Of a stretch of 64,000 nucleotides of DNA, positions 1-64,000 are shown piece after piece. How positions within the stretch are numbered: position 1 is the first letter of the stretch; each line of letters starts with the position of its first letter. A program made the translations under genes and the position numbers. Source of the DNA: Kangiella sp. TOML190 (lineage in GTDB: Bacteria > Pseudomonadota > Gammaproteobacteria > Enterobacterales > Kangiellaceae); contig NZ_BQYL01000001.1 in NCBI RefSeq assembly GCF_023706045.1, forward strand, positions 1,178,001-1,242,000, read 5' to 3'. Under the pieces are notes generated by a model. That model was given only the letters and a program-made list of their open reading frames with translations, was not told where the DNA came from and searched no databases.

Positions 1-1046
1 AGATTGACAATGCTCCAGAAGAGAAAGAGCGTGGTATCACGATTTCGACGTCACACGTTGAGTACGAAACTCCTAATCGTCACTATGCGCACGTAGACTG
101 CCCAGGTCACGCGGATTACGTTAAGAACATGATTACTGGTGCTGCTCAGATGGACGGCGCGATTTTAGTATGTTCAGCTGCGGACGGCCCGATGCCACAA
201 ACCCGTGAGCACATCTTGTTGTCACGTCAGGTTGGTGTACCTCGCATCATTGTTTTCTTGAACAAGTGCGACATGGTTGACGACGAAGAGTTGTTAGAGT
301 TGGTTGAAATGGAAATCGTTGAGCTTCTTGACCAATACGAATTCCCAGGTGACGAAACGCCCATCATCCGTGGTTCAGCGTTGAAAGCGCTTGAAGGCGA
401 CGAAGGCGACATCGGCGAGAAAGCGATTATCGCTTTAGGCGAAGCTTTGGATACTTACATTCCGGAGCCAGAGCGTGTAACAGACAAGCCATTCTTGTTG
501 CCGATTGAAGACGTATTCTCCATCTCAGGTCGTGGTACGGTAGTAACCGGCCGTGTTGAGACGGGTATCGTTAAAGTAGGCGAAGAGATTGAAATCGTTG
601 GTATCAAAGACACGACTAAGACTACGGTTACCGGCGTTGAGATGTTCCGTAAGCTTCTAGACCAAGGTGAAGCTGGCGATAACGTGGGTGTATTGTTACG
701 TGGTACTAAGCGTGACGAAGTAGAGCGTGGTCAAGTATTGGCGCACGTAGGTACTATTACGCCGCACACTAAGTTCGAGTCAGAAGTGTACGTATTGTCT
801 AAAGATGAAGGTGGTCGTCATACGCCATTCTTCAAAGGCTACCGTCCACAGTTCTACTTCCGTACCACTGACGTGACTGGTGCTGTTGAGTTACCAGAAG
901 GCGTCGAGATGGTCATGCCTGGCGATAACATCAAGATGGTGGTTGAGTTAATCGCACCAATCGCGATGGACGAAGGCTTACGTTTTGCTATCCGTGAAGG
1001 TGGCCGTACGGTAGGCGCTGGTGTTGTTGCTAAAATCTTTGAGTAA
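1..1046 (+). CDS. tuf: Elongation factor Tu, 5'-truncated by the window edge
   Basis: EF-Tu is the GTPase that delivers aminoacyl-tRNA to the ribosomal A site. The window opens at the second base of codon 49. What remains includes the G3 motif DCPGHADY, the G4 motif NKCD, the GSAL segment and the beta-barrel domains 2 and 3 to the normal C-terminus (VVAKIFE). The P-loop lies before the window. The translation is identical to the complete copy at 20271-21461, and the DNA matched wherever I compared it. By position, before tRNA-Trp-secE-nusG, this is the tufB-type copy, but a DUF11 gene now separates it from tRNA-Trp. Confidence 0.98.
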
Positions 1047-1085
1047 GGTTTAGGCTAACGCTAGAACTTCGGTTCAGAATGAGAA

Positions 1086-1109
1086 ACCCTGCTTCGGCAG
1101 GGTTTTTTT
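1086..1109 (+). terminator. Rho-independent terminator of tuf, copy 1
   Basis: ACCCTGC, TTCG loop, GCAGGGT forms a 7-bp stem closed by a stable UUCG tetraloop and is followed by a run of T. The same structure follows the second tuf copy. It isolates tuf from the DUF11 gene downstream. Confidence 0.93.
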
Positions 1110-1128
1110 ATGCTGAAATGTAAAAAAA

Positions 1129-1144
1129 TGTGATATATGTCACA
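1129..1144. promoter_or_regulatory. CRP-like binding site upstream of a DUF11 gene
   Basis: TGTGA-TATATG-TCACA is a perfect TGTGA-N6-TCACA palindrome with A/T-rich flanks, the consensus of cAMP receptor protein family regulators. Its centre (1136.5) is 13.5 bp before the candidate -35 at 1150. A second perfect site lies at 21568-21583 and a weaker one at 22934-22949, each before another DUF11 gene. Binding by CRP is inferred. Confidence 0.65.
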
Positions 1145-1149
1145 AAATA

Positions 1150-1178
1150 TTGCATCTTAATAATTGCTAGAGTAAATT
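1150..1178 (+). promoter_or_regulatory. Candidate sigma-70 promoter of the 899-aa DUF11 gene
   Basis: TTGCAT (1150-1155), a 17-bp spacer, and TAAATT (1173-1178). The imperfect -10 and the CRP-like site just upstream fit an activator-dependent promoter. The predicted start near 1185 leaves a leader of about 55 nt before the TTG codon. Confidence 0.5.
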
Positions 1179-1239
1179 AACAGTTGCGATCTGCAATTAG
1201 ACTATTTACTTTTTTCAAATAAATATTGAAAGGTGAACT

Positions 1240-3939
1240 TTGGGTAAAATATTAAGACATAATTGGCAGCTGAATAGTCGACAAGTTAGGAAACTAACTA
1301 TTAGTAATGTGTTTTTTTTCTTTTTACTAGCGTTTGGCTTACCTGGGATAGGCTTTGCCGCAGACCATGACAGTGATGGAGTTGCTGATCATTTGGATCT
1401 TGATGATGACAATGATGGTATTTTGGATACTGCTGAATGTACTGAAACTCTACGTCTAGATTTTGCCCAAATTGATGGCTTAAGTGCGATCCCTGCTGTC
1501 CCAGCTTCACAAAGTTTAACAATAACGGGTGCTTATACCAATGTTGTCGCGGATATAACGCTAGAGGCGGATATAGGGAGTGTTACAGCTTACGCGACAC
1601 AGGGAGCTTTTAGAGACCGGAATACTGACGGTGACCCAAGTGGTGTTGTGCTTTTACCTAATGGAATTACTAGTGCAAGTCAAGGTGCTCGTTTGTTAGT
1701 TAACTTTAATCAACCTGTTTATGACGTTTCTTTTGTTTATACGGATACTGATTCAGGGAATGGTGCTAGTAATGAAACTACACTATATGAAGGTTCTTTA
1801 TCCGGAAATGTAGTTACTCTAACTCCCAGCAATGTCACTACTATTGCTGGTCCCAGACCTAATCAGTCGGATAATTTATTTGTCGGTTCGCCACCAACGT
1901 CTAACCAAAATGTAATTCGAATTACCTATACCGATCCTATTGACAGACTTTTCGTCGAAAGCTCGATAGATAGAAACTCTCTGAATAGAGCAAATGCGCA
2001 ACGAATATTTGATATTACCTTTACCGTAGGCTGCGATAACGATAGTGATGGCCAACCCGATTATCTGGATATTGATTCTGATAATGATGGTATTCCCGAT
2101 AATATTGAGGCTCAAAGCACAGACAACTACCTTTACCCGAGTGGCACGGTTAATGCACAAGGTTTATGGAATAACTATGGTTCAGGTCTAGTCCCGGTGA
2201 ATAGCGATGGGACTGACGATGTCGATTATCTAGACGAGGATTCTGATAATGATGGTCTGCCAGACTTACTTGAAAATGGTTTTCAACCGAACACATCGGT
2301 AACAGCGGATAATGATGGCGATGGTTTGCTAGACGCTTTTGATGCAGTATCTGGAGGTAGTAATTTAGGAAGTGCATCGAATGTAGTTGATGGTATGAAT
2401 GCGGCAAATTTTGTTGGCGAGTGGGATGACTCGGATGGCGATGTTCCTAATGTTAATGGTGATGGGGCTGTGCCGCTGAATGCGGATGTGGATTTCAGGG
2501 ATAGTCGGGACGATACGCCTTACGACTTTGGTGATGCTCCCGCGAGTTATGGTGATGCTCAGCATGCGACTTTAGTCACTAATCTGTATATGGGTAGCGT
2601 GGTTCCTGACTCTGAGGCGAGCAGTCAAAACTCAACAAACGCGGATGGTGATGATGCTAATGGCGTTGATGATGAAGACGGGGTTCGTTCACCTGCAGCT
2701 TTTGTAACCGGTTATGACTTTCAAGTAGGTGTTGAAGTCGAAGGTAGCGGTTTTATTTACGCGTGGGTCGATTGGGATGGTAATGGTAGTTTTAGCGCTA
2801 CGGAAGTCATCGTTGACGGCAGTTCGGTGAATACAGGGTTGTTTAACATTACTGGCACGACTCCTGCTTCTGCAGCAGTAGGCAGTAGTTATTTGCGGGT
2901 ACGTGTTTGTAGTAGCTCGACAGAATGTTCCAGCGCAACGGGGGTTGCAACTGATGGCGAGGTTGAGGACCAATTAGTGGTTATTGGTGAAGTTTTCAGT
3001 CCCAGCTTTTCTTGCGTTAGCCCACAAACTTTAGATTGGACGACCAGTGCTTGGCCGCCGGAGAGTTTAAGCAATAGCTATACGGTAGGCTCTACTGATT
3101 TGGATTTTAGAGTAACTGATAGCTCAAATTCCTTGATTAATAACTTACCCGTCAATTTTGCCTTCTATCAGGGAGATTTGAATAGTGTTGAAGCGTCGCT
3201 ATTGCTTGCGTCGAACTTACAGGTGATTCGTGATACTAATGAAGTGGTGATTGACTTTGATGTGGGCTACCCAACAGCTGGAGTTGCTGAATTATTTTTT
3301 AAGCTGTTTGACATTGACGGTGAGATTGGAGATTTTGCTCGTCGTGAGCAGTATCAAATTAGCGGTAGCTTAAACGGGGTTGTTGTATCGCCGAGCATCA
3401 ATGTTGCGGGTAGTCAGCTAGTTTCCGGGAACACTGTGTTGGGTATTCTCCCTAGCGCTCCTACTGGGCCAAATTCAGCATCGGGAACCGTTTATGTGCA
3501 GTTCCCATCACCAGTAGACAAGGTTCAGTTGCGTTTTTCTATGGCCGATGTGAGTAACTTTTCCAGTAGCGAACCGGGCTTTGGTTTGTATGATATTCGT
3601 TTCTGTCCATTGTCAGCGCAATCAGATATAGAGGTTAGTAAGTCTGATAGTTTGACGACTTATACTCCTGGCGGTAGCGGCAGCTATACTTTAGTCGTAA
3701 CTAATAATGGGCCGCATGCGGCGTTGGGTGTTAGCATTGCTGATAGCTTACCTGCCGGAGTTACTTTATCTGGTGCTTGGAGCTGTAGTGCAACTGCGGG
3801 CTCTAGTTGCTCAGCGAGCTCTGGCGGCAGTGCGGGCGATAGCAGTTTAAGTTTAACTGCGGATATTATTAATGCAGGTATTATCACGATAACAGTACCG
3901 GTGTCTTATTCATCGACTGCTGATGACTACTCACCATGA
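1240..3939 (+). CDS. Large secreted TSP3/GEVED/DUF11 surface protein
   Basis: This 899-aa exported protein has no known function. A TTG start is chosen because AGGTGA precedes it and the reading gives a signal peptide of about 40 residues (FFFFLLAFG core, cleavage near GFAA). It continues with Ca-binding thrombospondin type 3 repeats (about 42-66 and 266-365, with DxDxDG and DNDGI motifs) and a DFGDAP...DGEVED region (about 428-580, GEVED-type). A beta-rich stretch of unknown type follows, then one DUF11 domain (about 795-899) that stops at DDYSP. No LPXTG, PEP-CTERM or IPTL-CTERM tail is visible. It lies between tuf and tRNA-Trp, normally neighbours, so it is probably an insertion. It is paralogous to the genes at 21728-25551 and 28857-30068. 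Confidence 0.85.
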   Translation: MGKILRHNWQLNSRQVRKLTISNVFFFFLLAFGLPGIGFAADHDSDGVADHLDLDDDNDGILDTAECTETLRLDFAQIDGLSAIPAVPASQSLTITGAYTNVVADITLEADIGSVTAYATQGAFRDRNTDGDPSGVVLLPNGITSASQGARLLVNFNQPVYDVSFVYTDTDSGNGASNETTLYEGSLSGNVVTLTPSNVTTIAGPRPNQSDNLFVGSPPTSNQNVIRITYTDPIDRLFVESSIDRNSLNRANAQRIFDITFTVGCDNDSDGQPDYLDIDSDNDGIPDNIEAQSTDNYLYPSGTVNAQGLWNNYGSGLVPVNSDGTDDVDYLDEDSDNDGLPDLLENGFQPNTSVTADNDGDGLLDAFDAVSGGSNLGSASNVVDGMNAANFVGEWDDSDGDVPNVNGDGAVPLNADVDFRDSRDDTPYDFGDAPASYGDAQHATLVTNLYMGSVVPDSEASSQNSTNADGDDANGVDDEDGVRSPAAFVTGYDFQVGVEVEGSGFIYAWVDWDGNGSFSATEVIVDGSSVNTGLFNITGTTPASAAVGSSYLRVRVCSSSTECSSATGVATDGEVEDQLVVIGEVFSPSFSCVSPQTLDWTTSAWPPESLSNSYTVGSTDLDFRVTDSSNSLINNLPVNFAFYQGDLNSVEASLLLASNLQVIRDTNEVVIDFDVGYPTAGVAELFFKLFDIDGEIGDFARREQYQISGSLNGVVVSPSINVAGSQLVSGNTVLGILPSAPTGPNSASGTVYVQFPSPVDKVQLRFSMADVSNFSSSEPGFGLYDIRFCPLSAQSDIEVSKSDSLTTYTPGGSGSYTLVVTNNGPHAALGVSIADSLPAGVTLSGAWSCSATAGSSCSASSGGSAGDSSLSLTADIINAGIITITVPVSYSSTADDYSP

Positions 3940-4086
3940 AGAACAGAGAATGCTGCCAGCAGTTTGTATGGATAAGAACTGTCAGCCTTAAGGGCTGTGA
4001 AGGCTGATAAAGCAGCTTAAATCTAGGGATCACCACTAATCTTGGGTTGGTGGGCGTCCTCAGGGTAAATTTATTCCAAATTACAA

Positions 4087-4124
4087 TTGCAATTCACCAA
4101 AGGCAGGGTATAATTCCCTGCCTT
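4087..4124 (+). promoter_or_regulatory. Promoter of tRNA-Trp-secE-nusG embedded in a perfect inverted repeat
   Basis: TTGCAA (4087-4092), a 16-bp spacer and a perfect TATAAT (4109-4114). The -10 sits in the loop of a 9-bp inverted repeat, AAGGCAGGG (4100-4108) and CCCTGCCTT (4116-4124), which is followed by ATTTTTG. The repeat could also be the terminator of the preceding DUF11 gene, so the element may serve both roles. The rest of 3940-4086 shows nothing I can name. Confidence 0.6.
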
Positions 4125-4166
4125 ATTTTTGCAATCCACTGTATTGCAAAGTGATTTGGGAGTTTT

Positions 4167-4242
4167 AGGCCACTAGTTCAATTGGTAGAGCGTCGGTCTC
4201 CAAAACCGAAAGTTGGGGGTTCGAGTCCCTCGTGGCCTGCCA
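4167..4242 (+). tRNA. trnW: tRNA-Trp (anticodon CCA)
   Basis: A 76-nt cloverleaf with acceptor stem AGGCCAC/GTGGCCT, discriminator G and an encoded CCA end. The anticodon arm reads GTCTCCAAAAC, giving anticodon CCA, and the T arm contains GGTTCGAGTCC. tRNA-Trp directly before secE is the standard gammaproteobacterial arrangement. The other tRNA genes often found upstream of tufB would lie outside the window. Confidence 0.97.
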
Positions 4243-4304
4243 TTTTTTTATAAAATGTGATAACAAAAATATTGGCAACTAGTTGATATTTATAGGTTTA
4301 ATGA

Positions 4305-4673
4305 ATGAGCGCACAAGCAACTGAAACACAATCAAAATTCGACAGCTTTAAATGGCTAATTGCCATCGCGGTTTTAGTCGGCGGTATTGTTGCCTTTAAT
4401 ATTTATAGCGAGCAAGCCTTGTGGATCCGCGTTGCTGCGGTACTGGGTGCCTTGATCGCGGCTTTCGCTGTGGTTATGACTACCGCAAGTGGTAAAGCAC
4501 TGTGGCAGTTTGCCAAAGAATCGCGCATTGAATTGCGTAAGGTCATTTGGCCAGGTCGTAGTGAAACCGTTCGTACGACCATTGGCGTTTTGATCATGGT
4601 AATAATTTTGGGCTTGTTCCTGTGGGGCTTTGACTCATTAGTGGTTTGGGTATTAAACCCAATCATTGGATAA
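4305..4673 (+). CDS. secE: Preprotein translocase subunit SecE
   Basis: SecE (122 aa) is an essential subunit of the inner-membrane SecYEG channel and clamps the SecY halves together. Three hydrophobic segments are visible (about 17-35, 40-60 and 95-116), as in the three-helix E. coli type. The conserved cytoplasmic amphipathic stretch RIELRKVIWPGRSE precedes the last helix. The ATG at 4305 follows AGGT. An overlapping ATG at 4301 is in another frame. It lies between tRNA-Trp and nusG. Confidence 0.97.
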   Translation: MSAQATETQSKFDSFKWLIAIAVLVGGIVAFNIYSEQALWIRVAAVLGALIAAFAVVMTTASGKALWQFAKESRIELRKVIWPGRSETVRTTIGVLIMVIILGLFLWGFDSLVVWVLNPIIG

Positions 4674-4717
4674 TCGAAAGTTAGCTATCCGTCGCGGATT
4701 TTAGTTAGGAGCTAAAA

Positions 4718-5251
4718 ATGGCATTACGTTGGTATGTAGTACAAGCCTTTTCAGGCTACGAAAACAAGGTTAAAACCATGTTGGAAGAGCGTATCCAACT
4801 GGCTGGCCTAGAAGAGTTTTTCGGCGAAGTGCTGGTTCCAACTGAAGAAGTGGTGGAAATGCGTGCTGGGCAAAAACGTCGTAGCGAGCGCAAATTCTTT
4901 CCAGGCTACGTTTTAGTAAGCATGGAAATGAACGAAGAAACTTGGCAAGTGGTGCGTAATACACCGCGCGTTATGGGCTTTATTGGCGGCACTTCGGATC
5001 GTCCGGCGCCAATCTCGCAACGTGAAGCGGATACTATCTTGAATCGTATTGAAGATAGCGGCGATAAGCCGAAGCCGAAAACTTTGTTCGAGCCAGGTGA
5101 AATGGTTCGTGTTATTGATGGCCCATTTGCAGATTTTAATGGCGTGGTAGAGACCGTAAACTACGAAAAGAGCCGTTTACAAGTGTCAGTCTCTATCTTT
5201 GGCCGCTCAACTCCGGTAGAATTGGAGTTTAGCCAAGTAGAAAAGGGCTAA
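4718..5251 (+). CDS. nusG: Transcription termination/antitermination factor NusG
   Basis: NusG (177 aa) binds RNA polymerase and links it to Rho or to ribosomal protein S10. The N-terminal NGN domain ([23 protein letters not shown]) occupies about 1-115, and the C-terminal KOW domain starts near [14 protein letters not shown]. Length matches the family. A GGAGCT ribosome-binding site precedes the ATG. It is co-transcribed with secE, 44 nt upstream. Confidence 0.98.
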
Positions 5252-5365
5252 AAAAGGCTAATTTCTCGTCAAGCGAGCGCTAGCTGGTTTAGAAAATTAG
5301 AATAACAGCATTTCTCTGTAAAACGATAGTTTAAACGGGGAAGTGCTTTTATGACTTTGTGAAAC

Positions 5366-5399
5366 GGGGAGCTAGACGTGATGTCTAGCGTTTGAACCC
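5366..5399 (+). promoter_or_regulatory. Stem-loop in the rplK leader, candidate L1 autoregulatory site
   Basis: GCTAGAC (5371-5377), loop GTGAT, GTCTAGC (5383-5389) is a perfect 7-bp hairpin, flanked by GGGG on the left and ACCC on the right, 26 nt before the rplK start. In enterobacteria L1 represses rplKA by binding a structured site at this position. The equivalence here rests on position and structure only. Confidence 0.5.
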
Positions 5400-5415
5400 A
5401 CTAAAGAGGTGTAAC

Positions 5416-5844
5416 ATGGCTAAGAAAGTCGAAGCTTATATTAAGCTACAAGTAGCAGCTGGTTCTGCTAACCCTTCGCCACCCGTTGGTCCTGCATTAG
5501 GTCAACACGGTGTCAACATCATGGAGTTCTGTAAAGCATTCAACGCGGAAACAGACAAAGTAGAAAAAGGTTTGCCTATTCCAGTAGTCATTACTGTGTA
5601 TAACGACCGTAGTTTTACTTTTATTACTAAAACTCCACCAGCATCAACCTTGATCAAAAAAGCTTTGAATCTGAAATCAGGTTCTGGCGAGCCTAACAAG
5701 AAAAAAGTTGGCAAGATCACTCGCGCCCAGTTGGAAGAAATCGCCAACATGAAAGAGCCTGATTTGACGGCTGCTGATATGGACGCTGCGGTAAACACAA
5801 TTGCTGGCACAGCACGCTCAATGGGCGTTGACGTAGAGGGTTAA
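5416..5844 (+). CDS. rplK: Large subunit ribosomal protein L11
   Basis: L11 (142 aa) builds the GTPase-associated centre with L10/L12 and is needed for RelA activation by stalled ribosomes. The N-terminal [19 protein letters not shown] region (binding site of thiostrepton-type drugs) and the C-terminal rRNA-binding domain are intact. The ATG at 5416 is preferred over a start 24 nt upstream because it follows AGAGGTG and gives the exact family length. rplA follows after 4 nt. Confidence 0.97.
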
Positions 5845-5848
5845 TATC

Positions 5849-6544
5849 ATGGCTAAAACATCTAAGCGCATGCGCGCGATTAGCGAAAAAGTTGCAGGAC
5901 GTACTAACTTACCTGTAACTGAAGCAATCGATTTAATTAAAGAAGTTTCCAGCGTTAAGTTCAGCGAGTCAGTCGAAGTGGCTGTGAACTTAGGCGTTGA
6001 TCCACGTAAATCGGATCAGGTGGTTCGTGGTGCTACGGTTCTTCCAAACGGTACTGGTAAAGACGTTCGTGTTGCCGTGTTCACCAACAATGTTGACGCT
6101 GCTAAAGAAGCGGGTGCTGACGTTGTAGGTATGGATGACCTAGCAGAAGAAGTTAAAAAAGGAAACTTGGATTTTGACGTAGTGATCGCTAGCCCAGACG
6201 CCATGCGTGTGGTTGGTCAACTAGGTCAAATCTTAGGCCCTCGCGGTCTTATGCCAAACCCTAAGGTTGGTACTGTAACTCCAGACGTAGCAACGGCGGT
6301 GAGAAACGCTAAAGCAGGTCAGGTGCAATACCGTACTGACAAGAACGGTATCGTTCACGCTGGTATTGGTAAAGTAGATTTCGGCACTGATGCTTTGGTT
6401 GAAAACTTAAGTGCTCTATTAAAAGCTCTTCAGAAAGGTAAACCAAGCTCAGCAAAAGGCACTTATTTGAAGAAGATTTCTTTGTCTTCGACTATGGGGC
6501 CTGGTCTTTCAGTAGATCAATCTACTTTAGATCTTAAAGACTAA
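5849..6544 (+). CDS. rplA: Large subunit ribosomal protein L1
   Basis: L1 (231 aa) forms the mobile stalk at the E site and represses its own operon by binding the mRNA leader. Family motifs are visible ([21 protein letters not shown] and the [13 protein letters not shown] segment), and length is close to the E. coli protein. It is transcribed with rplK. No clear terminator follows, so transcription may continue into the rplJ leader. Confidence 0.97.
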
Positions 6545-7182
6545 TTTGCAGTTGCTAAATTTTTCAATTGCGCTGTTGAAGTCTGCATAAAATTTGCTCC
6601 GATTACCAATAAGGTAACCTACGCATTTGGTTCAGGCTTCGCCTAGCACTTGAGAAAATTTCTCGAACTGCAAGGGTAATATAGAACAGCAAGAAGTTCT
6701 TTAAAAAATCTTGAGAAATTTTTTGCTATTGATTAGCAAAACTATTTAGCAAAAAAATTGATGAGTATGAGGCAAATTCATTCGAGATGACGCTGGTTAT
6801 CATTTAGATAATCAAGGAAATCGAGAAGGAATTTAACAATGTAATCGACAATTTTAATCTAAATAGAAGGGCTTTGGGTTTCCTGGGTTGTGAAATGCTG
6901 TTCAGGGAACCGTCAAAGACCGTAGGCACTGACGAATCGGGTGTTTACTCAAGCTCTTTTTGAGCGATAACAGTAAAGCTCCTTTATGAGGAGTACGACG
7001 AGTTGGTTTAATCAAGAACCTTGGTTCTGAACCTACGCAGATGGTGAAACCTGATGATGTATTTTATACAGAGTCGTTCACCGCAACTCAAAGGATAAGG
7101 TTAGGCGAAAGCCAAAGCTTTATCGAAATGTAACTCAAGTGGAAGTGAACAACTGAAACTTGAATAAACTGGAGGTGAACTA
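6545..7182 (+). promoter_or_regulatory. 638-nt leader of rplJL with L10 leader kink-turn region
   Basis: No gene is present here. GGTGAA (7043-7048) pairs with TTCACC (7077-7082), and CTGATGA just inside the stem resembles the kink-turn of the L10 leader, where the L10-(L12)4 complex represses rplJL. The preceding CCTACGCAGATGG resembles the enterobacterial L10 leader. Smaller hairpins occur at 6948-6964 (CTCAA/TTGAG) and 6980-6994 (CTCCT/AGGAG). GTTCTTTAAAAAATC at 6696-6710 resembles a boxA antitermination element. I could not fix the promoter. Confidence 0.65.
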
Positions 7183-7710
7183 GTGGCACTTGGACTTGAA
7201 GGCAAAAAAGCCATTGTTAGCGAAGTAAATGACATAGCTAAAGATGCGCTTTCAGCCGTAGTAGCTGAGTACCGCGGTTTAACAGTTGAAGACATGACCG
7301 CTCTACGTGTTAAAGCACGTGAAGCCAATGTCTATGTTCGTGTTGTGCGTAATACGCTCGCACGTCGCGCTGTTGAAGATACCGAGTTCGCTTGTATGCA
7401 AGAAGCATTAACTGGTCCATTAGTTTATGCATTCTCTATCGATGCGCCTGGCGCAGCGGCACGTCTTTTCAAAGACTTTGCTAAAGAGAATGACAAGCTA
7501 GCGGTAACTGGTATCGCCATTGGTGGTGAATTACACGGTCCTGAGCGTCTTGACGCTGTGGCTGCGTTACCAACCAAAGACGAAGCAATTGCATCCTTGA
7601 TGATGGTTATGAATGGACCTATCACGAAACTTGCTCGTACTTTGAACGAAGTACCAAGCAAGATCACTCGTGTTATGGCGGCTGTTCGCGATCAGAAAGA
7701 AGCGGCTTAG
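7183..7710 (+). CDS. rplJ: Large subunit ribosomal protein L10
   Basis: L10 (175 aa) anchors L12 dimers to the ribosome and, as the L10-L12 complex, represses its own leader. The N-terminal rRNA-binding domain (AVVAEYRGLTVEDMTALR, VRNTLARRAVE) and the C-terminal helix for L12 binding are present. The GTG start follows GGAGGTGAA. Length is slightly above E. coli (165 aa). rplL follows after 84 nt. Confidence 0.97.
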   Translation: MALGLEGKKAIVSEVNDIAKDALSAVVAEYRGLTVEDMTALRVKAREANVYVRVVRNTLARRAVEDTEFACMQEALTGPLVYAFSIDAPGAAARLFKDFAKENDKLAVTGIAIGGELHGPERLDAVAALPTKDEAIASLMMVMNGPITKLARTLNEVPSKITRVMAAVRDQKEAA

Positions 7711-7794
7711 TAGTTTCAATACTAATTTTATTAGTACTGTTAACCGTAGTTAATTTTTATTTATATTTTTTAAGAGAACCCAGGAGAGACTAAA

Positions 7795-8172
7795 ATGGCT
7801 CTATCTAAAGACGATTTATTGAACGCTATCGCTGAAATGAGCGTTATGGAAGTAGTGGAACTTGTTGAAGCTATGGAAGAAAAATTCGGTGTTTCTGCTG
7901 CTGCAGCTGTAGCAGTAGCTGGCCCTGCAGCTGGCGGCGACGCTGGCGCTGCTGCTGAGCAAACTGAGTTTGACGTAGTAATGAAAAGCTTCGGCGGTAA
8001 CAAAGTAGCTGTAATTAAAGCTATCCGCGGCATCACTGGTCTTGGCTTGAAAGAAGCTAAAGACATGGTTGAAGGCGCTCCTGTTGCTGTTAAAGAAGGC
8101 GTTGAGAAAGCAGAAGCTGAAGACGTTAAAAAGCAATTGGAAGAAGCTGGCGCTGAAGTTGAAGTTAAGTAA
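7795..8172 (+). CDS. rplL: Large subunit ribosomal protein L7/L12
   Basis: L7/L12 (125 aa) is the multicopy acidic stalk protein that recruits translational GTPases. The N-terminal dimerisation part ([19 protein letters not shown]), an Ala/Gly-rich hinge (about 35-58) and the C-terminal factor-binding domain ([17 protein letters not shown]) are in order. AGGAGAG precedes the ATG. It needs higher expression than its neighbours, consistent with the attenuator-like hairpin after it. Confidence 0.98.
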
Positions 8173-8218
8173 TAACGATTTATTACTTGCTCACAACTAA
8201 GTAGCAAATAGCTCAAAT

Positions 8219-8247
8219 GGCTGGTGACTTTTGTCACCGGCCTTTTT
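8219..8247 (+). terminator. Terminator/attenuator between rplL and rpoB
   Basis: GGCTGGTGAC (8219-8228), a TTTT loop, GTCACCGGCC (8233-8242), then TTTTT. The stem is 10 bp with one G-T pair. Enterobacteria have a partial terminator here that lowers rpoBC expression relative to rplL. The same role is likely because no strong rpoB promoter is evident in 8248-8394. Confidence 0.88.
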
Positions 8248-8394
8248 GCCGTTAAACGGCAGCCTAAGTTTTGTTTAGCAGACTTGTTTAACAGAACAGG
8301 GCAAGATGATTAGATTTGAGGTGAGCTCTCGATAATAATCTAGCCATCAAACGAATTCAAAATTGGTCAAAAGTTAGTGAACCGAGGAACCCAA

Positions 8395-11300
8395 ATGGCA
8401 TATTCTTACACTGAGAAAAAGCGAATCCGCAAGGATTTCGGTCGTCGTTCAAATACTCTCGATGTGCCTTATCTGTTGGCAATCCAGAAAGATTCATACC
8501 GTGAATTTATTGAGCAAAAGCAAGGCTCTGATGAATCGGGTTTGGATGCAGCCTTTAAATCGATTTTCCCAATTGAAAGTTATTCTGGCAACGCAGCTCT
8601 AGAATTTGTGAGCTACCGTTTAGGCGAGCCAGTTTTCAATGTTAAAGAATGTCAGATCCGTGGCGTAACTTACGCAGCGCCGCTTCGCGTGACTATTCGC
8701 TTAGTGATCTATGATAAAGATTCTAAGACGAAGAAAGTCAAAGACATCCGCGAACAAGAAGTTTATATGGGCGAATTACCATTGATGACAGACAATGGTA
8801 CTTTCGTTATTAACGGTACTGAGCGTGTTATCGTATCGCAACTACACCGTTCACCTGGTGTGTTCTTCGACTCAGATCGTGGTAAAACCCACAGCTCAGG
8901 TAAGTTGTTATATCAAGCACGGGTGATTCCTTACCGTGGTTCATGGTTAGATTTTGAATTCGATCCAAAAGACATGCTTTACGTGCGAATTGACCGTCGT
9001 CGTAAATTGCCATCGTCTATTATCTTGCGTGCATTAGAATATAGCACTCAAGACATGTTGGATATTTTCTTCGAGCGAGACACCTTCTTTGTGACTAAGA
9101 AAGGTGATATCCAATTAGAATTAATTCCATCACGTTTACGTGGTGAGACTGCCACTTTTGATATTAAAGCAAAATCAAAAGTCGTAGTAGAAGAAGGTCG
9201 CCGTATCACGCCTCGTCACATTAAAGCGTTAGAAACTGCTGGTGTGAAGAAGCTAGATGTACCATCGGACTACATTTTAGGCCGTGCTTTAGGTTCAGAT
9301 CTGATCGACAAAGAGTCAGGTGAAATCGTTGCTGAAGCAAATGCTGAAATTACCGAAGAATTATTAGCGACCATTATTGAAGCAGGCGTGACCGAAATCC
9401 CAACGCTTTACACTAACGATTTGGACCACGGTCCTTACATGTCGGATACTTTGCGTATTGATCCTTCAACCACTGCTTTAGAAGCAAAAGTTGAAATTTA
9501 CCGCATGATGCGTCCGGGCGAGCCACCAACACAAGAAGCCGCTGAAGGTTTGTTTGATAACTTATTCTTCAATGGTGAGCGTTATGACTTGTCGCGCGTT
9601 GGTCGTATGAAATTCAACCGTCGCGTGGGACGTGATGAGATTGAAGGCCAAGGCACTTTATCCAACGACGATATTATCGACGTGATGAAAACCTTGATCG
9701 ATATTCGTAACGGTAACGGTACCGTGGATGACATCGATCACTTGGGTAACCGTCGTATTCGCTCTGTTGGTGAGATGGCGGAAAACCAATTCCGTGTCGG
9801 TTTAGTTCGTGTTGAACGTGCTGTTAAAGAGCGTTTATCGCAAGCCGAGAGTGAGAACTTGATGCCGCAAGATTTGATCAACGCCAAGCCAGTATCGGCG
9901 GCGGTGAAAGAATTCTTTGGTTCAAGCCAATTGTCTCAATTTATGGATCAAAACAATCCATTATCGGAAATTACCCACAAGCGTCGTGTTTCTGCACTAG
10001 GACCTGGCGGTCTTACGCGTGAGCGCGCGGGCTTTGAGGTTCGTGACGTACACCCAACCCACTATGGCCGTGTTTGTCCGATTGAAACGCCGGAAGGTCC
10101 AAACATTGGTTTGATCAACTCGCTATCTTGTTACGCGCGTACCAACGAATACGGTTTCCTAGAAACTCCGTACCGCCGTGTGGTTAAAGGTAAGGCGACG
10201 GACGTGGTCGATTATTTATCAGCGATCGACGAAGGTAAGTTCGTTATCGCCCAGGCCAACGCTGAGTTAGATAAAAAAGGTAACTTCGTAGAAGAGTTAG
10301 TACCTTCGCGTCAATTAGGCGAATTTATTTTAGCGACACCGGATCAAGTAGAATATATGGACGTTTCGCCGCAGCAGATCGTATCGGTGGCAGCGTCTAT
10401 GATCCCATTCCTTGAACACGATGATGCGAACCGTGCTTTGATGGGCTCGAACATGCAACGACAAGCGGTTCCAACCTTACGTGCTGAAAAACCATTAGTG
10501 GGCACTGGTATGGAGCGCACTGTGGCTGTTGATTCTGGTGTGGTGGTTGCTGCAAAACGTGGCGGTGTGGTGGATCAAGTCGATGCCAGCCGTGTAGTGA
10601 TTCGGGTTAATGAAGAAGAGGTTGGCGAGAACGATTCTGGTGTTGATATTTATAACTTCACCAAGTACACCCGTTCTAACCAAAATACTTGTATTAACCA
10701 ACGTCCAATCGTTAAACAAGGCGACGTGATAGCGCGTGGCGATGTGTTAGCTGATGGTCCTTCAACTGACTTGGGTGAGTTGGCGTTAGGTCAAAATATG
10801 CGTGTAGCCTTCATGCCTTGGAATGGTTATAACTTTGAGGATTCGATCCTTATTTCTGAAAACGTTGTTCAGGAAGATCGCTTCACCAGTATCCATATTC
10901 AAGAGCTAACCTGTGTATCGCGTGATACTAAGTTAGGCCCTGAAGAAATCACAGCGGATATTCCAAACGTTGGCGAAAGCGCATTAAGCAAACTTGACGA
11001 GTCAGGTATTGTTTACATTGGCGCTGAGGTTAAGCCCGGCGACATCCTAGTGGGTAAAGTTACCCCTAAGGGCGAAACCCAATTAACTCCAGAAGAAAAG
11101 CTATTGAGAGCTATCTTTGGTGAGAAAGCTTCTGACGTTAAAGATACTTCTTTACGCGTTGGCACTTCAACCTTCGGTACGGTCATTGACGTGCAAGTCT
11201 TTACTCGTGACGGCGTTGAAAAAGATGCTCGTGCTAAAGATATCGAAAACGAAGAAGTGGCTCGCGCCAAGAAAGATATTAATGATGAATTCCGTATCTT

Positions 11301-12465
11301 AGCGGATAATATCTATCAGCGTGCGCGTAACTTGGTATCAGGTTGTGTCGCTGAAAAAGGCCCGAACAAGTTGAAGAAAGGCAGCAAAGTTACTGTTGAT
11401 TACTTGAACGAGTTAGAGCCGGCGCAAGTGTTGGAAATTCAATTGCGAGTTGAAGAAAAGCAACAGCAACTTGAAAACTTAGCCAACTTTATCACTGAGC
11501 AGAAGAAAGTTTACGATCAGAAGTTCGAAGCGCAAAAATTAAAAATCACTCAAGGTGATGAGCTAGCGCCAGGTGTGCAAAAAATCGTTAAGGTTTATTT
11601 GGCGGTTAAACGTCGAATTCAGCCAGGCGATAAAATGGCGGGTCGTCACGGTAACAAGGGTGTGATTTCTAACATCGTTCCAGTTGAAGATATGCCGTAC
11701 GACGAAAATGGCGAGCCTGTGGATATCGTTTTGAATCCGTTAGGCGTTCCATCACGTATGAACATTGGTCAAGTATTGGAAACTCACCTAGGCTGGGCGG
11801 CGAAAGGCGTTGGCATAAAAATTGGTGAGCTTTTAGATACTGGCAAGGCGCCAAAAACGGTTCGTGCTTTCTTGAACAAGGTGTACAACCACCGCGATCA
11901 AAAAGAAGTTGATTTAGCGCAATTGTCTGATGATGAAGTGATGAATATGGCTTCTAACTTGCGCAAAGGTGTTCCTATGGGCACGCCGGTATTTGACGGT
12001 GCAAAAGAAGAAGATATTCATGCCATGTTTGATTTGGCTGAATTACCTAAAACGGGCCAAACTTGGCTATACGACGGTCGTACTGGCGATCAATTCGAGC
12101 GTCCGGTCACTGTGGGCTACATGTATATGCTTAAGTTGAACCACTTGGTTGATGACAAGATGCATGCTCGTTCAACTGGTTCATACAGCTTGGTAACACA
12201 GCAACCGTTGGGCGGTAAAGCCCAGTTCGGTGGCCAGCGTTTCGGTGAGATGGAAGTGTGGGCGCTTGAAGCTTATGGCGCTGCTTACACCTTGCAAGAA
12301 ATGCTTACGGTTAAGTCGGATGATGTTAATGGTCGTACTCGTATGTACAAAAACATCGTTGATGGCGATCACCGCATGGAGCCAGGTATGCCTGAGTCAT
12401 TCAACGTATTGACTAAGGAAATTCGCTCGCTGGCGATTAACATCGAGTTAGAGCACGAAGAGTAA
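8395..12465 (+). CDS. rpoB: RNA polymerase beta subunit
   Basis: RpoB (1356 aa) forms one pincer of the RNA polymerase active-site cleft. The start at [16 protein letters not shown] aligns with the E. coli N-terminus and follows GAGGAA. An in-frame GTG 18 nt upstream is rejected. The rifampicin pocket (about 510-531) is wild type: SQFMDQNN keeps the Asp516 equivalent, THKRR keeps His526 and VSALG keeps Ser531. [11 protein letters not shown] and the C-terminal [17 protein letters not shown] region are intact. Confidence 0.99.
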
Positions 12466-12484
12466 TACTTCACCTGCTGCGTTC

Positions 12485-12513
12485 TTTATCGTAATAAACA
12501 GCGCAGCAAATGA
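12485..12513 (+). other. Hairpin between rpoB and rpoC
   Basis: In the 111-nt gap, a GCTGCG arm pairs with CGCAGC, and TTTAT/ATAAA pairs inside it. There is no T run, so it is unlikely to terminate. It may mark mRNA processing or protect the transcript. The function is unknown. Confidence 0.4.
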
Positions 12514-12576
12514 GACTCCTTAAAGTGTTGTAAGACAATTTAAGGAAAAGGTTTAACTCCTACTAGGAGAGAGATT

Positions 12577-15500
12577 GTGAAAGATTTATTAAATTTTATT
12601 AAGCAACAAAATCAGTCTGAAGAGTTTGATGCGATCCGTATTGGTTTGGCTTCGCCAGACCAAATTCGCTCATGGTCTTTTGGTGAAGTAAAAAAACCTG
12701 AGACGATTAACTATCGTACTTTCAAGCCAGAAAGAGATGGTTTGTTCTGTGCCAAAATTTTTGGCCCAGTAAAAGATTACGAATGTTTGTGTGGTAAATA
12801 CAAACGCTTAAAACACCGCGGAATTATCTGCGAAAAATGTGGCGTTGAAGTTACCTTAACGAAAGTGCGTCGTGAGCGTATGGGGCATATTGATTTAGCC
12901 TGTCCGGTTGCCCACATTTGGTTCTTGAAATCATTGCCAAGCCGCATTGGTATGTTGCTTGACATGACCTTGCGTGACATTGAGCGCGTACTGTATTTCG
13001 AAGCCTTTGTGGTTACTGATCCGGGTATGACGACGTTAGAGACTGGCCAGTTATTAAGCGAAGAAGCTTATTTAGATGCGCTAGAAGAGTTTGGCGATGA
13101 CTTTGAGGCCAAAATGGGTGCCGAAGCGGTATCTGCTTTATTGGATCACATCGATTTGCAAGAAGAAGCGACGCGTATTCGCGAAGAAGATATTCCAAGC
13201 ACCAATTCTGAAACAAAACTGAAGAAACTGTCTAAGCGTTTAAAACTATTAGAAGCTTTCTTGGAGTCTGGTAACGATCCACAATGGATGATCATGACCA
13301 TCTTGCCAGTACTTCCGCCAGATTTGCGTCCACTAGTACCGTTGGATGGTGGTCGTTTCGCAACTTCTGATTTGAACGATTTATACCGTCGTGTGATTAA
13401 CCGTAACAACCGTTTGAAGCGTTTATTAGACCTAAATGCTCCTGACATTATCGTGCGCAACGAAAAGCGTATGTTACAAGAGTCGGTTGACGCGCTATTA
13501 GATAACGGTCGTCGTGGTCGTGCCATTACCGGTTCTAACAAGCGTCCATTGAAATCTTTGGCAGATATGATCAAAGGTAAGCAAGGTCGTTTCCGTCAGA
13601 ACTTACTAGGTAAGCGTGTTGATTACTCTGGTCGTTCGGTGATCGTGGTTGGTCCTACTTTAAAACTGCATCAGTGTGGTCTTCCTAAAAAGATGGCATT
13701 GGAATTATTCAAACCATTTATTTACAGCAAGCTTGAAGGTCGTGGTTTAGCGACAACGATCAAAGCGGCTAAGAAAATGGTTGAGCGCGAAGAACCAATC
13801 GTTTGGGATATTTTAGAAGAAGTGATTCGTGAGCATCCGGTGATGTTAAACCGTGCCCCAACACTTCACAGACTTGGTTTACAAGCGTTTGAGCCAGTGC
13901 TGATCGAAGGTAAAGCGATCCAGTTGCACCCATTAGTGTGTGTGGCCTTTAACGCTGACTTCGATGGTGACCAAATGGCGGTACACGTACCATTAACTAT
14001 CGAAGCGCAATTAGAAGCGCGTGCCTTGATGATGTCAACTAACAACATCTTGTCGCCTGCTAACGGTGAGCCAATCATCGTTCCAACCCAAGACGTGGTG
14101 CTAGGTTTATATTACCTTACTCGTGAGCGCATCAACGCTAAAGGTGAAGGCATGGTCTTTACCGATGCGGATGAAGTGCAGCGTGCTTACGCTAATGGCG
14201 TGGTAGATTTGCATGCGAAAGTAAAGGTTCGTTTGCCTATCGTTCATTTTGACGAAGCGGGCGAGCGTACCGATTCGATTGAATTATTAGACACTACGGT
14301 TGGTCGTTCATTGCTTTGGGGTATCGTTCCTGACGGTATCAGCTTTGAATTGGTGAACCAACCAATGACTAAGAAAGCGATCTCAAAATTGGTCAATACT
14401 TGTTACCGTGAGCGCGGCTTGAAAGCAACGGTAATTTTCGCCGACCAACTGATGTACACCGGTTTCTCCTACGCGACGCGTTCAGGTGCTTCGGTGGGTA
14501 TCGAAGATATGCAAATTCCGGAAATCAAAGCTGAGATTATCGACGCTGCGGAAAAAGAAGTTGCTGAGATTCAAGAACAGTTTAACTCTGGTTTGGTAAC
14601 TCAAGGCGAGCGCTACAACAAAGTTGTTGATATCTGGTCGCACACCAACGAAAAAGTTGCTAAAGCGATGATGGACAATATCGGTACTGAAGAAGTGACT
14701 GATAAAGAAGGTAACACTTCACGCGAACCATCGTTCAATTCGATCTTTATGATGGCTGACTCGGGTGCTCGTGGTAGTGCCGCTCAGATCCGTCAGTTAG
14801 CTGGTATGCGTGGTTTGATGGCAAAACCGGATGGCTCGATTATCGAAATGCCAATTAAGGCGAACTTCCGTGAAGGTCTAGACGTATCGCAATACTTCAT
14901 CTCGACTCACGGTGCGCGTAAAGGTTTGGCCGATACCGCATTGAAAACCGCGAACTCAGGTTACTTAACCCGTCGTTTGGTTGACGTTGCTCAAGACATG
15001 GTTATCACTAAAGAAGACTGTGGCACTGAAAACGGTTTGGTGATGACACCATTAATCGAAGGCGGTGACGTAGTTGAGCCATTGAGTGAGCGAGTGCTAG
15101 GTCGTGTGGTCGCTGAGCATGTGTATATCCCAGGTACTGACGATGTATTAGCTGAAGCGGGTACCTTGTTGGACGAGAAATGGGTTGAGATCCTTGAGAA
15201 GAACTCAGTGGACGAAGTTAGAGTTCGCTCGGTGATTACTTGTGATACTCGTACTGGCGTTTGTGCGGCTTGTTATGGTCGTGACCTAGCGCGTGGCCAC
15301 TTGATCAACCAAGGTGAAGCGGTTGGTGTTATCGCAGCCCAATCAATTGGTGAGCCAGGTACTCAGTTGACGATGCGTACTTTCCACATTGGTGGTGCGG
15401 CGTCTCGTGCTTCTGCTGAAAACAATGTACAAATTAAAAACGACGGTGAAATTCGCTTGAAGAATGCGAAAACCGTTGAACGTAAAGACAAAAAATTAGT

Positions 15501-16797
15501 GATTGTATCGCGTTCAGCTGAATTGAACGTAATCGATGAGTTCGGTCGTGAACGTGAGCGTTATAAAGTTCCTTATGGTGCGGTATTGAGCGCGCAAGAA
15601 GGCGCTAAAGCCACCGGTGGTGACATTGTTGCCAACTGGGATCCGCATACTCACCCAATCATTGCTGAGCTTGGCGGTAAGATCCAATTCGTTGACATGC
15701 TTGAAGGTGTCAACATTGAGCGTCAAACGGATGAATTAACCGGTTTGAGCTCAATCGTAATTACGGAAAACAAGCAGCGTACAGGTAAAGGCTCTGACGT
15801 TAAACCAGCGATTAAGTTGGTAGACAAGAAGGGTAAAGAACTGCATATTCCTGGAACTGATGTTCCGGCAGTTTATTTCTTACCAACCAACGCTATCGTT
15901 AATTTAGAAGATGGCTCAGAAGTGAACATCGGTGATGCGATTGCGCGTATCCCACAAGAAAGCTCGAAGACCAAGGATATTACCGGTGGTCTACCTCGAG
16001 TTGCTGACTTGTTTGAAGCTCGTAAACCAAAAGAGTCTGCAATCTTGGCAGAAATCTCAGGTACTGTGAGCTTTGGTAAAGAAACTAAAGGTAAGCGTCG
16101 TCTCGTTATCACTCCTCAAGACGGTGGCGATGCTTATGAAGAGTTGATCCCGAAATGGCGTCACCTAAACGTGTTTGAAGGTGAGAAAGTTGAAAAAGGT
16201 GAGGTGGTATCAGACGGTGCTGACAACCCACATGACATCTTACGCTTGAAAGGGATCACGGAACTTGCTCGTTACATTGTGAACGAAGTGCAAGAGGTTT
16301 ATCGTCTGCAAGGTGTTGGCATTAACGATAAGCACATCGAGGTTGTGATCCGCCAGATGTTGCGTAAGTGTATCGTATCTAACCCAGGTGATTCGCGCTT
16401 GTTAAGAGGCGATCAGATGGAAGTGGTGCGAGTGTTAGAAGAGAACGATAAGTTAATTGAAGCAGGTAAAGATCCGGTAGAGTTCGAGCGGGTGCTAATG
16501 GGTATCACCAAAGCATCGCTGGCTACTGAATCCTTTATCTCGGCGGCATCTTTCCAAGAAACGACCCGTGTACTTACCGAGGCGGCTGTCAACGGTAAAA
16601 TGGACGATTTACGTGGCTTGAAAGAAAACGTGATTGTGGGTCGCTTGATCCCGGCAGGTACCGGTTTAAGCTATCACCAAGAGCGTCGCCAAAAGCGTGC
16701 TGAAGTGCTAGTGGAAGACGCGGGCCCATCAGCCGACGAAGTAGAACAGGCCTTATCGGAAGAGCTAAGCTCAATCGAAGAGGCCACTGAGGAATAA
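12577..16797 (+). CDS. rpoC: RNA polymerase beta' subunit
   Basis: RpoC (1406 aa, close to E. coli's 1407) carries the catalytic centre. Visible motifs are the N-terminal zinc site (CLCGKYK...CEKCG, about 70-88), the Mg-binding NADFDGDQ loop (about 458-465), trigger-loop sequence near [15 protein letters not shown], and the second zinc site ([13 protein letters not shown], about 889-901). The GTG start follows AGGAGAG. It is co-transcribed with rpoB. Confidence 0.99.
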
Positions 16798-16835
16798 AGC
16801 AAAATCAAGCGGTTAGATGCTCAATTTCTGATCGC

Positions 16836-16873
16836 TTGACTTATCGCCCTGACCTCATTAGAATAGCGCGCCC
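16836..16873 (+). promoter_or_regulatory. Promoter of the str operon (rpsL)
   Basis: TTGACT (16836-16841), a 17-bp spacer, TAGAAT (16859-16864), then the GC-rich discriminator AGCGCGCCC. The discriminator fits stringent control. Four r-protein promoters in this window share the CGCGYCC core. An inverted repeat, TCAAGCG/CGCTTGA, overlaps the -35 and could be a remnant of an rpoC terminator. Confidence 0.8.
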
Positions 16874-16909
16874 TAGACCTAGGACACTAGTTTTTAGTGC
16901 TTAGGGCGC
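16868..16909 (+). other. Leader hairpin before rpsL
   Basis: GCGCCCTA (16868-16875) pairs with TAGGGCGC (16902-16909), and CACT (16885-16888) pairs with AGTG (16896-16899) around a TTTTT loop. It would form at the very 5' end of the str transcript. No U tract follows. It may stabilise the mRNA or tune expression. Confidence 0.5.
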
Positions 16910-16971
16910 ATGAATTAGCGTAATTATTTGTAACGACTAACCGTTACAACGAATTTATAGAGAAAGAATTA

Positions 16972-17343
16972 ATGGCTACTATTAATCAGCTAGTAAGAAA
17001 ACCTCGCGTAAAGCAGGTTAAGAAAACTAACGTACCAGCGCTAGAAGCTTGCCCGCAGAAGCGTGGCGTTTGTACTCGTGTTTACACGACTACTCCAAAA
17101 AAACCAAACTCGGCACTTCGTAAAGTGGCTCGTGTACGTTTAACCAACGGTTTTGAAGTGACTTCATACATCGGTGGTGAAGGTCACAATCTTCAAGAGC
17201 ACAGCGTTGTCATGATCCGTGGCGGTCGTGTAAAGGATTTGCCAGGTGTTCGTTATCACTGTGTTCGTGGTACTTTAGACTTAGCTGGCGTCAAAGATCG
17301 TAAGCAAGGTCGTTCTAAGTACGGTGCTAAGCGCCCTAAATAA
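16972..17343 (+). CDS. rpsL: Small subunit ribosomal protein S12
   Basis: S12 (123 aa) sits at the decoding centre and affects accuracy. The [16 protein letters not shown] loop and the [10 protein letters not shown] loop hold the residues changed in streptomycin-resistant or -dependent mutants, and all look wild type. The VKDLPG Asp is the site of beta-methylthiolation in relatives. It is the first gene of the str operon, with a long leader. Confidence 0.98.
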
Positions 17344-17510
17344 GTTTTATAGCTTCGTTCTTTGATTGATTGCTTCGGTAACTTGTTGGCTAGAGCCAAC
17401 TTCGCCTCACAATCACTCAAATAACTCGCTCTAAAAACTTATTGGTTTTAAACAAACAGTTTGAAACCCGCTCTTGAAAGAATAGAGCATTACAATTTGA
17501 GATATAGAGC

Positions 17511-17535
17511 AATAGTCGGTTTCATGCCGGCTATT
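17511..17535 (+). other. Hairpin in the rpsL-rpsG spacer, candidate S7 regulatory region
   Basis: AATAGTCGG (17511-17519), a 7-nt loop, CCGGCTATT (17527-17535) gives a 9-bp stem with one G-T pair. In E. coli, S7 binds the rpsL-rpsG intercistronic RNA to repress translation. The spacer here (275 nt to the rpsG start) is much longer. The equivalence is inferred from position only. Confidence 0.4.
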
Positions 17536-17546
17536 TCACTATGTGA

Positions 17547-18092
<546 letters not shown>

Positions 18093-18107
18093 TCCAAGGA
18101 GATTATT

Positions 18108-20204
18108 GTGGCACGTAAAACCCCTATTAAAAGATACCGTAACTTGGGTATCGTTGCGCACGTTGACGCGGGTAAAACCACGACAACTGAGCGTATTTTG
18201 TTCTACACGGGTCTTTCTCATAAGATCGGTGAGGTACACGATGGCGCTGCAACTATGGACTGGATGGAGCAGGAGCAGGAGCGTGGTATTACTATTACCT
18301 CGGCTGCGACTACGACTTTCTGGCGTGGTATGGAAGCGCAATTTGACGAGCACCGAATCAACATCATCGACACCCCTGGTCACGTTGACTTTACGATTGA
18401 AGTAGAGCGTTCATTGCGTGTATTGGACGGTGCGGTAGTAGTACTTTGTGGTTCATCTGGTGTGCAACCACAAACTGAAACCGTATGGCGTCAAGCGAAT
18501 AAATACGAAGTTCCTCGTATGGTATTCGTTAACAAGATGGACCGTGCTGGTGCTGATTTCGATATGGTTAAAGAGCAATTGAAAGAACGTTTGAATGCAA
18601 ACGTGGTTCCAATGCAAATGACCATTGGCGCTGAAGACGAGTTCAAAGGCGTGGTTGATCTAATCAAAATGAAAGCGATTCTTTGGAATGAAGCGGATCA
18701 AGGCATGACCTTCGAATACGCTGACGTTCCAGCTGACTTAGCCGATCGTTGTGCGGAAATGCGCGAGTATATGGTTGAAGCAGCTGCTGAAGCTTCTGAA
18801 GAGTTGATGGAAAAGTACCTTGAAGAGATGGATCTTTCTGAAGAAGACATCAAAGCAGGTATTCGTGCGCGTACTTTGGCGAACGAAATTATCCCTATGT
18901 TCGGTGGTTCTGCCTTTAAAAATAAAGGCGTTCAAGCAGTACTAGACGCGGTTATCGAATATATGCCTTCGCCTGAAGAAGTTAAAGCGATTGAAGGTGT
19001 GGTTGACGCTGATGCTGAAGAAACTGAAACTCGTGAAGCTGACGATGATGCACCATTTGCTGCCTTGGCTTTTAAAATCGCAACTGACCCATTCGTGGGT
19101 ACTTTAACCTTCTTCCGTGTTTACTCGGGTGTCATCAACTCTGGTGATCACGTAATGAACTCGGTTAAAGGTAAGAAAGAGCGTATCGGTCGTATCGTAC
19201 AGATGCACGCGAATTCTCGTGAAGAGATCAAAGAAGTTCGTGCAGGCGATATCGCGGCAGGCGTTGGTCTTAAAGATGTAACCACGGGTGATACTTTGTG
19301 TGATTTGGATAACCAAATCATTCTAGAGCGTATGGAATTCCCAGATCCAGTAATCTCGGTAGCGGTTGAGCCAAAAACTAAAGCCGACCAAGAAAAGATG
19401 GGTATCGCCTTAGGCAAGTTGGCGCAGGAAGATCCGTCTTTCCGCGTACAAACCGATGAAGAGTCAGGCCAAACCATTATCTCTGGTATGGGCGAGCTGC
19501 ACTTAGACATTCTTGTTGACCGTATGCGTCGTGAGTTTAAAGTTGAAGCTAACATTGGTGCGCCGCAAGTTGCTTACCGTGAGTCGATTCGCAACACGGT
19601 TGAAGTCGAAGGTAAATTCGTACGTCAATCAGGTGGTCGCGGTCAGTATGGTCACGTTTGGGTTAAACTTGAGCCACAAGAAGCGGGCGCTGGTTTTGAA
19701 TTCGTTAATGAAATCGTTGGTGGTGTAGTTCCTCGTGAATACATCGGCGCGGTTGCTAAAGGTATCGAAGAACAGTTGGAAAATGGTATCTTGGCGGGTT
19801 ACCCAGTATTAGACGTCAAAGCGACTTTATATGATGGTTCTTACCACGATGTAGACTCGAACGAAATGGCGTTTAAAATCGCGGGTAGCATGGCGGTGAA
19901 AAATGCAGCTGCAACTGCTAATCCAGCTTTACTTGAGCCAATGATGAAAGTTGAAGTTGTAACTCCTGAAGATTACATGGGTGACGTTATGGGTGACCTT
20001 AACCGTCGTCGCGGCATGGTAAAAGGCATGGACGAAAATCCATCGGGTAAAGTTATCAATGCTGAAGTACCACTTTCAGAAATGTTTGGTTACGCAACTG
20101 ATATGCGTTCTTTGTCGCAAGGTCGTGCAAGTTTCACTATGGAATTCTCGCACTACGCCGAAGCCCCAATGAACATTGCAGAAGCGATAATGAATAAAGG
20201 TTAA
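18108..20204 (+). CDS. fusA: Elongation factor G
   Basis: EF-G (698 aa) is the GTPase for ribosomal translocation and, with RRF, recycling. G motifs are intact: AHVDAGKTT (P-loop, about 17-25), DTPGHVDF and NKMD. Domain IV ([15 protein letters not shown]) and domain V ([21 protein letters not shown]) follow. The GTG start follows AAGGAG. It sits in the str operon between rpsG and tuf. Confidence 0.98.
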
Positions 20205-20270
20205 GCTGTGGCTTAACCTTGTTAAACAAAATTTAATAAGTTTTTTAGAGAATCTAGAGGTAATAGGAAG

Positions 20271-21461
20271 ATGGCTAAAGAAAAATTTGAACGAAATAAA
20301 CCGCACGTTAATGTTGGTACGATTGGCCACGTTGACCACGGTAAAACGACTTTGACGGCAGCGATATGTACGGTATTGTCAAAGGTATACGGCGGTGACG
20401 CCCGTGCTTTTGACGAGATTGACAATGCTCCAGAAGAGAAAGAGCGTGGTATCACGATTTCGACGTCACACGTTGAGTACGAAACTCCTAATCGTCACTA
20501 TGCGCACGTAGACTGCCCAGGTCACGCGGATTACGTTAAGAACATGATTACTGGTGCTGCTCAGATGGACGGCGCGATTTTAGTATGTTCAGCTGCGGAC
20601 GGCCCGATGCCACAAACCCGTGAGCACATCTTGTTGTCACGTCAGGTTGGTGTACCTCGCATCATTGTTTTCTTGAACAAGTGCGACATGGTTGACGACG
20701 AAGAGTTGTTAGAGTTGGTTGAAATGGAAATCGTTGAGCTTCTTGACCAATACGAATTCCCAGGTGACGAAACGCCCATCATCCGTGGTTCAGCGTTGAA
20801 AGCGCTTGAAGGCGACGAAGGCGACATCGGCGAGAAAGCGATTATCGCTTTAGGCGAAGCTTTGGATACTTACATTCCGGAGCCAGAGCGTGTAACAGAC
20901 AAGCCATTCTTGTTGCCGATTGAAGACGTATTCTCCATCTCAGGTCGTGGTACGGTAGTAACCGGCCGTGTTGAGACGGGTATCGTTAAAGTAGGCGAAG
21001 AGATTGAAATCGTTGGTATCAAAGACACGACTAAGACTACGGTTACCGGCGTTGAGATGTTCCGTAAGCTTCTAGACCAAGGTGAAGCTGGCGATAACGT
21101 GGGTGTATTGTTACGTGGTACTAAGCGTGACGAAGTAGAGCGTGGTCAAGTATTGGCGCACGTAGGTACTATTACGCCGCACACTAAGTTCGAGTCAGAA
21201 GTGTACGTATTGTCTAAAGATGAAGGTGGTCGTCATACGCCATTCTTCAAAGGCTACCGTCCACAGTTCTACTTCCGTACCACTGACGTGACTGGTGCTG
21301 TTGAGTTACCAGAAGGCGTCGAGATGGTCATGCCTGGCGATAACATCAAGATGGTGGTTGAGTTAATCGCACCAATCGCGATGGACGAAGGCTTACGTTT
21401 TGCTATCCGTGAAGGTGGCCGTACGGTAGGCGCTGGTGTTGTTGCTAAAATCTTTGAGTAA
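20271..21461 (+). CDS. tuf: Elongation factor Tu, complete copy
   Basis: A 396-aa EF-Tu with P-loop GHVDHGKT (19-26), switch [14 protein letters not shown] and NKCD, followed by domains 2 and 3. It is the last gene of the str operon (tufA position). The 3' 1046 nt of coding sequence are identical to the partial copy at the window start. Normally rpsJ would follow, but an 8.5-kb accessory block starts just after its terminator. Confidence 0.99.
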
Positions 21462-21527
21462 GGTTTAGGCTAACGCTAGAACTTCGGTTCAGAATGAGAA
21501 ACCCTGCTTCGGCAGGGTTTTTTTATG
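20416..21527. repeat. Direct repeat of the tuf gene and its terminator, copy 2
   Basis: Matches 1-1112, covering tuf from codon 49 through stop, trailer and terminator, then diverges at 21528. Crossing-over between the two direct copies would delete or duplicate the roughly 20 kb between them, which holds essential genes. Gene conversion is therefore the tolerated outcome. Confidence 0.9.
21501..21524 (+). terminator. Rho-independent terminator of tuf, copy 2
   Basis: ACCCTGC, TTCG, GCAGGGT and a T run, identical to the element after the first tuf copy. It ends the str operon and separates it from the DUF11 gene. Confidence 0.93.
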
Positions 21528-21567
21528 GCTTATGGTGTTTTGGTGAGTGATTGGCTTTGTAAGTTAG

Positions 21568-21583
21568 TGTGAAGTGACTCACA
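21568..21583. promoter_or_regulatory. CRP-like site upstream of a second DUF11 gene
   Basis: TGTGA-AGTGAC-TCACA is a perfect TGTGA-N6-TCACA palindrome centred at 21575.5, 14.5 bp before the candidate -35. The spacer bases differ from the site at 1129-1144, so this is not part of the copied tuf repeat. That argues for selection on the half-sites. Confidence 0.65.
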
Positions 21584-21589
21584 AAAAAC

Positions 21590-21618
21590 TTGAAATTGTA
21601 CAATTTTTGAGCTAAATT
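21590..21618 (+). promoter_or_regulatory. Candidate promoter of the frameshifted DUF11 gene
   Basis: TTGAAA (21590-21595), a 17-bp spacer and TAAATT (21613-21618). The -10 hexamer is the same as in the promoter at 1150-1178. A leader of about 100 nt follows, with no structure I can name. Confidence 0.5.
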
Positions 21619-21727
21619 GAGTTTATAAAGACTTTGTCCGTTTTTTTTACAAGTCAAAAGTCGGATGCCGTTTAAGTGCTTATAGACTTAGAAGAAGCAC
21701 AAATTCTATGACGGCTAGGGGTAAAAA

Positions 21728-22736
21728 TTGAATACATTTGCGCAGCCAATATGGGAAGAAATGGATTTCTGCCCTAAAAAACGTTCAGTGCTCTGGGTTA
21801 TAGCTATTGGCTGTATCTCAACCAATACGTCTGTTTTTGCTGGTCCAGGCGGGCCAACTGCTAATTGTGCTTATGTGCAAAACTTTGACGCTGGTGATCC
21901 GATATACGACTCAACACCTTACCTATACGCTGAATAATACAACGACTTCTAATGGCCAGCATGTGGCGGAGAAAATAAGACCTGGTGTCAATAATCCAGA
22001 CATCGAAACTGATGCTAGTGGTAGCGGTAAATTCTTGTTTAATAATACCGATGGGGGAAATTCAGTAGGCGAGGCTTGGGGTAGTCCAGGCGCTGCTCCC
22101 ATCACTGTTACCCCCAATACCCTATACCGTTTGTCTTTTAAGATGTCGAATTTTAATGGTTTTAGACCACAGTTGATAACTGCCCAGATCAACGGCACAA
22201 CTTTAGCAACGGGTATTACCAATAGCGCCCCTTATCTTGATATAAACGATTTACTAACCGAGTGGGAAACCTTCAACGTTAACTGGTTATCTGGAAGTGC
22301 CACCACGACAGCAGATATATCTTTAATACAAACTCGAACGAATGGCGGAGGCATTGACTGGGGATTTGATGAGATATGGTTATGTCCCATTCGCCCCGAT
22401 ATTGAGGTGACTAAAGATGATACGGCAGCCAACTATACGCCTGGTGGCACAGGAAGCTACACCATCCAAATCAGCAATACCGATGCAACGCCGCCGGATC
22501 AAGGTGTAGAGAGTGTTCAAATCAACGATAGCCTGCCGGCAGGTCTGACTTTATCTGGAGCCTGGTCATGTTCGGTAACGACAGCGGGTGCAGGTGCGGT
22601 GACCACTGCCTGCGGTACATCAAGTGGCGGCGCTGTGGGTGGTAGTGCGGTGAATTTATCGGTGGATTTAGCCGAGGGCGGCGTAATTACCATTACCGTG
22701 CCTATCCAGTACTCAAACGATCCAGCTCAATACTAA
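21728..22736 (+). pseudogene. Secreted DUF11 protein gene with a +1 frameshift
   Basis: The first frame encodes an exported N-terminus (TTG at 21728, or ATG at 21761, signal ending near SVFA) and GPGGPTANCAYVQNFD, then stops at 21935-21937. The next frame continues a protein closely similar to the 3' half of the neighbour at 23126-25551. It holds a beta-sandwich-like region (GSGKFLF, GEAWGSPG, IDWGFDEIWLC) and a C-terminal DUF11 domain ending in DPAQY. Alignment to the neighbour's LYYSLN places one extra base in 21911-21918. It could be a decayed gene, a sequencing error or recoding. If repaired, it would be about 335 aa. Confidence 0.75.
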
Positions 22737-23125
22737 AAATAAATTCATGAGCTACATTACAACTTTGATCGAAACCTTTATGTGGCGGCGTTTGTTAACA
22801 GGTCTATCTTCTTAATAAGCCTTGTCTGGTCAGATATCTCTTTCAACGGCGTTAGCCGCTAGTATTAATTTCAAATGCGATTAAATAGTTGCTCGGCAAA
22901 TCAAGCCTGTTACCATTTTTAGTAATTTTTTTCTGAGGCACAGATCACATTTTCTTGCAATTCCTCTTTGCTGGTAGTAGATTGGTCTACTGATAAGGGC
23001 GGCCCCGGAAGGCGTGTTATGAAACGGAGGGGCTATTTAAGACTAATATTCCCATTATTCTAAAAATTTTTAAACAAAGGACTGTGGTTTTGTGTTTATA
23101 AATACTAGATTAATGGGGTAGTAGT
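22737..23125 (+). promoter_or_regulatory. 389-nt gap with a CRP-like site, promoter and structured leader
   Basis: No gene is visible. TGAGG-CACAGA-TCACA (22934-22949) is a CRP-like site with a degenerate left half, centred 13.5 bp before TTGCAA (22955-22960). A 17-bp spacer and TAGATT (22978-22983) follow. The geometry matches the other two DUF11 promoters. The leader of about 135 nt contains GCCCC...GGGGC pairing near 23001-23033, not recognised as a known riboswitch. 22737-22933 shows nothing clear. Confidence 0.5.
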
Positions 23126-25551
23126 GTGAAAAACTTTAAGACAAGCAGCTTTTTGTCGAAAAAGCTGTCAACAAGTGCGTATTTTACACGCAACATCTTT
23201 ATCGGTTTTGTCTTTGCCACTAGCATTTCCTTGCCATTATATGCCGTCGATACTGATGGTGACGGTTTCGATGATTTGGTGGATATCGATGATGATAATG
23301 ATGGCATTTTAGATACCGTTGAGTGCTCAGCATTTGTTAATTCCATGACCCAAACCGTTGATGCTACGGTTATTACTGATGGTACTAATTTTACTTATGA
23401 GGGTAGCACTTACGCTACTTGGGCGGCTTATGTGGCGGCTTTGACCGCAGATGGCTTTACGGTGTCGACCAATATCATCAGTAGTCCGGTGGATTTAGGG
23501 GCGCCTTTGTTTCCGTTAAATAATCCTTCCTTTGAAGATACTGTTGATGCGCAGTGGGCTACCGGCCTTGCTCAAATTCCTCCTCGTATTACTGTGGGTT
23601 TTAATCAATGGCATAAATTCCAAGGTGGTAATGGTCAACCTGATTATACGGTGGATGTGGATATTCCAGGGCTAGCGGGTACTGGCGTTCGTAATATGGA
23701 GAATATTGGCGAACCTTCGCCTTTTGGCGGTCGCGCGGTATGGGCCTCTTCGGGGGCACTTTAACGGAAGGCGTACGGCAAAGAGTAACCGTAACTGCGG
23801 GGCAGGAGTATGCGCTACCGATAGCTTATACCAGCGATGGCTTCTACCCAGGTTCAACAAATATGGGGGTTACTTTACGAATTTATAACAGCAGTAATGT
23901 CCTTATTCATAACGATAGGATCATTAGTCCAGCATCAATAGCCGCAACCTCAGAGGATTGGTTGGTACACGTCTTTAGGTATACTCCCACCCTAAGCGGC
24001 GACATCACCATTCGCCTAAGCGGGATCCAGGCTGGAAACGCGCAAGGCGTTGTGTTTGATGGTGGAACTGAGTTTTTACCTGCGCAGTCAGAAGTCACCA
24101 TTGTGGGCCCAGAAGTGATTAGTAGTTTCGATTATAACGATGGTAGCGGTACTCAGACCGTTAATCTGCAGCTGGATTCGCAGGATTGCAGTACGGATAC
24201 CGATAGCGATGGGCTAAGTGATGAGCTTGATATTGATGCTGATAATGATGGCATTCCAGACAATATTGAGGCGCAAACAACTGCGAGTTATATTGCTCCT
24301 AGTAACAGCGATGCTAACAATAATGGTTTAGACGATGCCTATGAATCGAGCGGTATCACCCCAGTTGATACTGACTCGGATATGACGCCAGATTATAAAG
24401 ACAGCGATGCGGATAATGATGGTATTGCTGATATGTCGGAAAATGGCATCTTTGAGCCCGACAGTTCGGTCAATAGTGATGCCGATGGCGATGGTTTGTT
24501 GGACGACTTTGATTCAGTAGATGGTGGAACAAACCTTGGTGTGCGCCGTAATGTCATTGATGGCATGAATCCGAATAATTTTACCAGCACTTGGGGAGAC
24601 CTGGATAATGATGTGGCTAATGATAACGGTGATGGTGCCACGCCATTAACCCAAGATGTGAACTTTAGAGATGCTTCGGATGATGTCGATCCGGGCGGCC
24701 CAACCGCAGATTGTGCTTATGTACAAAACTTTGATGGCTTGGCGCCACAATATGACTCTAAACTATATTATTCGCTCAATAGAGGAGCCAATGGCCAGCA
24801 TATAGCCATGTCAAATGCTATCCCAAGTGATGCTAGCGGTAGCGGTAAATTCTTGTTCCATAATACGGATGATGATCCTGTTGAGCCCAGCACGTCAGCT
24901 ACCACTCAAGGTGAAGCTTGGGGCAGCCCGGGAGTCAGCCCGATAATGGTTATACCTAACACTCTCTATCGCTTGGTCTTTAAGATGGCGAGTAATAACC
25001 GCCGAAACCCTCCCTTGATCGATGTGCAAATAAACGGTATTACCTTAGGAATAGGACTAACGCCAGCTTCACAGCGTATTTGGGAAACTTTTAGTGTGAA
25101 CTGGTTTTCAGGCAGTACTAATACTGCTGATATATCTCTGATCCAAACCCGAGAATTGTCAGGAGGGTTGGACTGGGGATTTGATGAAATAGAGTTGTGT
25201 GCGATTCGCCCAGATATTCAAGTAACCAAGGATGACGCTGCGGCTAGTTATACCCCAGGCGGTACAGGAAGCTATGTTATTCGGATCAGTAACTTGGATT
25301 TGAGTATACCTGATCACGGAGTAGAAGGCGTTTCAATTAATGATACCTTGCCTGATGGAGTGACCTTATCTGGCGCTTGGTCTTCTGCAGTGACCTCAGC
25401 TGGCGCGGGGGTGGTGACTACTGGCTGCGGCTCAGCAAGCGGCGGGGCTGTTGGCGATAGTGCGGTGAGTTTATTGGTGGATTTAGCCGATGGCGGAGAG
25501 GTTTCCATAAGCGTCCCTGTCCAATATGCTATCGACTCTTTGGACTATTAA
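23126..25551 (+). pseudogene. Secreted TSP3/DUF11 protein gene with a -1 frameshift in a G run
   Basis: The GTG start gives a signal peptide (ending near LPLYA) and a TSP3 repeat (DTDGDGFDD...DDDNDGILD) like that of the 899-aa protein. The frame then breaks at GGGGG (23752-23756), stopping at 23764. One more G would join AVWASS to GGTLTEGVRQ in the next frame. That frame continues with a jelly-roll-like region, TSP3 repeats (TDTDSDGLSD, DNDGIPDNIEAQ), a module shared with the preceding gene (PGGPTADCAYVQNFD) and a truncated DUF11 domain ending in SLDY. Repaired length would be about 808 aa. It may be phase-variable, recoded, decayed or a homopolymer sequencing error. Confidence 0.78.
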
Positions 25552-25733
25552 GGTGCTGCTCACTGCTACGCAGAATTTTTAGTGTATTGAAAGGGTAAAG
25601 CGAGTGTGAACTAGGTTTTACGACTTAAGACTAAAGTTGCTTTTTGTAAAAAAGTGTGACACCCAACCCAGTCCAAAGTGAATCCTTAGGGTAGTATCGG
25701 GCTTTATTTTGTTCCTATAAGCCAGTATTGACA

Positions 25734-27401
25734 ATGAGAAAGCTATTAAAACCCTTTGCCATTTTGCTTACAAGTCTAGTGCTATACGCTTGTGGTGGTG
25801 GCTCCGATTCGGAAACTACCACTACTACACCGCCACCTACCGGCGGCGGTAATCCTCCACCTCCGGTTACCAAAGCTGAAGCGGTTCGTTTGCTACAACA
25901 AGCTACTTTTGGTACCCGAATGCAAGATATCGATGAAGTTGTCGATAGGGGGATCGAGGATTGGATTGATTGGCAACTGAGCCTGCCTGCGACTAAGCAT
26001 TTAGACTATTACAACGAAGTCACGATTGAAGATGATAATACCTGGAGCCAGCATATTAATGCTTGGTGGGATCGCTCTTTAACCGCTGAAGATCAGTTAA
26101 AACAAAGAGTTGCTTTTGCCTTAAGCCAGATATTGGTCATTGGACAGTCAGGAGTTAGTGCTGGAGGCCAAGACGGTGTGCGCTCACTTTCCAATTATTA
26201 TGATGTATTACTGACAGAAGGTTTGGGTAACTATCGTCAGTTGATTGAGTCAGTCACCCTAAATCCAGTGATGGGTGAATACTTGAGTATGCTGCGTAAT
26301 GAAAAGCCTGACTTGGAAAAAAATATTCGTCCGGATGAGAACTATGCAAGAGAGTTGATGCAGCTTTTCACCATTGGCTTGGTCGAGCTTGAGCTTGATG
26401 GTGAGGTTAAAACCGGTAGTCAGGGCAATCCTATCCCTACTTACAATCAGGACATTATTGAAGGTTTTGCCCACGTATTTACCGGCTGGACCTGGAGCAA
26501 TGCGGAAAGGTTCAAATGGTGGGATGAGAATCGAGATCTGCTTGGTCCAATGAAGGCCTTTGCCGATTATCATGCGGAAGGCGAAAAGCAAGTATTAAAT
26601 GGAGTTGTGATCCCTGCCGGCCAAACGCCAGAGCAGGACTTAGAGCAAGCACTGGACAATATTTTCAATCATCCTAACGTTGGCCCTTTTATTTCTAAGC
26701 AATTGATTCAGAAATTGGTTACCAGCAATCCTTCTAATGCTTATGTGCAGAGAGTGGCTACCATTTTTAACAATAATGGAGCGGGTGTTCGGGGCGATAT
26801 GAAAGCCGTTGTTAAAGCCATTTTAATGGATGACGAGGCTCGTAGCGGAACCACTTCTAGTGACAAAATTTTCGGTAAAGTAAAAGAGCCTATTTTGCGC
26901 TTGACTGCTTTGTGGCGCGCTTTTGATGCGAAAACGACCAATGGTATTTATGACTTTCGCTGGGTAAACAACGACTTTGCTCAGGGCCCTTTACAATCAC
27001 CCAGTGTCTTTAATTTCTTTTCGCCATTTTATTCACCGCAAGGTCAATTTAAAGATAATGACTGGGTCGCTCCTGAAATGCAGATTCACTCTGAAGGGAC
27101 TATGGCTAAAATGACCAATCATTTGCATTGGCGAGCGCTTAGCTTGAATAATTTCGCTAGAGCTAATCCAGATGAGAATGATATTGTTATAGATATTACT
27201 CGAGAACGAGATTTGGCCAATGATATAGATGCTTTGATCGATCACTTAAATTTATTATTGTTAGCCGAACAAATGAGTGATGAACTCAAACTAGCATTGA
27301 CTGATTTTCTAAACAGTTTTGGTGAGGAAGATTATGAAGATAAAGCGGCTGATGCCATTGGTTTAATTATTACATCGCCAGAATTTGCGGTTCAACGATA
27401 A
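25734..27401 (+). CDS. DUF1800 family lipoprotein
   Basis: This 555-aa protein belongs to the uncharacterised DUF1800 family. The N-terminus is a lipoprotein signal, with hydrophobic stretch PFAILLTSLVLYA and lipobox LYAC (Cys about 20), followed by a Gly/Thr/Pro-rich linker. Family motifs AVRLLQQATFG and RPDENYARELMQLFTIGL are present, as is DIIEGFAHVFTGWTW. ATG 25734 is preferred over an in-frame TTG at 25728, and no strong ribosome-binding site precedes either. The DUF1501 gene follows within 15 nt, the usual partner of DUF1800. Confidence 0.9.
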   Translation: MRKLLKPFAILLTSLVLYACGGGSDSETTTTTPPPTGGGNPPPPVTKAEAVRLLQQATFGTRMQDIDEVVDRGIEDWIDWQLSLPATKHLDYYNEVTIEDDNTWSQHINAWWDRSLTAEDQLKQRVAFALSQILVIGQSGVSAGGQDGVRSLSNYYDVLLTEGLGNYRQLIESVTLNPVMGEYLSMLRNEKPDLEKNIRPDENYARELMQLFTIGLVELELDGEVKTGSQGNPIPTYNQDIIEGFAHVFTGWTWSNAERFKWWDENRDLLGPMKAFADYHAEGEKQVLNGVVIPAGQTPEQDLEQALDNIFNHPNVGPFISKQLIQKLVTSNPSNAYVQRVATIFNNNGAGVRGDMKAVVKAILMDDEARSGTTSSDKIFGKVKEPILRLTALWRAFDAKTTNGIYDFRWVNNDFAQGPLQSPSVFNFFSPFYSPQGQFKDNDWVAPEMQIHSEGTMAKMTNHLHWRALSLNNFARANPDENDIVIDITRERDLANDIDALIDHLNLLLLAEQMSDELKLALTDFLNSFGEEDYEDKAADAIGLIITSPEFAVQR

Positions 27402-27415
27402 GGGGTTTGAGAAAC

Positions 27416-28774
27416 ATGACATCTAAAAAAGTAAACCGCAGAGATTTTTTAAAGCTTGGTGCTGGTGCTTTGGCTACGGCGGGACTAGCCAATTGGCCCC
27501 AAGCGGGCTTAGCTGCTGCCAATCCGCCGTCGGATTACAAAGCAATCGTGAACATCTTTTTCTTGGGTGGTAATGATGGTTTTAATATGGTTATTCCGCG
27601 CAGTGATTTTGAATACGATGAATACGCGGCTTCGCGGCAAAATTTAGCCGTAGCTAAATCTGACTTACTGGCCATTAACCCAATCACAGCCGGTGGTGCT
27701 CAATATGGACTACACCCTATGATGAGTGAAGTGCAGCAGCTTTTCTCAGACGGCAGACTAGGCGTAATGGCTAATGTGGGTAACTTGATTCAACCTGTTA
27801 CTAAAGCCCAGCTTGAGAACCCGAATACACCGCGACCAAGGCAACTGTTTTCGCATAACGACCAGCAGGATCAATGGCGTTATGGCGACCCTAACACAGA
27901 GCAGTCGGGTTGGGGCGGTCGTCTTATGGATTATAAGATAGCCGATAACACCAATCCATTGTTAACGGGAATGGCTATCGGTGGTCGCTCGAAATGGTTA
28001 GTTAGCCAACAAAACTTGGATATTTCCATTAATCGCAATGGTTTTGATAACTATAGCTATGTTCGTCCGGATGCGAATTGGACCCAGAATAGACGTACTG
28101 CTTTTCAAAGTTTATTGCATCAAAACTACGGTAATGCTTTTGCTCAAGAATTCTCGGGTACTCAAAAAAGAACCATGGATCTGGTGGAGCAAGTAGGCAG
28201 TTTAATCAATGATCTGCCGGAATTCACAACGAGTTTACCCGAGCAGCAAAATCGTTTAGCGGAGAGCTTGCGCATGGTTGGTCGTATGATCGCGATCCGC
28301 GAACAACTTGGTATGACTCGTCAGGTGTTTTATGTGGCTATGGGCGGTTTTGATACGCATGACGACCAACTTCAAAACCAACCAGCATTGCTACAGCAGA
28401 TCAGCCAAGCACTTAAGTATTTCTACGATCTAACGGTGGAGTTAGGCGTCGAGAACTCAGTGACTAGCTTTACTAGCTCAGAGTTTGGTCGAACTCTGAC
28501 CTCCAATGGCGATGGTACCGATCATGCCTGGGGAAATCATCAGTTGATGATGGGCGGTTCAGTGCGCGGTGGCGATATCTATGGCACCATGCCGAGCTTG
28601 GAGATCGGTGGTATCGACGATTATCGTGATGACGGGCGGATAATTCCAACCAGCTCAGTAGAGCAGTACGCTAAACCAATTTTAGATTGGTATGGTATGG
28701 ATGCTAATCAGTTGGCTACTATTTTGCCGAACTTGAGCGCTTTTGATGCCAATGCTTTGGACTTTATGTTGTAG
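27416..28774 (+). CDS. DUF1501 family protein, Tat-exported
   Basis: A 452-aa protein of the DUF1501 family (alkaline-phosphatase/sulfatase-like fold) of unknown function. The N-terminus is a twin-arginine signal (NRRDFLKLGAGALATAGLA), so it is exported folded, probably with a metal cofactor. Family motifs FFLGGNDGFNMVIPR, GGFDTHDDQ and SEFGRTLTSNGDGTDHAWG supply the conserved Asp/His/Glu residues. ATG 27416 is chosen over TTG 27407 because it starts directly before the Tat motif. It forms an operon with the DUF1800 gene. Confidence 0.9.
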   Translation: MTSKKVNRRDFLKLGAGALATAGLANWPQAGLAAANPPSDYKAIVNIFFLGGNDGFNMVIPRSDFEYDEYAASRQNLAVAKSDLLAINPITAGGAQYGLHPMMSEVQQLFSDGRLGVMANVGNLIQPVTKAQLENPNTPRPRQLFSHNDQQDQWRYGDPNTEQSGWGGRLMDYKIADNTNPLLTGMAIGGRSKWLVSQQNLDISINRNGFDNYSYVRPDANWTQNRRTAFQSLLHQNYGNAFAQEFSGTQKRTMDLVEQVGSLINDLPEFTTSLPEQQNRLAESLRMVGRMIAIREQLGMTRQVFYVAMGGFDTHDDQLQNQPALLQQISQALKYFYDLTVELGVENSVTSFTSSEFGRTLTSNGDGTDHAWGNHQLMMGGSVRGGDIYGTMPSLEIGGIDDYRDDGRIIPTSSVEQYAKPILDWYGMDANQLATILPNLSAFDANALDFML

Positions 28775-28856
28775 GTAAAAAGCGTTTAAAAAAAGTATCC
28801 TATTTGTGCGTGATATTTGTTAGCATGTAGGGCAATGTAAAGCTTGAAGTTCACCA

Positions 28857-30068
28857 ATGTTACGCACGATCACTTGCTCTGCTCTGGGCCTAATCAGCCT
28901 TTTGGCACTTTCGGTGCAATCTGCGCCCAGAAAGCTCATCAACGGCTCTTTTGAAGAGCCTGAAGTCACCTTAGCTGCTCAATGGCAGTTATTTAATGAA
29001 ACTATCGTACCAGGCTGGGATACCACTGCTGCAGGCGGTAGTGTCGAATTGTGGGAGGGTTTATTGGGGATTTCGGCGCCCGATGGTGACCAGATCACCG
29101 AGTTGAACTCCACCTCGCGCGCTACCATGTCGCAAAACTTCTGTTTAGCCGACGGTGAAACCCTTAGCTGGAGTTTTTGGCACCGTGGCCGCTCTGGCAA
29201 TGAACGCATGCGTTTAGACTTTGGTAGCCAAACGGCGACGGACGTGACCACAGGCACCAGTTTTCAACAATATTCAGGCTCCATCACCATTGTCGGCAGT
29301 GGTAACAAGAATGTTTCACTGGTATCCATATCGCCCAATAGCTCACTCGGAAATCTAGTCGATGATCTAGTGATCCCCTTACCGCCACTGGTCGAATTTC
29401 TAGCGGCAACTAACGGTGGTGTGGAAGGTAGTGGTGATGATATTCCAAGGCTTCGGCTAAATGGTGAGTTGAGCAGTGCTGGCAGCGTTGATGTGGTGGT
29501 AACTGGCGGTAGTGCCACTGATGGAACCGACTTTAGCTTAGTGGAAACGGTGGTGGTGCCTGCGGGTGACTATGACGGCACTGCCGCAACTTCCATTCCA
29601 ATCAATCTAACCATATTGAATACCTTTGATTTAGAGGCTGACGAAACCATTAGTTTTGGCTTGGCTAATGCTTTGGGTGGGGTTCGGATTGCTGATGCGG
29701 ATTGTGATGGGACGAATCAGCTCAGCAATGTTTACACCATAGCTGACGATGACGATTCGGTTGATCTCAGGGTTATCAAGAACGACTCTCAAGTCAGTTA
29801 TACTCCCGGCAGTAGCGGGATTTATGTGATCAATGTGTTCAATGATGGCCCCGGCGATGTTCAGGATGCCTTGGTGGTTGATGATTTGCCCAATGGCTTA
29901 ACACTGAACGGTGCTGTCACTTGTAATACCAGCGCTCCTTCAAGCTGCAATGTCACCTCGGGCGCAACCGAGCCAGTGAACGTTAACGTTTCTTTGGAGT
30001 CCGGCGCTTCGGCGATCATTAGCATTCCCGTGTTGTTTTCTGCGGATCCTTCTGATTACCTACCTTAA
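28857..30068 (+). CDS. Secreted Calx-beta-like/DUF11 protein
   Basis: A 403-aa exported protein. It has a signal peptide of about 23 residues (GLISLLALSVQSA), an N-terminal NGSFEEP...PGWD domain as in many secreted Gram-negative proteins, and a Calx-beta-like segment (about 200-300, GTDFSLVETVVVPAGDYDG). It ends in a C-terminal DUF11 domain (about 305-403) stopping at DPSDYLP. This stop coincides with the stops of the other three DUF11 proteins here. It lies 82 nt after the DUF1501 gene and may share its transcript. No promoter of its own was found. Confidence 0.82.
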   Translation: MLRTITCSALGLISLLALSVQSAPRKLINGSFEEPEVTLAAQWQLFNETIVPGWDTTAAGGSVELWEGLLGISAPDGDQITELNSTSRATMSQNFCLADGETLSWSFWHRGRSGNERMRLDFGSQTATDVTTGTSFQQYSGSITIVGSGNKNVSLVSISPNSSLGNLVDDLVIPLPPLVEFLAATNGGVEGSGDDIPRLRLNGELSSAGSVDVVVTGGSATDGTDFSLVETVVVPAGDYDGTAATSIPINLTILNTFDLEADETISFGLANALGGVRIADADCDGTNQLSNVYTIADDDDSVDLRVIKNDSQVSYTPGSSGIYVINVFNDGPGDVQDALVVDDLPNGLTLNGAVTCNTSAPSSCNVTSGATEPVNVNVSLESGASAIISIPVLFSADPSDYLP

Positions 30069-30208
30069 TTCCCTGCCGCTAGCCAAATAGTCTTCTCAAA
30101 TTAAGGATTCTATTGACGGTAAGCTATGCCGGCCCTTGAGCGCCGATAAAAGTCATCGGCAAGGCTTGTCTTCTGAGCGAATAAGCGGTAATTATCTGCT
30201 AACAACAG

Positions 30209-30246
30209 TTGTTATCCGTTGCTAGATCGTGTATTATTCGCGTCCC
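30209..30246 (+). promoter_or_regulatory. Promoter of the S10 operon
   Basis: TTGTTA (30209-30214), a 17-bp spacer, TATTAT (30232-30237), then discriminator TCGCGTCCC. The discriminator shares the CGCGYCC core with the rpsL, rplN and rpsM promoters. The transcript would have a leader of about 180 nt. 30069-30208 shows nothing else I can name. Confidence 0.75.
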
Positions 30247-30355
30247 TTTGTAGGCGTCATTGCCACAATTAGGGTTGTTCTTGCAAAGTGATTTCTTCAT
30301 AAGTTATTGATTTTGCTAACAACAGGCTCGATTTGAGTCTGATTAATAAATGGCT

Positions 30356-30393
30356 ACCGCACCCCTCAATGAAGTAGGGTGGAGCGGTTTTTT
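30356..30393 (+). terminator. S10-leader attenuator hairpin
   Basis: ACCGC (30356-30360) pairs with GCGGT (30384-30388), and ACCC (30361-30364) pairs with GGGT (30377-30380). Six T residues follow. In enterobacteria, ribosomal protein L4 binds the S10 leader and causes termination at a hairpin of this type just before rpsJ. The position, 35 nt before rpsJ, fits. Confidence 0.75.
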
Positions 30394-30427
30394 ATGTTCT
30401 TTAAATGTAATTTAGGAGTTCTTTGCA

Positions 30428-30739
30428 ATGGCAAAGCAACGTATTCGAATCAGATTGAAAGCATTCGATCACAAGTTGATTGACTTATCGACTTCAGAGA
30501 TCGTGAACACTGCTAAGCGTACTGGTGCTCAGGTTAAAGGTCCTATTCCTTTACCAACTCGTAAGGAGCGCTACACCATCTTGATTTCACCTCACGTGAA
30601 TAAAGATGCTCGTGATCAGTACGAAATTCGTACGCACAAGCGTTTAGTAGATATCATCGAGCCAACTGAGAAAACAGTTGATGCATTGATGAAATTGGAT
30701 TTAGCAGCGGGTGTTGATGTTCAAATTAGTCTTACTTAA
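30428..30739 (+). CDS. rpsJ: Small subunit ribosomal protein S10 (NusE)
   Basis: S10 (103 aa) is a 30S head protein and, as NusE, partners NusB in antitermination and NusG in coupling. The sequence matches the family across its length ([31 protein letters not shown]). It is first in the S10 operon. In most relatives it directly follows tuf, but here 9 kb intervenes. Confidence 0.98.
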
Positions 30740-30796
30740 GACTAGAGCGAACACTCACTGAATTTGGGTTGATAACCATATAATTGAGGTTAAAAC

Positions 30797-31429
30797 ATGG
30801 CTATCGGAATTGTAGGTATAAAGCGTGGTATGACTCGTGTCTTCACTGAAGACGGCGTGTCTATTCCCGTGACCGTAGTAGAAGCCGATCCGAATCGCAT
30901 CGCTCAGTTGAAAACGACTGACGTTGATGGTTACGAAGCGGTTCAAGTAACTACCGGTACCCGTAAAGCAAACCGTATCACTAAAGCAGAAGCAGGCCAC
31001 TTTAAGAAAGCAGGCGTGGAAGCTGGTCGCGGTTTGTGGGAGTTTCGTGTAGATACACTAGAAGGTTTTGAAGTTGGCGGCACTATTAATGTCGAAACTT
31101 TTGAAGCTGGCCAAAAAGTTGACGTAACTGGTACTTCTAAAGGTAAAGGTTACGCTGGCGCGATCAAACGTTGGAATTTCCGTGGACAAGATTCTACCCA
31201 CGGTAACTCGGTTTCTCACCGTGCTCCAGGTTCGATTGGTCAAAACCAAACGCCTGGCCGCGTATTCAAAGGTAAGAAAATGTCTGGCCACATGGGTGCG
31301 GAGCGCGTAACAGTACAAACGTTAGAAGTTGTACGAGTTGATGCGGAACGCAATTTGTTATTAATCAAAGGTGCCGTACCTGGCGCTACCGGCGGTGACG
31401 TTATCGTGCGTCCTGCTGAGAAAGCTTAA
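30797..31429 (+). CDS. rplC: Large subunit ribosomal protein L3
   Basis: L3 (210 aa) binds near the 3' end of 23S rRNA, with a loop reaching the peptidyl transferase centre. The [20 protein letters not shown] segment contains the Gln methylated by PrmB in relatives. AGGTTAAAAC precedes the ATG. It is the second gene of the S10 operon. Confidence 0.98.
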
Positions 31430-31446
31430 GCCTAAGGAGTTTGACT

Positions 31447-32049
31447 ATGGAAATTAGTTTGACAACTGGCGGCGCACTTGAAGTTTCTGAAGTGGCTTTC
31501 GGTCGTGAATTCAACGAGCCGTTAGTTCACCAAGTAGTAGTTGCTTATATGGCAGCTGCTCGCGCGGGTACTCGCGCTCAGAAAAACCGTAGCGCTGTAA
31601 GCGGTGGTGGTAAGAAGCCTTGGAAACAGAAAGGTTCTGGTCGTGCTCGTGCCGGTACTATTCGTTCTCCATTATGGCGTAAAGGTGGTGTGACTTTTGC
31701 TGCACAACCTCAAGACTACACGCAAAAAGTTAACAAGAAAATGTATCGCGGTGCGATCCAAAGCATCTTGAGTGAATTAGTTCGTCAAGAGCGTTTGATC
31801 GTGGTGGAAGAGTTCGCAGTAGAAGCTCCTAAGACTAAAGAGCTTGTTAGCAAACTTAAAGATTTAAACACTAAAGAAGCTTTGATCGTGACTGAGTCAG
31901 TTGACGAAAACTTGTTCTTGGCTTCTCGTAACTTGCATAAAGTTGACGTTCGTGACGTTGACGCTATCGACCCTGTTAGCCTAATTGGTTTTGACAAGGT
32001 GGTTATGACGGTTGCGGCAGTGAAGAAAATCGAGGAGAAATTAGGATGA
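31447..32049 (+). CDS. rplD: Large subunit ribosomal protein L4
   Basis: L4 (200 aa) lines the exit tunnel with its long basic loop ([20 protein letters not shown]) and represses the S10 operon in enterobacteria. The ATG at 31447 follows AAGGAG at good spacing. A TTG 6 nt upstream is rejected. The 3' end overlaps rplW by 4 nt. Confidence 0.97.
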
Positions 32050-32339
32050 ACCAAGAAAGAATCTTAAAAGTCCTAAAGGCACCTCACGTTTCTGAAAAAG
32101 CAACGATTTTGGCTGAGACAAACAATCAGTTTGTGTTCAAAGTGGCAGTTGATGCGACTAAGCGTGAAATCAAGAAAGCTGTTGAAACGTTATTCGAAGT
32201 TGAAGTCGATTCAGTTCGTACTTTAAACGTTAAAGGCAAAACGAAGCGTTTCGGTATGGTGCAAGGTAAGCGTGCCAACTGGAAAAAAGCTTACGTTTCA
32301 TTGAAGCCTGGTCAAGATCTTGACTTTGTGGCTGAGTAA
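32046..32339 (+). CDS. rplW: Large subunit ribosomal protein L23
   Basis: L23 (97 aa) sits at the tunnel exit and docks trigger factor and [11 protein letters not shown] carries the conserved Glu used for docking. It overlaps rplD by 4 nt (ATGA), which suggests translational coupling. Confidence 0.97.
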
Positions 32340-32350
32340 GGAGACTAGTT

Positions 32351-33178
32351 ATGGCAGTAATTAAAGCTAAACCAACTTCTCCGGGCCGTCGCTTTGTCGT
32401 TAAGGTCGTTAACGAAGATTTGCATAAGGGTAAACCTCATGCTGCTTTGTTAGAGAAGAAATCAAGAAATGGTGGTCGTAACAACAACGGTCGTATTACC
32501 GTACGTCACGTTGGTGGTGGTCATAAGCAACACTACCGTGTTATCGACTTCAAGCGCAACAAAGATGCTATCCCGGCGACGGTTGAGCGTTTGGAATATG
32601 ATCCAAATCGCAGCGCCCATATCGCCTTAGTTTGCTATGCAGACGGTGAGCGTCGTTACATCATCGCACCAAAAGGCTTAAAGGCTGGTGCTCAGATTAT
32701 TTCTGGTGATGCAGCGCCGATCAAAGTGGGTAACACTTTGCCAATGCGTAATATTCCAACGGGTACTGTTATCCACAACATCGAGCTAAAACCTGGTAAA
32801 GGCGCGCAAATGGCGCGTTCTGCTGGCGCTTACGCTCAGTTAGTTGCGCGTGACGGTGCTTACGTTACTTTACGTCTTCGCTCTGGCGAAATGCGTAAAG
32901 TATTAGCCGAAGGTCGTGCGACTATCGGTGAAGTAGGTAACTCTGAGCATATGCTTCGTAGCCTAGGTAAAGCTGGTGCCACTCGCTGGCGCGGCGTTCG
33001 TCCTACGGTTCGTGGTGTAGCGATGAACCCAGTTGACCACCCGCATGGTGGTGGTGAAGGGCGTACCTCTGGTGGTCGTCATCCTGTAACTCCATGGGGT
33101 GTACCAACCAAGGGTAAGAAAACTCGTAAGAACAAGCGTACTGACAAGTTTATTGTCCGTCGTCGTAACAAGAAATAG
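32351..33178 (+). CDS. rplB: Large subunit ribosomal protein L2
   Basis: L2 (275 aa) is required for subunit association and peptidyl transfer. The C-terminal [19 protein letters not shown] motif includes the conserved histidine near the active site. Length and basic C-terminus are normal. It lies 11 nt after rplW. Confidence 0.98.
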
Positions 33179-33189
33179 AGGACAGCATA

Positions 33190-33468
33190 GTGGCACGTTC
33201 ATTAAAGAAAGGCCCTTTCATTGACCTTCACTTATTGAAGAAGGTTGAGGAAGCTGCGGCCTCTGGCTCTAAAAAGCCAATTAAAACATGGTCTCGTCGT
33301 TCTACCGTTTTCCCGGAAATGGTTGGTTTGACGATTGCCGTTCACAATGGTCGTCAACACGTACCAGTTTTCGTTTCCGAAGACATGGTAGGCCACAAGT
33401 TGGGCGAGTTTGTATTAACTCGTACTTACTATGGTCACGATGTTGATAAAAAAGCCAAGAAGCGATAA
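33190..33468 (+). CDS. rpsS: Small subunit ribosomal protein S19
   Basis: S19 (92 aa) forms a head complex with S13 near the A-site finger. [16 protein letters not shown] and the [17 protein letters not shown] core are typical. The GTG start follows GAGGAC. It has the same length as the E. coli protein. Confidence 0.97.
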
Positions 33469-33483
33469 GGCGAGGAGTGAAAG

Positions 33484-33816
33484 ATGGAAGTAGCAGCAAA
33501 ATTGCGTAACGCTAGCATCTCTGCACAGAAAATGCGTCTTGTGGCAGATCAAGTTCGTGGCTTACCAGTAGAAAAAGCATTGAACATTCTTGAATTCAGC
33601 CCTAAAAAAGCGGCTCGTCTAATCAAGAAAGTTCTTGAGTCTGCGATTGCAAACGCTGAGCACAACGAAGGCGCTGACATCGACGAATTAAAAGTTTCGG
33701 CTATTTTCGTTGACGAAGCAGCTACCGCTAAGCGTATGCGTCCGCGCGCGAAAGGTCGTGGCGACCGTATCTTGAAAAGATCAAGCCACGTTACTCTAAA
33801 AGTATCGGATAACTAG
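33484..33816 (+). CDS. rplV: Large subunit ribosomal protein L22
   Basis: L22 (110 aa) extends a beta-hairpin into the exit tunnel ([18 protein letters not shown]), the region altered in macrolide-resistant mutants. No deletion is visible there. GGCGAGGAG precedes the ATG. Confidence 0.97.
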
Positions 33817-33826
33817 GAGAGATAGT

Positions 33827-34528
33827 ATGGGTCAAAAAGTACATCCTAATGGTATCCGCTTAGGTATCGTTAAGAAGCACACCGCAACTTGGTATGCTGA
33901 GCGCGGAGAATATGCGGATAACCTTGAAGGTGATATCAAAATCCGTAACTGGTTGGTTAAAGAATTGAAGAGCGCTTCAGTATCTCGTATCGACATCGAG
34001 CGTCCTGCGAAAGCGATCCGTGTGACTATTCACACCGCTCGTCCAGGTATCGTTATCGGTAAGAAAGGTGAAGATATCGAGAAATTACGCGCTAAAGTTA
34101 GCAACATGGCTGGCGTTCCTGCTCAAGTTTCAGTTGAGCAAATTCGTAAGCCTGAGTTAGATGCTAAATTGGTTGGTGATAACGTAGCTCAGCAATTAGA
34201 GCGCCGTGTAATGTTCCGTCGTGCTATGAAACGTGCGGTACAAAACGCTATGCGTGCTGGTGCAGAAGGTATCAAAATCCAGGTTAGTGGTCGTCTTGGC
34301 GGTGCTGAGATTGCTCGTTCTGAGTGGTATCGTGAAGGTCGTGTACCTTTGCATACACTTCGCGCGAACATCGATTACGCACACTGCGAAGCTTTGACTA
34401 CTTACGGCATCATCGGTATTAAAGTGTGGATTTTCAAAGGCGAAGTTCTTCCTGGTCAAGAAATTGTTGAACCAAAAGAAGATAAAAAACCTCGTCGCAG
34501 AAAGCCTGCACCACGAGCTAAGAAATAG
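33827..34528 (+). CDS. rpsC: Small subunit ribosomal protein S3
   Basis: S3 (233 aa) lines the mRNA entry channel and has helicase-related residues. A type II KH motif is visible ([17 protein letters not shown]). The C-terminal domain ([20 protein letters not shown]) is followed by a basic tail. It lies 10 nt after rplV. Confidence 0.98.
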
Positions 34529-34540
34529 GGGTAGCGAATA

Positions 34541-34948
34541 ATGTTATTACCTAAAAGAACTAAATTCCGTAAGCAACATAAGCTGCGTAACCGTGGTTCT
34601 CAAACCATGAACGTTAGCTTCGGCGAATTCGGATTAAAAGCAACTGGCCGTGGTCGTATGACAGCTCGTCAAATCGAAGCTGCTCGTCGTGCCATGACTC
34701 GTCACATGAAGCGTCAAGGTAAAGTTTACATCCGTGTATTCCCTGACAAACCAATTACTAAAAAGCCATTAGAAGTTCGTATGGGTAAAGGTAAAGGTTC
34801 TGTTGAGTATTGGGTAGCACAGATTCAGCCTGGTCGCATGTTATATGAAGTAGAAGGTATTGACGAAGGTTTGGCGCGCGAAGCATTTGCTTTGGCAGCG
34901 GCTAAATTACCTTTCAAAACTACTTTCGTTAAACGTACGGTGATGTAA
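34541..34948 (+). CDS. rplP: Large subunit ribosomal protein L16
   Basis: L16 (135 aa) organises the A-site tRNA region of the 50[15 protein letters not shown] and [13 protein letters not shown] are conserved. The latter contains the region of the arginine hydroxylated by RoxA-type oxygenases in relatives. The stop overlaps the rpmC start by one base. Confidence 0.97.
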
Positions 34949-35139
34949 TGAAAGCTGTAGATTTGAGAGAGAAAAGCGTTGAAGAATTGAATGTGCAACT
35001 CGTTGAGTTGTTACAAGAACAGTTCAAAAAGCGTATGGAAAAAGCCACTGGGCAGATGGAAGCGACTCACGAAATTCGTGAAATCCGTCGTAACATCGCT
35101 CGTGTTAAAACCATCATCAACCAGAAGGCGGGTTCATAA
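34948..35139 (+). CDS. rpmC: Large subunit ribosomal protein L29
   Basis: L29 (63 aa) is a two-helix protein next to L23 at the tunnel exit. The motif [16 protein letters not shown] is typical. Both ends overlap neighbouring genes by one base (TAATG), so it is probably translationally coupled. Confidence 0.96.
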
Positions 35140-35396
35140 TGAGCACTGAATCAATTCAACGCACATTACAAGGCAAAGTCGTCAGTGACAAGATGGATAA
35201 GTCCATTACGGTTCTTATCGAACGTCAAGTGAAGCACCCAATCTATGGGAAATTCATCAAGCGTTCTACTAAGATCCACGCACACGATGAAGCCAATGAG
35301 TGCAAAATGGGTGATGTAGTTACGATAGCTGAGTGTCGTCCACTGTCAAAAACCAAATCGTTTAAATTGGTTGAGATTGTAGAAAGCGCAAGCTAA
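35139..35396 (+). CDS. rpsQ: Small subunit ribosomal protein S17
   Basis: S17 (85 aa) is a primary 16S-binding OB-fold protein. [20 protein letters not shown] and [13 protein letters not shown] match the family. It is the last gene of the S10 operon. A dyad follows (AACCCC near 35413 with GGGGTT near 35438) without a clear T run. Confidence 0.96.
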
Positions 35397-35441
35397 CAAA
35401 ACTGTGTCGGTTAACCCCGAAGGAGTCATTTCCATTTGGGG

Positions 35442-35479
35442 TTAGGAATTTTAGAAATTTAATGGTATACTCTCGCGCC
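35442..35479 (+). promoter_or_regulatory. Promoter of the spc operon (rplN)
   Basis: A good -10, TATACT (35466-35471), is followed by discriminator CTCGCGCC. The -35 is weak (TTAGGA at 35442 with 18-bp spacing). The CGCGYCC core after the -10 matches the other r-protein promoters. The start would be about 30 nt before rplN. Confidence 0.6.
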
Positions 35480-35509
35480 ATTTTAGCGCGGGTTTAAGCG
35501 GAGAAAACC

Positions 35510-35878
35510 ATGATCCAGATGCAATCAATGCTAGACGTAGCTGATAATTCAGGCGCTCGTCGAGTAATGTGTATTAAAGTGCTGGGTGGTTCGCATCGCC
35601 GTTATGCTAACGTTGGTGACGTTATCAAGGTGAGCGTAAAAGAAGCGATTCCACGCGGTAAAGTTAAAAAAGGTGACGTGTTGAACGCGGTTGTTGTTCG
35701 TACTCGTAAAGGCGTACGTCGTCCAGACGGATCTTTGATCAAGTTTGACGGTAATGCGGCAGTAATGTTGAACAACAACTTGCAACCAATCGGTACTCGT
35801 ATTTTTGGACCTGTGACACGTGAATTACGTGGTGACAAGTTCATGAAGATCGTATCACTTGCACCTGAAGTATTGTAA
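35510..35878 (+). CDS. rplN: Large subunit ribosomal protein L14
   Basis: L14 (122 aa) forms inter-subunit bridges and is the target of the silencing factor Rsf[19 protein letters not shown] and [16 protein letters not shown]-like sequence ([16 protein letters not shown]) match the family. It is the first gene of the spc operon. Confidence 0.98.
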
Positions 35879-35891
35879 GAGAGATAAGATC

Positions 35892-36209
35892 ATGCAAAAG
35901 ATTAAGAAAGACGACGAAGTCATCGTAATCGCAGGCAAAGATAAAGGTAAACGCGGCACTGTAAACCGCATCTTACCAAATGGCCGCGTGATTGTTTCAG
36001 GCGTTAACTTGGTTAAGAAACACCAAAAACCAAGCCAAGGCGCTGACGGTATGCCTGTTGAGGGCGGTATCGTAGAAAAAGAAGCGGCATTAGATTTATC
36101 CAACGTTGCGATTTATAACCCTGAGACTGGTAAAGCTGACCGTGTTGGCATCAAAGTCGAAGAAGGTAAAAAATCACGCTTCTTTAAGAAAACTGGCGGT
36201 GCGATCTAA
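35892..36209 (+). CDS. rplX: Large subunit ribosomal protein L24
   Basis: L24 (105 aa) is an assembly-initiating 23S-binding protein with an N-terminal KOW motif ([16 protein letters not shown]). The ATG at 35892 gives the family length. An in-frame ATG at 35859 would overlap rplN and add a non-conserved extension, so it is rejected. Confidence 0.97.
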
Positions 36210-36261
36210 TCGCTCCACTGGTTGTTGAGAAAGAGTTTATTTTAAATAGGTAATTATTAAG

Positions 36262-36801
36262 ATGGCGAAACTGCACAACTTTTATAAAGAGACTGTAGTA
36301 GACCAACTTCAAGAGAAGTTTGGTTTCAAGTCAGTTATGCAAGTCCCACGCATTACCAAGATCACATTAAACATGGGTCTGGGTGAAGCTATTGCGGACA
36401 AGAAAATACTGGAACACGCAGTCAACGATATGACCGCAATCTCAGGCCAAAAGCCGGTTATCACTAAAGCTCGCAAATCTGTTGCTGGCTTTAAAATTCG
36501 TGATGACTACCCGATTGGTTGCAAGGTAACCCTACGCGGTGAGCGTATGTGGGAATTCCTTGAGCGTTTCATTTCAATTGCGATTCCTCGTATTCGTGAC
36601 TTCCGTGGTTTAAATCCTAAATCATTCGACGGTCGCGGTAACTATTCTGTAGGTATCAAAGAGCAAATCATTTTCCCTGAAATTGATTATGACAAAGTTG
36701 ATAAAATCCGTGGTATGGACATTACCATCACTACGACTGCAGCTAACAACGAAGAAGGACGTGCTTTATTAGATGCGTTCAACTTCCCATTGAAATCATA
36801 A
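36262..36801 (+). CDS. rplE: Large subunit ribosomal protein L5
   Basis: L5 (179 aa) binds 5S rRNA and contacts P-site tRNA and S13. The [19 protein letters not shown] and [18 protein letters not shown] segments are typical. The 52-nt rplX-rplE gap is where S8 binds to repress the spc operon in E. coli. I could not see a clear S8 site. Confidence 0.98.
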
Positions 36802-36811
36802 GGAACGCGCA

Positions 36812-37117
36812 ATGGCTAAAACATCTATGGTTCAGCGCGAACTAAAGCGCACCAAAACAGTGGCTAAATTCGCAGCAAAACGTGCGGAGCTTAAAGCAAT
36901 CATTAACAATCCTAAGTCTTCTGAAGAAGAGGTTTGGGAAGCACAAGTGAAATTGCAAAAGCTACCACGTGACGCAAGTCCTTCTCGTCAACGTAACCGT
37001 TGTCGTGTCACAGGTCGTCCTCACGCTTACTTACGTAAATTCGGTCTTTGCCGTAACAAATTACGTGAGCACGCGATGAAAGGTGACGTTCCTGGTTTAG
37101 TTAAAGCAAGCTGGTAG
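36812..37117 (+). CDS. rpsN: Small subunit ribosomal protein S14 (zinc-free type)
   Basis: S14 (101 aa) belongs to the long zinc-independent class, since the CxxC pairs of the short class are absent. [20 protein letters not shown] is the signature. It lies between rplE and rpsH as usual. Confidence 0.97.
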
Positions 37118-37132
37118 TCGGGAGAATAGATC

Positions 37133-37525
37133 ATGAGTATGCAAGATCCTATTGCAGATATGTTGACTCGTATTCGTAACGGCCAAGCTGCTGCGAAGAA
37201 AAGCGTAAACATGCCTGCTTCAAAATTAAAAGCATCAATTGCACAAGTATTGACTGATGAAGGTTTCATCAGCGGTTTTAGTGTTTCTGACGAAGTCAAA
37301 GCGACTATGACGGTTGAATTGAAATACCATCAAGGTCGTCCAGTAATTGATGAGTTAAAGCGTGTAAGCCGTCCAGGTTTACGTATCTACAAAAAAGTAG
37401 ACGAGTTACCGAAAGTTATCGGTGGTTTGGGCGTTTCCATTATTTCAACCTCGAAAGGTGTCATGAGCGATCGTGCGGCGCGTAAAGCGGGCCACGGTGG
37501 TGAAGTCATCTGCACTGTAGCGTAA
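37133..37525 (+). CDS. rpsH: Small subunit ribosomal protein S8
   Basis: S8 (130 aa) is a primary 16S-binding protein and the autogenous repressor of the spc operon in enterobacteria. [18 protein letters not shown] and the C-terminal [19 protein letters not shown] match. GGGAGAA precedes the start. Confidence 0.98.
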
Positions 37526-37537
37526 GGGGAGTTTAAG

Positions 37538-38068
37538 ATGTCACGTGTAGCAAAAAGCGCTGTATCTATCCCTTCAGGTGTTGACATCAACATCAAAGAC
37601 GGCGTGATCAGTGTAAAAGGTTCAAAAGCAACCCTTGAGCAAGCGTTGCACCAAGACGTAGTAGTTAAAGTTGAAGACGGCGAAGTTACTTTCGTTCCTT
37701 CAGACTCTGCTACTAACTGGGCAATGGCCGGTACTTTCCGTTCACTAGTTAACAACATGGTTGTTGGCGTAACTGATGGTTTTGAAAAGAAGCTTCAGTT
37801 AGTGGGTGTTGGTTATCGTGCAAACGTTCAAGGCAAGAAAGTTAACTTAACCCTGGGTTTCTCGCATCCTGTAGTTCACGAAGTTCCAGAAGGCATCACA
37901 GTTGAAGCGCCTTCGCAAACGGAACTAGTGATCAAGGGTGCGGACAAGCAAGTTGTTGGCGAAGTCGCGGCGAAAATTCGCGCTTACCGTCCACCAGAGC
38001 CTTATAAAGGTAAAGGTGTACGTTACGTTGACGAGCACATTGTTCGTAAAGAAGCTAAGAAGAAATAG
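37538..38068 (+). CDS. rplF: Large subunit ribosomal protein L6
   Basis: L6 (176 aa) lies near the sarcin-ricin loop and has two similar domains. The signature [17 protein letters not shown] is present near the C-terminus. It is spaced 12 nt after rpsH. Confidence 0.98.
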
Positions 38069-38081
38069 TAGGGCTTAAGAG

Positions 38082-38435
38082 ATGAAAAAGAAAATTCAAC
38101 GTATTCGTCGTGCGACTAAAAGCCGCGCGAAAATGCACGAGTTAGGCGCTAACCGCCTAGTCGTGAACAGAACGCCTCGTCATATTTACGCTCAAGTAAT
38201 TTCTGGCGAAAATGGTTCTGTAATTGCTAGTGCTTCTACGGTTGAAAAGTCAGTTCGCGGTGACGTGAAGTCGACTGGTAACGTAGATGCAGCTAAGCAT
38301 GTTGGCACTCTAGTAGCGGAGCGTGCTTTGGAAGCGGGCGTAAAGCAAGTTGCTTTTGACCGTAGTGGTTTCAAATATCATGGTCGTGTGCAAGCGTTAG
38401 CTGATGCGGCTCGTGAAAAAGGCTTACAATTCTAA
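38082..38435 (+). CDS. rplR: Large subunit ribosomal protein L18
   Basis: L18 (117 aa) carries 5S rRNA into the 50S subunit. [16 protein letters not shown] and [20 protein letters not shown] are typical. Length equals the E. coli protein. Confidence 0.98.
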
Positions 38436-38446
38436 GGTGACGACAG

Positions 38447-38950
38447 ATGGCTAGAGAAGTAGAAAATCAAGAAGGTTTAGTTGAGAAATTAGTCAACGTA
38501 AACCGTGTTGCTAAAGTAGTTAAAGGTGGTCGTATCTTCGGTTTCACAGCTTTGACTGTTGTTGGTGATGGTAAAGGTAAAATCGGTTTCGGTCGTGGTA
38601 AGTCGAAAGAAGTTCCAACTGCTATTCAAAAAGCAATGGAGCAAGCTCGTCGCAACATGATCCAAGTGGATTTGAAAGACGGTCACACTTTGCAACACCC
38701 AATTAATGCTCGTCACGGCGCATCAAAAGTGTATATGCAACCAGCCTCTGAAGGTACTGGTATCATCGCTGGTGGTGCAATGCGTGCGGTATTCGAAGTG
38801 CTTGGCGTACAAAACGTTTTAGCGAAAAGCGTAGGCTCTACAAACCCAATTAACATCGTTCGTGCAACGATTAACGGTTTGAAGCAAATGTCTTCTCCTG
38901 AAGCTATGGCGTCTAAGCGTGGCAAAACTGTAGAAGAGATTTTGGACTAA
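38447..38950 (+). CDS. rpsE: Small subunit ribosomal protein S5
   Basis: S5 (167 aa) affects accuracy and lines the mRNA entry site. The dsRNA-binding-like N-terminal domain ([29 protein letters not shown]) and the C-terminal [14 protein letters not shown] segment are intact. Confidence 0.98.
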
Positions 38951-38954
38951 GACA

Positions 38955-39137
38955 ATGGCTAAGAAAATGATGAAAGTAACGCAGACGCGTTCTAGCATTG
39001 GCCGCTTAAAAGCGCATAAAGCGTGTTTAACTGGCTTAGGCTTGCGTCGCATCGGTCATACGGTTGAAGTTGAAGATACCCCTTCAACTCGCGGTATGGT
39101 AAACAAAGTTTACTACATGGTTTCTGTAGAGGAGTAA
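38955..39137 (+). CDS. rpmD: Large subunit ribosomal protein L30
   Basis: L30 (60 aa) is a small 23S-binding protein. [20 protein letters not shown] and [17 protein letters not shown] match the bacterial family. It lies 4 nt after rpsE and 4 nt before rplO. Confidence 0.97.
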
Positions 39138-39141
39138 TGAC

Positions 39142-39603
39142 ATGCGTTTAAATACTTTAATGCCAGCTCCTGGTAGTAAGAAAAAAGCCAAACGTGTTGG
39201 TCGTGGTATCGGTTCTACCGATGGTAAGACTGCAGGTCGTGGTCACAAGGGTTTGAAATCGCGTTCTGGCGGTAAAGTGAAAATCGGTTTTGAAGGTGGT
39301 CAAATGCCTTTGAAACAGCGCTTACCTAAGTTCGGTTTCAAATCACGCAAAGCTTTGGTTTCGGCTGAAGTTCGCCTTGGTGAGTTGGCTAAAGTTGAAG
39401 GTGAAGTAGTGGATATGTTGAGCTTGAAAAAAGCGGGCATCATCACTAACAACATCCAAAACGTTAAAATTATGTTGTCTGGCGAGATTGATCGTGCGGT
39501 AACCGTGACTGGCGGTATTCGTGTGACTAAAGGCGCTAAAGCGGCTATCGAAGCGGCAGGCGGCAAAGTGGAAGAGGCTGCCCAAGAAGAGGCGCAAAGC
39601 TAA
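39142..39603 (+). CDS. rplO: Large subunit ribosomal protein L15
   Basis: L15 (153 aa) binds several 23S domains late in assembly. The Gly/Lys-rich N-terminus ([20 protein letters not shown]) and [18 protein letters not shown] are conserved. The Glu/Ala-rich C-terminal tail makes it slightly longer than E. coli L15. The stop shares one base with the secY start. Confidence 0.97.
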
Positions 39604-40943
39604 TGGCCTTGAATCCACAGCAACTCGCGAAAAGCGGTGGCTTATCGGAGCTCAAACAGCGTTTGCTGTTTGTGCTTCTTGCTATTGTGGTATTCCGTAT
39701 TGGATCTTTTATTCCGGTTCCTGGAGTTAATGGTCAGGTATTAGCTGACTTCTTGGCTCAACAAACCGGTATTTTTGATCTGTTCAACGTATTCTCAGGC
39801 GGTGCGCTTGAGCGTGCTTCGGTTTTTGCATTGGGTATCATGCCGTACATCTCGGCATCGATTATCATGCAAATCTTGAGCTACGTTGATCCACGTTTAA
39901 AAGAACTGAAGAAAGATGGTCAAACAGGCCAGCGCAAAATCAACCAATACACTCGTTATTTCACGGTGGTATTGGCTACGGTTCAAGCCTTTGGTATGGC
40001 GACTCAGCTACCAAAGATGATCCCTGGTTTGGTGGATAATCCTGACATCTCTTTCTACTTCGTTGCTATCGTAACGTTGGTAACGGGGACTATGTTCTTG
40101 ATGTGGCTTGGTGAGCAAATCACTGAGCGTGGTATTGGTAATGGTATCTCTATCATTATCTTGGTTGGTATCGTTGCGGGTCTACCGCCTTCAATCGCCC
40201 AAATGTTCTCGGAAGCCTATGATGGCACTCGTAACATTCTGGAAGTATTGATCTTCGCTATTTTTGCCCTAGGCGTGATTTATTTCATCGTTTGGGTCGA
40301 ACGCGCGATGCGTCGTATCACCATTAACTACGCGAAACGCCAACAAGGCAACAAAGTTTACGCAGCCCAAAGCTCTTACTTGCCGTTAAAAGTTAATATG
40401 GCGGGTGTAATCCCTGCGATCTTTGCCTCAAGTATCGTCTTGTTCCCAAGTACTTTATTGTCTTGGTTCTCGACCGGTTCGGGCGAAGTGACTTGGTTTA
40501 CAACTTTGGCGCAGAACTTACAGCCAGGTAAGCCTGTATATATGCTGATGTATGCAGCGGGTATTATTTTCTTTGCGTTCTTCTATACCGCATTGACTCA
40601 AAACCCACGCGACACAGCTGAGAATTTAAAGAAGCAAGGTGCATTCATTCCAGGTATTCGTCCTGGTCAACAAACTGCCAGCTATCTTGATAAAGTGACT
40701 ACTCGCCTAACATTCTGGGGCGCGCTTTACATGACCGCGGTCTGTTTGTTACCTGAATTTTTGATCTTGTTCTTTAATTATCCGTTCTACTTTGGTGGAA
40801 CATCACTACTGATTATTATTGTTGTAGCCATTGATTTTATGGCGCAAGTGCAAGCGCACTTGATGTCACAACAATATGACTCAGTGCTAAAGAAAGCGAA
40901 TCTTCACAAACAAGGCCCTGGCGGTCGTGTTCGTGGACGCTAA
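39603..40943 (+). CDS. secY: Preprotein translocase subunit SecY
   Basis: SecY (446 aa) is the pore of the SecYEG channel and has ten predicted membrane helices. [12 protein letters not shown] follows the first helix, and [15 protein letters not shown] and the cytoplasmic loop [18 protein letters not shown] are conserved. It is coupled to rplO by a one-base overlap, which keeps membrane translocon synthesis tied to ribosome synthesis. Confidence 0.98.
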
Positions 40944-40960
40944 GGATGTTGGAGTAGCAA

Positions 40961-41074
40961 ATGAAAGTTCGTGCTTCTGTTAAAAAAATGTGCCGTAACT
41001 GTAAAGTGATCCGTCGTCACGGTGCAGTTCGTGTAATTTGTACTGACCCACGCCATAAACAGCGTCAAGGTTAG
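40961..41074 (+). CDS. rpmJ: Large subunit ribosomal protein L36
   Basis: A 37-aa protein starting [19 protein letters not shown] and ending KQRQG. Zinc ligands C11, C14, C27 and H32 are all present, so this is the zinc-binding form. GGAG precedes the ATG. It follows secY as in E. coli. Confidence 0.97.
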
Positions 41075-41087
41075 TGAATTTAATTGG

Positions 41088-41131
41088 TTGATTTTTGCGC
41101 TTTGAAGGGCTAGAATACGCGCCCTTTCAAA
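41088..41131 (+). promoter_or_regulatory. Promoter of the alpha operon (rpsM), -10 inside an inverted repeat
   Basis: TTGATT (41088-41093), a 17-bp spacer, TAGAAT (41111-41116), discriminator ACGCGCCC. TTTGAAGGGC (41101-41110) and GCCCTTTCAAA (41121-41131) form an inverted repeat with one extra T that encloses the -10. It shares the CGCGYCC core with three other r-protein promoters. Confidence 0.75.
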
Positions 41132-41165
41132 GCTTGCTTAATCAAAATTTTAGGAGAAACTGTTA

Positions 41166-41522
41166 ATGGCTCGTATAGCTGGTATTAACATTCCGGTACA
41201 TAAGCATGCTGAGATCGCATTGACCGCTATCTATGGTATCGGTCGTCCTCGTGCACAGGCTATCTGTGCTGATGCAGGGGTAGAACCTACTGCAAAGATC
41301 AGAGATTTGAACGAAGACCAAATTGAAAATCTACGTAACGAGGTGAGCAAATTTACCGTTGAAGGTGATTTGCGTCGCGAAATCAACATGAATATTAAAC
41401 GTTTGATGGACTTGGGTTGTTTCCGAGGCATTCGTCACCGTCGTAACTTGCCACTTCGTGGTCAACGTACGAAGACAAACGCCCGTACCCGTAAAGGTCC
41501 TCGCAAACCTATTAAGAAATAA
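41166..41522 (+). CDS. rpsM: Small subunit ribosomal protein S13
   Basis: S13 (118 aa) bridges the subunits and contacts P-site tRNA with its basic tail. [19 protein letters not shown] and [18 protein letters not shown] are typical. It is the first gene of the alpha operon. Confidence 0.98.
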
Positions 41523-41539
41523 TTTAGGTATTATTAAAC

Positions 41540-41929
41540 ATGGCTAAATCACCTCGTTCTACGAAAAAGAAAGTCAAAAAGCATGTTGTTGATGGTATGG
41601 CGCACATTCACGCGTCATTTAACAATACCATCATCACCATCACAGACCGCCAAGGCAATGCTCTTTCATGGGCAACTGCTGGTGGTTCTGGCTTCCGTGG
41701 TTCACGTAAATCTACTCCATTTGCTGCACAGGTTGCGTCTGATCGCGCTGCGCAAGTAGTAAAAGAAATGGGTATGAAGAATGTTGAAGTATTTGTTAAA
41801 GGTCCTGGACCAGGTCGTGAATCTGCGGTGCGTGCATTAAACGCTGCGGGTTTTAAGATCACTAACATTACTGACGTGACACCAATCCCTCATAACGGTT
41901 GTCGTCCGCCTAAAAAGCGTCGCGTCTAA
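41540..41929 (+). CDS. rpsK: Small subunit ribosomal protein S11
   Basis: S11 (129 aa) shapes the platform near the E-site m[23 protein letters not shown] and [14 protein letters not shown] are conserved, and the C-terminal [13 protein letters not shown] is complete. Confidence 0.98.
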
Positions 41930-41953
41930 CCTAGAGCTTAACGGGAGTTTAAA

Positions 41954-42574
41954 ATGGCTAGATATTTAGGTCCAAAACTTAAATTGTCGCGTCGCGAAGG
42001 TGTCGATCTAGGACACAAATCAGGCGTTCGTGCAATTGAGACTAAATGTAAAATTGAAACAAAACCAGGTCAACACGGTGCCGGTCGTGGTCGCTTGTCA
42101 GACTATGGTTTACAGTTACGTGAAAAGCAAAAAGTTCGTCGTATCTACGGTGTACTAGAGCGTCAATTCCGTAACTACTATAAAGAAGCTGATCGTCTTA
42201 AAGGCGCAACTGGTGGTAACTTGTTGCAACTTTTAGAGTCACGCTTGGATAACGTGGTTTTCCGCATGGGCTATGCTGCTACGCGCAACGAAGCTCGTCA
42301 ACTAGTAAGCCACAAAGCAATCCTTGTTAATGGCAAACCAGTAAACATTCCTTCATACGTAGTTAAGTCTGAAGATGTGGTTTCTGTGCGCGAAAGATGT
42401 CAAAAGCAAGCGCGTATCGTAGCTGCTTTGGAATTGGCTGCACAGCGCGATAAGCCTGAGTGGATTGACGTTGATGCGAAGAAAATGGAAGGCACTTTCA
42501 AGCGCCAACCAGAGCGTTCTGAACTAGACGCTAGCATTAATGAAAACCTAATTGTGGAGCTTTACTCGAAGTAA
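41954..42574 (+). CDS. rpsD: Small subunit ribosomal protein S4
   Basis: S4 (206 aa) starts 30S assembly and is the translational repressor of the alpha operon in E. coli. The N-terminal domain ([19 protein letters not shown]) and the S4 RNA-binding fold ([20 protein letters not shown]) are intact. Confidence 0.98.
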
Positions 42575-42596
42575 TCCATAGCGGTTTGAAACGCCA

Positions 42597-42626
42597 AAGC
42601 CTGAGAGTTTTTACTATCAGGCTTTT
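42597..42626 (+). terminator. Weak terminator-like hairpin between rpsD and rpoA
   Basis: AAGCCTGA (42597-42604) pairs with TCAGGCTT (42617-42624), followed by TT then G. The short T run suggests partial termination or an mRNA-processing hairpin that would tune rpoA relative to ribosomal proteins. Confidence 0.5.
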
Positions 42627-42697
42627 GTGCGTTTAAGAGCAATGCTGAAAATGCATTACTTAATTACCAATTTTTTAATCCTTAGAAGAGGGATATT

Positions 42698-43678
42698 ATG
42701 TCAGCTACTGAATTTCTAACTCCGCGTCAAATTAAGGTTGAGTCTAACGAAGGCACAAAAGCTCGTGTGATTTTAGAACCTTTTGAGCGTGGTTTTGGAC
42801 ACACTTTAGGTAATTCTCTTCGTCGCATTTTATTGTCTTCAATGCCAGGTGCGGCGGTAACTGAAGTTGAAATCGACGGCGTGCTTCACGAATACTCTGC
42901 TATTGAAGGTGTTCAAGAAGACGTAATTGATATCCTTTTGAACTTGAAAGGTTTGGCTGTACTTCTTGAAGATAAAGAAGAAGCGACTTTGACTTTGCAG
43001 AAAAAAGGCGAAGGCGTAGTTACAGCTGCTGATATCGAAGAAATTGCTGGTGCAGAAGTGGTTAATAAAGATCACTATATCGCGACCTTGAACAAAGGCG
43101 GTGCTTTAAGCATGCGCATTAACGTTCGCTTAGGTCGTGGTTATGAGCCATCGAATACGCGTAAACTGCCAGAAGGCGAAGATAAGCCAATTGGTGTTTT
43201 ACACGTAGATTCTTCTTTCAGCCCAATGAAAAAAGTATCTTACACCGTCGAAGCGGCGCGTGTAGAGCAGCGTACCAACTTAGATAAATTAGTTTTGGAC
43301 TTGGAAACTAATGGCACTATCGATCCTGAAGAAGCGATCCGCCGTAGCGCGACCATTCTTCAAGAGCAATTGGCAGCCTTCGTTGACTTAAAAGACGAAA
43401 AGCAAGCTGAGCCTGAAAAAGAAGAGCCGGAAGTTGATCCAATTCTTTTACGTCCAGTAGACGATTTAGAGTTAACTGTACGTTCTGCTAACTGTTTGAA
43501 GACTGAGAATATCCATTATATTGGTGACTTGGTACAACGTACCGAAGTTGAACTTCTTAAAACGCCTAACTTGGGTAAGAAGTCATTAACGGAAATCAAA
43601 GACGTATTGGCTTCACGCGGTTTGTCTTTGGGTATGCGTTTAGAAAACTGGCCGCCATCAAGCATTCTAGAAGGTTAA
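42698..43678 (+). CDS. rpoA: RNA polymerase alpha subunit
   Basis: RpoA (326 aa) dimerises to start polymerase assembly. The N-terminal domain includes [20 protein letters not shown]. An acidic linker ([14 protein letters not shown]) leads to the C-terminal domain with [12 protein letters not shown], which holds the Arg used for UP-element DNA and CRP contacts. It is followed by a strong terminator, which is unusual before rplQ. Confidence 0.99.
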
Positions 43679-43714
43679 TTCCTAGGATAATTGAGCGTCA
43701 GTTAATACATTAAT

Positions 43715-43748
43715 AAAGCTCTAATTGTATTGTTAGAGCTTTGTTTTT
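43715..43748 (+). terminator. Rho-independent terminator after rpoA
   Basis: AAAGCTCTAA (43715-43724), an 8-nt loop, TTAGAGCTTT (43733-43742), then GTTTTT. The perfect 10-bp stem implies that most alpha-operon transcripts end before rplQ. Confidence 0.85.
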
Positions 43749-43989
43749 AAAGAAGTAATTGTTTCGATGATTATTTCAAAACGGTAAAACACTAGTTTTA
43801 CATTATCAATACTAAGTGTTAAAAATTTGCTTAGTTGCGCAGCAAAAGTGGTATGAAATAGCGAAGTTTAGTTCTTCTAAATAAACGCCTTGAATACAAC
43901 TTTCAACAAAGCCAATGACAAATTTAGCCACTTAGAAAGCTTTCTCAGTACTACAGCAGGCTGAGATTAAATAGAGTGAGGAACTCAAT
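43749..43989 (+). other. Gap between the rpoA terminator and rplQ
   Basis: With the terminator, the rpoA-rplQ gap spans 311 nt, far longer than the few tens of bases usual in relatives. No gene is visible. A promoter for rplQ is expected here, but I could not identify one with good spacing. GAGTGAGGAAC serves as the rplQ ribosome-binding site. Confidence 0.4.
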
Positions 43990-44388
43990 ATGCGTCATCG
44001 TAAATCAGGTCGTCAATTAAATCGTAACAGCTCACACCGTAAGGCTATGTTCAAAAACATGACTGCGTCATTAATCGAACATGAACTTATTCGCACTACT
44101 TTGCCAAAAGCAAAAGAATTGCGTCGTGTTGCTGAGCCACTAATCACCTTAGCAAAAAAAGACACGGTTGCTAACCGTCGTTTAGCTTTTGCTCGTATTC
44201 GTGACAATGCAGCTGTAGCTAAATTGTTTGCAGAGCTTGGTCCTCGTTACCAAGAGCGTCCGGGTGGTTATTTGCGTATTTTGAAGTGTGGTAACCGTCC
44301 AGGTGACAATGCTCCAATGGCTTACGTCGAGTTAGTTGATCGTCCAGTAGTTGAAGAAGATTTTGAAGAAGAAGCAGTAGAAGAGTAA
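43990..44388 (+). CDS. rplQ: Large subunit ribosomal protein L17
   Basis: L17 (132 aa) lies at the base of the 50S near the tunnel exit. [20 protein letters not shown] and the C-terminal [16 protein letters not shown] match the family, followed by an acidic tail. It is set apart from rpoA by a terminator and a long gap. Confidence 0.98.
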
Positions 44389-44414
44389 TTTTCTGACTTT
44401 TTCTCGAAGTTCTT

Positions 44415-44440
44415 AAAAAACCGGCTTTTGCCGGTTTTTT
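44415..44440. terminator. Terminator after rplQ, probably bidirectional
   Basis: AAAAAACCGGC, TTTT loop, GCCGG and TTTTTT. Because both flanks are homopolymeric, it can act on both strands. It lies between rplQ and the convergent small gene at 44460-44597. Confidence 0.92.
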
Positions 44441-44459
44441 GTTTGTTAATTTGCTGAGT

Positions 44460-44597
44460 TTATTTTGGTTTTGATTGTTTCCCAGATTTTTTAATAAACA
44501 AAATAATAAAAAAGATGGCCATACCAAACATGAAAAGAATGACCAAGGCGCTTAAAATACCGAATGGGCTGGAGAATAATTCTTTAATTAATTCCAT
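44460..44597 (-). CDS. Small single-helix membrane protein, DUF3149-like
   Basis: A 45-aa protein starting MELIKELFSSPFGILSALVI, with one hydrophobic helix (about 13-35) and a basic tail (KKSGKQSKPK). The ATG is preceded by a perfect AGGAGGT. The LF-S-P-FG-LS pattern resembles DUF3149, a family of tiny inner-membrane proteins of unknown role in Gammaproteobacteria. The assignment is by eye. Confidence 0.8.
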   Translation of the reverse strand: MELIKELFSSPFGILSALVILFMFGMAIFFIILFIKKSGKQSKPK

Positions 44598-44726
44598 CAA
44601 GACCTCCTAAAGTAATGCTAATACTCTAGCAAATCAGCAGTAAAGGATTTTGATTTAGATCAACAAATAGAGGCTTTGTCGTATGCTATAGCTATAAATA
44701 GAAGCTATTGGCAGCGCAAATTAGTG

Positions 44727-45356
44727 TTAACTATTTTTAATGTGCAGAATGTAGCCTTCAAACTTTTCTGGTTCTACGGAATACCAGTCGAGGTATTCTG
44801 CCTGAAAATGCTTCTGGCACAGTTCTACTAACTCATAAAATGGCGAACGGCCAGGATCGGCAAAAATAATATCTTTAACACCAGCTTTTAAGGCGCGCTT
44901 GATCAGTTTGAAATGAATTGGCGTGAGCGAGTCCCAGAAGCAAATATCTGCGCCAAACACTAGATCGAATTTAGCAAACTCTGCTTTTTTTAATTGTTGA
45001 AAAGATTTTCTTAAGGTTTTGACCTTAACGCGATTGATTTCGGCCTGTGCTTGAAAAAAGGGAAACACATCTTCATCCAAATCGACACCAGTAACTTTAG
45101 CGCCGCTATTTTCAGCACAAAAAACACTGGCTGGCCCCCAGCCGCAGCCCAATTCCATCACTTTCTTTTTTGGCTTGAGTAAGTGCTTGTGCAGCAAATA
45201 ATCCATAATTAAAAAACTGGAATCCCAGGTTTTATGGCCATGCACACTGGGCACATAAGCTTCTTCTAACTCTTTTACCGTGGGGTGGTCGTTTTCAAAA
45301 AGGAAAATACCGTAAGCTTGTATTAGTTTGGATTCGGTTTCAGCAGTTTGCGGCAT
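44727..45356 (-). CDS. Class I SAM-dependent methyltransferase
   Basis: A 209-aa protein with the SAM-binding motif VMELGCGWGPAS (about 85-96), the acidic GVDLDE after strand 2 and FGADICFWD in the motif IV position, which resembles the lysine-methyltransferase-like METTL21 group. The substrate cannot be told. It is convergent with the plus-strand operons and lies 22 nt downstream of the YkvA-like gene, so the two may be co-transcribed. Confidence 0.82.
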   Translation of the reverse strand: MPQTAETESKLIQAYGIFLFENDHPTVKELEEAYVPSVHGHKTWDSSFLIMDYLLHKHLLKPKKKVMELGCGWGPASVFCAENSGAKVTGVDLDEDVFPFFQAQAEINRVKVKTLRKSFQQLKKAEFAKFDLVFGADICFWDSLTPIHFKLIKRALKAGVKDIIFADPGRSPFYELVELCQKHFQAEYLDWYSVEPEKFEGYILHIKNS

Positions 45357-45378
45357 CTTAGTGGGTTGCTAATTGTGG

Positions 45379-45816
45379 TTATTTTTTAGTTTCAGTTACT
45401 TGATCATGATTTTTTTTGAAAAACTTATCAAGTTTTTGTTGGGCTAATGTTAAATGCTCTTCTTTAATAGAACTGGTCACGGTTGAGAAGGCTAATGCCA
45501 AGGCACCTAAATCATCCATCCAACCCCCCGGCAAAATATCGGGTATTAAATCTACTGGCAGAATAAAATAGCCAAGCGCGCTTAAAATGATGCTTTTATG
45601 CTTTGCTGGAGTGTCCGGATCTTTCATGCAGTAATACATGATCAGGGACTTCTCCATGGCTTCTTTGCCAATTTTGATGGCAAATTGCTTTGTTTTCTGC
45701 CAAAAAGATTCATCGGAATAATGTTTTTTATAGTCTTGGTTGCTTATTTCAAAAGCATCAAGCTCTTTAGCTTTGTCATCTTTAGTCTTAGTGAGAACCG
45801 GCGGCTCAGAACTCAT
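45379..45816 (-). CDS. YkvA/DUF1232 family protein
   Basis: A 145-aa protein. The DUF1232 core is ILSALGYFILPVDLIPDILPGG followed by DDLGALALAFSTV (about 79-115). It is a short hydrophobic hairpin found in many small bacterial proteins of unknown function. The N-terminus is charged. It is upstream of, and probably co-transcribed with, the methyltransferase. Confidence 0.85.
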   Translation of the reverse strand: MSSEPPVLTKTKDDKAKELDAFEISNQDYKKHYSDESFWQKTKQFAIKIGKEAMEKSLIMYYCMKDPDTPAKHKSIILSALGYFILPVDLIPDILPGGWMDDLGALALAFSTVTSSIKEEHLTLAQQKLDKFFKKNHDQVTETKK

Positions 45817-46019
45817 GGCTACTCCAAAAATTGTATCTCAATACTATGATGGGGCTTATCAAGATTAATTTCAAATGAATACAAGGTTGTGCTTTAAATA
45901 TTGAGTATCGAGCAAGTGCAAAATGCCCCTGCTGCGAATTACGCATTAAGACTGATAAGGTCTATACACTTATTCTGCCCGAGTTTTTAATTGGTTTGAT
46001 TGAGCCTGTAATTCAGTTC

Positions 46020-46571
46020 TTATTGGACTTCGGTTAAAAAGTTTTTTTGGTGCTCGAAGTTGGTTAAAGAGCGTGCTAACTTATGTTGCAACTCTTGGAT
46101 CGAGTTAGAATTAGCCGCGTGTTTTTGCACCAAATTGTCAGCGCTATCGGTGTATTTGGCTAACACCTCCGTTAATCCTAAAAGTTGTTTATGGCTAAAG
46201 TGAATGTTCTTTTTCAGGATGATTCGTTTGCAATCGTCAATCAAATCATCCTTCTCAAAAGGAGCCGTAAAAAAAGCATTAATTTGTTGGCGATAAACCC
46301 ACTCACGTAACGAAGTGCTGCCGCTATCGGAATAGATACAAATGTCGATGGTGTTTTGAACCGCTCGTTTGACTTTGCGCACAGTGGGATAGCCCAAGGC
46401 ATTATTCAAAGCGATGATGATCATGCCGAGTTCCGATTTGTGTTGCTCCACAAATTCGAGCGCCTGCGAACCTGAGTTGAGATAGGTAATGTCACAGCCC
46501 GCAAGTTTTAATTCTTTCACCGTTTCTGCTAGGTATTTTTTATCATCGTCTAGCAAAAGTAATTTCTTCAT
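46020..46571 (-). CDS. Degenerate response-regulator receiver protein
   Basis: A 183-aa protein with an N-terminal receiver-like domain (1-120) and a helical, probably coiled C-terminal part. The acidic pocket LLLDDD is present at 6-10. At the phosphoacceptor position the segment reads MIIIALNN instead of the usual hydrophobic-Asp, and the conserved Lys before Pro is replaced (FFTAPFEKDD). It is therefore unlikely to be phosphorylated normally. No DNA-binding or enzymatic output domain follows. No partner kinase is nearby. It is divergent from the SLT lipoprotein. Confidence 0.75.
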   Translation of the reverse strand: MKKLLLLDDDKKYLAETVKELKLAGCDITYLNSGSQALEFVEQHKSELGMIIIALNNALGYPTVRKVKRAVQNTIDICIYSDSGSTSLREWVYRQQINAFFTAPFEKDDLIDDCKRIILKKNIHFSHKQLLGLTEVLAKYTDSADNLVQKHAANSNSIQELQHKLARSLTNFEHQKNFLTEVQ

Positions 46572-46689
46572 AAATTACAGTATGTTACTTATAGGAATAG
46601 GCTATACTTTACCATCGAACGACTGGCTTGTCGGATTACTTTTTTGGAAATTTTGTAAATTGTGTTAAAAAATGTGAGGAAATACTTAC

Positions 46690-47295
46690 TTGTGCTCTAA
46701 ACCGTCAAAAATACTGACATTTGTCACCCTGTTATTGCTTACTTCTTGTGCAACTTTTAAACCCAGCAATGTCAATAATTTGTGTAGCGTATTAGCCGAT
46801 GAGGACTGGTACGAGGCAGCAATTGATTCGCAAGATAAATGGGGAACACCGATCCATGTGCAACTGGCTATTATGCACCAAGAATCTAAATTTCAACACG
46901 ATGCCCAGCCGCCTCGCAAATGGTATCTCGGCTTTATTCCTGGCCCGCGCCCATCGAATGCTTACGGCTATGCCCAAGCCTTAGAATCCACTTGGGATAC
47001 ATACATTAGGGCTACCGGTAATAGTGGCGCTGATCGCGATGATTTTGATGATGCTATCGATTTTATTGGCTGGTATACCGCCACCAGTCACCGCAAGCTT
47101 GGCATTTCCAAATGGGACGCCAGAGCCCAATACTTGGCCTATCACGAAGGTTGGGGTGGCTATAAACGTAAAACTTATAACAATAAAGCTTGGCTGCTTA
47201 AAGTCGCCGACAAGGTCAAAGCTCGCTCGTTAAGTTTTTCCAATCAATACAAGCAGTGTCGCCGTGAACTGGAATCCAACCGAGGATGGTTTTAA
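46690..47295 (+). CDS. SLT-type lytic transglycosylase-like lipoprotein
   Basis: A 201-aa protein beginning at a TTG with upstream GAGGAAA. A lipobox LLTSC places the lipidated Cys near residue 20. QLAIMHQESKFQ contains the catalytic Glu of lysozyme-like transglycosylases. NAYGYAQALESTWDTYI and YLAYHEGWGGY match the fold. It probably trims peptidoglycan from the outer membrane. It is divergent from the receiver-like gene. Confidence 0.85.
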   Translation: MCSKPSKILTFVTLLLLTSCATFKPSNVNNLCSVLADEDWYEAAIDSQDKWGTPIHVQLAIMHQESKFQHDAQPPRKWYLGFIPGPRPSNAYGYAQALESTWDTYIRATGNSGADRDDFDDAIDFIGWYTATSHRKLGISKWDARAQYLAYHEGWGGYKRKTYNNKAWLLKVADKVKARSLSFSNQYKQCRRELESNRGWF

Positions 47296-47429
47296 CGGTT
47301 AAGACCTGCCGATTTTACTACCAGTTAAGGCGTTATTTTTATCAAGAATAGCCGCGCATTTCACCTTCTGATCGGTTAAAATGACGCCACTAAAATTTTA
47401 CGCTTAACCAAATATTTTGAGGCTTTGCT

Positions 47430-48683
47430 ATGTTGGGAAACACTACTCCACTAAAAGACTTTGATCCAGAATTGATGGCTTCGATGGAAGCTGAGCAACA
47501 ACGGCAAGAAGAGCATATCGAGCTTATCGCTTCGGAAAATTACACCAGCATGCGGGTGATGCAGGCGCAAGGCTCGGTGTTAACCAACAAATACGCCGAA
47601 GGCTATCCTGATAAGCGCTATTACGGCGGTTGTGAATACGTGGATGTGGCGGAAAAATTAGCGATCGAACGTTTAAAAACATTGTTTGGTGCTGACTATG
47701 CCAATGTCCAGCCGCACTCCGGCTCGCAAGCCAATGCCGCGGTTTATATGGCCTTATTGAAGCCTGGTGATACGGTTTTGGGTATGAGCTTATCCGATGG
47801 CGGCCACCTAACTCACGGTTCAAAAGTCAATTTTTCAGGCAAGATCTATAATTCGGTTGAGTATGGCGTTGACGAAAATGGCTATATCGATATGGCCAAT
47901 GTGGAAGCCTTGGCGCTTGAGCATAAGCCGAAAATGATTATTGCCGGCTTCTCTGCTTATTCCCGAGTGGTTGATTGGGCTAAGTTTCGTGAAATCGCCG
48001 ATAAAGTTGGTGCCTATTTATTCGTCGATATGGCGCATGTGGCGGGTTTGATCGCAGCGGGCGAATACCCCAATCCAGTGCCTTATGCGGATGTGGTAAC
48101 CTCGACCACTCATAAAACCTTAGCGGGTCCTCGTGGTGGTATTATTTTGGCCAAGGCCAATCCAGAGTTAGAGAAAAAATTAAACTCAGCGGTTTTCCCC
48201 GGTGGTCAGGGCGGCCCTTTGATGCACATCATCGCTGCCAAAGCAGTGGCTTTTAAAGAAGCGCTAAGCGATGAGTTTAAAGCTAGCCAAAAACAAGTCA
48301 AAGCCAATGCCAAAGCCATGACGGAGGTGTTAATGGAGCGAGGCTTTAAAATTGTTTCGGGCGGTACCGATAACCACTTGTTCTTGATTGACTTAATCGA
48401 TAAGGATATTACCGGTAAAGATGCAGAAGCAGCCTTAGGCGCAGCCAATATTACGGTTAATAAAAATACGGTGCCGAATGAACCGCGCTCACCTTTTGTC
48501 ACTTCCGGTTTGCGCATGGGTACCCCTGCGGTGACCACACGCGGTTTTAAAGAAGCCGAAGTAACTGAGTTGGCTGGCTGGATTTGTGATATTTTAGATG
48601 ACATTGAAAATCAAGACACGATTGAAACGGTGAAAACGAAAGTCTTGCAATTAACGGCGCGTTTTCCAGTTTACAAAGCGTAA
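47430..48683 (+). CDS. glyA: Serine hydroxymethyltransferase
   Basis: GlyA (417 aa) interconverts serine and glycine and charges tetrahydrofolate with a one-carbon unit. It is a PLP enzyme, with the Lys for the Schiff base in [26 protein letters not shown] and the C-terminal [16 protein letters not shown] are typical. Length equals the E. coli protein. It is followed closely by nrdR. Confidence 0.98.
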
Positions 48684-48720
48684 GGCTTGTTTTCGGAAGC
48701 GATGGTTTTAAGGAGCGACT

Positions 48721-49176
48721 ATGCACTGCCCATTCTGTTCAAATAACGACACCAAGGTGATTGATTCGCGCCTGGTAGCCGATGGTTCGCAGGTGCGTCG
48801 CCGTCGCGAGTGTTTGTCTTGTGGCGAGCGCTATACTACCTTTGAAACTGCAGAGTTGGTGATGCCTAAAGTGGTTAAATCTGATGGCACTCGCGAACCC
48901 TTTAATGAAGATAAGCTGCGTGCTGGCTTAACCAAAGCCGTAGAAAAACGCCCAGTCAGTGTCGAGGCACTAGAGGCGGCGATTAATAAAATCTTGTCTT
49001 TTTTGCGCGCCACTGGCGAGCGAGAGGTGGACTCGAACGTAGTCGGCGAGCAGGTAATGGCGGCGCTAAAAGGTTTAGATAAGGTCGCTTATGTGCGCTT
49101 TGCTTCGGTTTATCGAGATTTTAAAGACGTACAAGCTTTCCGCGAAGAAATCGACAAATTGGAAAGCGATAAATAA
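48721..49176 (+). CDS. nrdR: Ribonucleotide reductase repressor NrdR
   Basis: NrdR (151 aa) senses ATP/dATP and represses nrd operons. The N-terminal zinc ribbon uses CPFCSNND and [12 protein letters not shown]. The ATP-cone follows ([16 protein letters not shown]). AAGGAG precedes the ATG. glyA-nrdR-ribD is a frequent order, but here a small foreign-looking gene separates nrdR from ribD. Confidence 0.98.
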
Positions 49177-49189
49177 AAGGGAGGATGAT

Positions 49190-49507
49190 ATGTATAAAAT
49201 AATATTATTAGTTTTAATGATTTCTTTTTCGATGTTAGTTGAAGGAGGAACTGCTCAGGGTAAAGTGAAGCGGATTTACCCTACTGGAGATGACGGAAAA
49301 ATTTTTTTCAACTTACATGATGATTCTTGTAAGTCTGGTAGCAAATACTATTACTTTAATACTGATAATCAAACCGGGAAAAACTGGTATGCGCTATTAT
49401 TATCTATGTCTGCACAGAAACAAGAAGTGATAGTTAATTATCAAGGCGATTGTGACCCTAATATCAGTCAGCCTATTCGCTATATTTATGTATCACTACC
49501 AAAATAA
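49190..49507 (+). CDS. Small secreted protein of unknown function
   Basis: A 105-aa protein starting MYKIILLVLMISFSML after a strong GGGAGG site, with a signal peptide of about 23 residues. The mature part has two cysteines (DDSCKSG and GDCDPN), probably a disulfide, and the segment KNWYALLLSMSAQKQEV. Similar short secreted proteins occur in marine bacteria, but I do not know a function. Base and codon use is clearly more AT-rich than its neighbours, which suggests acquisition between nrdR and ribD. Confidence 0.8.
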   Translation: MYKIILLVLMISFSMLVEGGTAQGKVKRIYPTGDDGKIFFNLHDDSCKSGSKYYYFNTDNQTGKNWYALLLSMSAQKQEVIVNYQGDCDPNISQPIRYIYVSLPK

Positions 49508-49527
49508 CAGAAAGCCATAATTTTCAA

Positions 49528-50643
49528 GTGAACATTACTTCGCAAGATGCGCTTTATATGGCGCGCGCCATCAAACTAGCTGAAAAAGGTTGGTTTACCA
49601 CTCGCGCTAATCCGCGAGTGGGCTGCGTGATAGCCAAAGATTCTGAAGTTCTAGCAGAAGGTTGGCATCAAAAAGCGGGCTTAAATCATGCGGAAGTTAA
49701 TGCTATCAGCAATGCAAGCAACAGCGCTCAGCAGGACTTAAGTGGCACGACTGCTTATGTCACGCTGGAGCCTTGCTGCCATTTTGGTAAAAGACCGCCT
49801 TGCGCTTTAGCATTAGTTCAAGCGGGTATCACTCGAGTAGTGTGCGCGATGCAAGATCCTAATCCTTTGGTGTCTGGTCAGGGGATTGAGCTATTACAAA
49901 AAGCCGGAGTCGAGGTTGAGGTCGGTTTGCTGGAAGCAGCTGCACAGCAACTAAATGTAGGCTTTGTCAAGCGCATGATCCATGGGTTGCCTAAAGTCAC
50001 CATTAAGATGGCCACCAGTCTCGATGGAAAAATTGCCATGGCCTCAGGTGAAAGTCAGTGGATCACTGGTCAAGCGGCGAGAGCTGATGTGCAGCGATTG
50101 CGCGCAGAATCTTGTGCAATCATTACCGGCTCTGCTAGCGTGATTGCGGATAACCCATCGATGAATGTGCGCGATCCAGAGTTTTTAAGTAATGAGTACT
50201 TTGCGCAGCCGTTACGAGTGGTGATTGACTCGCAAGGTTTGGTGGATGCTGATGCTAAAATTTTTCAGCTAGAAGGCGAAGCTTGGCTGGCGACTACACA
50301 ATGGCAAAATAAAGAATATCCTGCCGGCGTCAACCAAGAAGTTTTTGAGCCGACTGCCGATGGCAAAGTAGATTTATACGAGTTGTTATTGCGTCTAGCG
50401 GATAAGGGTATCAACCAAGTTTTGGTCGAGGCAGGTTCTGGTTTGGCTGCTGCTTTTATCAAGCAGCAACTGGCAGATGAACTGGTGGTGTATATGGCAC
50501 CAAAGTTGATGGGGGCGACAGCGCAATCCATGCTGAACTTGCCTTTTACTCAAATGGCCCAATCTATAGCCTTGCAATTAGAGGATACTCGTGTGATTGG
50601 CGAAGATTTGAAACTGACCTATAACCTAGTAAAAAAACGGTAG
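49528..50643 (+). CDS. ribD: Bifunctional riboflavin deaminase/reductase RibD
   Basis: RibD (371 aa) deaminates and then reduces the pyrimidine intermediate of riboflavin synthesis. The N-terminal deaminase has the zinc motifs HAEVNAI and EPCCHFGKRPPC. The C-terminal reductase starts near KVTIKMATSLDGKIA. The GTG at 49528 is chosen because MARAIKLAEKG begins only 10 codons later. The ribosome-binding site is weak. No FMN riboswitch is seen upstream. Confidence 0.96.
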   Translation: MNITSQDALYMARAIKLAEKGWFTTRANPRVGCVIAKDSEVLAEGWHQKAGLNHAEVNAISNASNSAQQDLSGTTAYVTLEPCCHFGKRPPCALALVQAGITRVVCAMQDPNPLVSGQGIELLQKAGVEVEVGLLEAAAQQLNVGFVKRMIHGLPKVTIKMATSLDGKIAMASGESQWITGQAARADVQRLRAESCAIITGSASVIADNPSMNVRDPEFLSNEYFAQPLRVVIDSQGLVDADAKIFQLEGEAWLATTQWQNKEYPAGVNQEVFEPTADGKVDLYELLLRLADKGINQVLVEAGSGLAAAFIKQQLADELVVYMAPKLMGATAQSMLNLPFTQMAQSIALQLEDTRVIGEDLKLTYNLVKKR

Positions 50644-50654
50644 TGAAGAACTAG

Positions 50655-51278
50655 ATGTTTACAGGAATTATTGAAGCCACCGGCCGCATTGTCGCCATAG
50701 AGCCGAAAGCGATCGATGACGATAAAGGCGATGCTATTTACCAATTCAATACGGGTAAATTGGGCTTGTCAGATGTGCAGCTGGGCGACAGTATTGCTTG
50801 TAATGGTGTTTGCTTAACCGTTATTGAAAAGCTTGAGGATGGTTTTAAGGCGGACGCGTCAGTGGAAACCATTCGCGTAACCCGCTTTAAAGATTATCAA
50901 GTTGGACAGCCGGTGAATTTTGAAAAAGCAATGTTACCAACCACTCGATTTGGCGGCCATATGGTTTCCGGTCATGTGGATGCGATTGGTGAAGTGGCTA
51001 GCATCCAAGACGCCGCTCGCTCCATCCAATATCATATAAAGGCGCCGCAAGAAGTTTTGAAATTTATTGCCATTAAAGGCTCGATAACCGTGGATGGGAT
51101 CAGTTTGACAGTAAACGATTTAGTGGCGGATGGTTTTTATTTGAATTTAGTGCCGCATACCTTGCAGGAAACTATTGCTGATTCTTATCAAGCAGGCACT
51201 CAAGTCAATTTGGAAATCGACTTGGTGGCGCGTTATTTAGAGCGGCTAATGACCGCAGAAAAGCAAGCCGAAAATTAG
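50655..51278 (+). CDS. ribE: Riboflavin synthase alpha chain
   Basis: A 207-aa enzyme that dismutates two lumazines to riboflavin. It has two lumazine-binding repeats: MFTGIIEATG with GDSIACNGVCLTV, and FGGHMVSGHVD with GSITVDGISLTVN. It acts with RibH. It lies in the rib operon, 11 nt after ribD. Some species call it ribC. Confidence 0.97.
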   Translation: MFTGIIEATGRIVAIEPKAIDDDKGDAIYQFNTGKLGLSDVQLGDSIACNGVCLTVIEKLEDGFKADASVETIRVTRFKDYQVGQPVNFEKAMLPTTRFGGHMVSGHVDAIGEVASIQDAARSIQYHIKAPQEVLKFIAIKGSITVDGISLTVNDLVADGFYLNLVPHTLQETIADSYQAGTQVNLEIDLVARYLERLMTAEKQAEN

Positions 51279-51298
51279 GCTGAATGTTAGGCTAAAGT

Positions 51299-52411
51299 AT
51301 GAAGTTAAATAGCATTGAAGACATAATTGAAGATATCCGTCAGGGCAAAATGGTGGTTTTGATGGACGATGAAGATCGCGAAAATGAAGGCGATCTGGTG
51401 ATGGCTGCTTCGCAAGTGCGTCCTGAAGACATTAATTTTATGGTCAGCCACGCTCGTGGTTTGGTCTGTATGCCGATGACCGAGGCACGCTGTGAGCAAT
51501 TGAATTTGCCTTTGATGTCGAATCAAAATGGCGCCAAATTTAGCACCAACTTTACCGTTTCCATCGAAGCCGCCGAAGGTGTCACTACCGGTATTTCTGC
51601 TGCAGATAGAGCGCGTACTATTTTGGCCGCTGTAGCTAAAGATGCAAAACCGGCGGATATAGTGCAACCAGGACATATTTTTCCAATTATGGCGCAGCCT
51701 GGCGGGGTGTTAAATCGAGCAGGGCATACCGAAGCCAGTTGCGATTTGGCACGTTTAGCCGGTTTTGAGCCAGCCGCGGTGATTGTGGAAATTTTAAATG
51801 AAGATGGCACCATGGCGCGCCGTCCTGATCTGGAAGTATTTGCTCAAAAGCATGATTTAAAAATTGGCACTATTGCTGACTTGATTGAATACCGCTCAAC
51901 TAAGGAAAAGTCGGTAGCAAAAGTCTCAGAATGCCATTGGCCGACCGAGCATGGCGATTTTCGGTTACATACTTACCAAGATTCAATTGACCAACAAATT
52001 CACTTCGCCTTGGTCAAAGGCCAGCCGCAGCAAAAAGATTCAGCGTTAGTGCGGGTGCATTTGGCTAACAGTTTAGGTGATTTGCTTGAAGCGCAGCGTG
52101 GCAATAAATCCAGTTGGACTTTAGCTAATGCGATTGAGCGAATTGCAGCAGAAGGCGAGGGCGTGGTGGTGGTGCTTGCCAACAAAGAATCTAACGAAGA
52201 ATTGTTGCAGAAAATTCGCAAATTCGAGCAAGAAGATAAAGGGCAAGATTTAACACAAGGGCAGCAGCGGCAGAAAAAAAGAACCGTTGGCATTGGCTCG
52301 CAAATTTTGGCGGACTTAGGTGTGCATAAAATGCGCTTGTTGAGTTTCGGTTCGAAATATACGGGGCTTGCCGGATACGGCCTAGAGATTATCGAAAATA
52401 TTTCTGAATAA
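51299..52411 (+). CDS. ribBA: DHBP synthase with degenerate GTP cyclohydrolase II domain (RibBX type)
   Basis: A 370-aa fusion. The N-terminal half is DHBP synthase with [15 protein letters not shown] and the HTEAS active-site motif, and should make the four-carbon unit of riboflavin. The C-terminal half aligns with GTP cyclohydrolase II but lacks the zinc cysteines: [11 protein letters not shown] stands where active enzymes have HSEC, and the RCDCG cysteines and EGRNIG loop are absent. The second activity is therefore probably lost, as in the known RibBX variant. A separate ribA is needed elsewhere. Confidence 0.92.
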
Positions 52412-52441
52412 GCCAGCAATAATATTAGTAGGATAAATAGG

Positions 52442-52918
52442 ATGAGTAACTTTAAACTCGACTTTTCAGCAACCCAGTACCAAGGCGGTCGAATTGCCAT
52501 AGTGCACGCTCGCTTTAATGAACCATTGATCGAAATGATGATTGAGGGGGCGCGGGAAAAACTCTCGGAATTATCAGTGCCCAATGATGCCTTAGAAACT
52601 TTTAATGTGGCTGGTGCTTATGAATTACCCTTTGCTGCGCAACAGGCAGCGAAAAGTGGTAACTTCGATGCAATTATTGCGATTGGCGTGGTCATAAAAG
52701 GCGATACGCCGCATTTTGATTTTGTCTCGGCTGAGTCGAGTGCAGGTTTGATGCGGGTTTCTCTTGATGAGCAGATCCCGATTATTTTTGGTATCTTAAC
52801 CACCAATACTGAAGCGCAAGCTGAAGAAAGAGCTAACCCAGCCAAAATGAATAAGGGTGGCGAAGCAGCGGCGACAGCAGTGGAAATGATTAATTTAAAA
52901 CAAGTTTTACACAGTTAG
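52442..52918 (+). CDS. ribH: 6,7-dimethyl-8-ribityllumazine synthase
   Basis: RibH (158 aa) condenses the four-carbon unit with the pyrimidine to lumazine. Visible motifs are [23 protein letters not shown] and [14 protein letters not shown] with the catalytic His. [13 protein letters not shown] is near the end. It precedes nusB, as in E. coli. Confidence 0.97.
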
Positions 52919-52929
52919 AGGTTCCCAGC

Positions 52930-53352
52930 ATGAGTTTTAAACCGGCAGCAAGACGCAAAGCGCGCGAGTACGCAGTGCAGGCCATTTATCAATGGCAAAT
53001 GACGGGCAATCCTCTTAATGAGATTGAAGCGCAATATTTAACTACTATGAACAGTAAAAAAGTGGATACGGAATATTTCCAAGAATTGTTTATGGGAGTT
53101 TTAACGGATCTGGATACGGTGGATCAAAAACTAGAGCCTGCTTTAGAGCGCGATATCGAAGATATTGATCCGATTGAGCGTGCGATTGTCCGCTTGTCGG
53201 CTTTTGAGCTTAAAAACCGCATCGATATTCCGAAAAAAGTCGTGATTAACGAAGGGATCGAGCTTGCCAAAACCTTTGGCGCCACCGATGGTCATAAATT
53301 CGTGAATGGCGTTTTGGATAAAATCAGTAAAGATTTACGTCCTCACGAATAA
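52930..53352 (+). CDS. nusB: Transcription antitermination factor NusB
   Basis: NusB (140 aa) binds boxA RNA together with S10 to prevent premature termination in rRNA operons. [15 protein letters not shown] and the C-terminal [15 protein letters not shown] are typical. It lies 11 nt after ribH. Confidence 0.97.
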
Positions 53353-53366
53353 TAGTTTGCTAAATC

Positions 53367-54326
53367 ATGACTGAGTTTGAGGTTATCCAAAAATTTTTTA
53401 ACTTTGAACAAAAGTTATCAAAATCCATTATCCAGTCGATTGGCGATGACTGTGCAGTATTGGATATCCCTAACAATCGTCAACTGGTCACTTCTACCGA
53501 TACCCTAGTCTCTGGAGTGCATTTTTTTGCCGATGCTAGTCCGCAACAGATTGCTTATAAAGCTTTAGCCGCTAATGTTAGCGACTTGCTGGCGATGGGC
53601 GCTAAACCGCTGGCCTTCACTTTAGCCATGAGTTTGCCTGAAATAGATCCTGATTGGCTTAAAGCCTTTAGCCAAGAGTTGCAAGCCCAAGCTAAGCACT
53701 ACCGGATTAATCTCATAGGTGGCGATACCACTCGCGGTGCCTTAAGCATTACTATCAGCGTCTTGGGTTTGGTCAAAAAGGGCCGTGCTGTAAGCCGTAG
53801 CCAAGCTCAAATAGCGGATGATATTTGGGTAACGGGCAATCTAGGAGCTGCGAGAGCGGCATTAAAACTGCATAAAAAAGCTCAACTTAATGCTGATGAA
53901 CAGCAGCTTTGGTTGGCGTTAACCCGACCACAACTTGCGGCTAGCTTTGCGAGAAAGTTGGCCAAGTTTGCTACTGCCGCTATCGACGTATCCGATGGGT
54001 TGCTTGCAGATTTAGGCCATATTTTAGTACAAAGTAAAGTGGGCGCCTCGATTGATGTTGAGGCTTTACCTTTGTCAGAAAGTCTTATTAATCATCTAAG
54101 TTTGGAAGCGGCGCGGCAGTCGGCTTTGGCTGGCGGTGACGACTACCAGTTATGCTTTACAGCCAATAAAAAGCACCGAGCAAAAATTCTAACCCAAACT
54201 CAGAAAACACAAACTCAAGTTACTCGAGTTGGCATTATTTGTGCACAAGGCTTAAATGTCTTGCTTAACGGTGAGCCCTATCCGATTACCGAAAATTCGT
54301 GGCAACACTTTAATCGGGATGCTTAA
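53367..54326 (+). CDS. thiL: Thiamine-monophosphate kinase
   Basis: ThiL (319 aa) phosphorylates thiamine monophosphate to the active diphosphate. The Mg/ATP motifs SIGDDCAVLD, STDTLVSGVHF and AIDVSDGLLADLGHI are in order. It is downstream of nusB, the common gammaproteobacterial arrangement. Dxs, encoded convergently nearby, needs this cofactor. Confidence 0.97.
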   Translation: MTEFEVIQKFFNFEQKLSKSIIQSIGDDCAVLDIPNNRQLVTSTDTLVSGVHFFADASPQQIAYKALAANVSDLLAMGAKPLAFTLAMSLPEIDPDWLKAFSQELQAQAKHYRINLIGGDTTRGALSITISVLGLVKKGRAVSRSQAQIADDIWVTGNLGAARAALKLHKKAQLNADEQQLWLALTRPQLAASFARKLAKFATAAIDVSDGLLADLGHILVQSKVGASIDVEALPLSESLINHLSLEAARQSALAGGDDYQLCFTANKKHRAKILTQTQKTQTQVTRVGIICAQGLNVLLNGEPYPITENSWQHFNRDA

Positions 54327-54329
54327 GCC

Positions 54330-54803
54330 ATGTCTTTTAACAAAACCATATTAACCGATCCGGTTCACTTGCTTGCCTTTGGCTTTGGTAGCGGACTATT
54401 ACCAAAAGCGCCAGGAACTTGGGGAACTTTAGTCGCCATTCCTATCTGGTTGGGCTTAAGCTTTTTAAGCCTGCAACATTACCTGCTGGTAACTCTAGCC
54501 TTGACGGTTTTTGGCATTTGGTTGTGCGGCGCCAGTTCAAAAAAGCTTGGCGTTCACGATCATGGCGGCATTGTCTGGGATGAAATCTGCGGCTACTTGG
54601 TCACCATGATAGCGCTACCTTTAACTTGGTATTGGGCTTTGGCAGGGTTCGCGCTCTTTCGATTCTTTGATATTATCAAACCTTGGCCGATTAAATGGCT
54701 GGATAAAAAAGTCCATGGCGGTTTTGGGATAATGATTGACGATCTGATTGCTGCTGTCTTTGCCGCAATTATTTTGCAAGTCTTTTATCGATTTATTGGA
54801 TAG
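54330..54803 (+). CDS. pgpA: Phosphatidylglycerophosphatase A
   Basis: PgpA (157 aa) removes phosphate from phosphatidylglycerophosphate to give phosphatidylglycerol. Motifs [15 protein letters not shown] and [14 protein letters not shown] are conserved, and several hydrophobic helices fit an inner-membrane enzyme. Its 3' end overlaps the convergent dxs gene by 11 nt. Confidence 0.97.
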
Positions 54804-56634
54804 CAGCAATAATTTGAGCTTTAGTTAAACCCACGCGCTTAAGCAAGTCTTTGGTATCGCCATGTTCAATAAAGCGATCCGGTAATCCAAAATTTTGAAT
54901 GCTTGTGTGAATGTTATTGGCGAGCAAAAATTCATTAACCGCACTTCCCGCGCCGCCCATTACGGCGTTTTCTTCAAGCGTAATTAATTGTTCATGAGCC
55001 GCGGCAAGCTGTTGGATCAAAGCTTCATCTAGTGGTTTTACAAAGCGCATATCGGCTACTGTCGCGTCAATTTCTTCTGCAACTTCAAGCGCTAATTTAA
55101 GCATGGAGCCAAAGGCCAAGATTGCCACCTTGTCGCCACTTCTTTTGATCTCACCCCGACCAATTTCAAACGGGGTAAAGGCCTTTTCGGGTTCAACTCC
55201 AGTACCCATTCCGCGCGGATAACGCACCGCAGCAGGTCCTTGATAGGTATAGCCGGTGTAAAGGCATTGACGACATTCGTTTTCATCAGAAGGTGTCATA
55301 ATCACCATATTAGGGATACAACGAAGATAGCTAATATCGAAAGCGCCATTATGAGTAGCCCCGTCGCCACCGACTAAACCGGCTCGATCAATGGCAAATA
55401 ATACGTCCAGATTTTGCAATGCTACATCGTGGATGAGCTGATCATAGCCGCGCTGTAAGAAAGTCGAATAGATGGCACAAACGGGTTTTAGTCCTTCGCA
55501 GGCCAGTCCGGCTGAAACGGTCACTGCGTGTTGCTCGGCAATCCCCACATCATAGTAGCGCTCTGGAAACTCTTTTGAAAAACGAATCATATCCGAGCCT
55601 TCACGCATTGCTGGAGTGATCCCAACTAGGCGTTCATCTTGCGCCGCCATATCGCATAAAAAATCGCCGAAAACGTTGGAATAGGTTTTAGGCTTTTTGC
55701 CTTTGGGTAGGTTGGAGTCTTTTGGATCGAAAATCGGTACTCCATGATAAGCGATGGGATCATTTTCCGCCGGTTCATAGCCTTTACCTTTGCGCGTGAC
55801 TATGTGCAAAAACTGGGGGCCATCAAGCTGCTTAATGGTTTCTAAAGTCGATAGCAGGGTAGGCAAGTCATGACCGTCAATGGGGCCGCTGTAATGAAAA
55901 CCAAGCTCTTCAAATAAGGTGCCAGGTAAAAGCATTCCTTTCATATGCTCTTCGGCGCGGCCGACAAAATCCGATAGGGGTTTCATGCCATGTAGGGCTT
56001 TTTTGCCAGTCTCGCGAACCCTTTGATAAAAGCGTCCAGCCAATAATTTAGCTAGGTATTTATTCAAGCCACCCACGTTTTCCGAGATCGACATTTCATT
56101 GTCATTTAAGATCACCAATACGTTAGCGTCAGTATCAGCAGCGTGGTTCATGGCTTCAAACGCCATACCGCCGGTTAAAGCGCCGTCACCAATCACCGCA
56201 ATACAATGGCGATCAATTCCTTGCTGTTTGGCGGCGAGCGCCATGCCCAGCGCGGCGCTGATTGAGGTGCTGGAATGACCAACTGCAAAGGTATCGTATT
56301 CCGATTCGGTGCGCACTGGAAAAGGGTGCAAACCATCCGTTTGGCGAATGGTAGCAAGCTGTTCACGACGACCCGTTAGCACCTTGTGCGGATAGGCTTG
56401 GTGGCCAACATCCCAAACGATGCGATCCTCGGGAGTATCAAAAATATAGTGCAGCGCTACGGTGAGCTCCACCGTGCCAAGTCCAGCGGCAAAGTGGCCG
56501 CCACAAGAGCTGATAGTATCGATTAGGTATTGGCGTAGCTCGTCGGCAAGCGGTAGCAACTGATCCTTGTCCAATTCTCGTAACTCGATTGGAGAGTCAA
56601 TATTCTGCAAAATAGGATAAGTTGATTCGCTCAT
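54793..56634 (-). CDS. dxs: 1-deoxy-D-xylulose-5-phosphate synthase
   Basis: Dxs (613 aa) condenses pyruvate and glyceraldehyde-3-phosphate in the first step of the MEP isoprenoid pathway. The thiamine-diphosphate motif [32 protein letters not shown] and the transketolase-like [15 protein letters not shown] are intact. It is expressed after ispA, 27 nt downstream of it, and the two feed the same pathway. Confidence 0.98.
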
Positions 56635-56661
56635 GGTCGCTGTCGGAAAGCTTAAAATCTG

Positions 56662-57588
56662 TTAATGGCGCCGTTGGGTAATAAATTGCGCCAATTGTGC
56701 CAAGGTGGCGGTATTGTACGGCAACTTTTCTAAGGCGTGTAGCGCCAATTGCAATAAATCGTCCAATTTTTGCTTGGAACCTTTCAGTCCCAGCAACGCC
56801 GGATAGGTATTTTTGGCTTTTTCTTGATCCGAACCTTGCGGCTTGCCCAAAGTTTCGGTATCCGATTCAATGTCCAAAATATCGTCTTGCACCTGAAAAG
56901 CTAAACCTATTGCCTCGGCATAATCGCTTAGTAATTGATGTTCGCTTGGCGCAATTTTGCCAGCGCACATAGCACCCAATAAAACGCTGGCTTTAATCAA
57001 AGCACCGGTTTTCATGCGGTGCATATTTTCTAGCGTTTCAAGACTAATGGCTTGGTTGGTCGAGGCGAGATCGATCGCTTGCCCGCCGCCCATGCCCAGC
57101 GAGCCACTGGCTTTTGCTAATAGACTTAGCATGGCTAGCTGTTGCGGCTCAGCTTTTTCACTAAAATTGGCTGAGGACAACTCTTCGAAGGCCTGAGTGT
57201 GCAGCGCATCACCCGCTAAAATTGCGGTGGCTTGATCGAATTGGATGTGACAAGTGGGCTTGCCACGGCGTAAATCATCATCATCCATGGCTGGCAAATC
57301 ATCATGTACTAATGAGTAGCAGTGAATCAGCTCTACTGCTAAAGCGGCTGAGTCTAAATCTTTAACGCTGGCGCCAAAAGCTTGTCCGGTTAAATAGACT
57401 AGAATAGGACGAATACGTTTACCGCCATTAAGAGCCGCATAGCGCATCGCGCGGTGCAAGCTTTGCGGTTCTAGATCGGCTGCAGGCAATTGTGAATTGA
57501 GCTGATTGGCGATGTGTTTTTGCCACAATGCTATCTCTTGCGATAGGCTTGAGACGATTGGTTGTGATGAAGGAATGGCGTTTTGCAT
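56662..57588 (-). CDS. ispA: Farnesyl diphosphate synthase
   Basis: IspA (308 aa) builds farnesyl diphosphate from IPP and DMAPP. The first Asp-rich motif is HDDLPAMDDDDLRRGKPT and the second is FQVQDDILDIESDT. The first motif has an extra Asp and so suits short-chain products. xseB precedes it by 6 nt and dxs follows, the classic xseB-ispA-dxs operon. Confidence 0.97.
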   Translation of the reverse strand: MQNAIPSSQPIVSSLSQEIALWQKHIANQLNSQLPAADLEPQSLHRAMRYAALNGGKRIRPILVYLTGQAFGASVKDLDSAALAVELIHCYSLVHDDLPAMDDDDLRRGKPTCHIQFDQATAILAGDALHTQAFEELSSANFSEKAEPQQLAMLSLLAKASGSLGMGGGQAIDLASTNQAISLETLENMHRMKTGALIKASVLLGAMCAGKIAPSEHQLLSDYAEAIGLAFQVQDDILDIESDTETLGKPQGSDQEKAKNTYPALLGLKGSKQKLDDLLQLALHALEKLPYNTATLAQLAQFITQRRH

Positions 57589-57594
57589 GGATAA

Positions 57595-57816
57595 TTATTC
57601 TTCAGATTCGAATAACTCTTCTTTGCCATTCATAAGAATCGTTACTTTCTGTTCCGCTGCCGCCAAATGTTGCTGACACTGGCGAGATAGTTTAACGCCT
57701 TTTTCGAAAACTTTTAGTGCTTCGTCGAGCGGCAAATCGCCATCTTCAAGTTGATCCACTATGGCTTCTAACTGCTCGAGTTGTTGTTCAAAATTCGGTT
57801 TTTTAGTGTTGGCCAA
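57595..57816 (-). CDS. xseB: Exodeoxyribonuclease VII small subunit
   Basis: XseB (73 aa) forms ExoVII with XseA, which degrades single-stranded DNA. FEQQLEQLEAIVDQLEDGDL and LDEALKVFEKGVKL are the signature of this short helical protein. It is the first gene of the minus-strand operon. 57817-58003 separates it from the divergent transporter operon, and no promoter there is clear to me. Confidence 0.96.
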   Translation of the reverse strand: MANTKKPNFEQQLEQLEAIVDQLEDGDLPLDEALKVFEKGVKLSRQCQQHLAAAEQKVTILMNGKEELFESEE

Positions 57817-58003
57817 AATAGCTGCCTACGGGTGCATGAATAAACCACTATTGTCGCTTATTCGGTCAACAATTAAAAGTCGGCGGCGACTGCTTTGCCA
57901 ATTTTCAGCGAATTGGTTAGGATAGGTTTATGAAGCAAGGAATGGAATAAAAGGTTGCTAATAGCCTCATTTATAAGCAATTTTATAGGCAAAACTTTCA
58001 GAA

Positions 58004-59125
58004 ATGGCTAAACATTACAAGATTATTCAAACCCCTGATAGTGCTCAGTTACAGTTAAGTGGTGACTGGTCAATTTCTGAGGGGGTAGATGATTTTGCTA
58101 ACATTATGCCGCAACTGAGTAAAAGTCATCAGTCGCAGATTGAGGTTAGTGGCGATGAACTTAAAACTTGGGATTCGAGTCTGTTGAGTTTTTTGTTGCA
58201 GCTGCAAGCTTTTAGCGAAAAAAATAAGCAACATTTAACCTTCAAAAATATGCCGTCTGGCGTTTCAGAATTAATTGATCTTGCTGCTAGTGTTCCAGAG
58301 CGGCAAGGCGCTAGCCGCGTCACTCAACAAAAACCCTTACTGAACTATATTGGCGACAATGTCTTGACGGATTGGAGCGAGTTTAAAGGCTTTCTAAGTT
58401 TTCTGGGCGAAAGCATCAAAAGTTTAGGTCGGTTTGTTGCAGGCAAAGCGCAGTATCGAAAACAAGATTTTCTGGAAATCCTAACGGATACAGGCCCTTC
58501 GGCACTGCCAATCATCACCTTAATCAGCGTTTTAGTGGGGATCATCTTAGCTTTTGTAGGGGCAGTGCAACTACAGCAGTTTGGAGCTGAAATTTATACC
58601 GCTAATTTGGTGGCGGTGGCTATGGTGCGTGAAATGGGCTGCATGATGGTGGGTATTATTATGGCTGGACGCACTGGAGCCGCTTTTGCTGCCCGAATTG
58701 GTACTATGCAGGTCAATGAAGAGATCGATGCTCTCAAGACTCTGGGGATTTCGCCTATGGACTTTTTAGTGCTGCCGCGGATGTTGGGTTTGGTCTTGAT
58801 GATGCCGCTGTTATGTTTGTATGCGGATATTCTGGGGATCTTAGGCGGCGCGTTGATCAGTGTTGCAGGACTGGGTTTTAGTTTTATGGAGTATTGGAAT
58901 CAAACCTTAATTTCAATCAATATGACGGACATTAATATTGGCCTTTTTAAATCCTTTATTTTTGGTTTGGTGATTGCCATTACCGGCTGTATGAATGGGA
59001 TCCGTTCAGGCCGTTCCGCTTCTGCGGTGGGTGATTCGACTACTGCGGCGGTGGTGGCAGGAATTGTATTTATTGTAGTCATTGACGGTTTATTCGCCAT
59101 CGTGACTAGCGTGTTAGGGATTTAG
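58004..59125 (+). CDS. MlaE-family ABC permease with N-terminal STAS-like domain
   Basis: A 373-aa protein. The first 100 residues resemble a STAS domain (WDSSLLSFLLQLQAF corresponds to its conserved Asp-Ser-Ser loop). The MlaE permease part follows (ALPIITLISVLVGIILAFVGA, VREMGCMMVGIIMAGRTGAAFAA, MQVNEEIDALKTLGI). In canonical Mla systems MlaE and the STAS protein MlaB are separate, but here they are fused. It is the first gene of a lipid-transport operon. Confidence 0.93.
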   Translation: MAKHYKIIQTPDSAQLQLSGDWSISEGVDDFANIMPQLSKSHQSQIEVSGDELKTWDSSLLSFLLQLQAFSEKNKQHLTFKNMPSGVSELIDLAASVPERQGASRVTQQKPLLNYIGDNVLTDWSEFKGFLSFLGESIKSLGRFVAGKAQYRKQDFLEILTDTGPSALPIITLISVLVGIILAFVGAVQLQQFGAEIYTANLVAVAMVREMGCMMVGIIMAGRTGAAFAARIGTMQVNEEIDALKTLGISPMDFLVLPRMLGLVLMMPLLCLYADILGILGGALISVAGLGFSFMEYWNQTLISINMTDINIGLFKSFIFGLVIAITGCMNGIRSGRSASAVGDSTTAAVVAGIVFIVVIDGLFAIVTSVLGI

Positions 59126-59127
59126 GT

Positions 59128-59904
59128 TTGTTGTCGGCAATTCAAGTTAAAGATCTAACCATGGCTTATGGCGATTTTGTCGTGCAGAAAGATCTCACTT
59201 TCGACATTAATCGAGGAGACATCTTTATTATTATGGGTGGCAGCGGTTGCGGTAAAAGCACCTTGTTGCGTCATCTGATTGGTCTTAAAGAGCCCGCTAC
59301 AGGACAAGTGCTCTATCCGCCTAAGCAGCATGAGCAGGGTAAAACCATTGATTTCTGGCAGTCAGAGCTTGAAGTACAACGCGCACTCATGCGAAATTTT
59401 GGTGTACTCTATCAAAGTGGGGCGCTTTGGAGTTCGATGACCTTAGCGGAAAATATTGCTTTGCCGTTAGCTGAGTATACTGAGTTGAGCGACGCTGAAA
59501 TTCGCGATTTGGCTTCTTTAAAACTCGCTTTGGTTGGGCTAAAGGGCTTTGAAGATTATTACCCTTCGGAAATCAGTGGCGGTATGAAAAAACGCGCTGG
59601 TTTGGCCCGGGCTTTAGCGCTTGATCCGGATTTATTGTTTTTTGATGAGCCTTCGGCTGGGCTTGATCCGGTCAGTGCTCGTTTGTTGGATGACTTAATT
59701 TTGCAACTTCGAGACAACCTTGGGGCGACCGTTGTGGTGGTCACGCATGAGTTGGCTAGTTTGTTTGCCATTGGCAACAACTCAGTGTTTTTGGATGCAG
59801 AGGCTAAAACCATGATCGCCACGGGAAATCCCAATGAATTGTTGCGGCATAGCGATAACCAAAAGGTGATAACCTTTTTAACTCGCGGTGAGCAAGGGGA
59901 ATGA
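59128..59904 (+). CDS. ABC transporter ATP-binding protein, MlaF-like
   Basis: A 258-aa ATPase with Walker A GGSGCGKST (about 37-45), signature ISGGMKKRAGLARAL, Walker B LLFFDEPSAGLDP and the H-loop VVTHEL. It energises the MlaE-like permease two bases upstream. The start is TTG 59128, with another TTG as the next codon. AGGTT is the only Shine-Dalgarno-like element. Confidence 0.94.
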   Translation: MLSAIQVKDLTMAYGDFVVQKDLTFDINRGDIFIIMGGSGCGKSTLLRHLIGLKEPATGQVLYPPKQHEQGKTIDFWQSELEVQRALMRNFGVLYQSGALWSSMTLAENIALPLAEYTELSDAEIRDLASLKLALVGLKGFEDYYPSEISGGMKKRAGLARALALDPDLLFFDEPSAGLDPVSARLLDDLILQLRDNLGATVVVVTHELASLFAIGNNSVFLDAEAKTMIATGNPNELLRHSDNQKVITFLTRGEQGE

Positions 59905-59936
59905 TTGTGGATATGAGACGAGAGAGACTATAGACC

Positions 59937-60911
59937 ATGAGTAATAAATCGCAATCAACAGCCATAGGCGGTTTTGTACTGGGCGCCATTGTGCTATTGG
60001 TAGGGGCAATTTTTCTGTTCGCCAAAAGCCAATTCTCTAAAGATACTGAAAAAATTGTACTGTTCTTTGAGGAGTCTTTGTCAGGATTGGATGTTGGTGC
60101 TCCAGTGGTCTTCAATGGGGTAAAAATAGGGCAAGTCTATAATATTGAAGTGTTGGCCGATGTGAGCAATTTGGATATTTATACCCCTGTGTATATTGAA
60201 GTCTATCAGGATTCGTTTCGCCAGCTTAACCGGCTTTGGAGTATTGATCGGGCTGAAAATACTCGAAAAATTATTGAAAAAGGTTTGCGAGCAACCTTAC
60301 AACTACAGAGTTTGGTCACGGGTAAATTGCAAGTTGCTTTAGAGTTCCGGCCGGAAACACCGGTACAAGTCAAAGGTATTATTAAAGGGATGCAAGAATA
60401 TCCTACCGCACCTAATACCTTTAGTATTTTGACATCGCAGCTCAGTAAATTGCCATTGGAAGATATTGCCAATAACGTCAATAATCTGGTGGTTAATCTT
60501 GACCATTTGTTAAGTAAATCGGAGCTGGAAACGGTGATACAAGCGGTGAATGAAACTCTTGCTGAGTATAAAAAGCTTGCTAGTCAGGTTGGTCAAGAAA
60601 TTAAGCCGGTTTCGAGCGGTGTTAAGGCTACGATGAATGACTATCAACAGTTGGCCCAAAATATTAATAAACGCTTGCCTGCGATGACTGAAAGCTTGCA
60701 ACAGGCTTTTGAGCGTTTGAATCAGGTATTGCTGGATACGCAAAAATTAATTGTTTCGGTGGAAAATTCGTATGGTGATAAGTCAGAATTACGCTATCAA
60801 TTGAATATTACCTTGCAGGAAATTAGCAAAGCCGCGCATTCGGTTAAACTGCTCACTGACTATTTAGAACGCCACCCCGAAGCCTTTATCTATGGAAAAG
60901 ATCAGCCATGA
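59937..60911 (+). CDS. MCE-domain lipid transport protein
   Basis: A 324-aa protein with one N-terminal membrane helix (FVLGAIVLLVGAIFLF), one MCE domain (about 40-130, FFEESLSGLDVGAPVVFNGVKIGQV) and a long helical C-terminal part (about 165-320). It resembles the MCE proteins that form tunnels for phospholipids across the periplasm. The stop overlaps the lipoprotein start by 4 nt. Confidence 0.93.
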   Translation: MSNKSQSTAIGGFVLGAIVLLVGAIFLFAKSQFSKDTEKIVLFFEESLSGLDVGAPVVFNGVKIGQVYNIEVLADVSNLDIYTPVYIEVYQDSFRQLNRLWSIDRAENTRKIIEKGLRATLQLQSLVTGKLQVALEFRPETPVQVKGIIKGMQEYPTAPNTFSILTSQLSKLPLEDIANNVNNLVVNLDHLLSKSELETVIQAVNETLAEYKKLASQVGQEIKPVSSGVKATMNDYQQLAQNINKRLPAMTESLQQAFERLNQVLLDTQKLIVSVENSYGDKSELRYQLNITLQEISKAAHSVKLLTDYLERHPEAFIYGKDQP

Positions 60912-61507
60912 AAATTATTGCTATGACAATCGTTAAAAGCTCATTGCTCATTTTTGCACTTATGCTAACGGCTTGTTCAAGCCTATCGCCGGATACGCCT
61001 GAGCCGAACTATTATATTTTGGAGAGCAGTTTATCCAAACAACCCAAGGCGAATACCATTGCTGTAGGCGTGGAATTAAAAATTGCCGATTATCTCGAAA
61101 AGCCGCAGATGGCTTTAAGGGGAGAGCAAAACCAGATTATCTATTCGGATTACCACCGCTGGGCATCTTCCCTAAAAGGACTAATTTTAGCTAACCTGCG
61201 CGAGGATTTATCGGTGGATTTGGATAGCGATCAGATCTTTGAATACCCTTGGCGGTTAAAGGACAAGGTTCGATATCATCTAAAGGTTGATATTCTCCGC
61301 TTGGATGGCCATTTAGGCGACACCGCTTTTTTACAGGCGAGAGTTAAGATCATGTCCACGGAACAAGAGGCTTTATCACGGGTACAAAACTATAATTTAA
61401 CCCAGTCGGTGACTGGCGAGCAGCATAATGATCTGGTGATTGCTGAGCGAAATTTATTGAAGCAATTGAGTCAAGTTATCGCTACCAGTATTCAGTCTAT
61501 GCCGTGA
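60908..61507 (+). CDS. ABC-type transport auxiliary lipoprotein (PqiC-like)
   Basis: A 199-aa lipoprotein. The lipobox is LTAC and the mature part starts CSSLSPDTPEPNYYIL, the pattern of the PqiC/YmbA auxiliary family. It likely sits on the outer membrane as the docking end of the MCE system. It overlaps the MCE gene by 4 nt, giving the set permease, ATPase, MCE, lipoprotein. Confidence 0.9.
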   Translation: MKIIAMTIVKSSLLIFALMLTACSSLSPDTPEPNYYILESSLSKQPKANTIAVGVELKIADYLEKPQMALRGEQNQIIYSDYHRWASSLKGLILANLREDLSVDLDSDQIFEYPWRLKDKVRYHLKVDILRLDGHLGDTAFLQARVKIMSTEQEALSRVQNYNLTQSVTGEQHNDLVIAERNLLKQLSQVIATSIQSMP

Positions 61508-61670
61508 AGGGAAGCTGTCGTTACATCGACAGTGAAAACTGCGGTGAAAAGCTGTCGCCATAGCTTGTAAATACCGTTAAAATCCCCATTTCATTATTCT
61601 TTAAGGCTTAAGGATATAGTGACTGAAATGCCCTTATCCTAAAGCGAACCTATAAGCAAAAGAGCAAGCC

Positions 61671-63335
61671 ATGAGCGAAACCGTGAAATATACCGACTTT
61701 ATCCGCAACATCATTGATAAAGATTTAGCGCAGGGCAAAAACGATGGCCGTGTCCATACCCGTTTCCCGCCAGAACCTAACGGTTATCTGCATGTTGGGC
61801 ATGCTAAGTCGATTTGCCTGAACTTCGGGATAGCTGAAGCTTATCAAGAGCATAAAGCGCTGTGTAATTTACGCTTTGACGATACCAATCCGGAAAAAGA
61901 GTCGAAAGAGTTTGCCAAAGCAATTCAAGAAGACGTCAAGTGGCTCGGTTTTGAGTGGAACGGCGAGGTGCGCAATGCTTCGGATTATTTCGAGGATCTC
62001 TACGGTTTTGCCAAGCAGCTGATTGAAAAAGGTTTTGCTTACGTGGATGAATCTTCTGCCGAAGCAATGGCCAAAGCGCGTGGGAATTTCCAAACGCCGG
62101 GCACCGAAAGTCCTTACCGTAATCGACCGATTGAGGAAAGTTTGCAGCTGTTTGAGAAAATGCGCGCGGGCGAGTTTGCTGACGGACAAATGGTATTGCG
62201 CGCCAAAATCGACATGAGTCATCCCAATATGCTGATGCGCGATCCGGTGTTGTATCGAATCAAAAGAATGCATCATATTAAAACGGGGGATAAATGGTGT
62301 ATTTATCCCATGTACGACTTTACCCACTGCATTTCTGATGCGCTGGAATCCATTACCCACTCGCTTTGTACCTTGGAGTTTGAGGTCAACCGTCCTTTGT
62401 ATGACTGGGTGCTCGATCATTTAGACATACCAGCACGACCTTATCAGTATGAATTTTCGCGTTTAAATTTAGCTTATACCATTACTTCTAAGCGCAAGCT
62501 GACCCAATTGGTTGATGAAAAACTGGTGGATGGGTGGGACGACCCTAGAATGCCAACCATTTCAGGGATGCGCCGTCGCGGTTATACGCCAGCTTCGATC
62601 CGCAATTTCTGTAAAGCGGTGGGGATCTCGAAGGTCAATAGCGTGACTGATATGACCTTGCTCGAAGATAATGTGCGGCATGATTTGGATGCTACCGCTG
62701 AGCGTCGAATGGCGGTGATGGATCCGATTAAGGTTATCATTACTAATTATCCAGAAGACAAGGAAGAAATGTTGACGGGCAAAAACCATCCAAAAAATGA
62801 CGAGATGGGAACGCGAGTTTTACCCTTTAGTCGTGAGCTGTATATCGATCGTGCCGATTATCGGGAAGAAGCCAATAAGAAATATAAACGTCTAGTAAAA
62901 GGCGGCGAAGTGCGTTTACGTAATGCTTATGTTATTCGTGCGGATGAGGCAATTTACGATGATAAGGGTGAAATTTTAGCGCTACATTGTACTTATGATG
63001 CGGATACTTTGGGCAAAAATCCCGAAGGGCGTAAAGTGCGCGGTGTTATTCATTGGGTGTCGGCGAAACACGCCAAGCCAGCCTTGATCCGCCTGTATGA
63101 TCGTTTGTTTAAGGTGGATAATCCTGGCGCTATGGATAATTTCTTAGAAGCTTTAAACGAAGATTCCTATAGCGAACAAACCGCAATGGTAGAAGCCAGT
63201 TTGCTCGAAGCGCAGCCGGAAACGCGTTTTCAATTTGAGCGGGAAGGTTATTTTACCGCTGATCGTTATGATCATTCATCCGATAAGCTAGTGTTTAATC
63301 GTACCGTGACTTTACGCAATTCATGGACGGATTAA
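61671..63335 (+). CDS. glnS: Glutaminyl-tRNA synthetase
   Basis: GlnRS (554 aa, same as E. coli) charges tRNA-Gln. The class I signature is [15 protein letters not shown], and the KMSKS-type loop reads [27 protein letters not shown] and the anticodon-binding beta-barrels follow. It has its own transcription unit, with a terminator directly after. Confidence 0.98.
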
Positions 63336-63373
63336 AGCCACCTTTTGAATTGTGCTTAAAGAGCGCAGACAAG

Positions 63374-63402
63374 AAAAAAGCCAATCAAACGATTGGCTTT
63401 TT
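63374..63402 (+). terminator. Rho-independent terminator after glnS
   Basis: AAAAGCCAATC (63376-63386), AAAC loop, GATTGGCTTTT (63391-63401). The perfect 11-bp stem with A and T flanks may act in both directions. Confidence 0.92.
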
Positions 63403-63432
63403 AGTAATTTACAAAACAAAAATCTTTTAGGT

Positions 63433-63459
63433 TTAGAAATCATGACTAGGGATTTCTAA
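63433..63459. repeat. 9-bp perfect inverted repeat upstream of the AsmA-family gene
   Basis: TTAGAAATC (63433-63441), a 9-nt spacer, GATTTCTAA (63451-63459). It has no U tract after it, so it is more likely an operator-type dyad than a terminator. No regulator is identified. Confidence 0.4.
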
Positions 63460-63576
63460 AGCTTTAGTCAGCTATATTTTATAAAAGTTCACACAATACT
63501 GAAAAAATCTCGTTATGATAAGAAACTTAATGTTTTCGACATTATCTAATTTTTACCTTTCCCATGCGGAGTCATC

Positions 63577-64000
63577 ATGAAAAAACTGTTTAAATGGATT
63601 TTGGGTTTAGTGGCCCTTATCGTTTTAGCGCTAGTCATAACTGGCGGTATAGCTTTCTATTTGTTGGACAGCGATAACTTAAAATCGCGCTTAGTAGCTG
63701 CGGTTAAACAACAAACCAGCGCTGATTTGACTATCCAAGAGGATATTTCGCTAAGCTTCTTCCCTTGGCTCAAGGTTAATACTGGCGGTGTTAAGCTTTC
63801 CAATCCGCAAGGATTTTCCAATAAAACCAACCTCGCCGAAATTGATAAACTTTCTGCCAGTATCAAATTAATGCCGTTATTTAGTGGGCAAATCGAGGTT
63901 GGGGCGATTGAACTGCAAGGCAGTCAATTAAACCTGATCCGAGACCGGAAAGGGCGCTCAAATCTGGATCTAATGCTGACCAATGCGCAGAAATCCGCAC
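63577..64000 (+). CDS. AsmA-family protein, truncated by the window edge
   Basis: The first 141 codons are visible. The N-terminus is a signal anchor (WILGLVALIVLALVITGGIAF), then DSDNLKSRLVAAVKQQTSADL and SLSFFPWLKVNTGGVKLSN, typical of AsmA proteins, which are inner-membrane-anchored periplasmic proteins linked to lipid transport to the outer membrane. GGAG precedes the ATG. The 3' end is outside the window. Confidence 0.88.
   Translation, partial: MKKLFKWILGLVALIVLALVITGGIAFYLLDSDNLKSRLVAAVKQQTSADLTIQEDISLSFFPWLKVNTGGVKLSNPQGFSNKTNLAEIDKLSASIKLMPLFSGQIEVGAIELQGSQLNLIRDRKGRSNLDLMLTNAQKSA

Follow-up and report, generated by a model that had tools for sequence, protein, structure and literature searches.

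CRP-type palindromes upstream of DUF11-type surface-protein genes in Kangiella

The DUF11-type genes of Kangiella sp. TOML190 raise the question of whether surface proteins of this bacterium are controlled by CRP and, if so, from which kind of promoter. According to the original prediction, three such genes share an architecture in which a CRP-like palindrome immediately precedes the -35 and -10 hexamers, and may form a small cAMP-CRP regulon for surface proteins, located behind housekeeping terminators. Here we analyse the stretch of 64,000 nucleotides on which these genes are found (the window; positions 1,178,001 to 1,242,000 of contig NZ_BQYL01000001.1), the rest of the host genome, which is 2.45 Mb long and consists of the one contig that contains the window, and genomes of the same genus. 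The presence of CRP sites before some DUF11 genes is well supported, and the palindrome, the promoter and the gene family are considered in turn below.

The predicted promoters of genes A, B and C

The window contains two tuf genes. The first copy is followed by gene A (1240..3939, + strand), which encodes a secreted-type protein of 899 aa with GEVED and C-terminal DUF11 domains, and then by tRNA-Trp. Behind the second copy the order is gene B (21728..22736, +), gene C (23126..25551, +), a DUF1800 gene, a DUF1501 gene, gene D (28857..30068, +), which encodes another DUF11 protein, and a series of ribosomal-protein genes; the names of the tuf and ribosomal-protein genes are those that we take them to have from their sequences. 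All named relatives of the DUF1501 protein come from Kangiella (seven loci, 61-82% identity). Measured against the curated cut-off of the DUF11 family (PF01345, 24.6 bits), the match of gene A is clear (E 3.4e-13) and gene D also lies above the cut-off. Gene B is borderline, with 24.5 bits in one search and 27.9 in another, and gene C stays under the cut-off with 23.3 bits and gave no match at E<=0.001 in a second search, so that the three DUF11 genes originally announced comprise one clear member, one borderline member and one that falls short. Genes B and C are each split into two open pieces that differ in frame (gene B, 21728-21937 and 21807-22736; gene C, 23126-23764 and 23740-25551), whereas gene A, the DUF1800 gene and the DUF1501 gene have uninterrupted frames. 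These broken frames, and those of the giant DUF11 gene described below, may reflect either decay or assembly error.

The palindromes TGTGATATATGTCACA upstream of gene A (1129..1144, +) and TGTGAAGTGACTCACA upstream of gene B (21568..21583, +) are perfect matches to TGTGA-N6-TCACA, while the CRP-like site TGAGGCACAGATCACA upstream of gene C (22934..22949, +) is degenerate, with two mismatches. Each is followed by a predicted promoter: TTGCAT-N17-TAAATT for gene A (1150..1178, +; -35 at 1150, -10 at 1173), TTGAAA-N17-TAAATT for gene B (21590..21618, +; -35 at 21590, -10 at 21613) and TTGCAA-N17-TAGATT for gene C (22955..22983, +; -35 at 22955, -10 at 22978). The centre of the palindrome lies 13.5, 14.5 and 13.5 bp from the -35 hexamer of genes A, B and C, respectively, which would place it at -48.5, -49.5 and -48.5 relative to the predicted starts. 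On re-reading, the letters, the coordinates, the distances from centre to -35 and the N17 spacers claimed for the three sites were all found to be correct. The marked promoters are modest, with 7, 9 and 8 of 12 consensus bases by hand count; a scan at 9 of 12 listed the promoter of gene B and not those of genes A and C, and its yield showed no excess over shuffles. Other weak -10-like hexamers are also present, e.g. TAGAGT in the gene A promoter.

The first tuf gene ends in an intrinsic terminator (1081..1109, +), whose hairpin folds with -16.8 kcal/mol, and the second in an identical hairpin (21496..21524, +); both are visible by folding and missing from the listing of a consensus terminator scan. 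The location behind a housekeeping terminator thus holds for genes A and B and fails for gene C, which is located behind gene B. The sequences of the two tuf copies are alike through the terminator and diverge immediately 3' of the hairpin, and the inner bases and flanks of the palindromes differ as well, which bears out the view that the similarity of the promoters is not due to recent copying; copying was accordingly rejected.

Eight DUF11-type genes of the genome have their stop codon directly at the end of the DUF11 domain (positions 3939, 22736, 25551 and 30068 of the window, and L037:1438, L038:5105 and L039:5671 and 6708 in other loci of our collection). In seven of them the protein ends with a C-terminal tail like YSSDPADY, and the eighth is a few residues shorter; this is possibly a common C-terminal feature of DUF11-type genes.

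Enrichment of the sites and their recurrence in the genus

Perfect TGTGA-N6-TCACA palindromes are enriched: this genome has 10 of them, whereas its reversed control gives 1, and the corresponding numbers for 20 genomes of the genus are 96 and 20. In contrast, sites with up to two mismatches are about as frequent in the window as expected (29 vs 27.26, a number reached by 40 of 100 shuffles), so the site at 22934 does not stand above chance on its own. The possibility that equally many sites occur at random has therefore been answered differently for the perfect palindromes and for the degenerate one. After merging of identical contexts, 95 perfect palindromes were analysed with gene calls made by a crude longest-ORF method, according to which 27 of them lie inside ORFs.

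The sites are also not distributed at random with respect to DUF11-type genes. Three of the 10 palindromes of this genome lie up to 350 bp upstream of such genes (P 2.4e-4, with nine DUF11 genes and a conservative assumption), i.e. sites facing DUF11-type genes are commoner than predicted by chance, and these genes are over-represented among the perfect sites of this genome. The exact layout seen in the window (gap of 5-6, TTG, N17, TANNNT) appears in 0.36, 0.34 and 0.12% of dinucleotide shuffles of the three sites, figures that do not constitute a test, since these sites were originally chosen because they fit. We therefore also counted a composite pattern (palindrome, 3-6 nt, TTG, 19-21 nt, TANNNT), whose lower gap limit of 3 was fixed only after the gap of 3 in the giant gene had been seen. 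It has seven matches in the 20 genomes, four of them facing DUF11-type genes, vs none for the reversed control: three matches here (genes A, B and the giant gene), two in the relative G016, one of which faces a tuf-linked DUF11 gene, and one each in G014 and G005. The G014 match precedes an ORF of 120 aa followed by a Big_9 protein without DUF11, and was rejected as an additional DUF11 case. Counted by orientation, the pattern is present at 4 of the 5 DUF11-facing sites vs 3 of the 185 others (Fisher p 3e-6). Once the two pattern-defining sites are removed, it is still present at two of three DUF11-facing sites (p 0.0017), and in both comparisons the orthologues are not independent.

The third perfect site before a DUF11-type gene of this genome, TGTGACTCATGTCACA, is located outside the window (C1:2360-2375, - strand), 256 bp before an ORF that leaves the contig at its start. 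It is followed by AAT, TTGACT, 17 nt and TAAGTT, and with its gap of 3 it matches the broad pattern only (2.7% of shuffles). The ORF piece at the contig start contains DUF7933, SpaA_2 and Calx-beta domains and has no PF01345 match; assuming a circular chromosome, we infer that it continues at the opposite end of the contig into a long run of DUF11 repeats (G000:C1:2440000-2454686), which is broken into open pieces that differ in frame. The two perfect sites of the window and this third one are very probably genuine CRP sites. Altogether a CRP-type site precedes four of the nine DUF11 genes if the site at 22934 is counted, and three if it is not. The other five, gene D among them, have no site with up to two mismatches in the 420 bp upstream, and a single architecture for all DUF11 genes was therefore rejected.

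For 17 relatives of the genus we read the DNA behind tuf2, for 16 that behind tuf1, and compared both with the places of DUF11 genes. A DUF11 gene with a site was found behind tuf2 in one relative (G016) and behind tuf1 in none, and no relative other than G016 has any DUF11 gene at these places. With 93% tuf identity over 242 bases, G016 belongs to the closest genomes, and its tuf-linked gene is preceded by the perfect palindrome TGTGAATTAGTTCACA, a gap of 5, TTGAGG, 17 nt and TATAGT, which corresponds to the exact layout (0.24% of shuffles) with the same gap and spacer as here and a better -10. The layout thus recurs outside the window. In five further relatives (G001, G005, G007, G015 and G018) the place behind tuf2 is taken by another large gene of the secreted type, and the first 3000 bases there contain no site of at most one mismatch.

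Matches to the giant gene were found in 11 other genomes. Besides the three promoters of the prediction, four cases were tested for the layout: the tuf-linked gene of G016 and the giant genes of G016, of this genome and of G008. The G016 orthologue has a one-mismatch site at the aligned position, followed by a gap of 5, TTGTAA, N17 and TATTAT, again the exact layout (0.58%), and in the upstream alignment G011 and G013 have two-mismatch sites at the position of the site. The G008 orthologue has a perfect site at a different aligned position and lacks the layout. The remaining orthologues have, at best, sites with one or two mismatches elsewhere, of which those with two are expected by chance at such a length. 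Seven genomes (L126-L129, L136-L138) also have about 45 bp of conserved non-coding sequence (TATCAATAACATATAG...AAATATAATG-like) upstream of their giant genes.

Candidate regulator, predicted distance and possible sign of the effect

The genome with these CRP-type sites also encodes a CRP/Vfr orthologue, which scores 351 bits with NF008732 (cut-off 266). Among solved structures it is closest to Vfr, with an identical CSREMVGRVLK stretch, and E. coli CRP is also among its PDB matches. Searches with PF00325 and PF00027 yielded two proteins of the CRP/FNR family, this orthologue and one that reads VETISRLFK, a helix that we presume to be of the FNR type. A search of the genome for class I adenylate cyclases gave no match. 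The only match to class III nucleotide cyclases is fused to pentapeptide repeats (L041:1519-3309, -); from its domain, this protein could be a source of cAMP, though an unusual one.

The regulon is broader than a small set of surface-protein genes. Sites do precede some DUF11 genes, but perfect sites in the genus also precede genes for S8 and M6 proteases, transglutaminase-like 7TM proteins, GGDEF proteins, CsrA, VgrG-like proteins and PilM, and several of these groups have them at a different distance. A class II hexamer, which would put the site at -40.5, is present in 7 of 7 transglutaminase-like 7TM genes, in 11 of 14 grouped and 3 of 3 ungrouped pilM genes, and in 5 of 5 orthologous S8 protease genes, with the -10-like hexamer 20 nt on (a sixth protein of the BLAST cluster is without it). 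In many genomes a perfect palindrome with the class II hexamer lies within a long ORF, presumably that of PBP1A, close to its start and about 280 bp before the divergent pilM (near position 1501 in L005, L106, L109, L153, L157 and others).

At none of the five perfect sites facing DUF11-type genes does a -10-like hexamer follow after 19-21 nt, the distance expected for class II. Four of the five carry the composite pattern, with predicted centres at -46.5, -48.5, -49.5 and -48.5, which is not the class I position either (about -61.5 or further upstream). Similar distances are found elsewhere: both csrA genes have a -10-like hexamer at -49.5, and in the GGDEF group (n=4) the hexamer is at -48.5 in two genes, at -49.5 in one and at neither in one. 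In an earlier test none of 300 shuffles reached the observed number at -48.5; its null was too narrow, as orthologues were shuffled independently. Over 40 families, 4.83 are observed vs 1.22 expected (p 0.007, family-wise 0.21), and without DUF11 the values are p 0.027 and 0.55 family-wise, so the excess is nominal only and a general -48.5 class proven by statistics was rejected. After distance and length filters, the gene-facing orientations numbered 83 in the independent-shuffle test and 87 in the family-wise one; the 103 orientations that face no gene gave no match at -48.5 and 7 at -40.5, with a mean of 2.5 per position.

As a centre near -48.5 is neither of the standard activator positions, activation cannot be assumed. 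On balance, we favour the reading that the two perfect palindromes of the window, and with more doubt the degenerate one, serve as operators of the CRP/Vfr orthologue in DUF11 promoters, with modest activation as a first guess. Bound at about -48.5, immediately upstream of a promoter complete with -35 and -10, CRP-cAMP would alter the use of this promoter by RNA polymerase; the sites, their enrichment, the orthologue and the recurrence in one close relative are observed, and binding, start sites and sign are inferred. If the guess is right, the surface proteins would rise with cAMP, as would the secreted proteases that carry sites. Against this explanation stand the very weak activation by CRP near -50 at sigma-70 promoters of E. 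coli, the modest promoters, the five of nine genes without sites, the single relative with a tuf-linked DUF11 gene and site, the nominal excess at -48.5, the absence of the layout in G008, the chance level of the gene C site, the broken frames of genes B and C and the negative search for class I cyclases.

The sign could be the opposite, with CRP bound but repressing or limiting, so that DUF11 proteins are made at low cAMP. We consider this rather less probable, even though the complete -35 and -10, the lack of a class II -10 at all five sites and the -35-like TTG at four of them suit repression, since a dimer abutting the -35 would leave the alpha C-terminal domains no room; such a clash has been invoked, in the part of the study seen, for the poor activity near -50 in E. 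coli, where CRP activates sigma-70 promoters very weakly (PMC2859248). On the other hand, one set of rules, as given in an excerpt of PMC5772556, finds activation for 31 of 32 E. coli sites between -70.5 and -28.5 without AACG. Ordinary class II activation, with the marked -10 wrong and the true start nearer the site, would agree with the -40.5 hexamer kept by the S8 protease, transglutaminase-like and pilM genes of the genus and with the alternative weak hexamers such as that of gene A. This is unlikely given that no DUF11-facing perfect site has a hexamer at that distance; also against it, E. coli promoters with CRP at -40.5 are scattered across activation, repression and no effect in the section of PMC6301791 consulted.

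Equally unlikely, in our estimate, is that the sites have no regulatory effect on DUF11 genes, being due to chance, relics or inconsequential binding. This would apply best to gene C, whose site is at chance level, and it agrees with the fraction of perfect palindromes inside ORFs and with the fact that tuf-linked DUF11 genes are common to few relatives, but not with the genus-wide enrichment of perfect sites and the recurrence of the layout in G016. That another regulator uses the palindrome we regard as very improbable: the link of site to CRP is one of sequence similarity only, and the supply of cAMP is uncertain as a class I cyclase was not found, but the only other CRP/FNR-family protein obtained was that with VETISRLFK.

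A second palindrome and the meaning of the sites

Several CRP palindromes of the genus are accompanied by a second palindrome, TNATGCAWATTTGCATNA, which also stands before giant DUF11-type genes and genes of the GGDEF group (L001:1452-1469; also in L094, L112, L163, L179, L214, L128, L129 and L137). Up to 60 nt behind CRP palindromes in 190 orientations, it is found seven times with up to two mismatches vs 0.075 expected from shuffles, 13 times vs 0.7 with up to three and 23 times vs 4.2 with up to four; several of the cases are orthologues, so that not all are independent. Its position is at the -10 or immediately 3' of it in the giant gene of this genome (perfect), in three genes of the GGDEF group and in the tuf-linked DUF11 gene of G016 (three mismatches); in L003, L010 and L179 it is nearer the CRP site. 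Of the 12 giant genes, 11, that of this genome included, have it within 700 nt upstream with up to four mismatches, as a raw count. With up to two mismatches there are 20 places in 876 kb of partly overlapping DNA, several of them before genes of DUF11 or other surface proteins, vs none in 10 shuffles of the window; as the 876 kb are loci chosen for DUF11 and CRP, this is not a genome-wide rate. Its sole place in the window is 32410, on both strands (2.49 matches expected), away from genes A-C, and it was therefore rejected as an element of their promoters. The sequence ATGCAAATTTGCAT gave no match in the literature searched. Two places far apart, L003:1501-1550 and L010:1501-1550, have TGTGAACTCTATCACA in common, with the second palindrome next to it; what we take to be a TIR-like gene adjoins one of them, and a presumably recombinase-like gene the other.

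Tentatively, these observations may point to a two-operator promoter class of the genus, in which CRP near -48.5 is combined with a sigma-70-like promoter that includes a -35 and with TNATGCAWATTTGCATNA at or just past the -10. If so, giant DUF11-type adhesins would be co-controlled with a diguanylate cyclase for lifestyle switching, and cAMP and a second regulator would jointly set the cell surface, genes A-C carrying the CRP half alone.

The palindrome is the same as in gammaproteobacterial CRP/Vfr regulons, and other genes of the genus have it at the class II distance. The DUF11-type sites, however, differ from the class I (-61.5) and class II (-41.5) promoters of these regulons in their predicted centres at -46.5 to -49.5 and in the -35 of their own. 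They resemble the E. coli aer promoter, where -49.5 is the optimum, in that the site is at a distance intermediate between those of class I and class II, with a complete promoter just downstream; however, in the portion of PMC2859248 that describes it, aer is read by sigma-28, whereas the hexamers here are sigma-70-like by appearance. Control of type 1 fimbriae by cAMP-CRP (PMC2636892, in part) is alike in that CRP governs a surface structure, although fimbriae are not DUF11 proteins. A role of DUF11 as type 11 secretion cargo was rejected, as in the text of PMC12282271 that was available DUF11 appears once and the other matches are to DUF1194. Among open-licence PMC papers we found none on DUF11 with CRP, on Kangiella with DUF11, or on CRP or regulons in Kangiella.

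If the favoured reading is true, uncharacterised DUF11 surface proteins would come under a known nutrient signal. Besides, the genus would offer natural sigma-70-like promoters with CRP at a position considered nearly inactive, on which the spacing rule could be tested outside E. coli.
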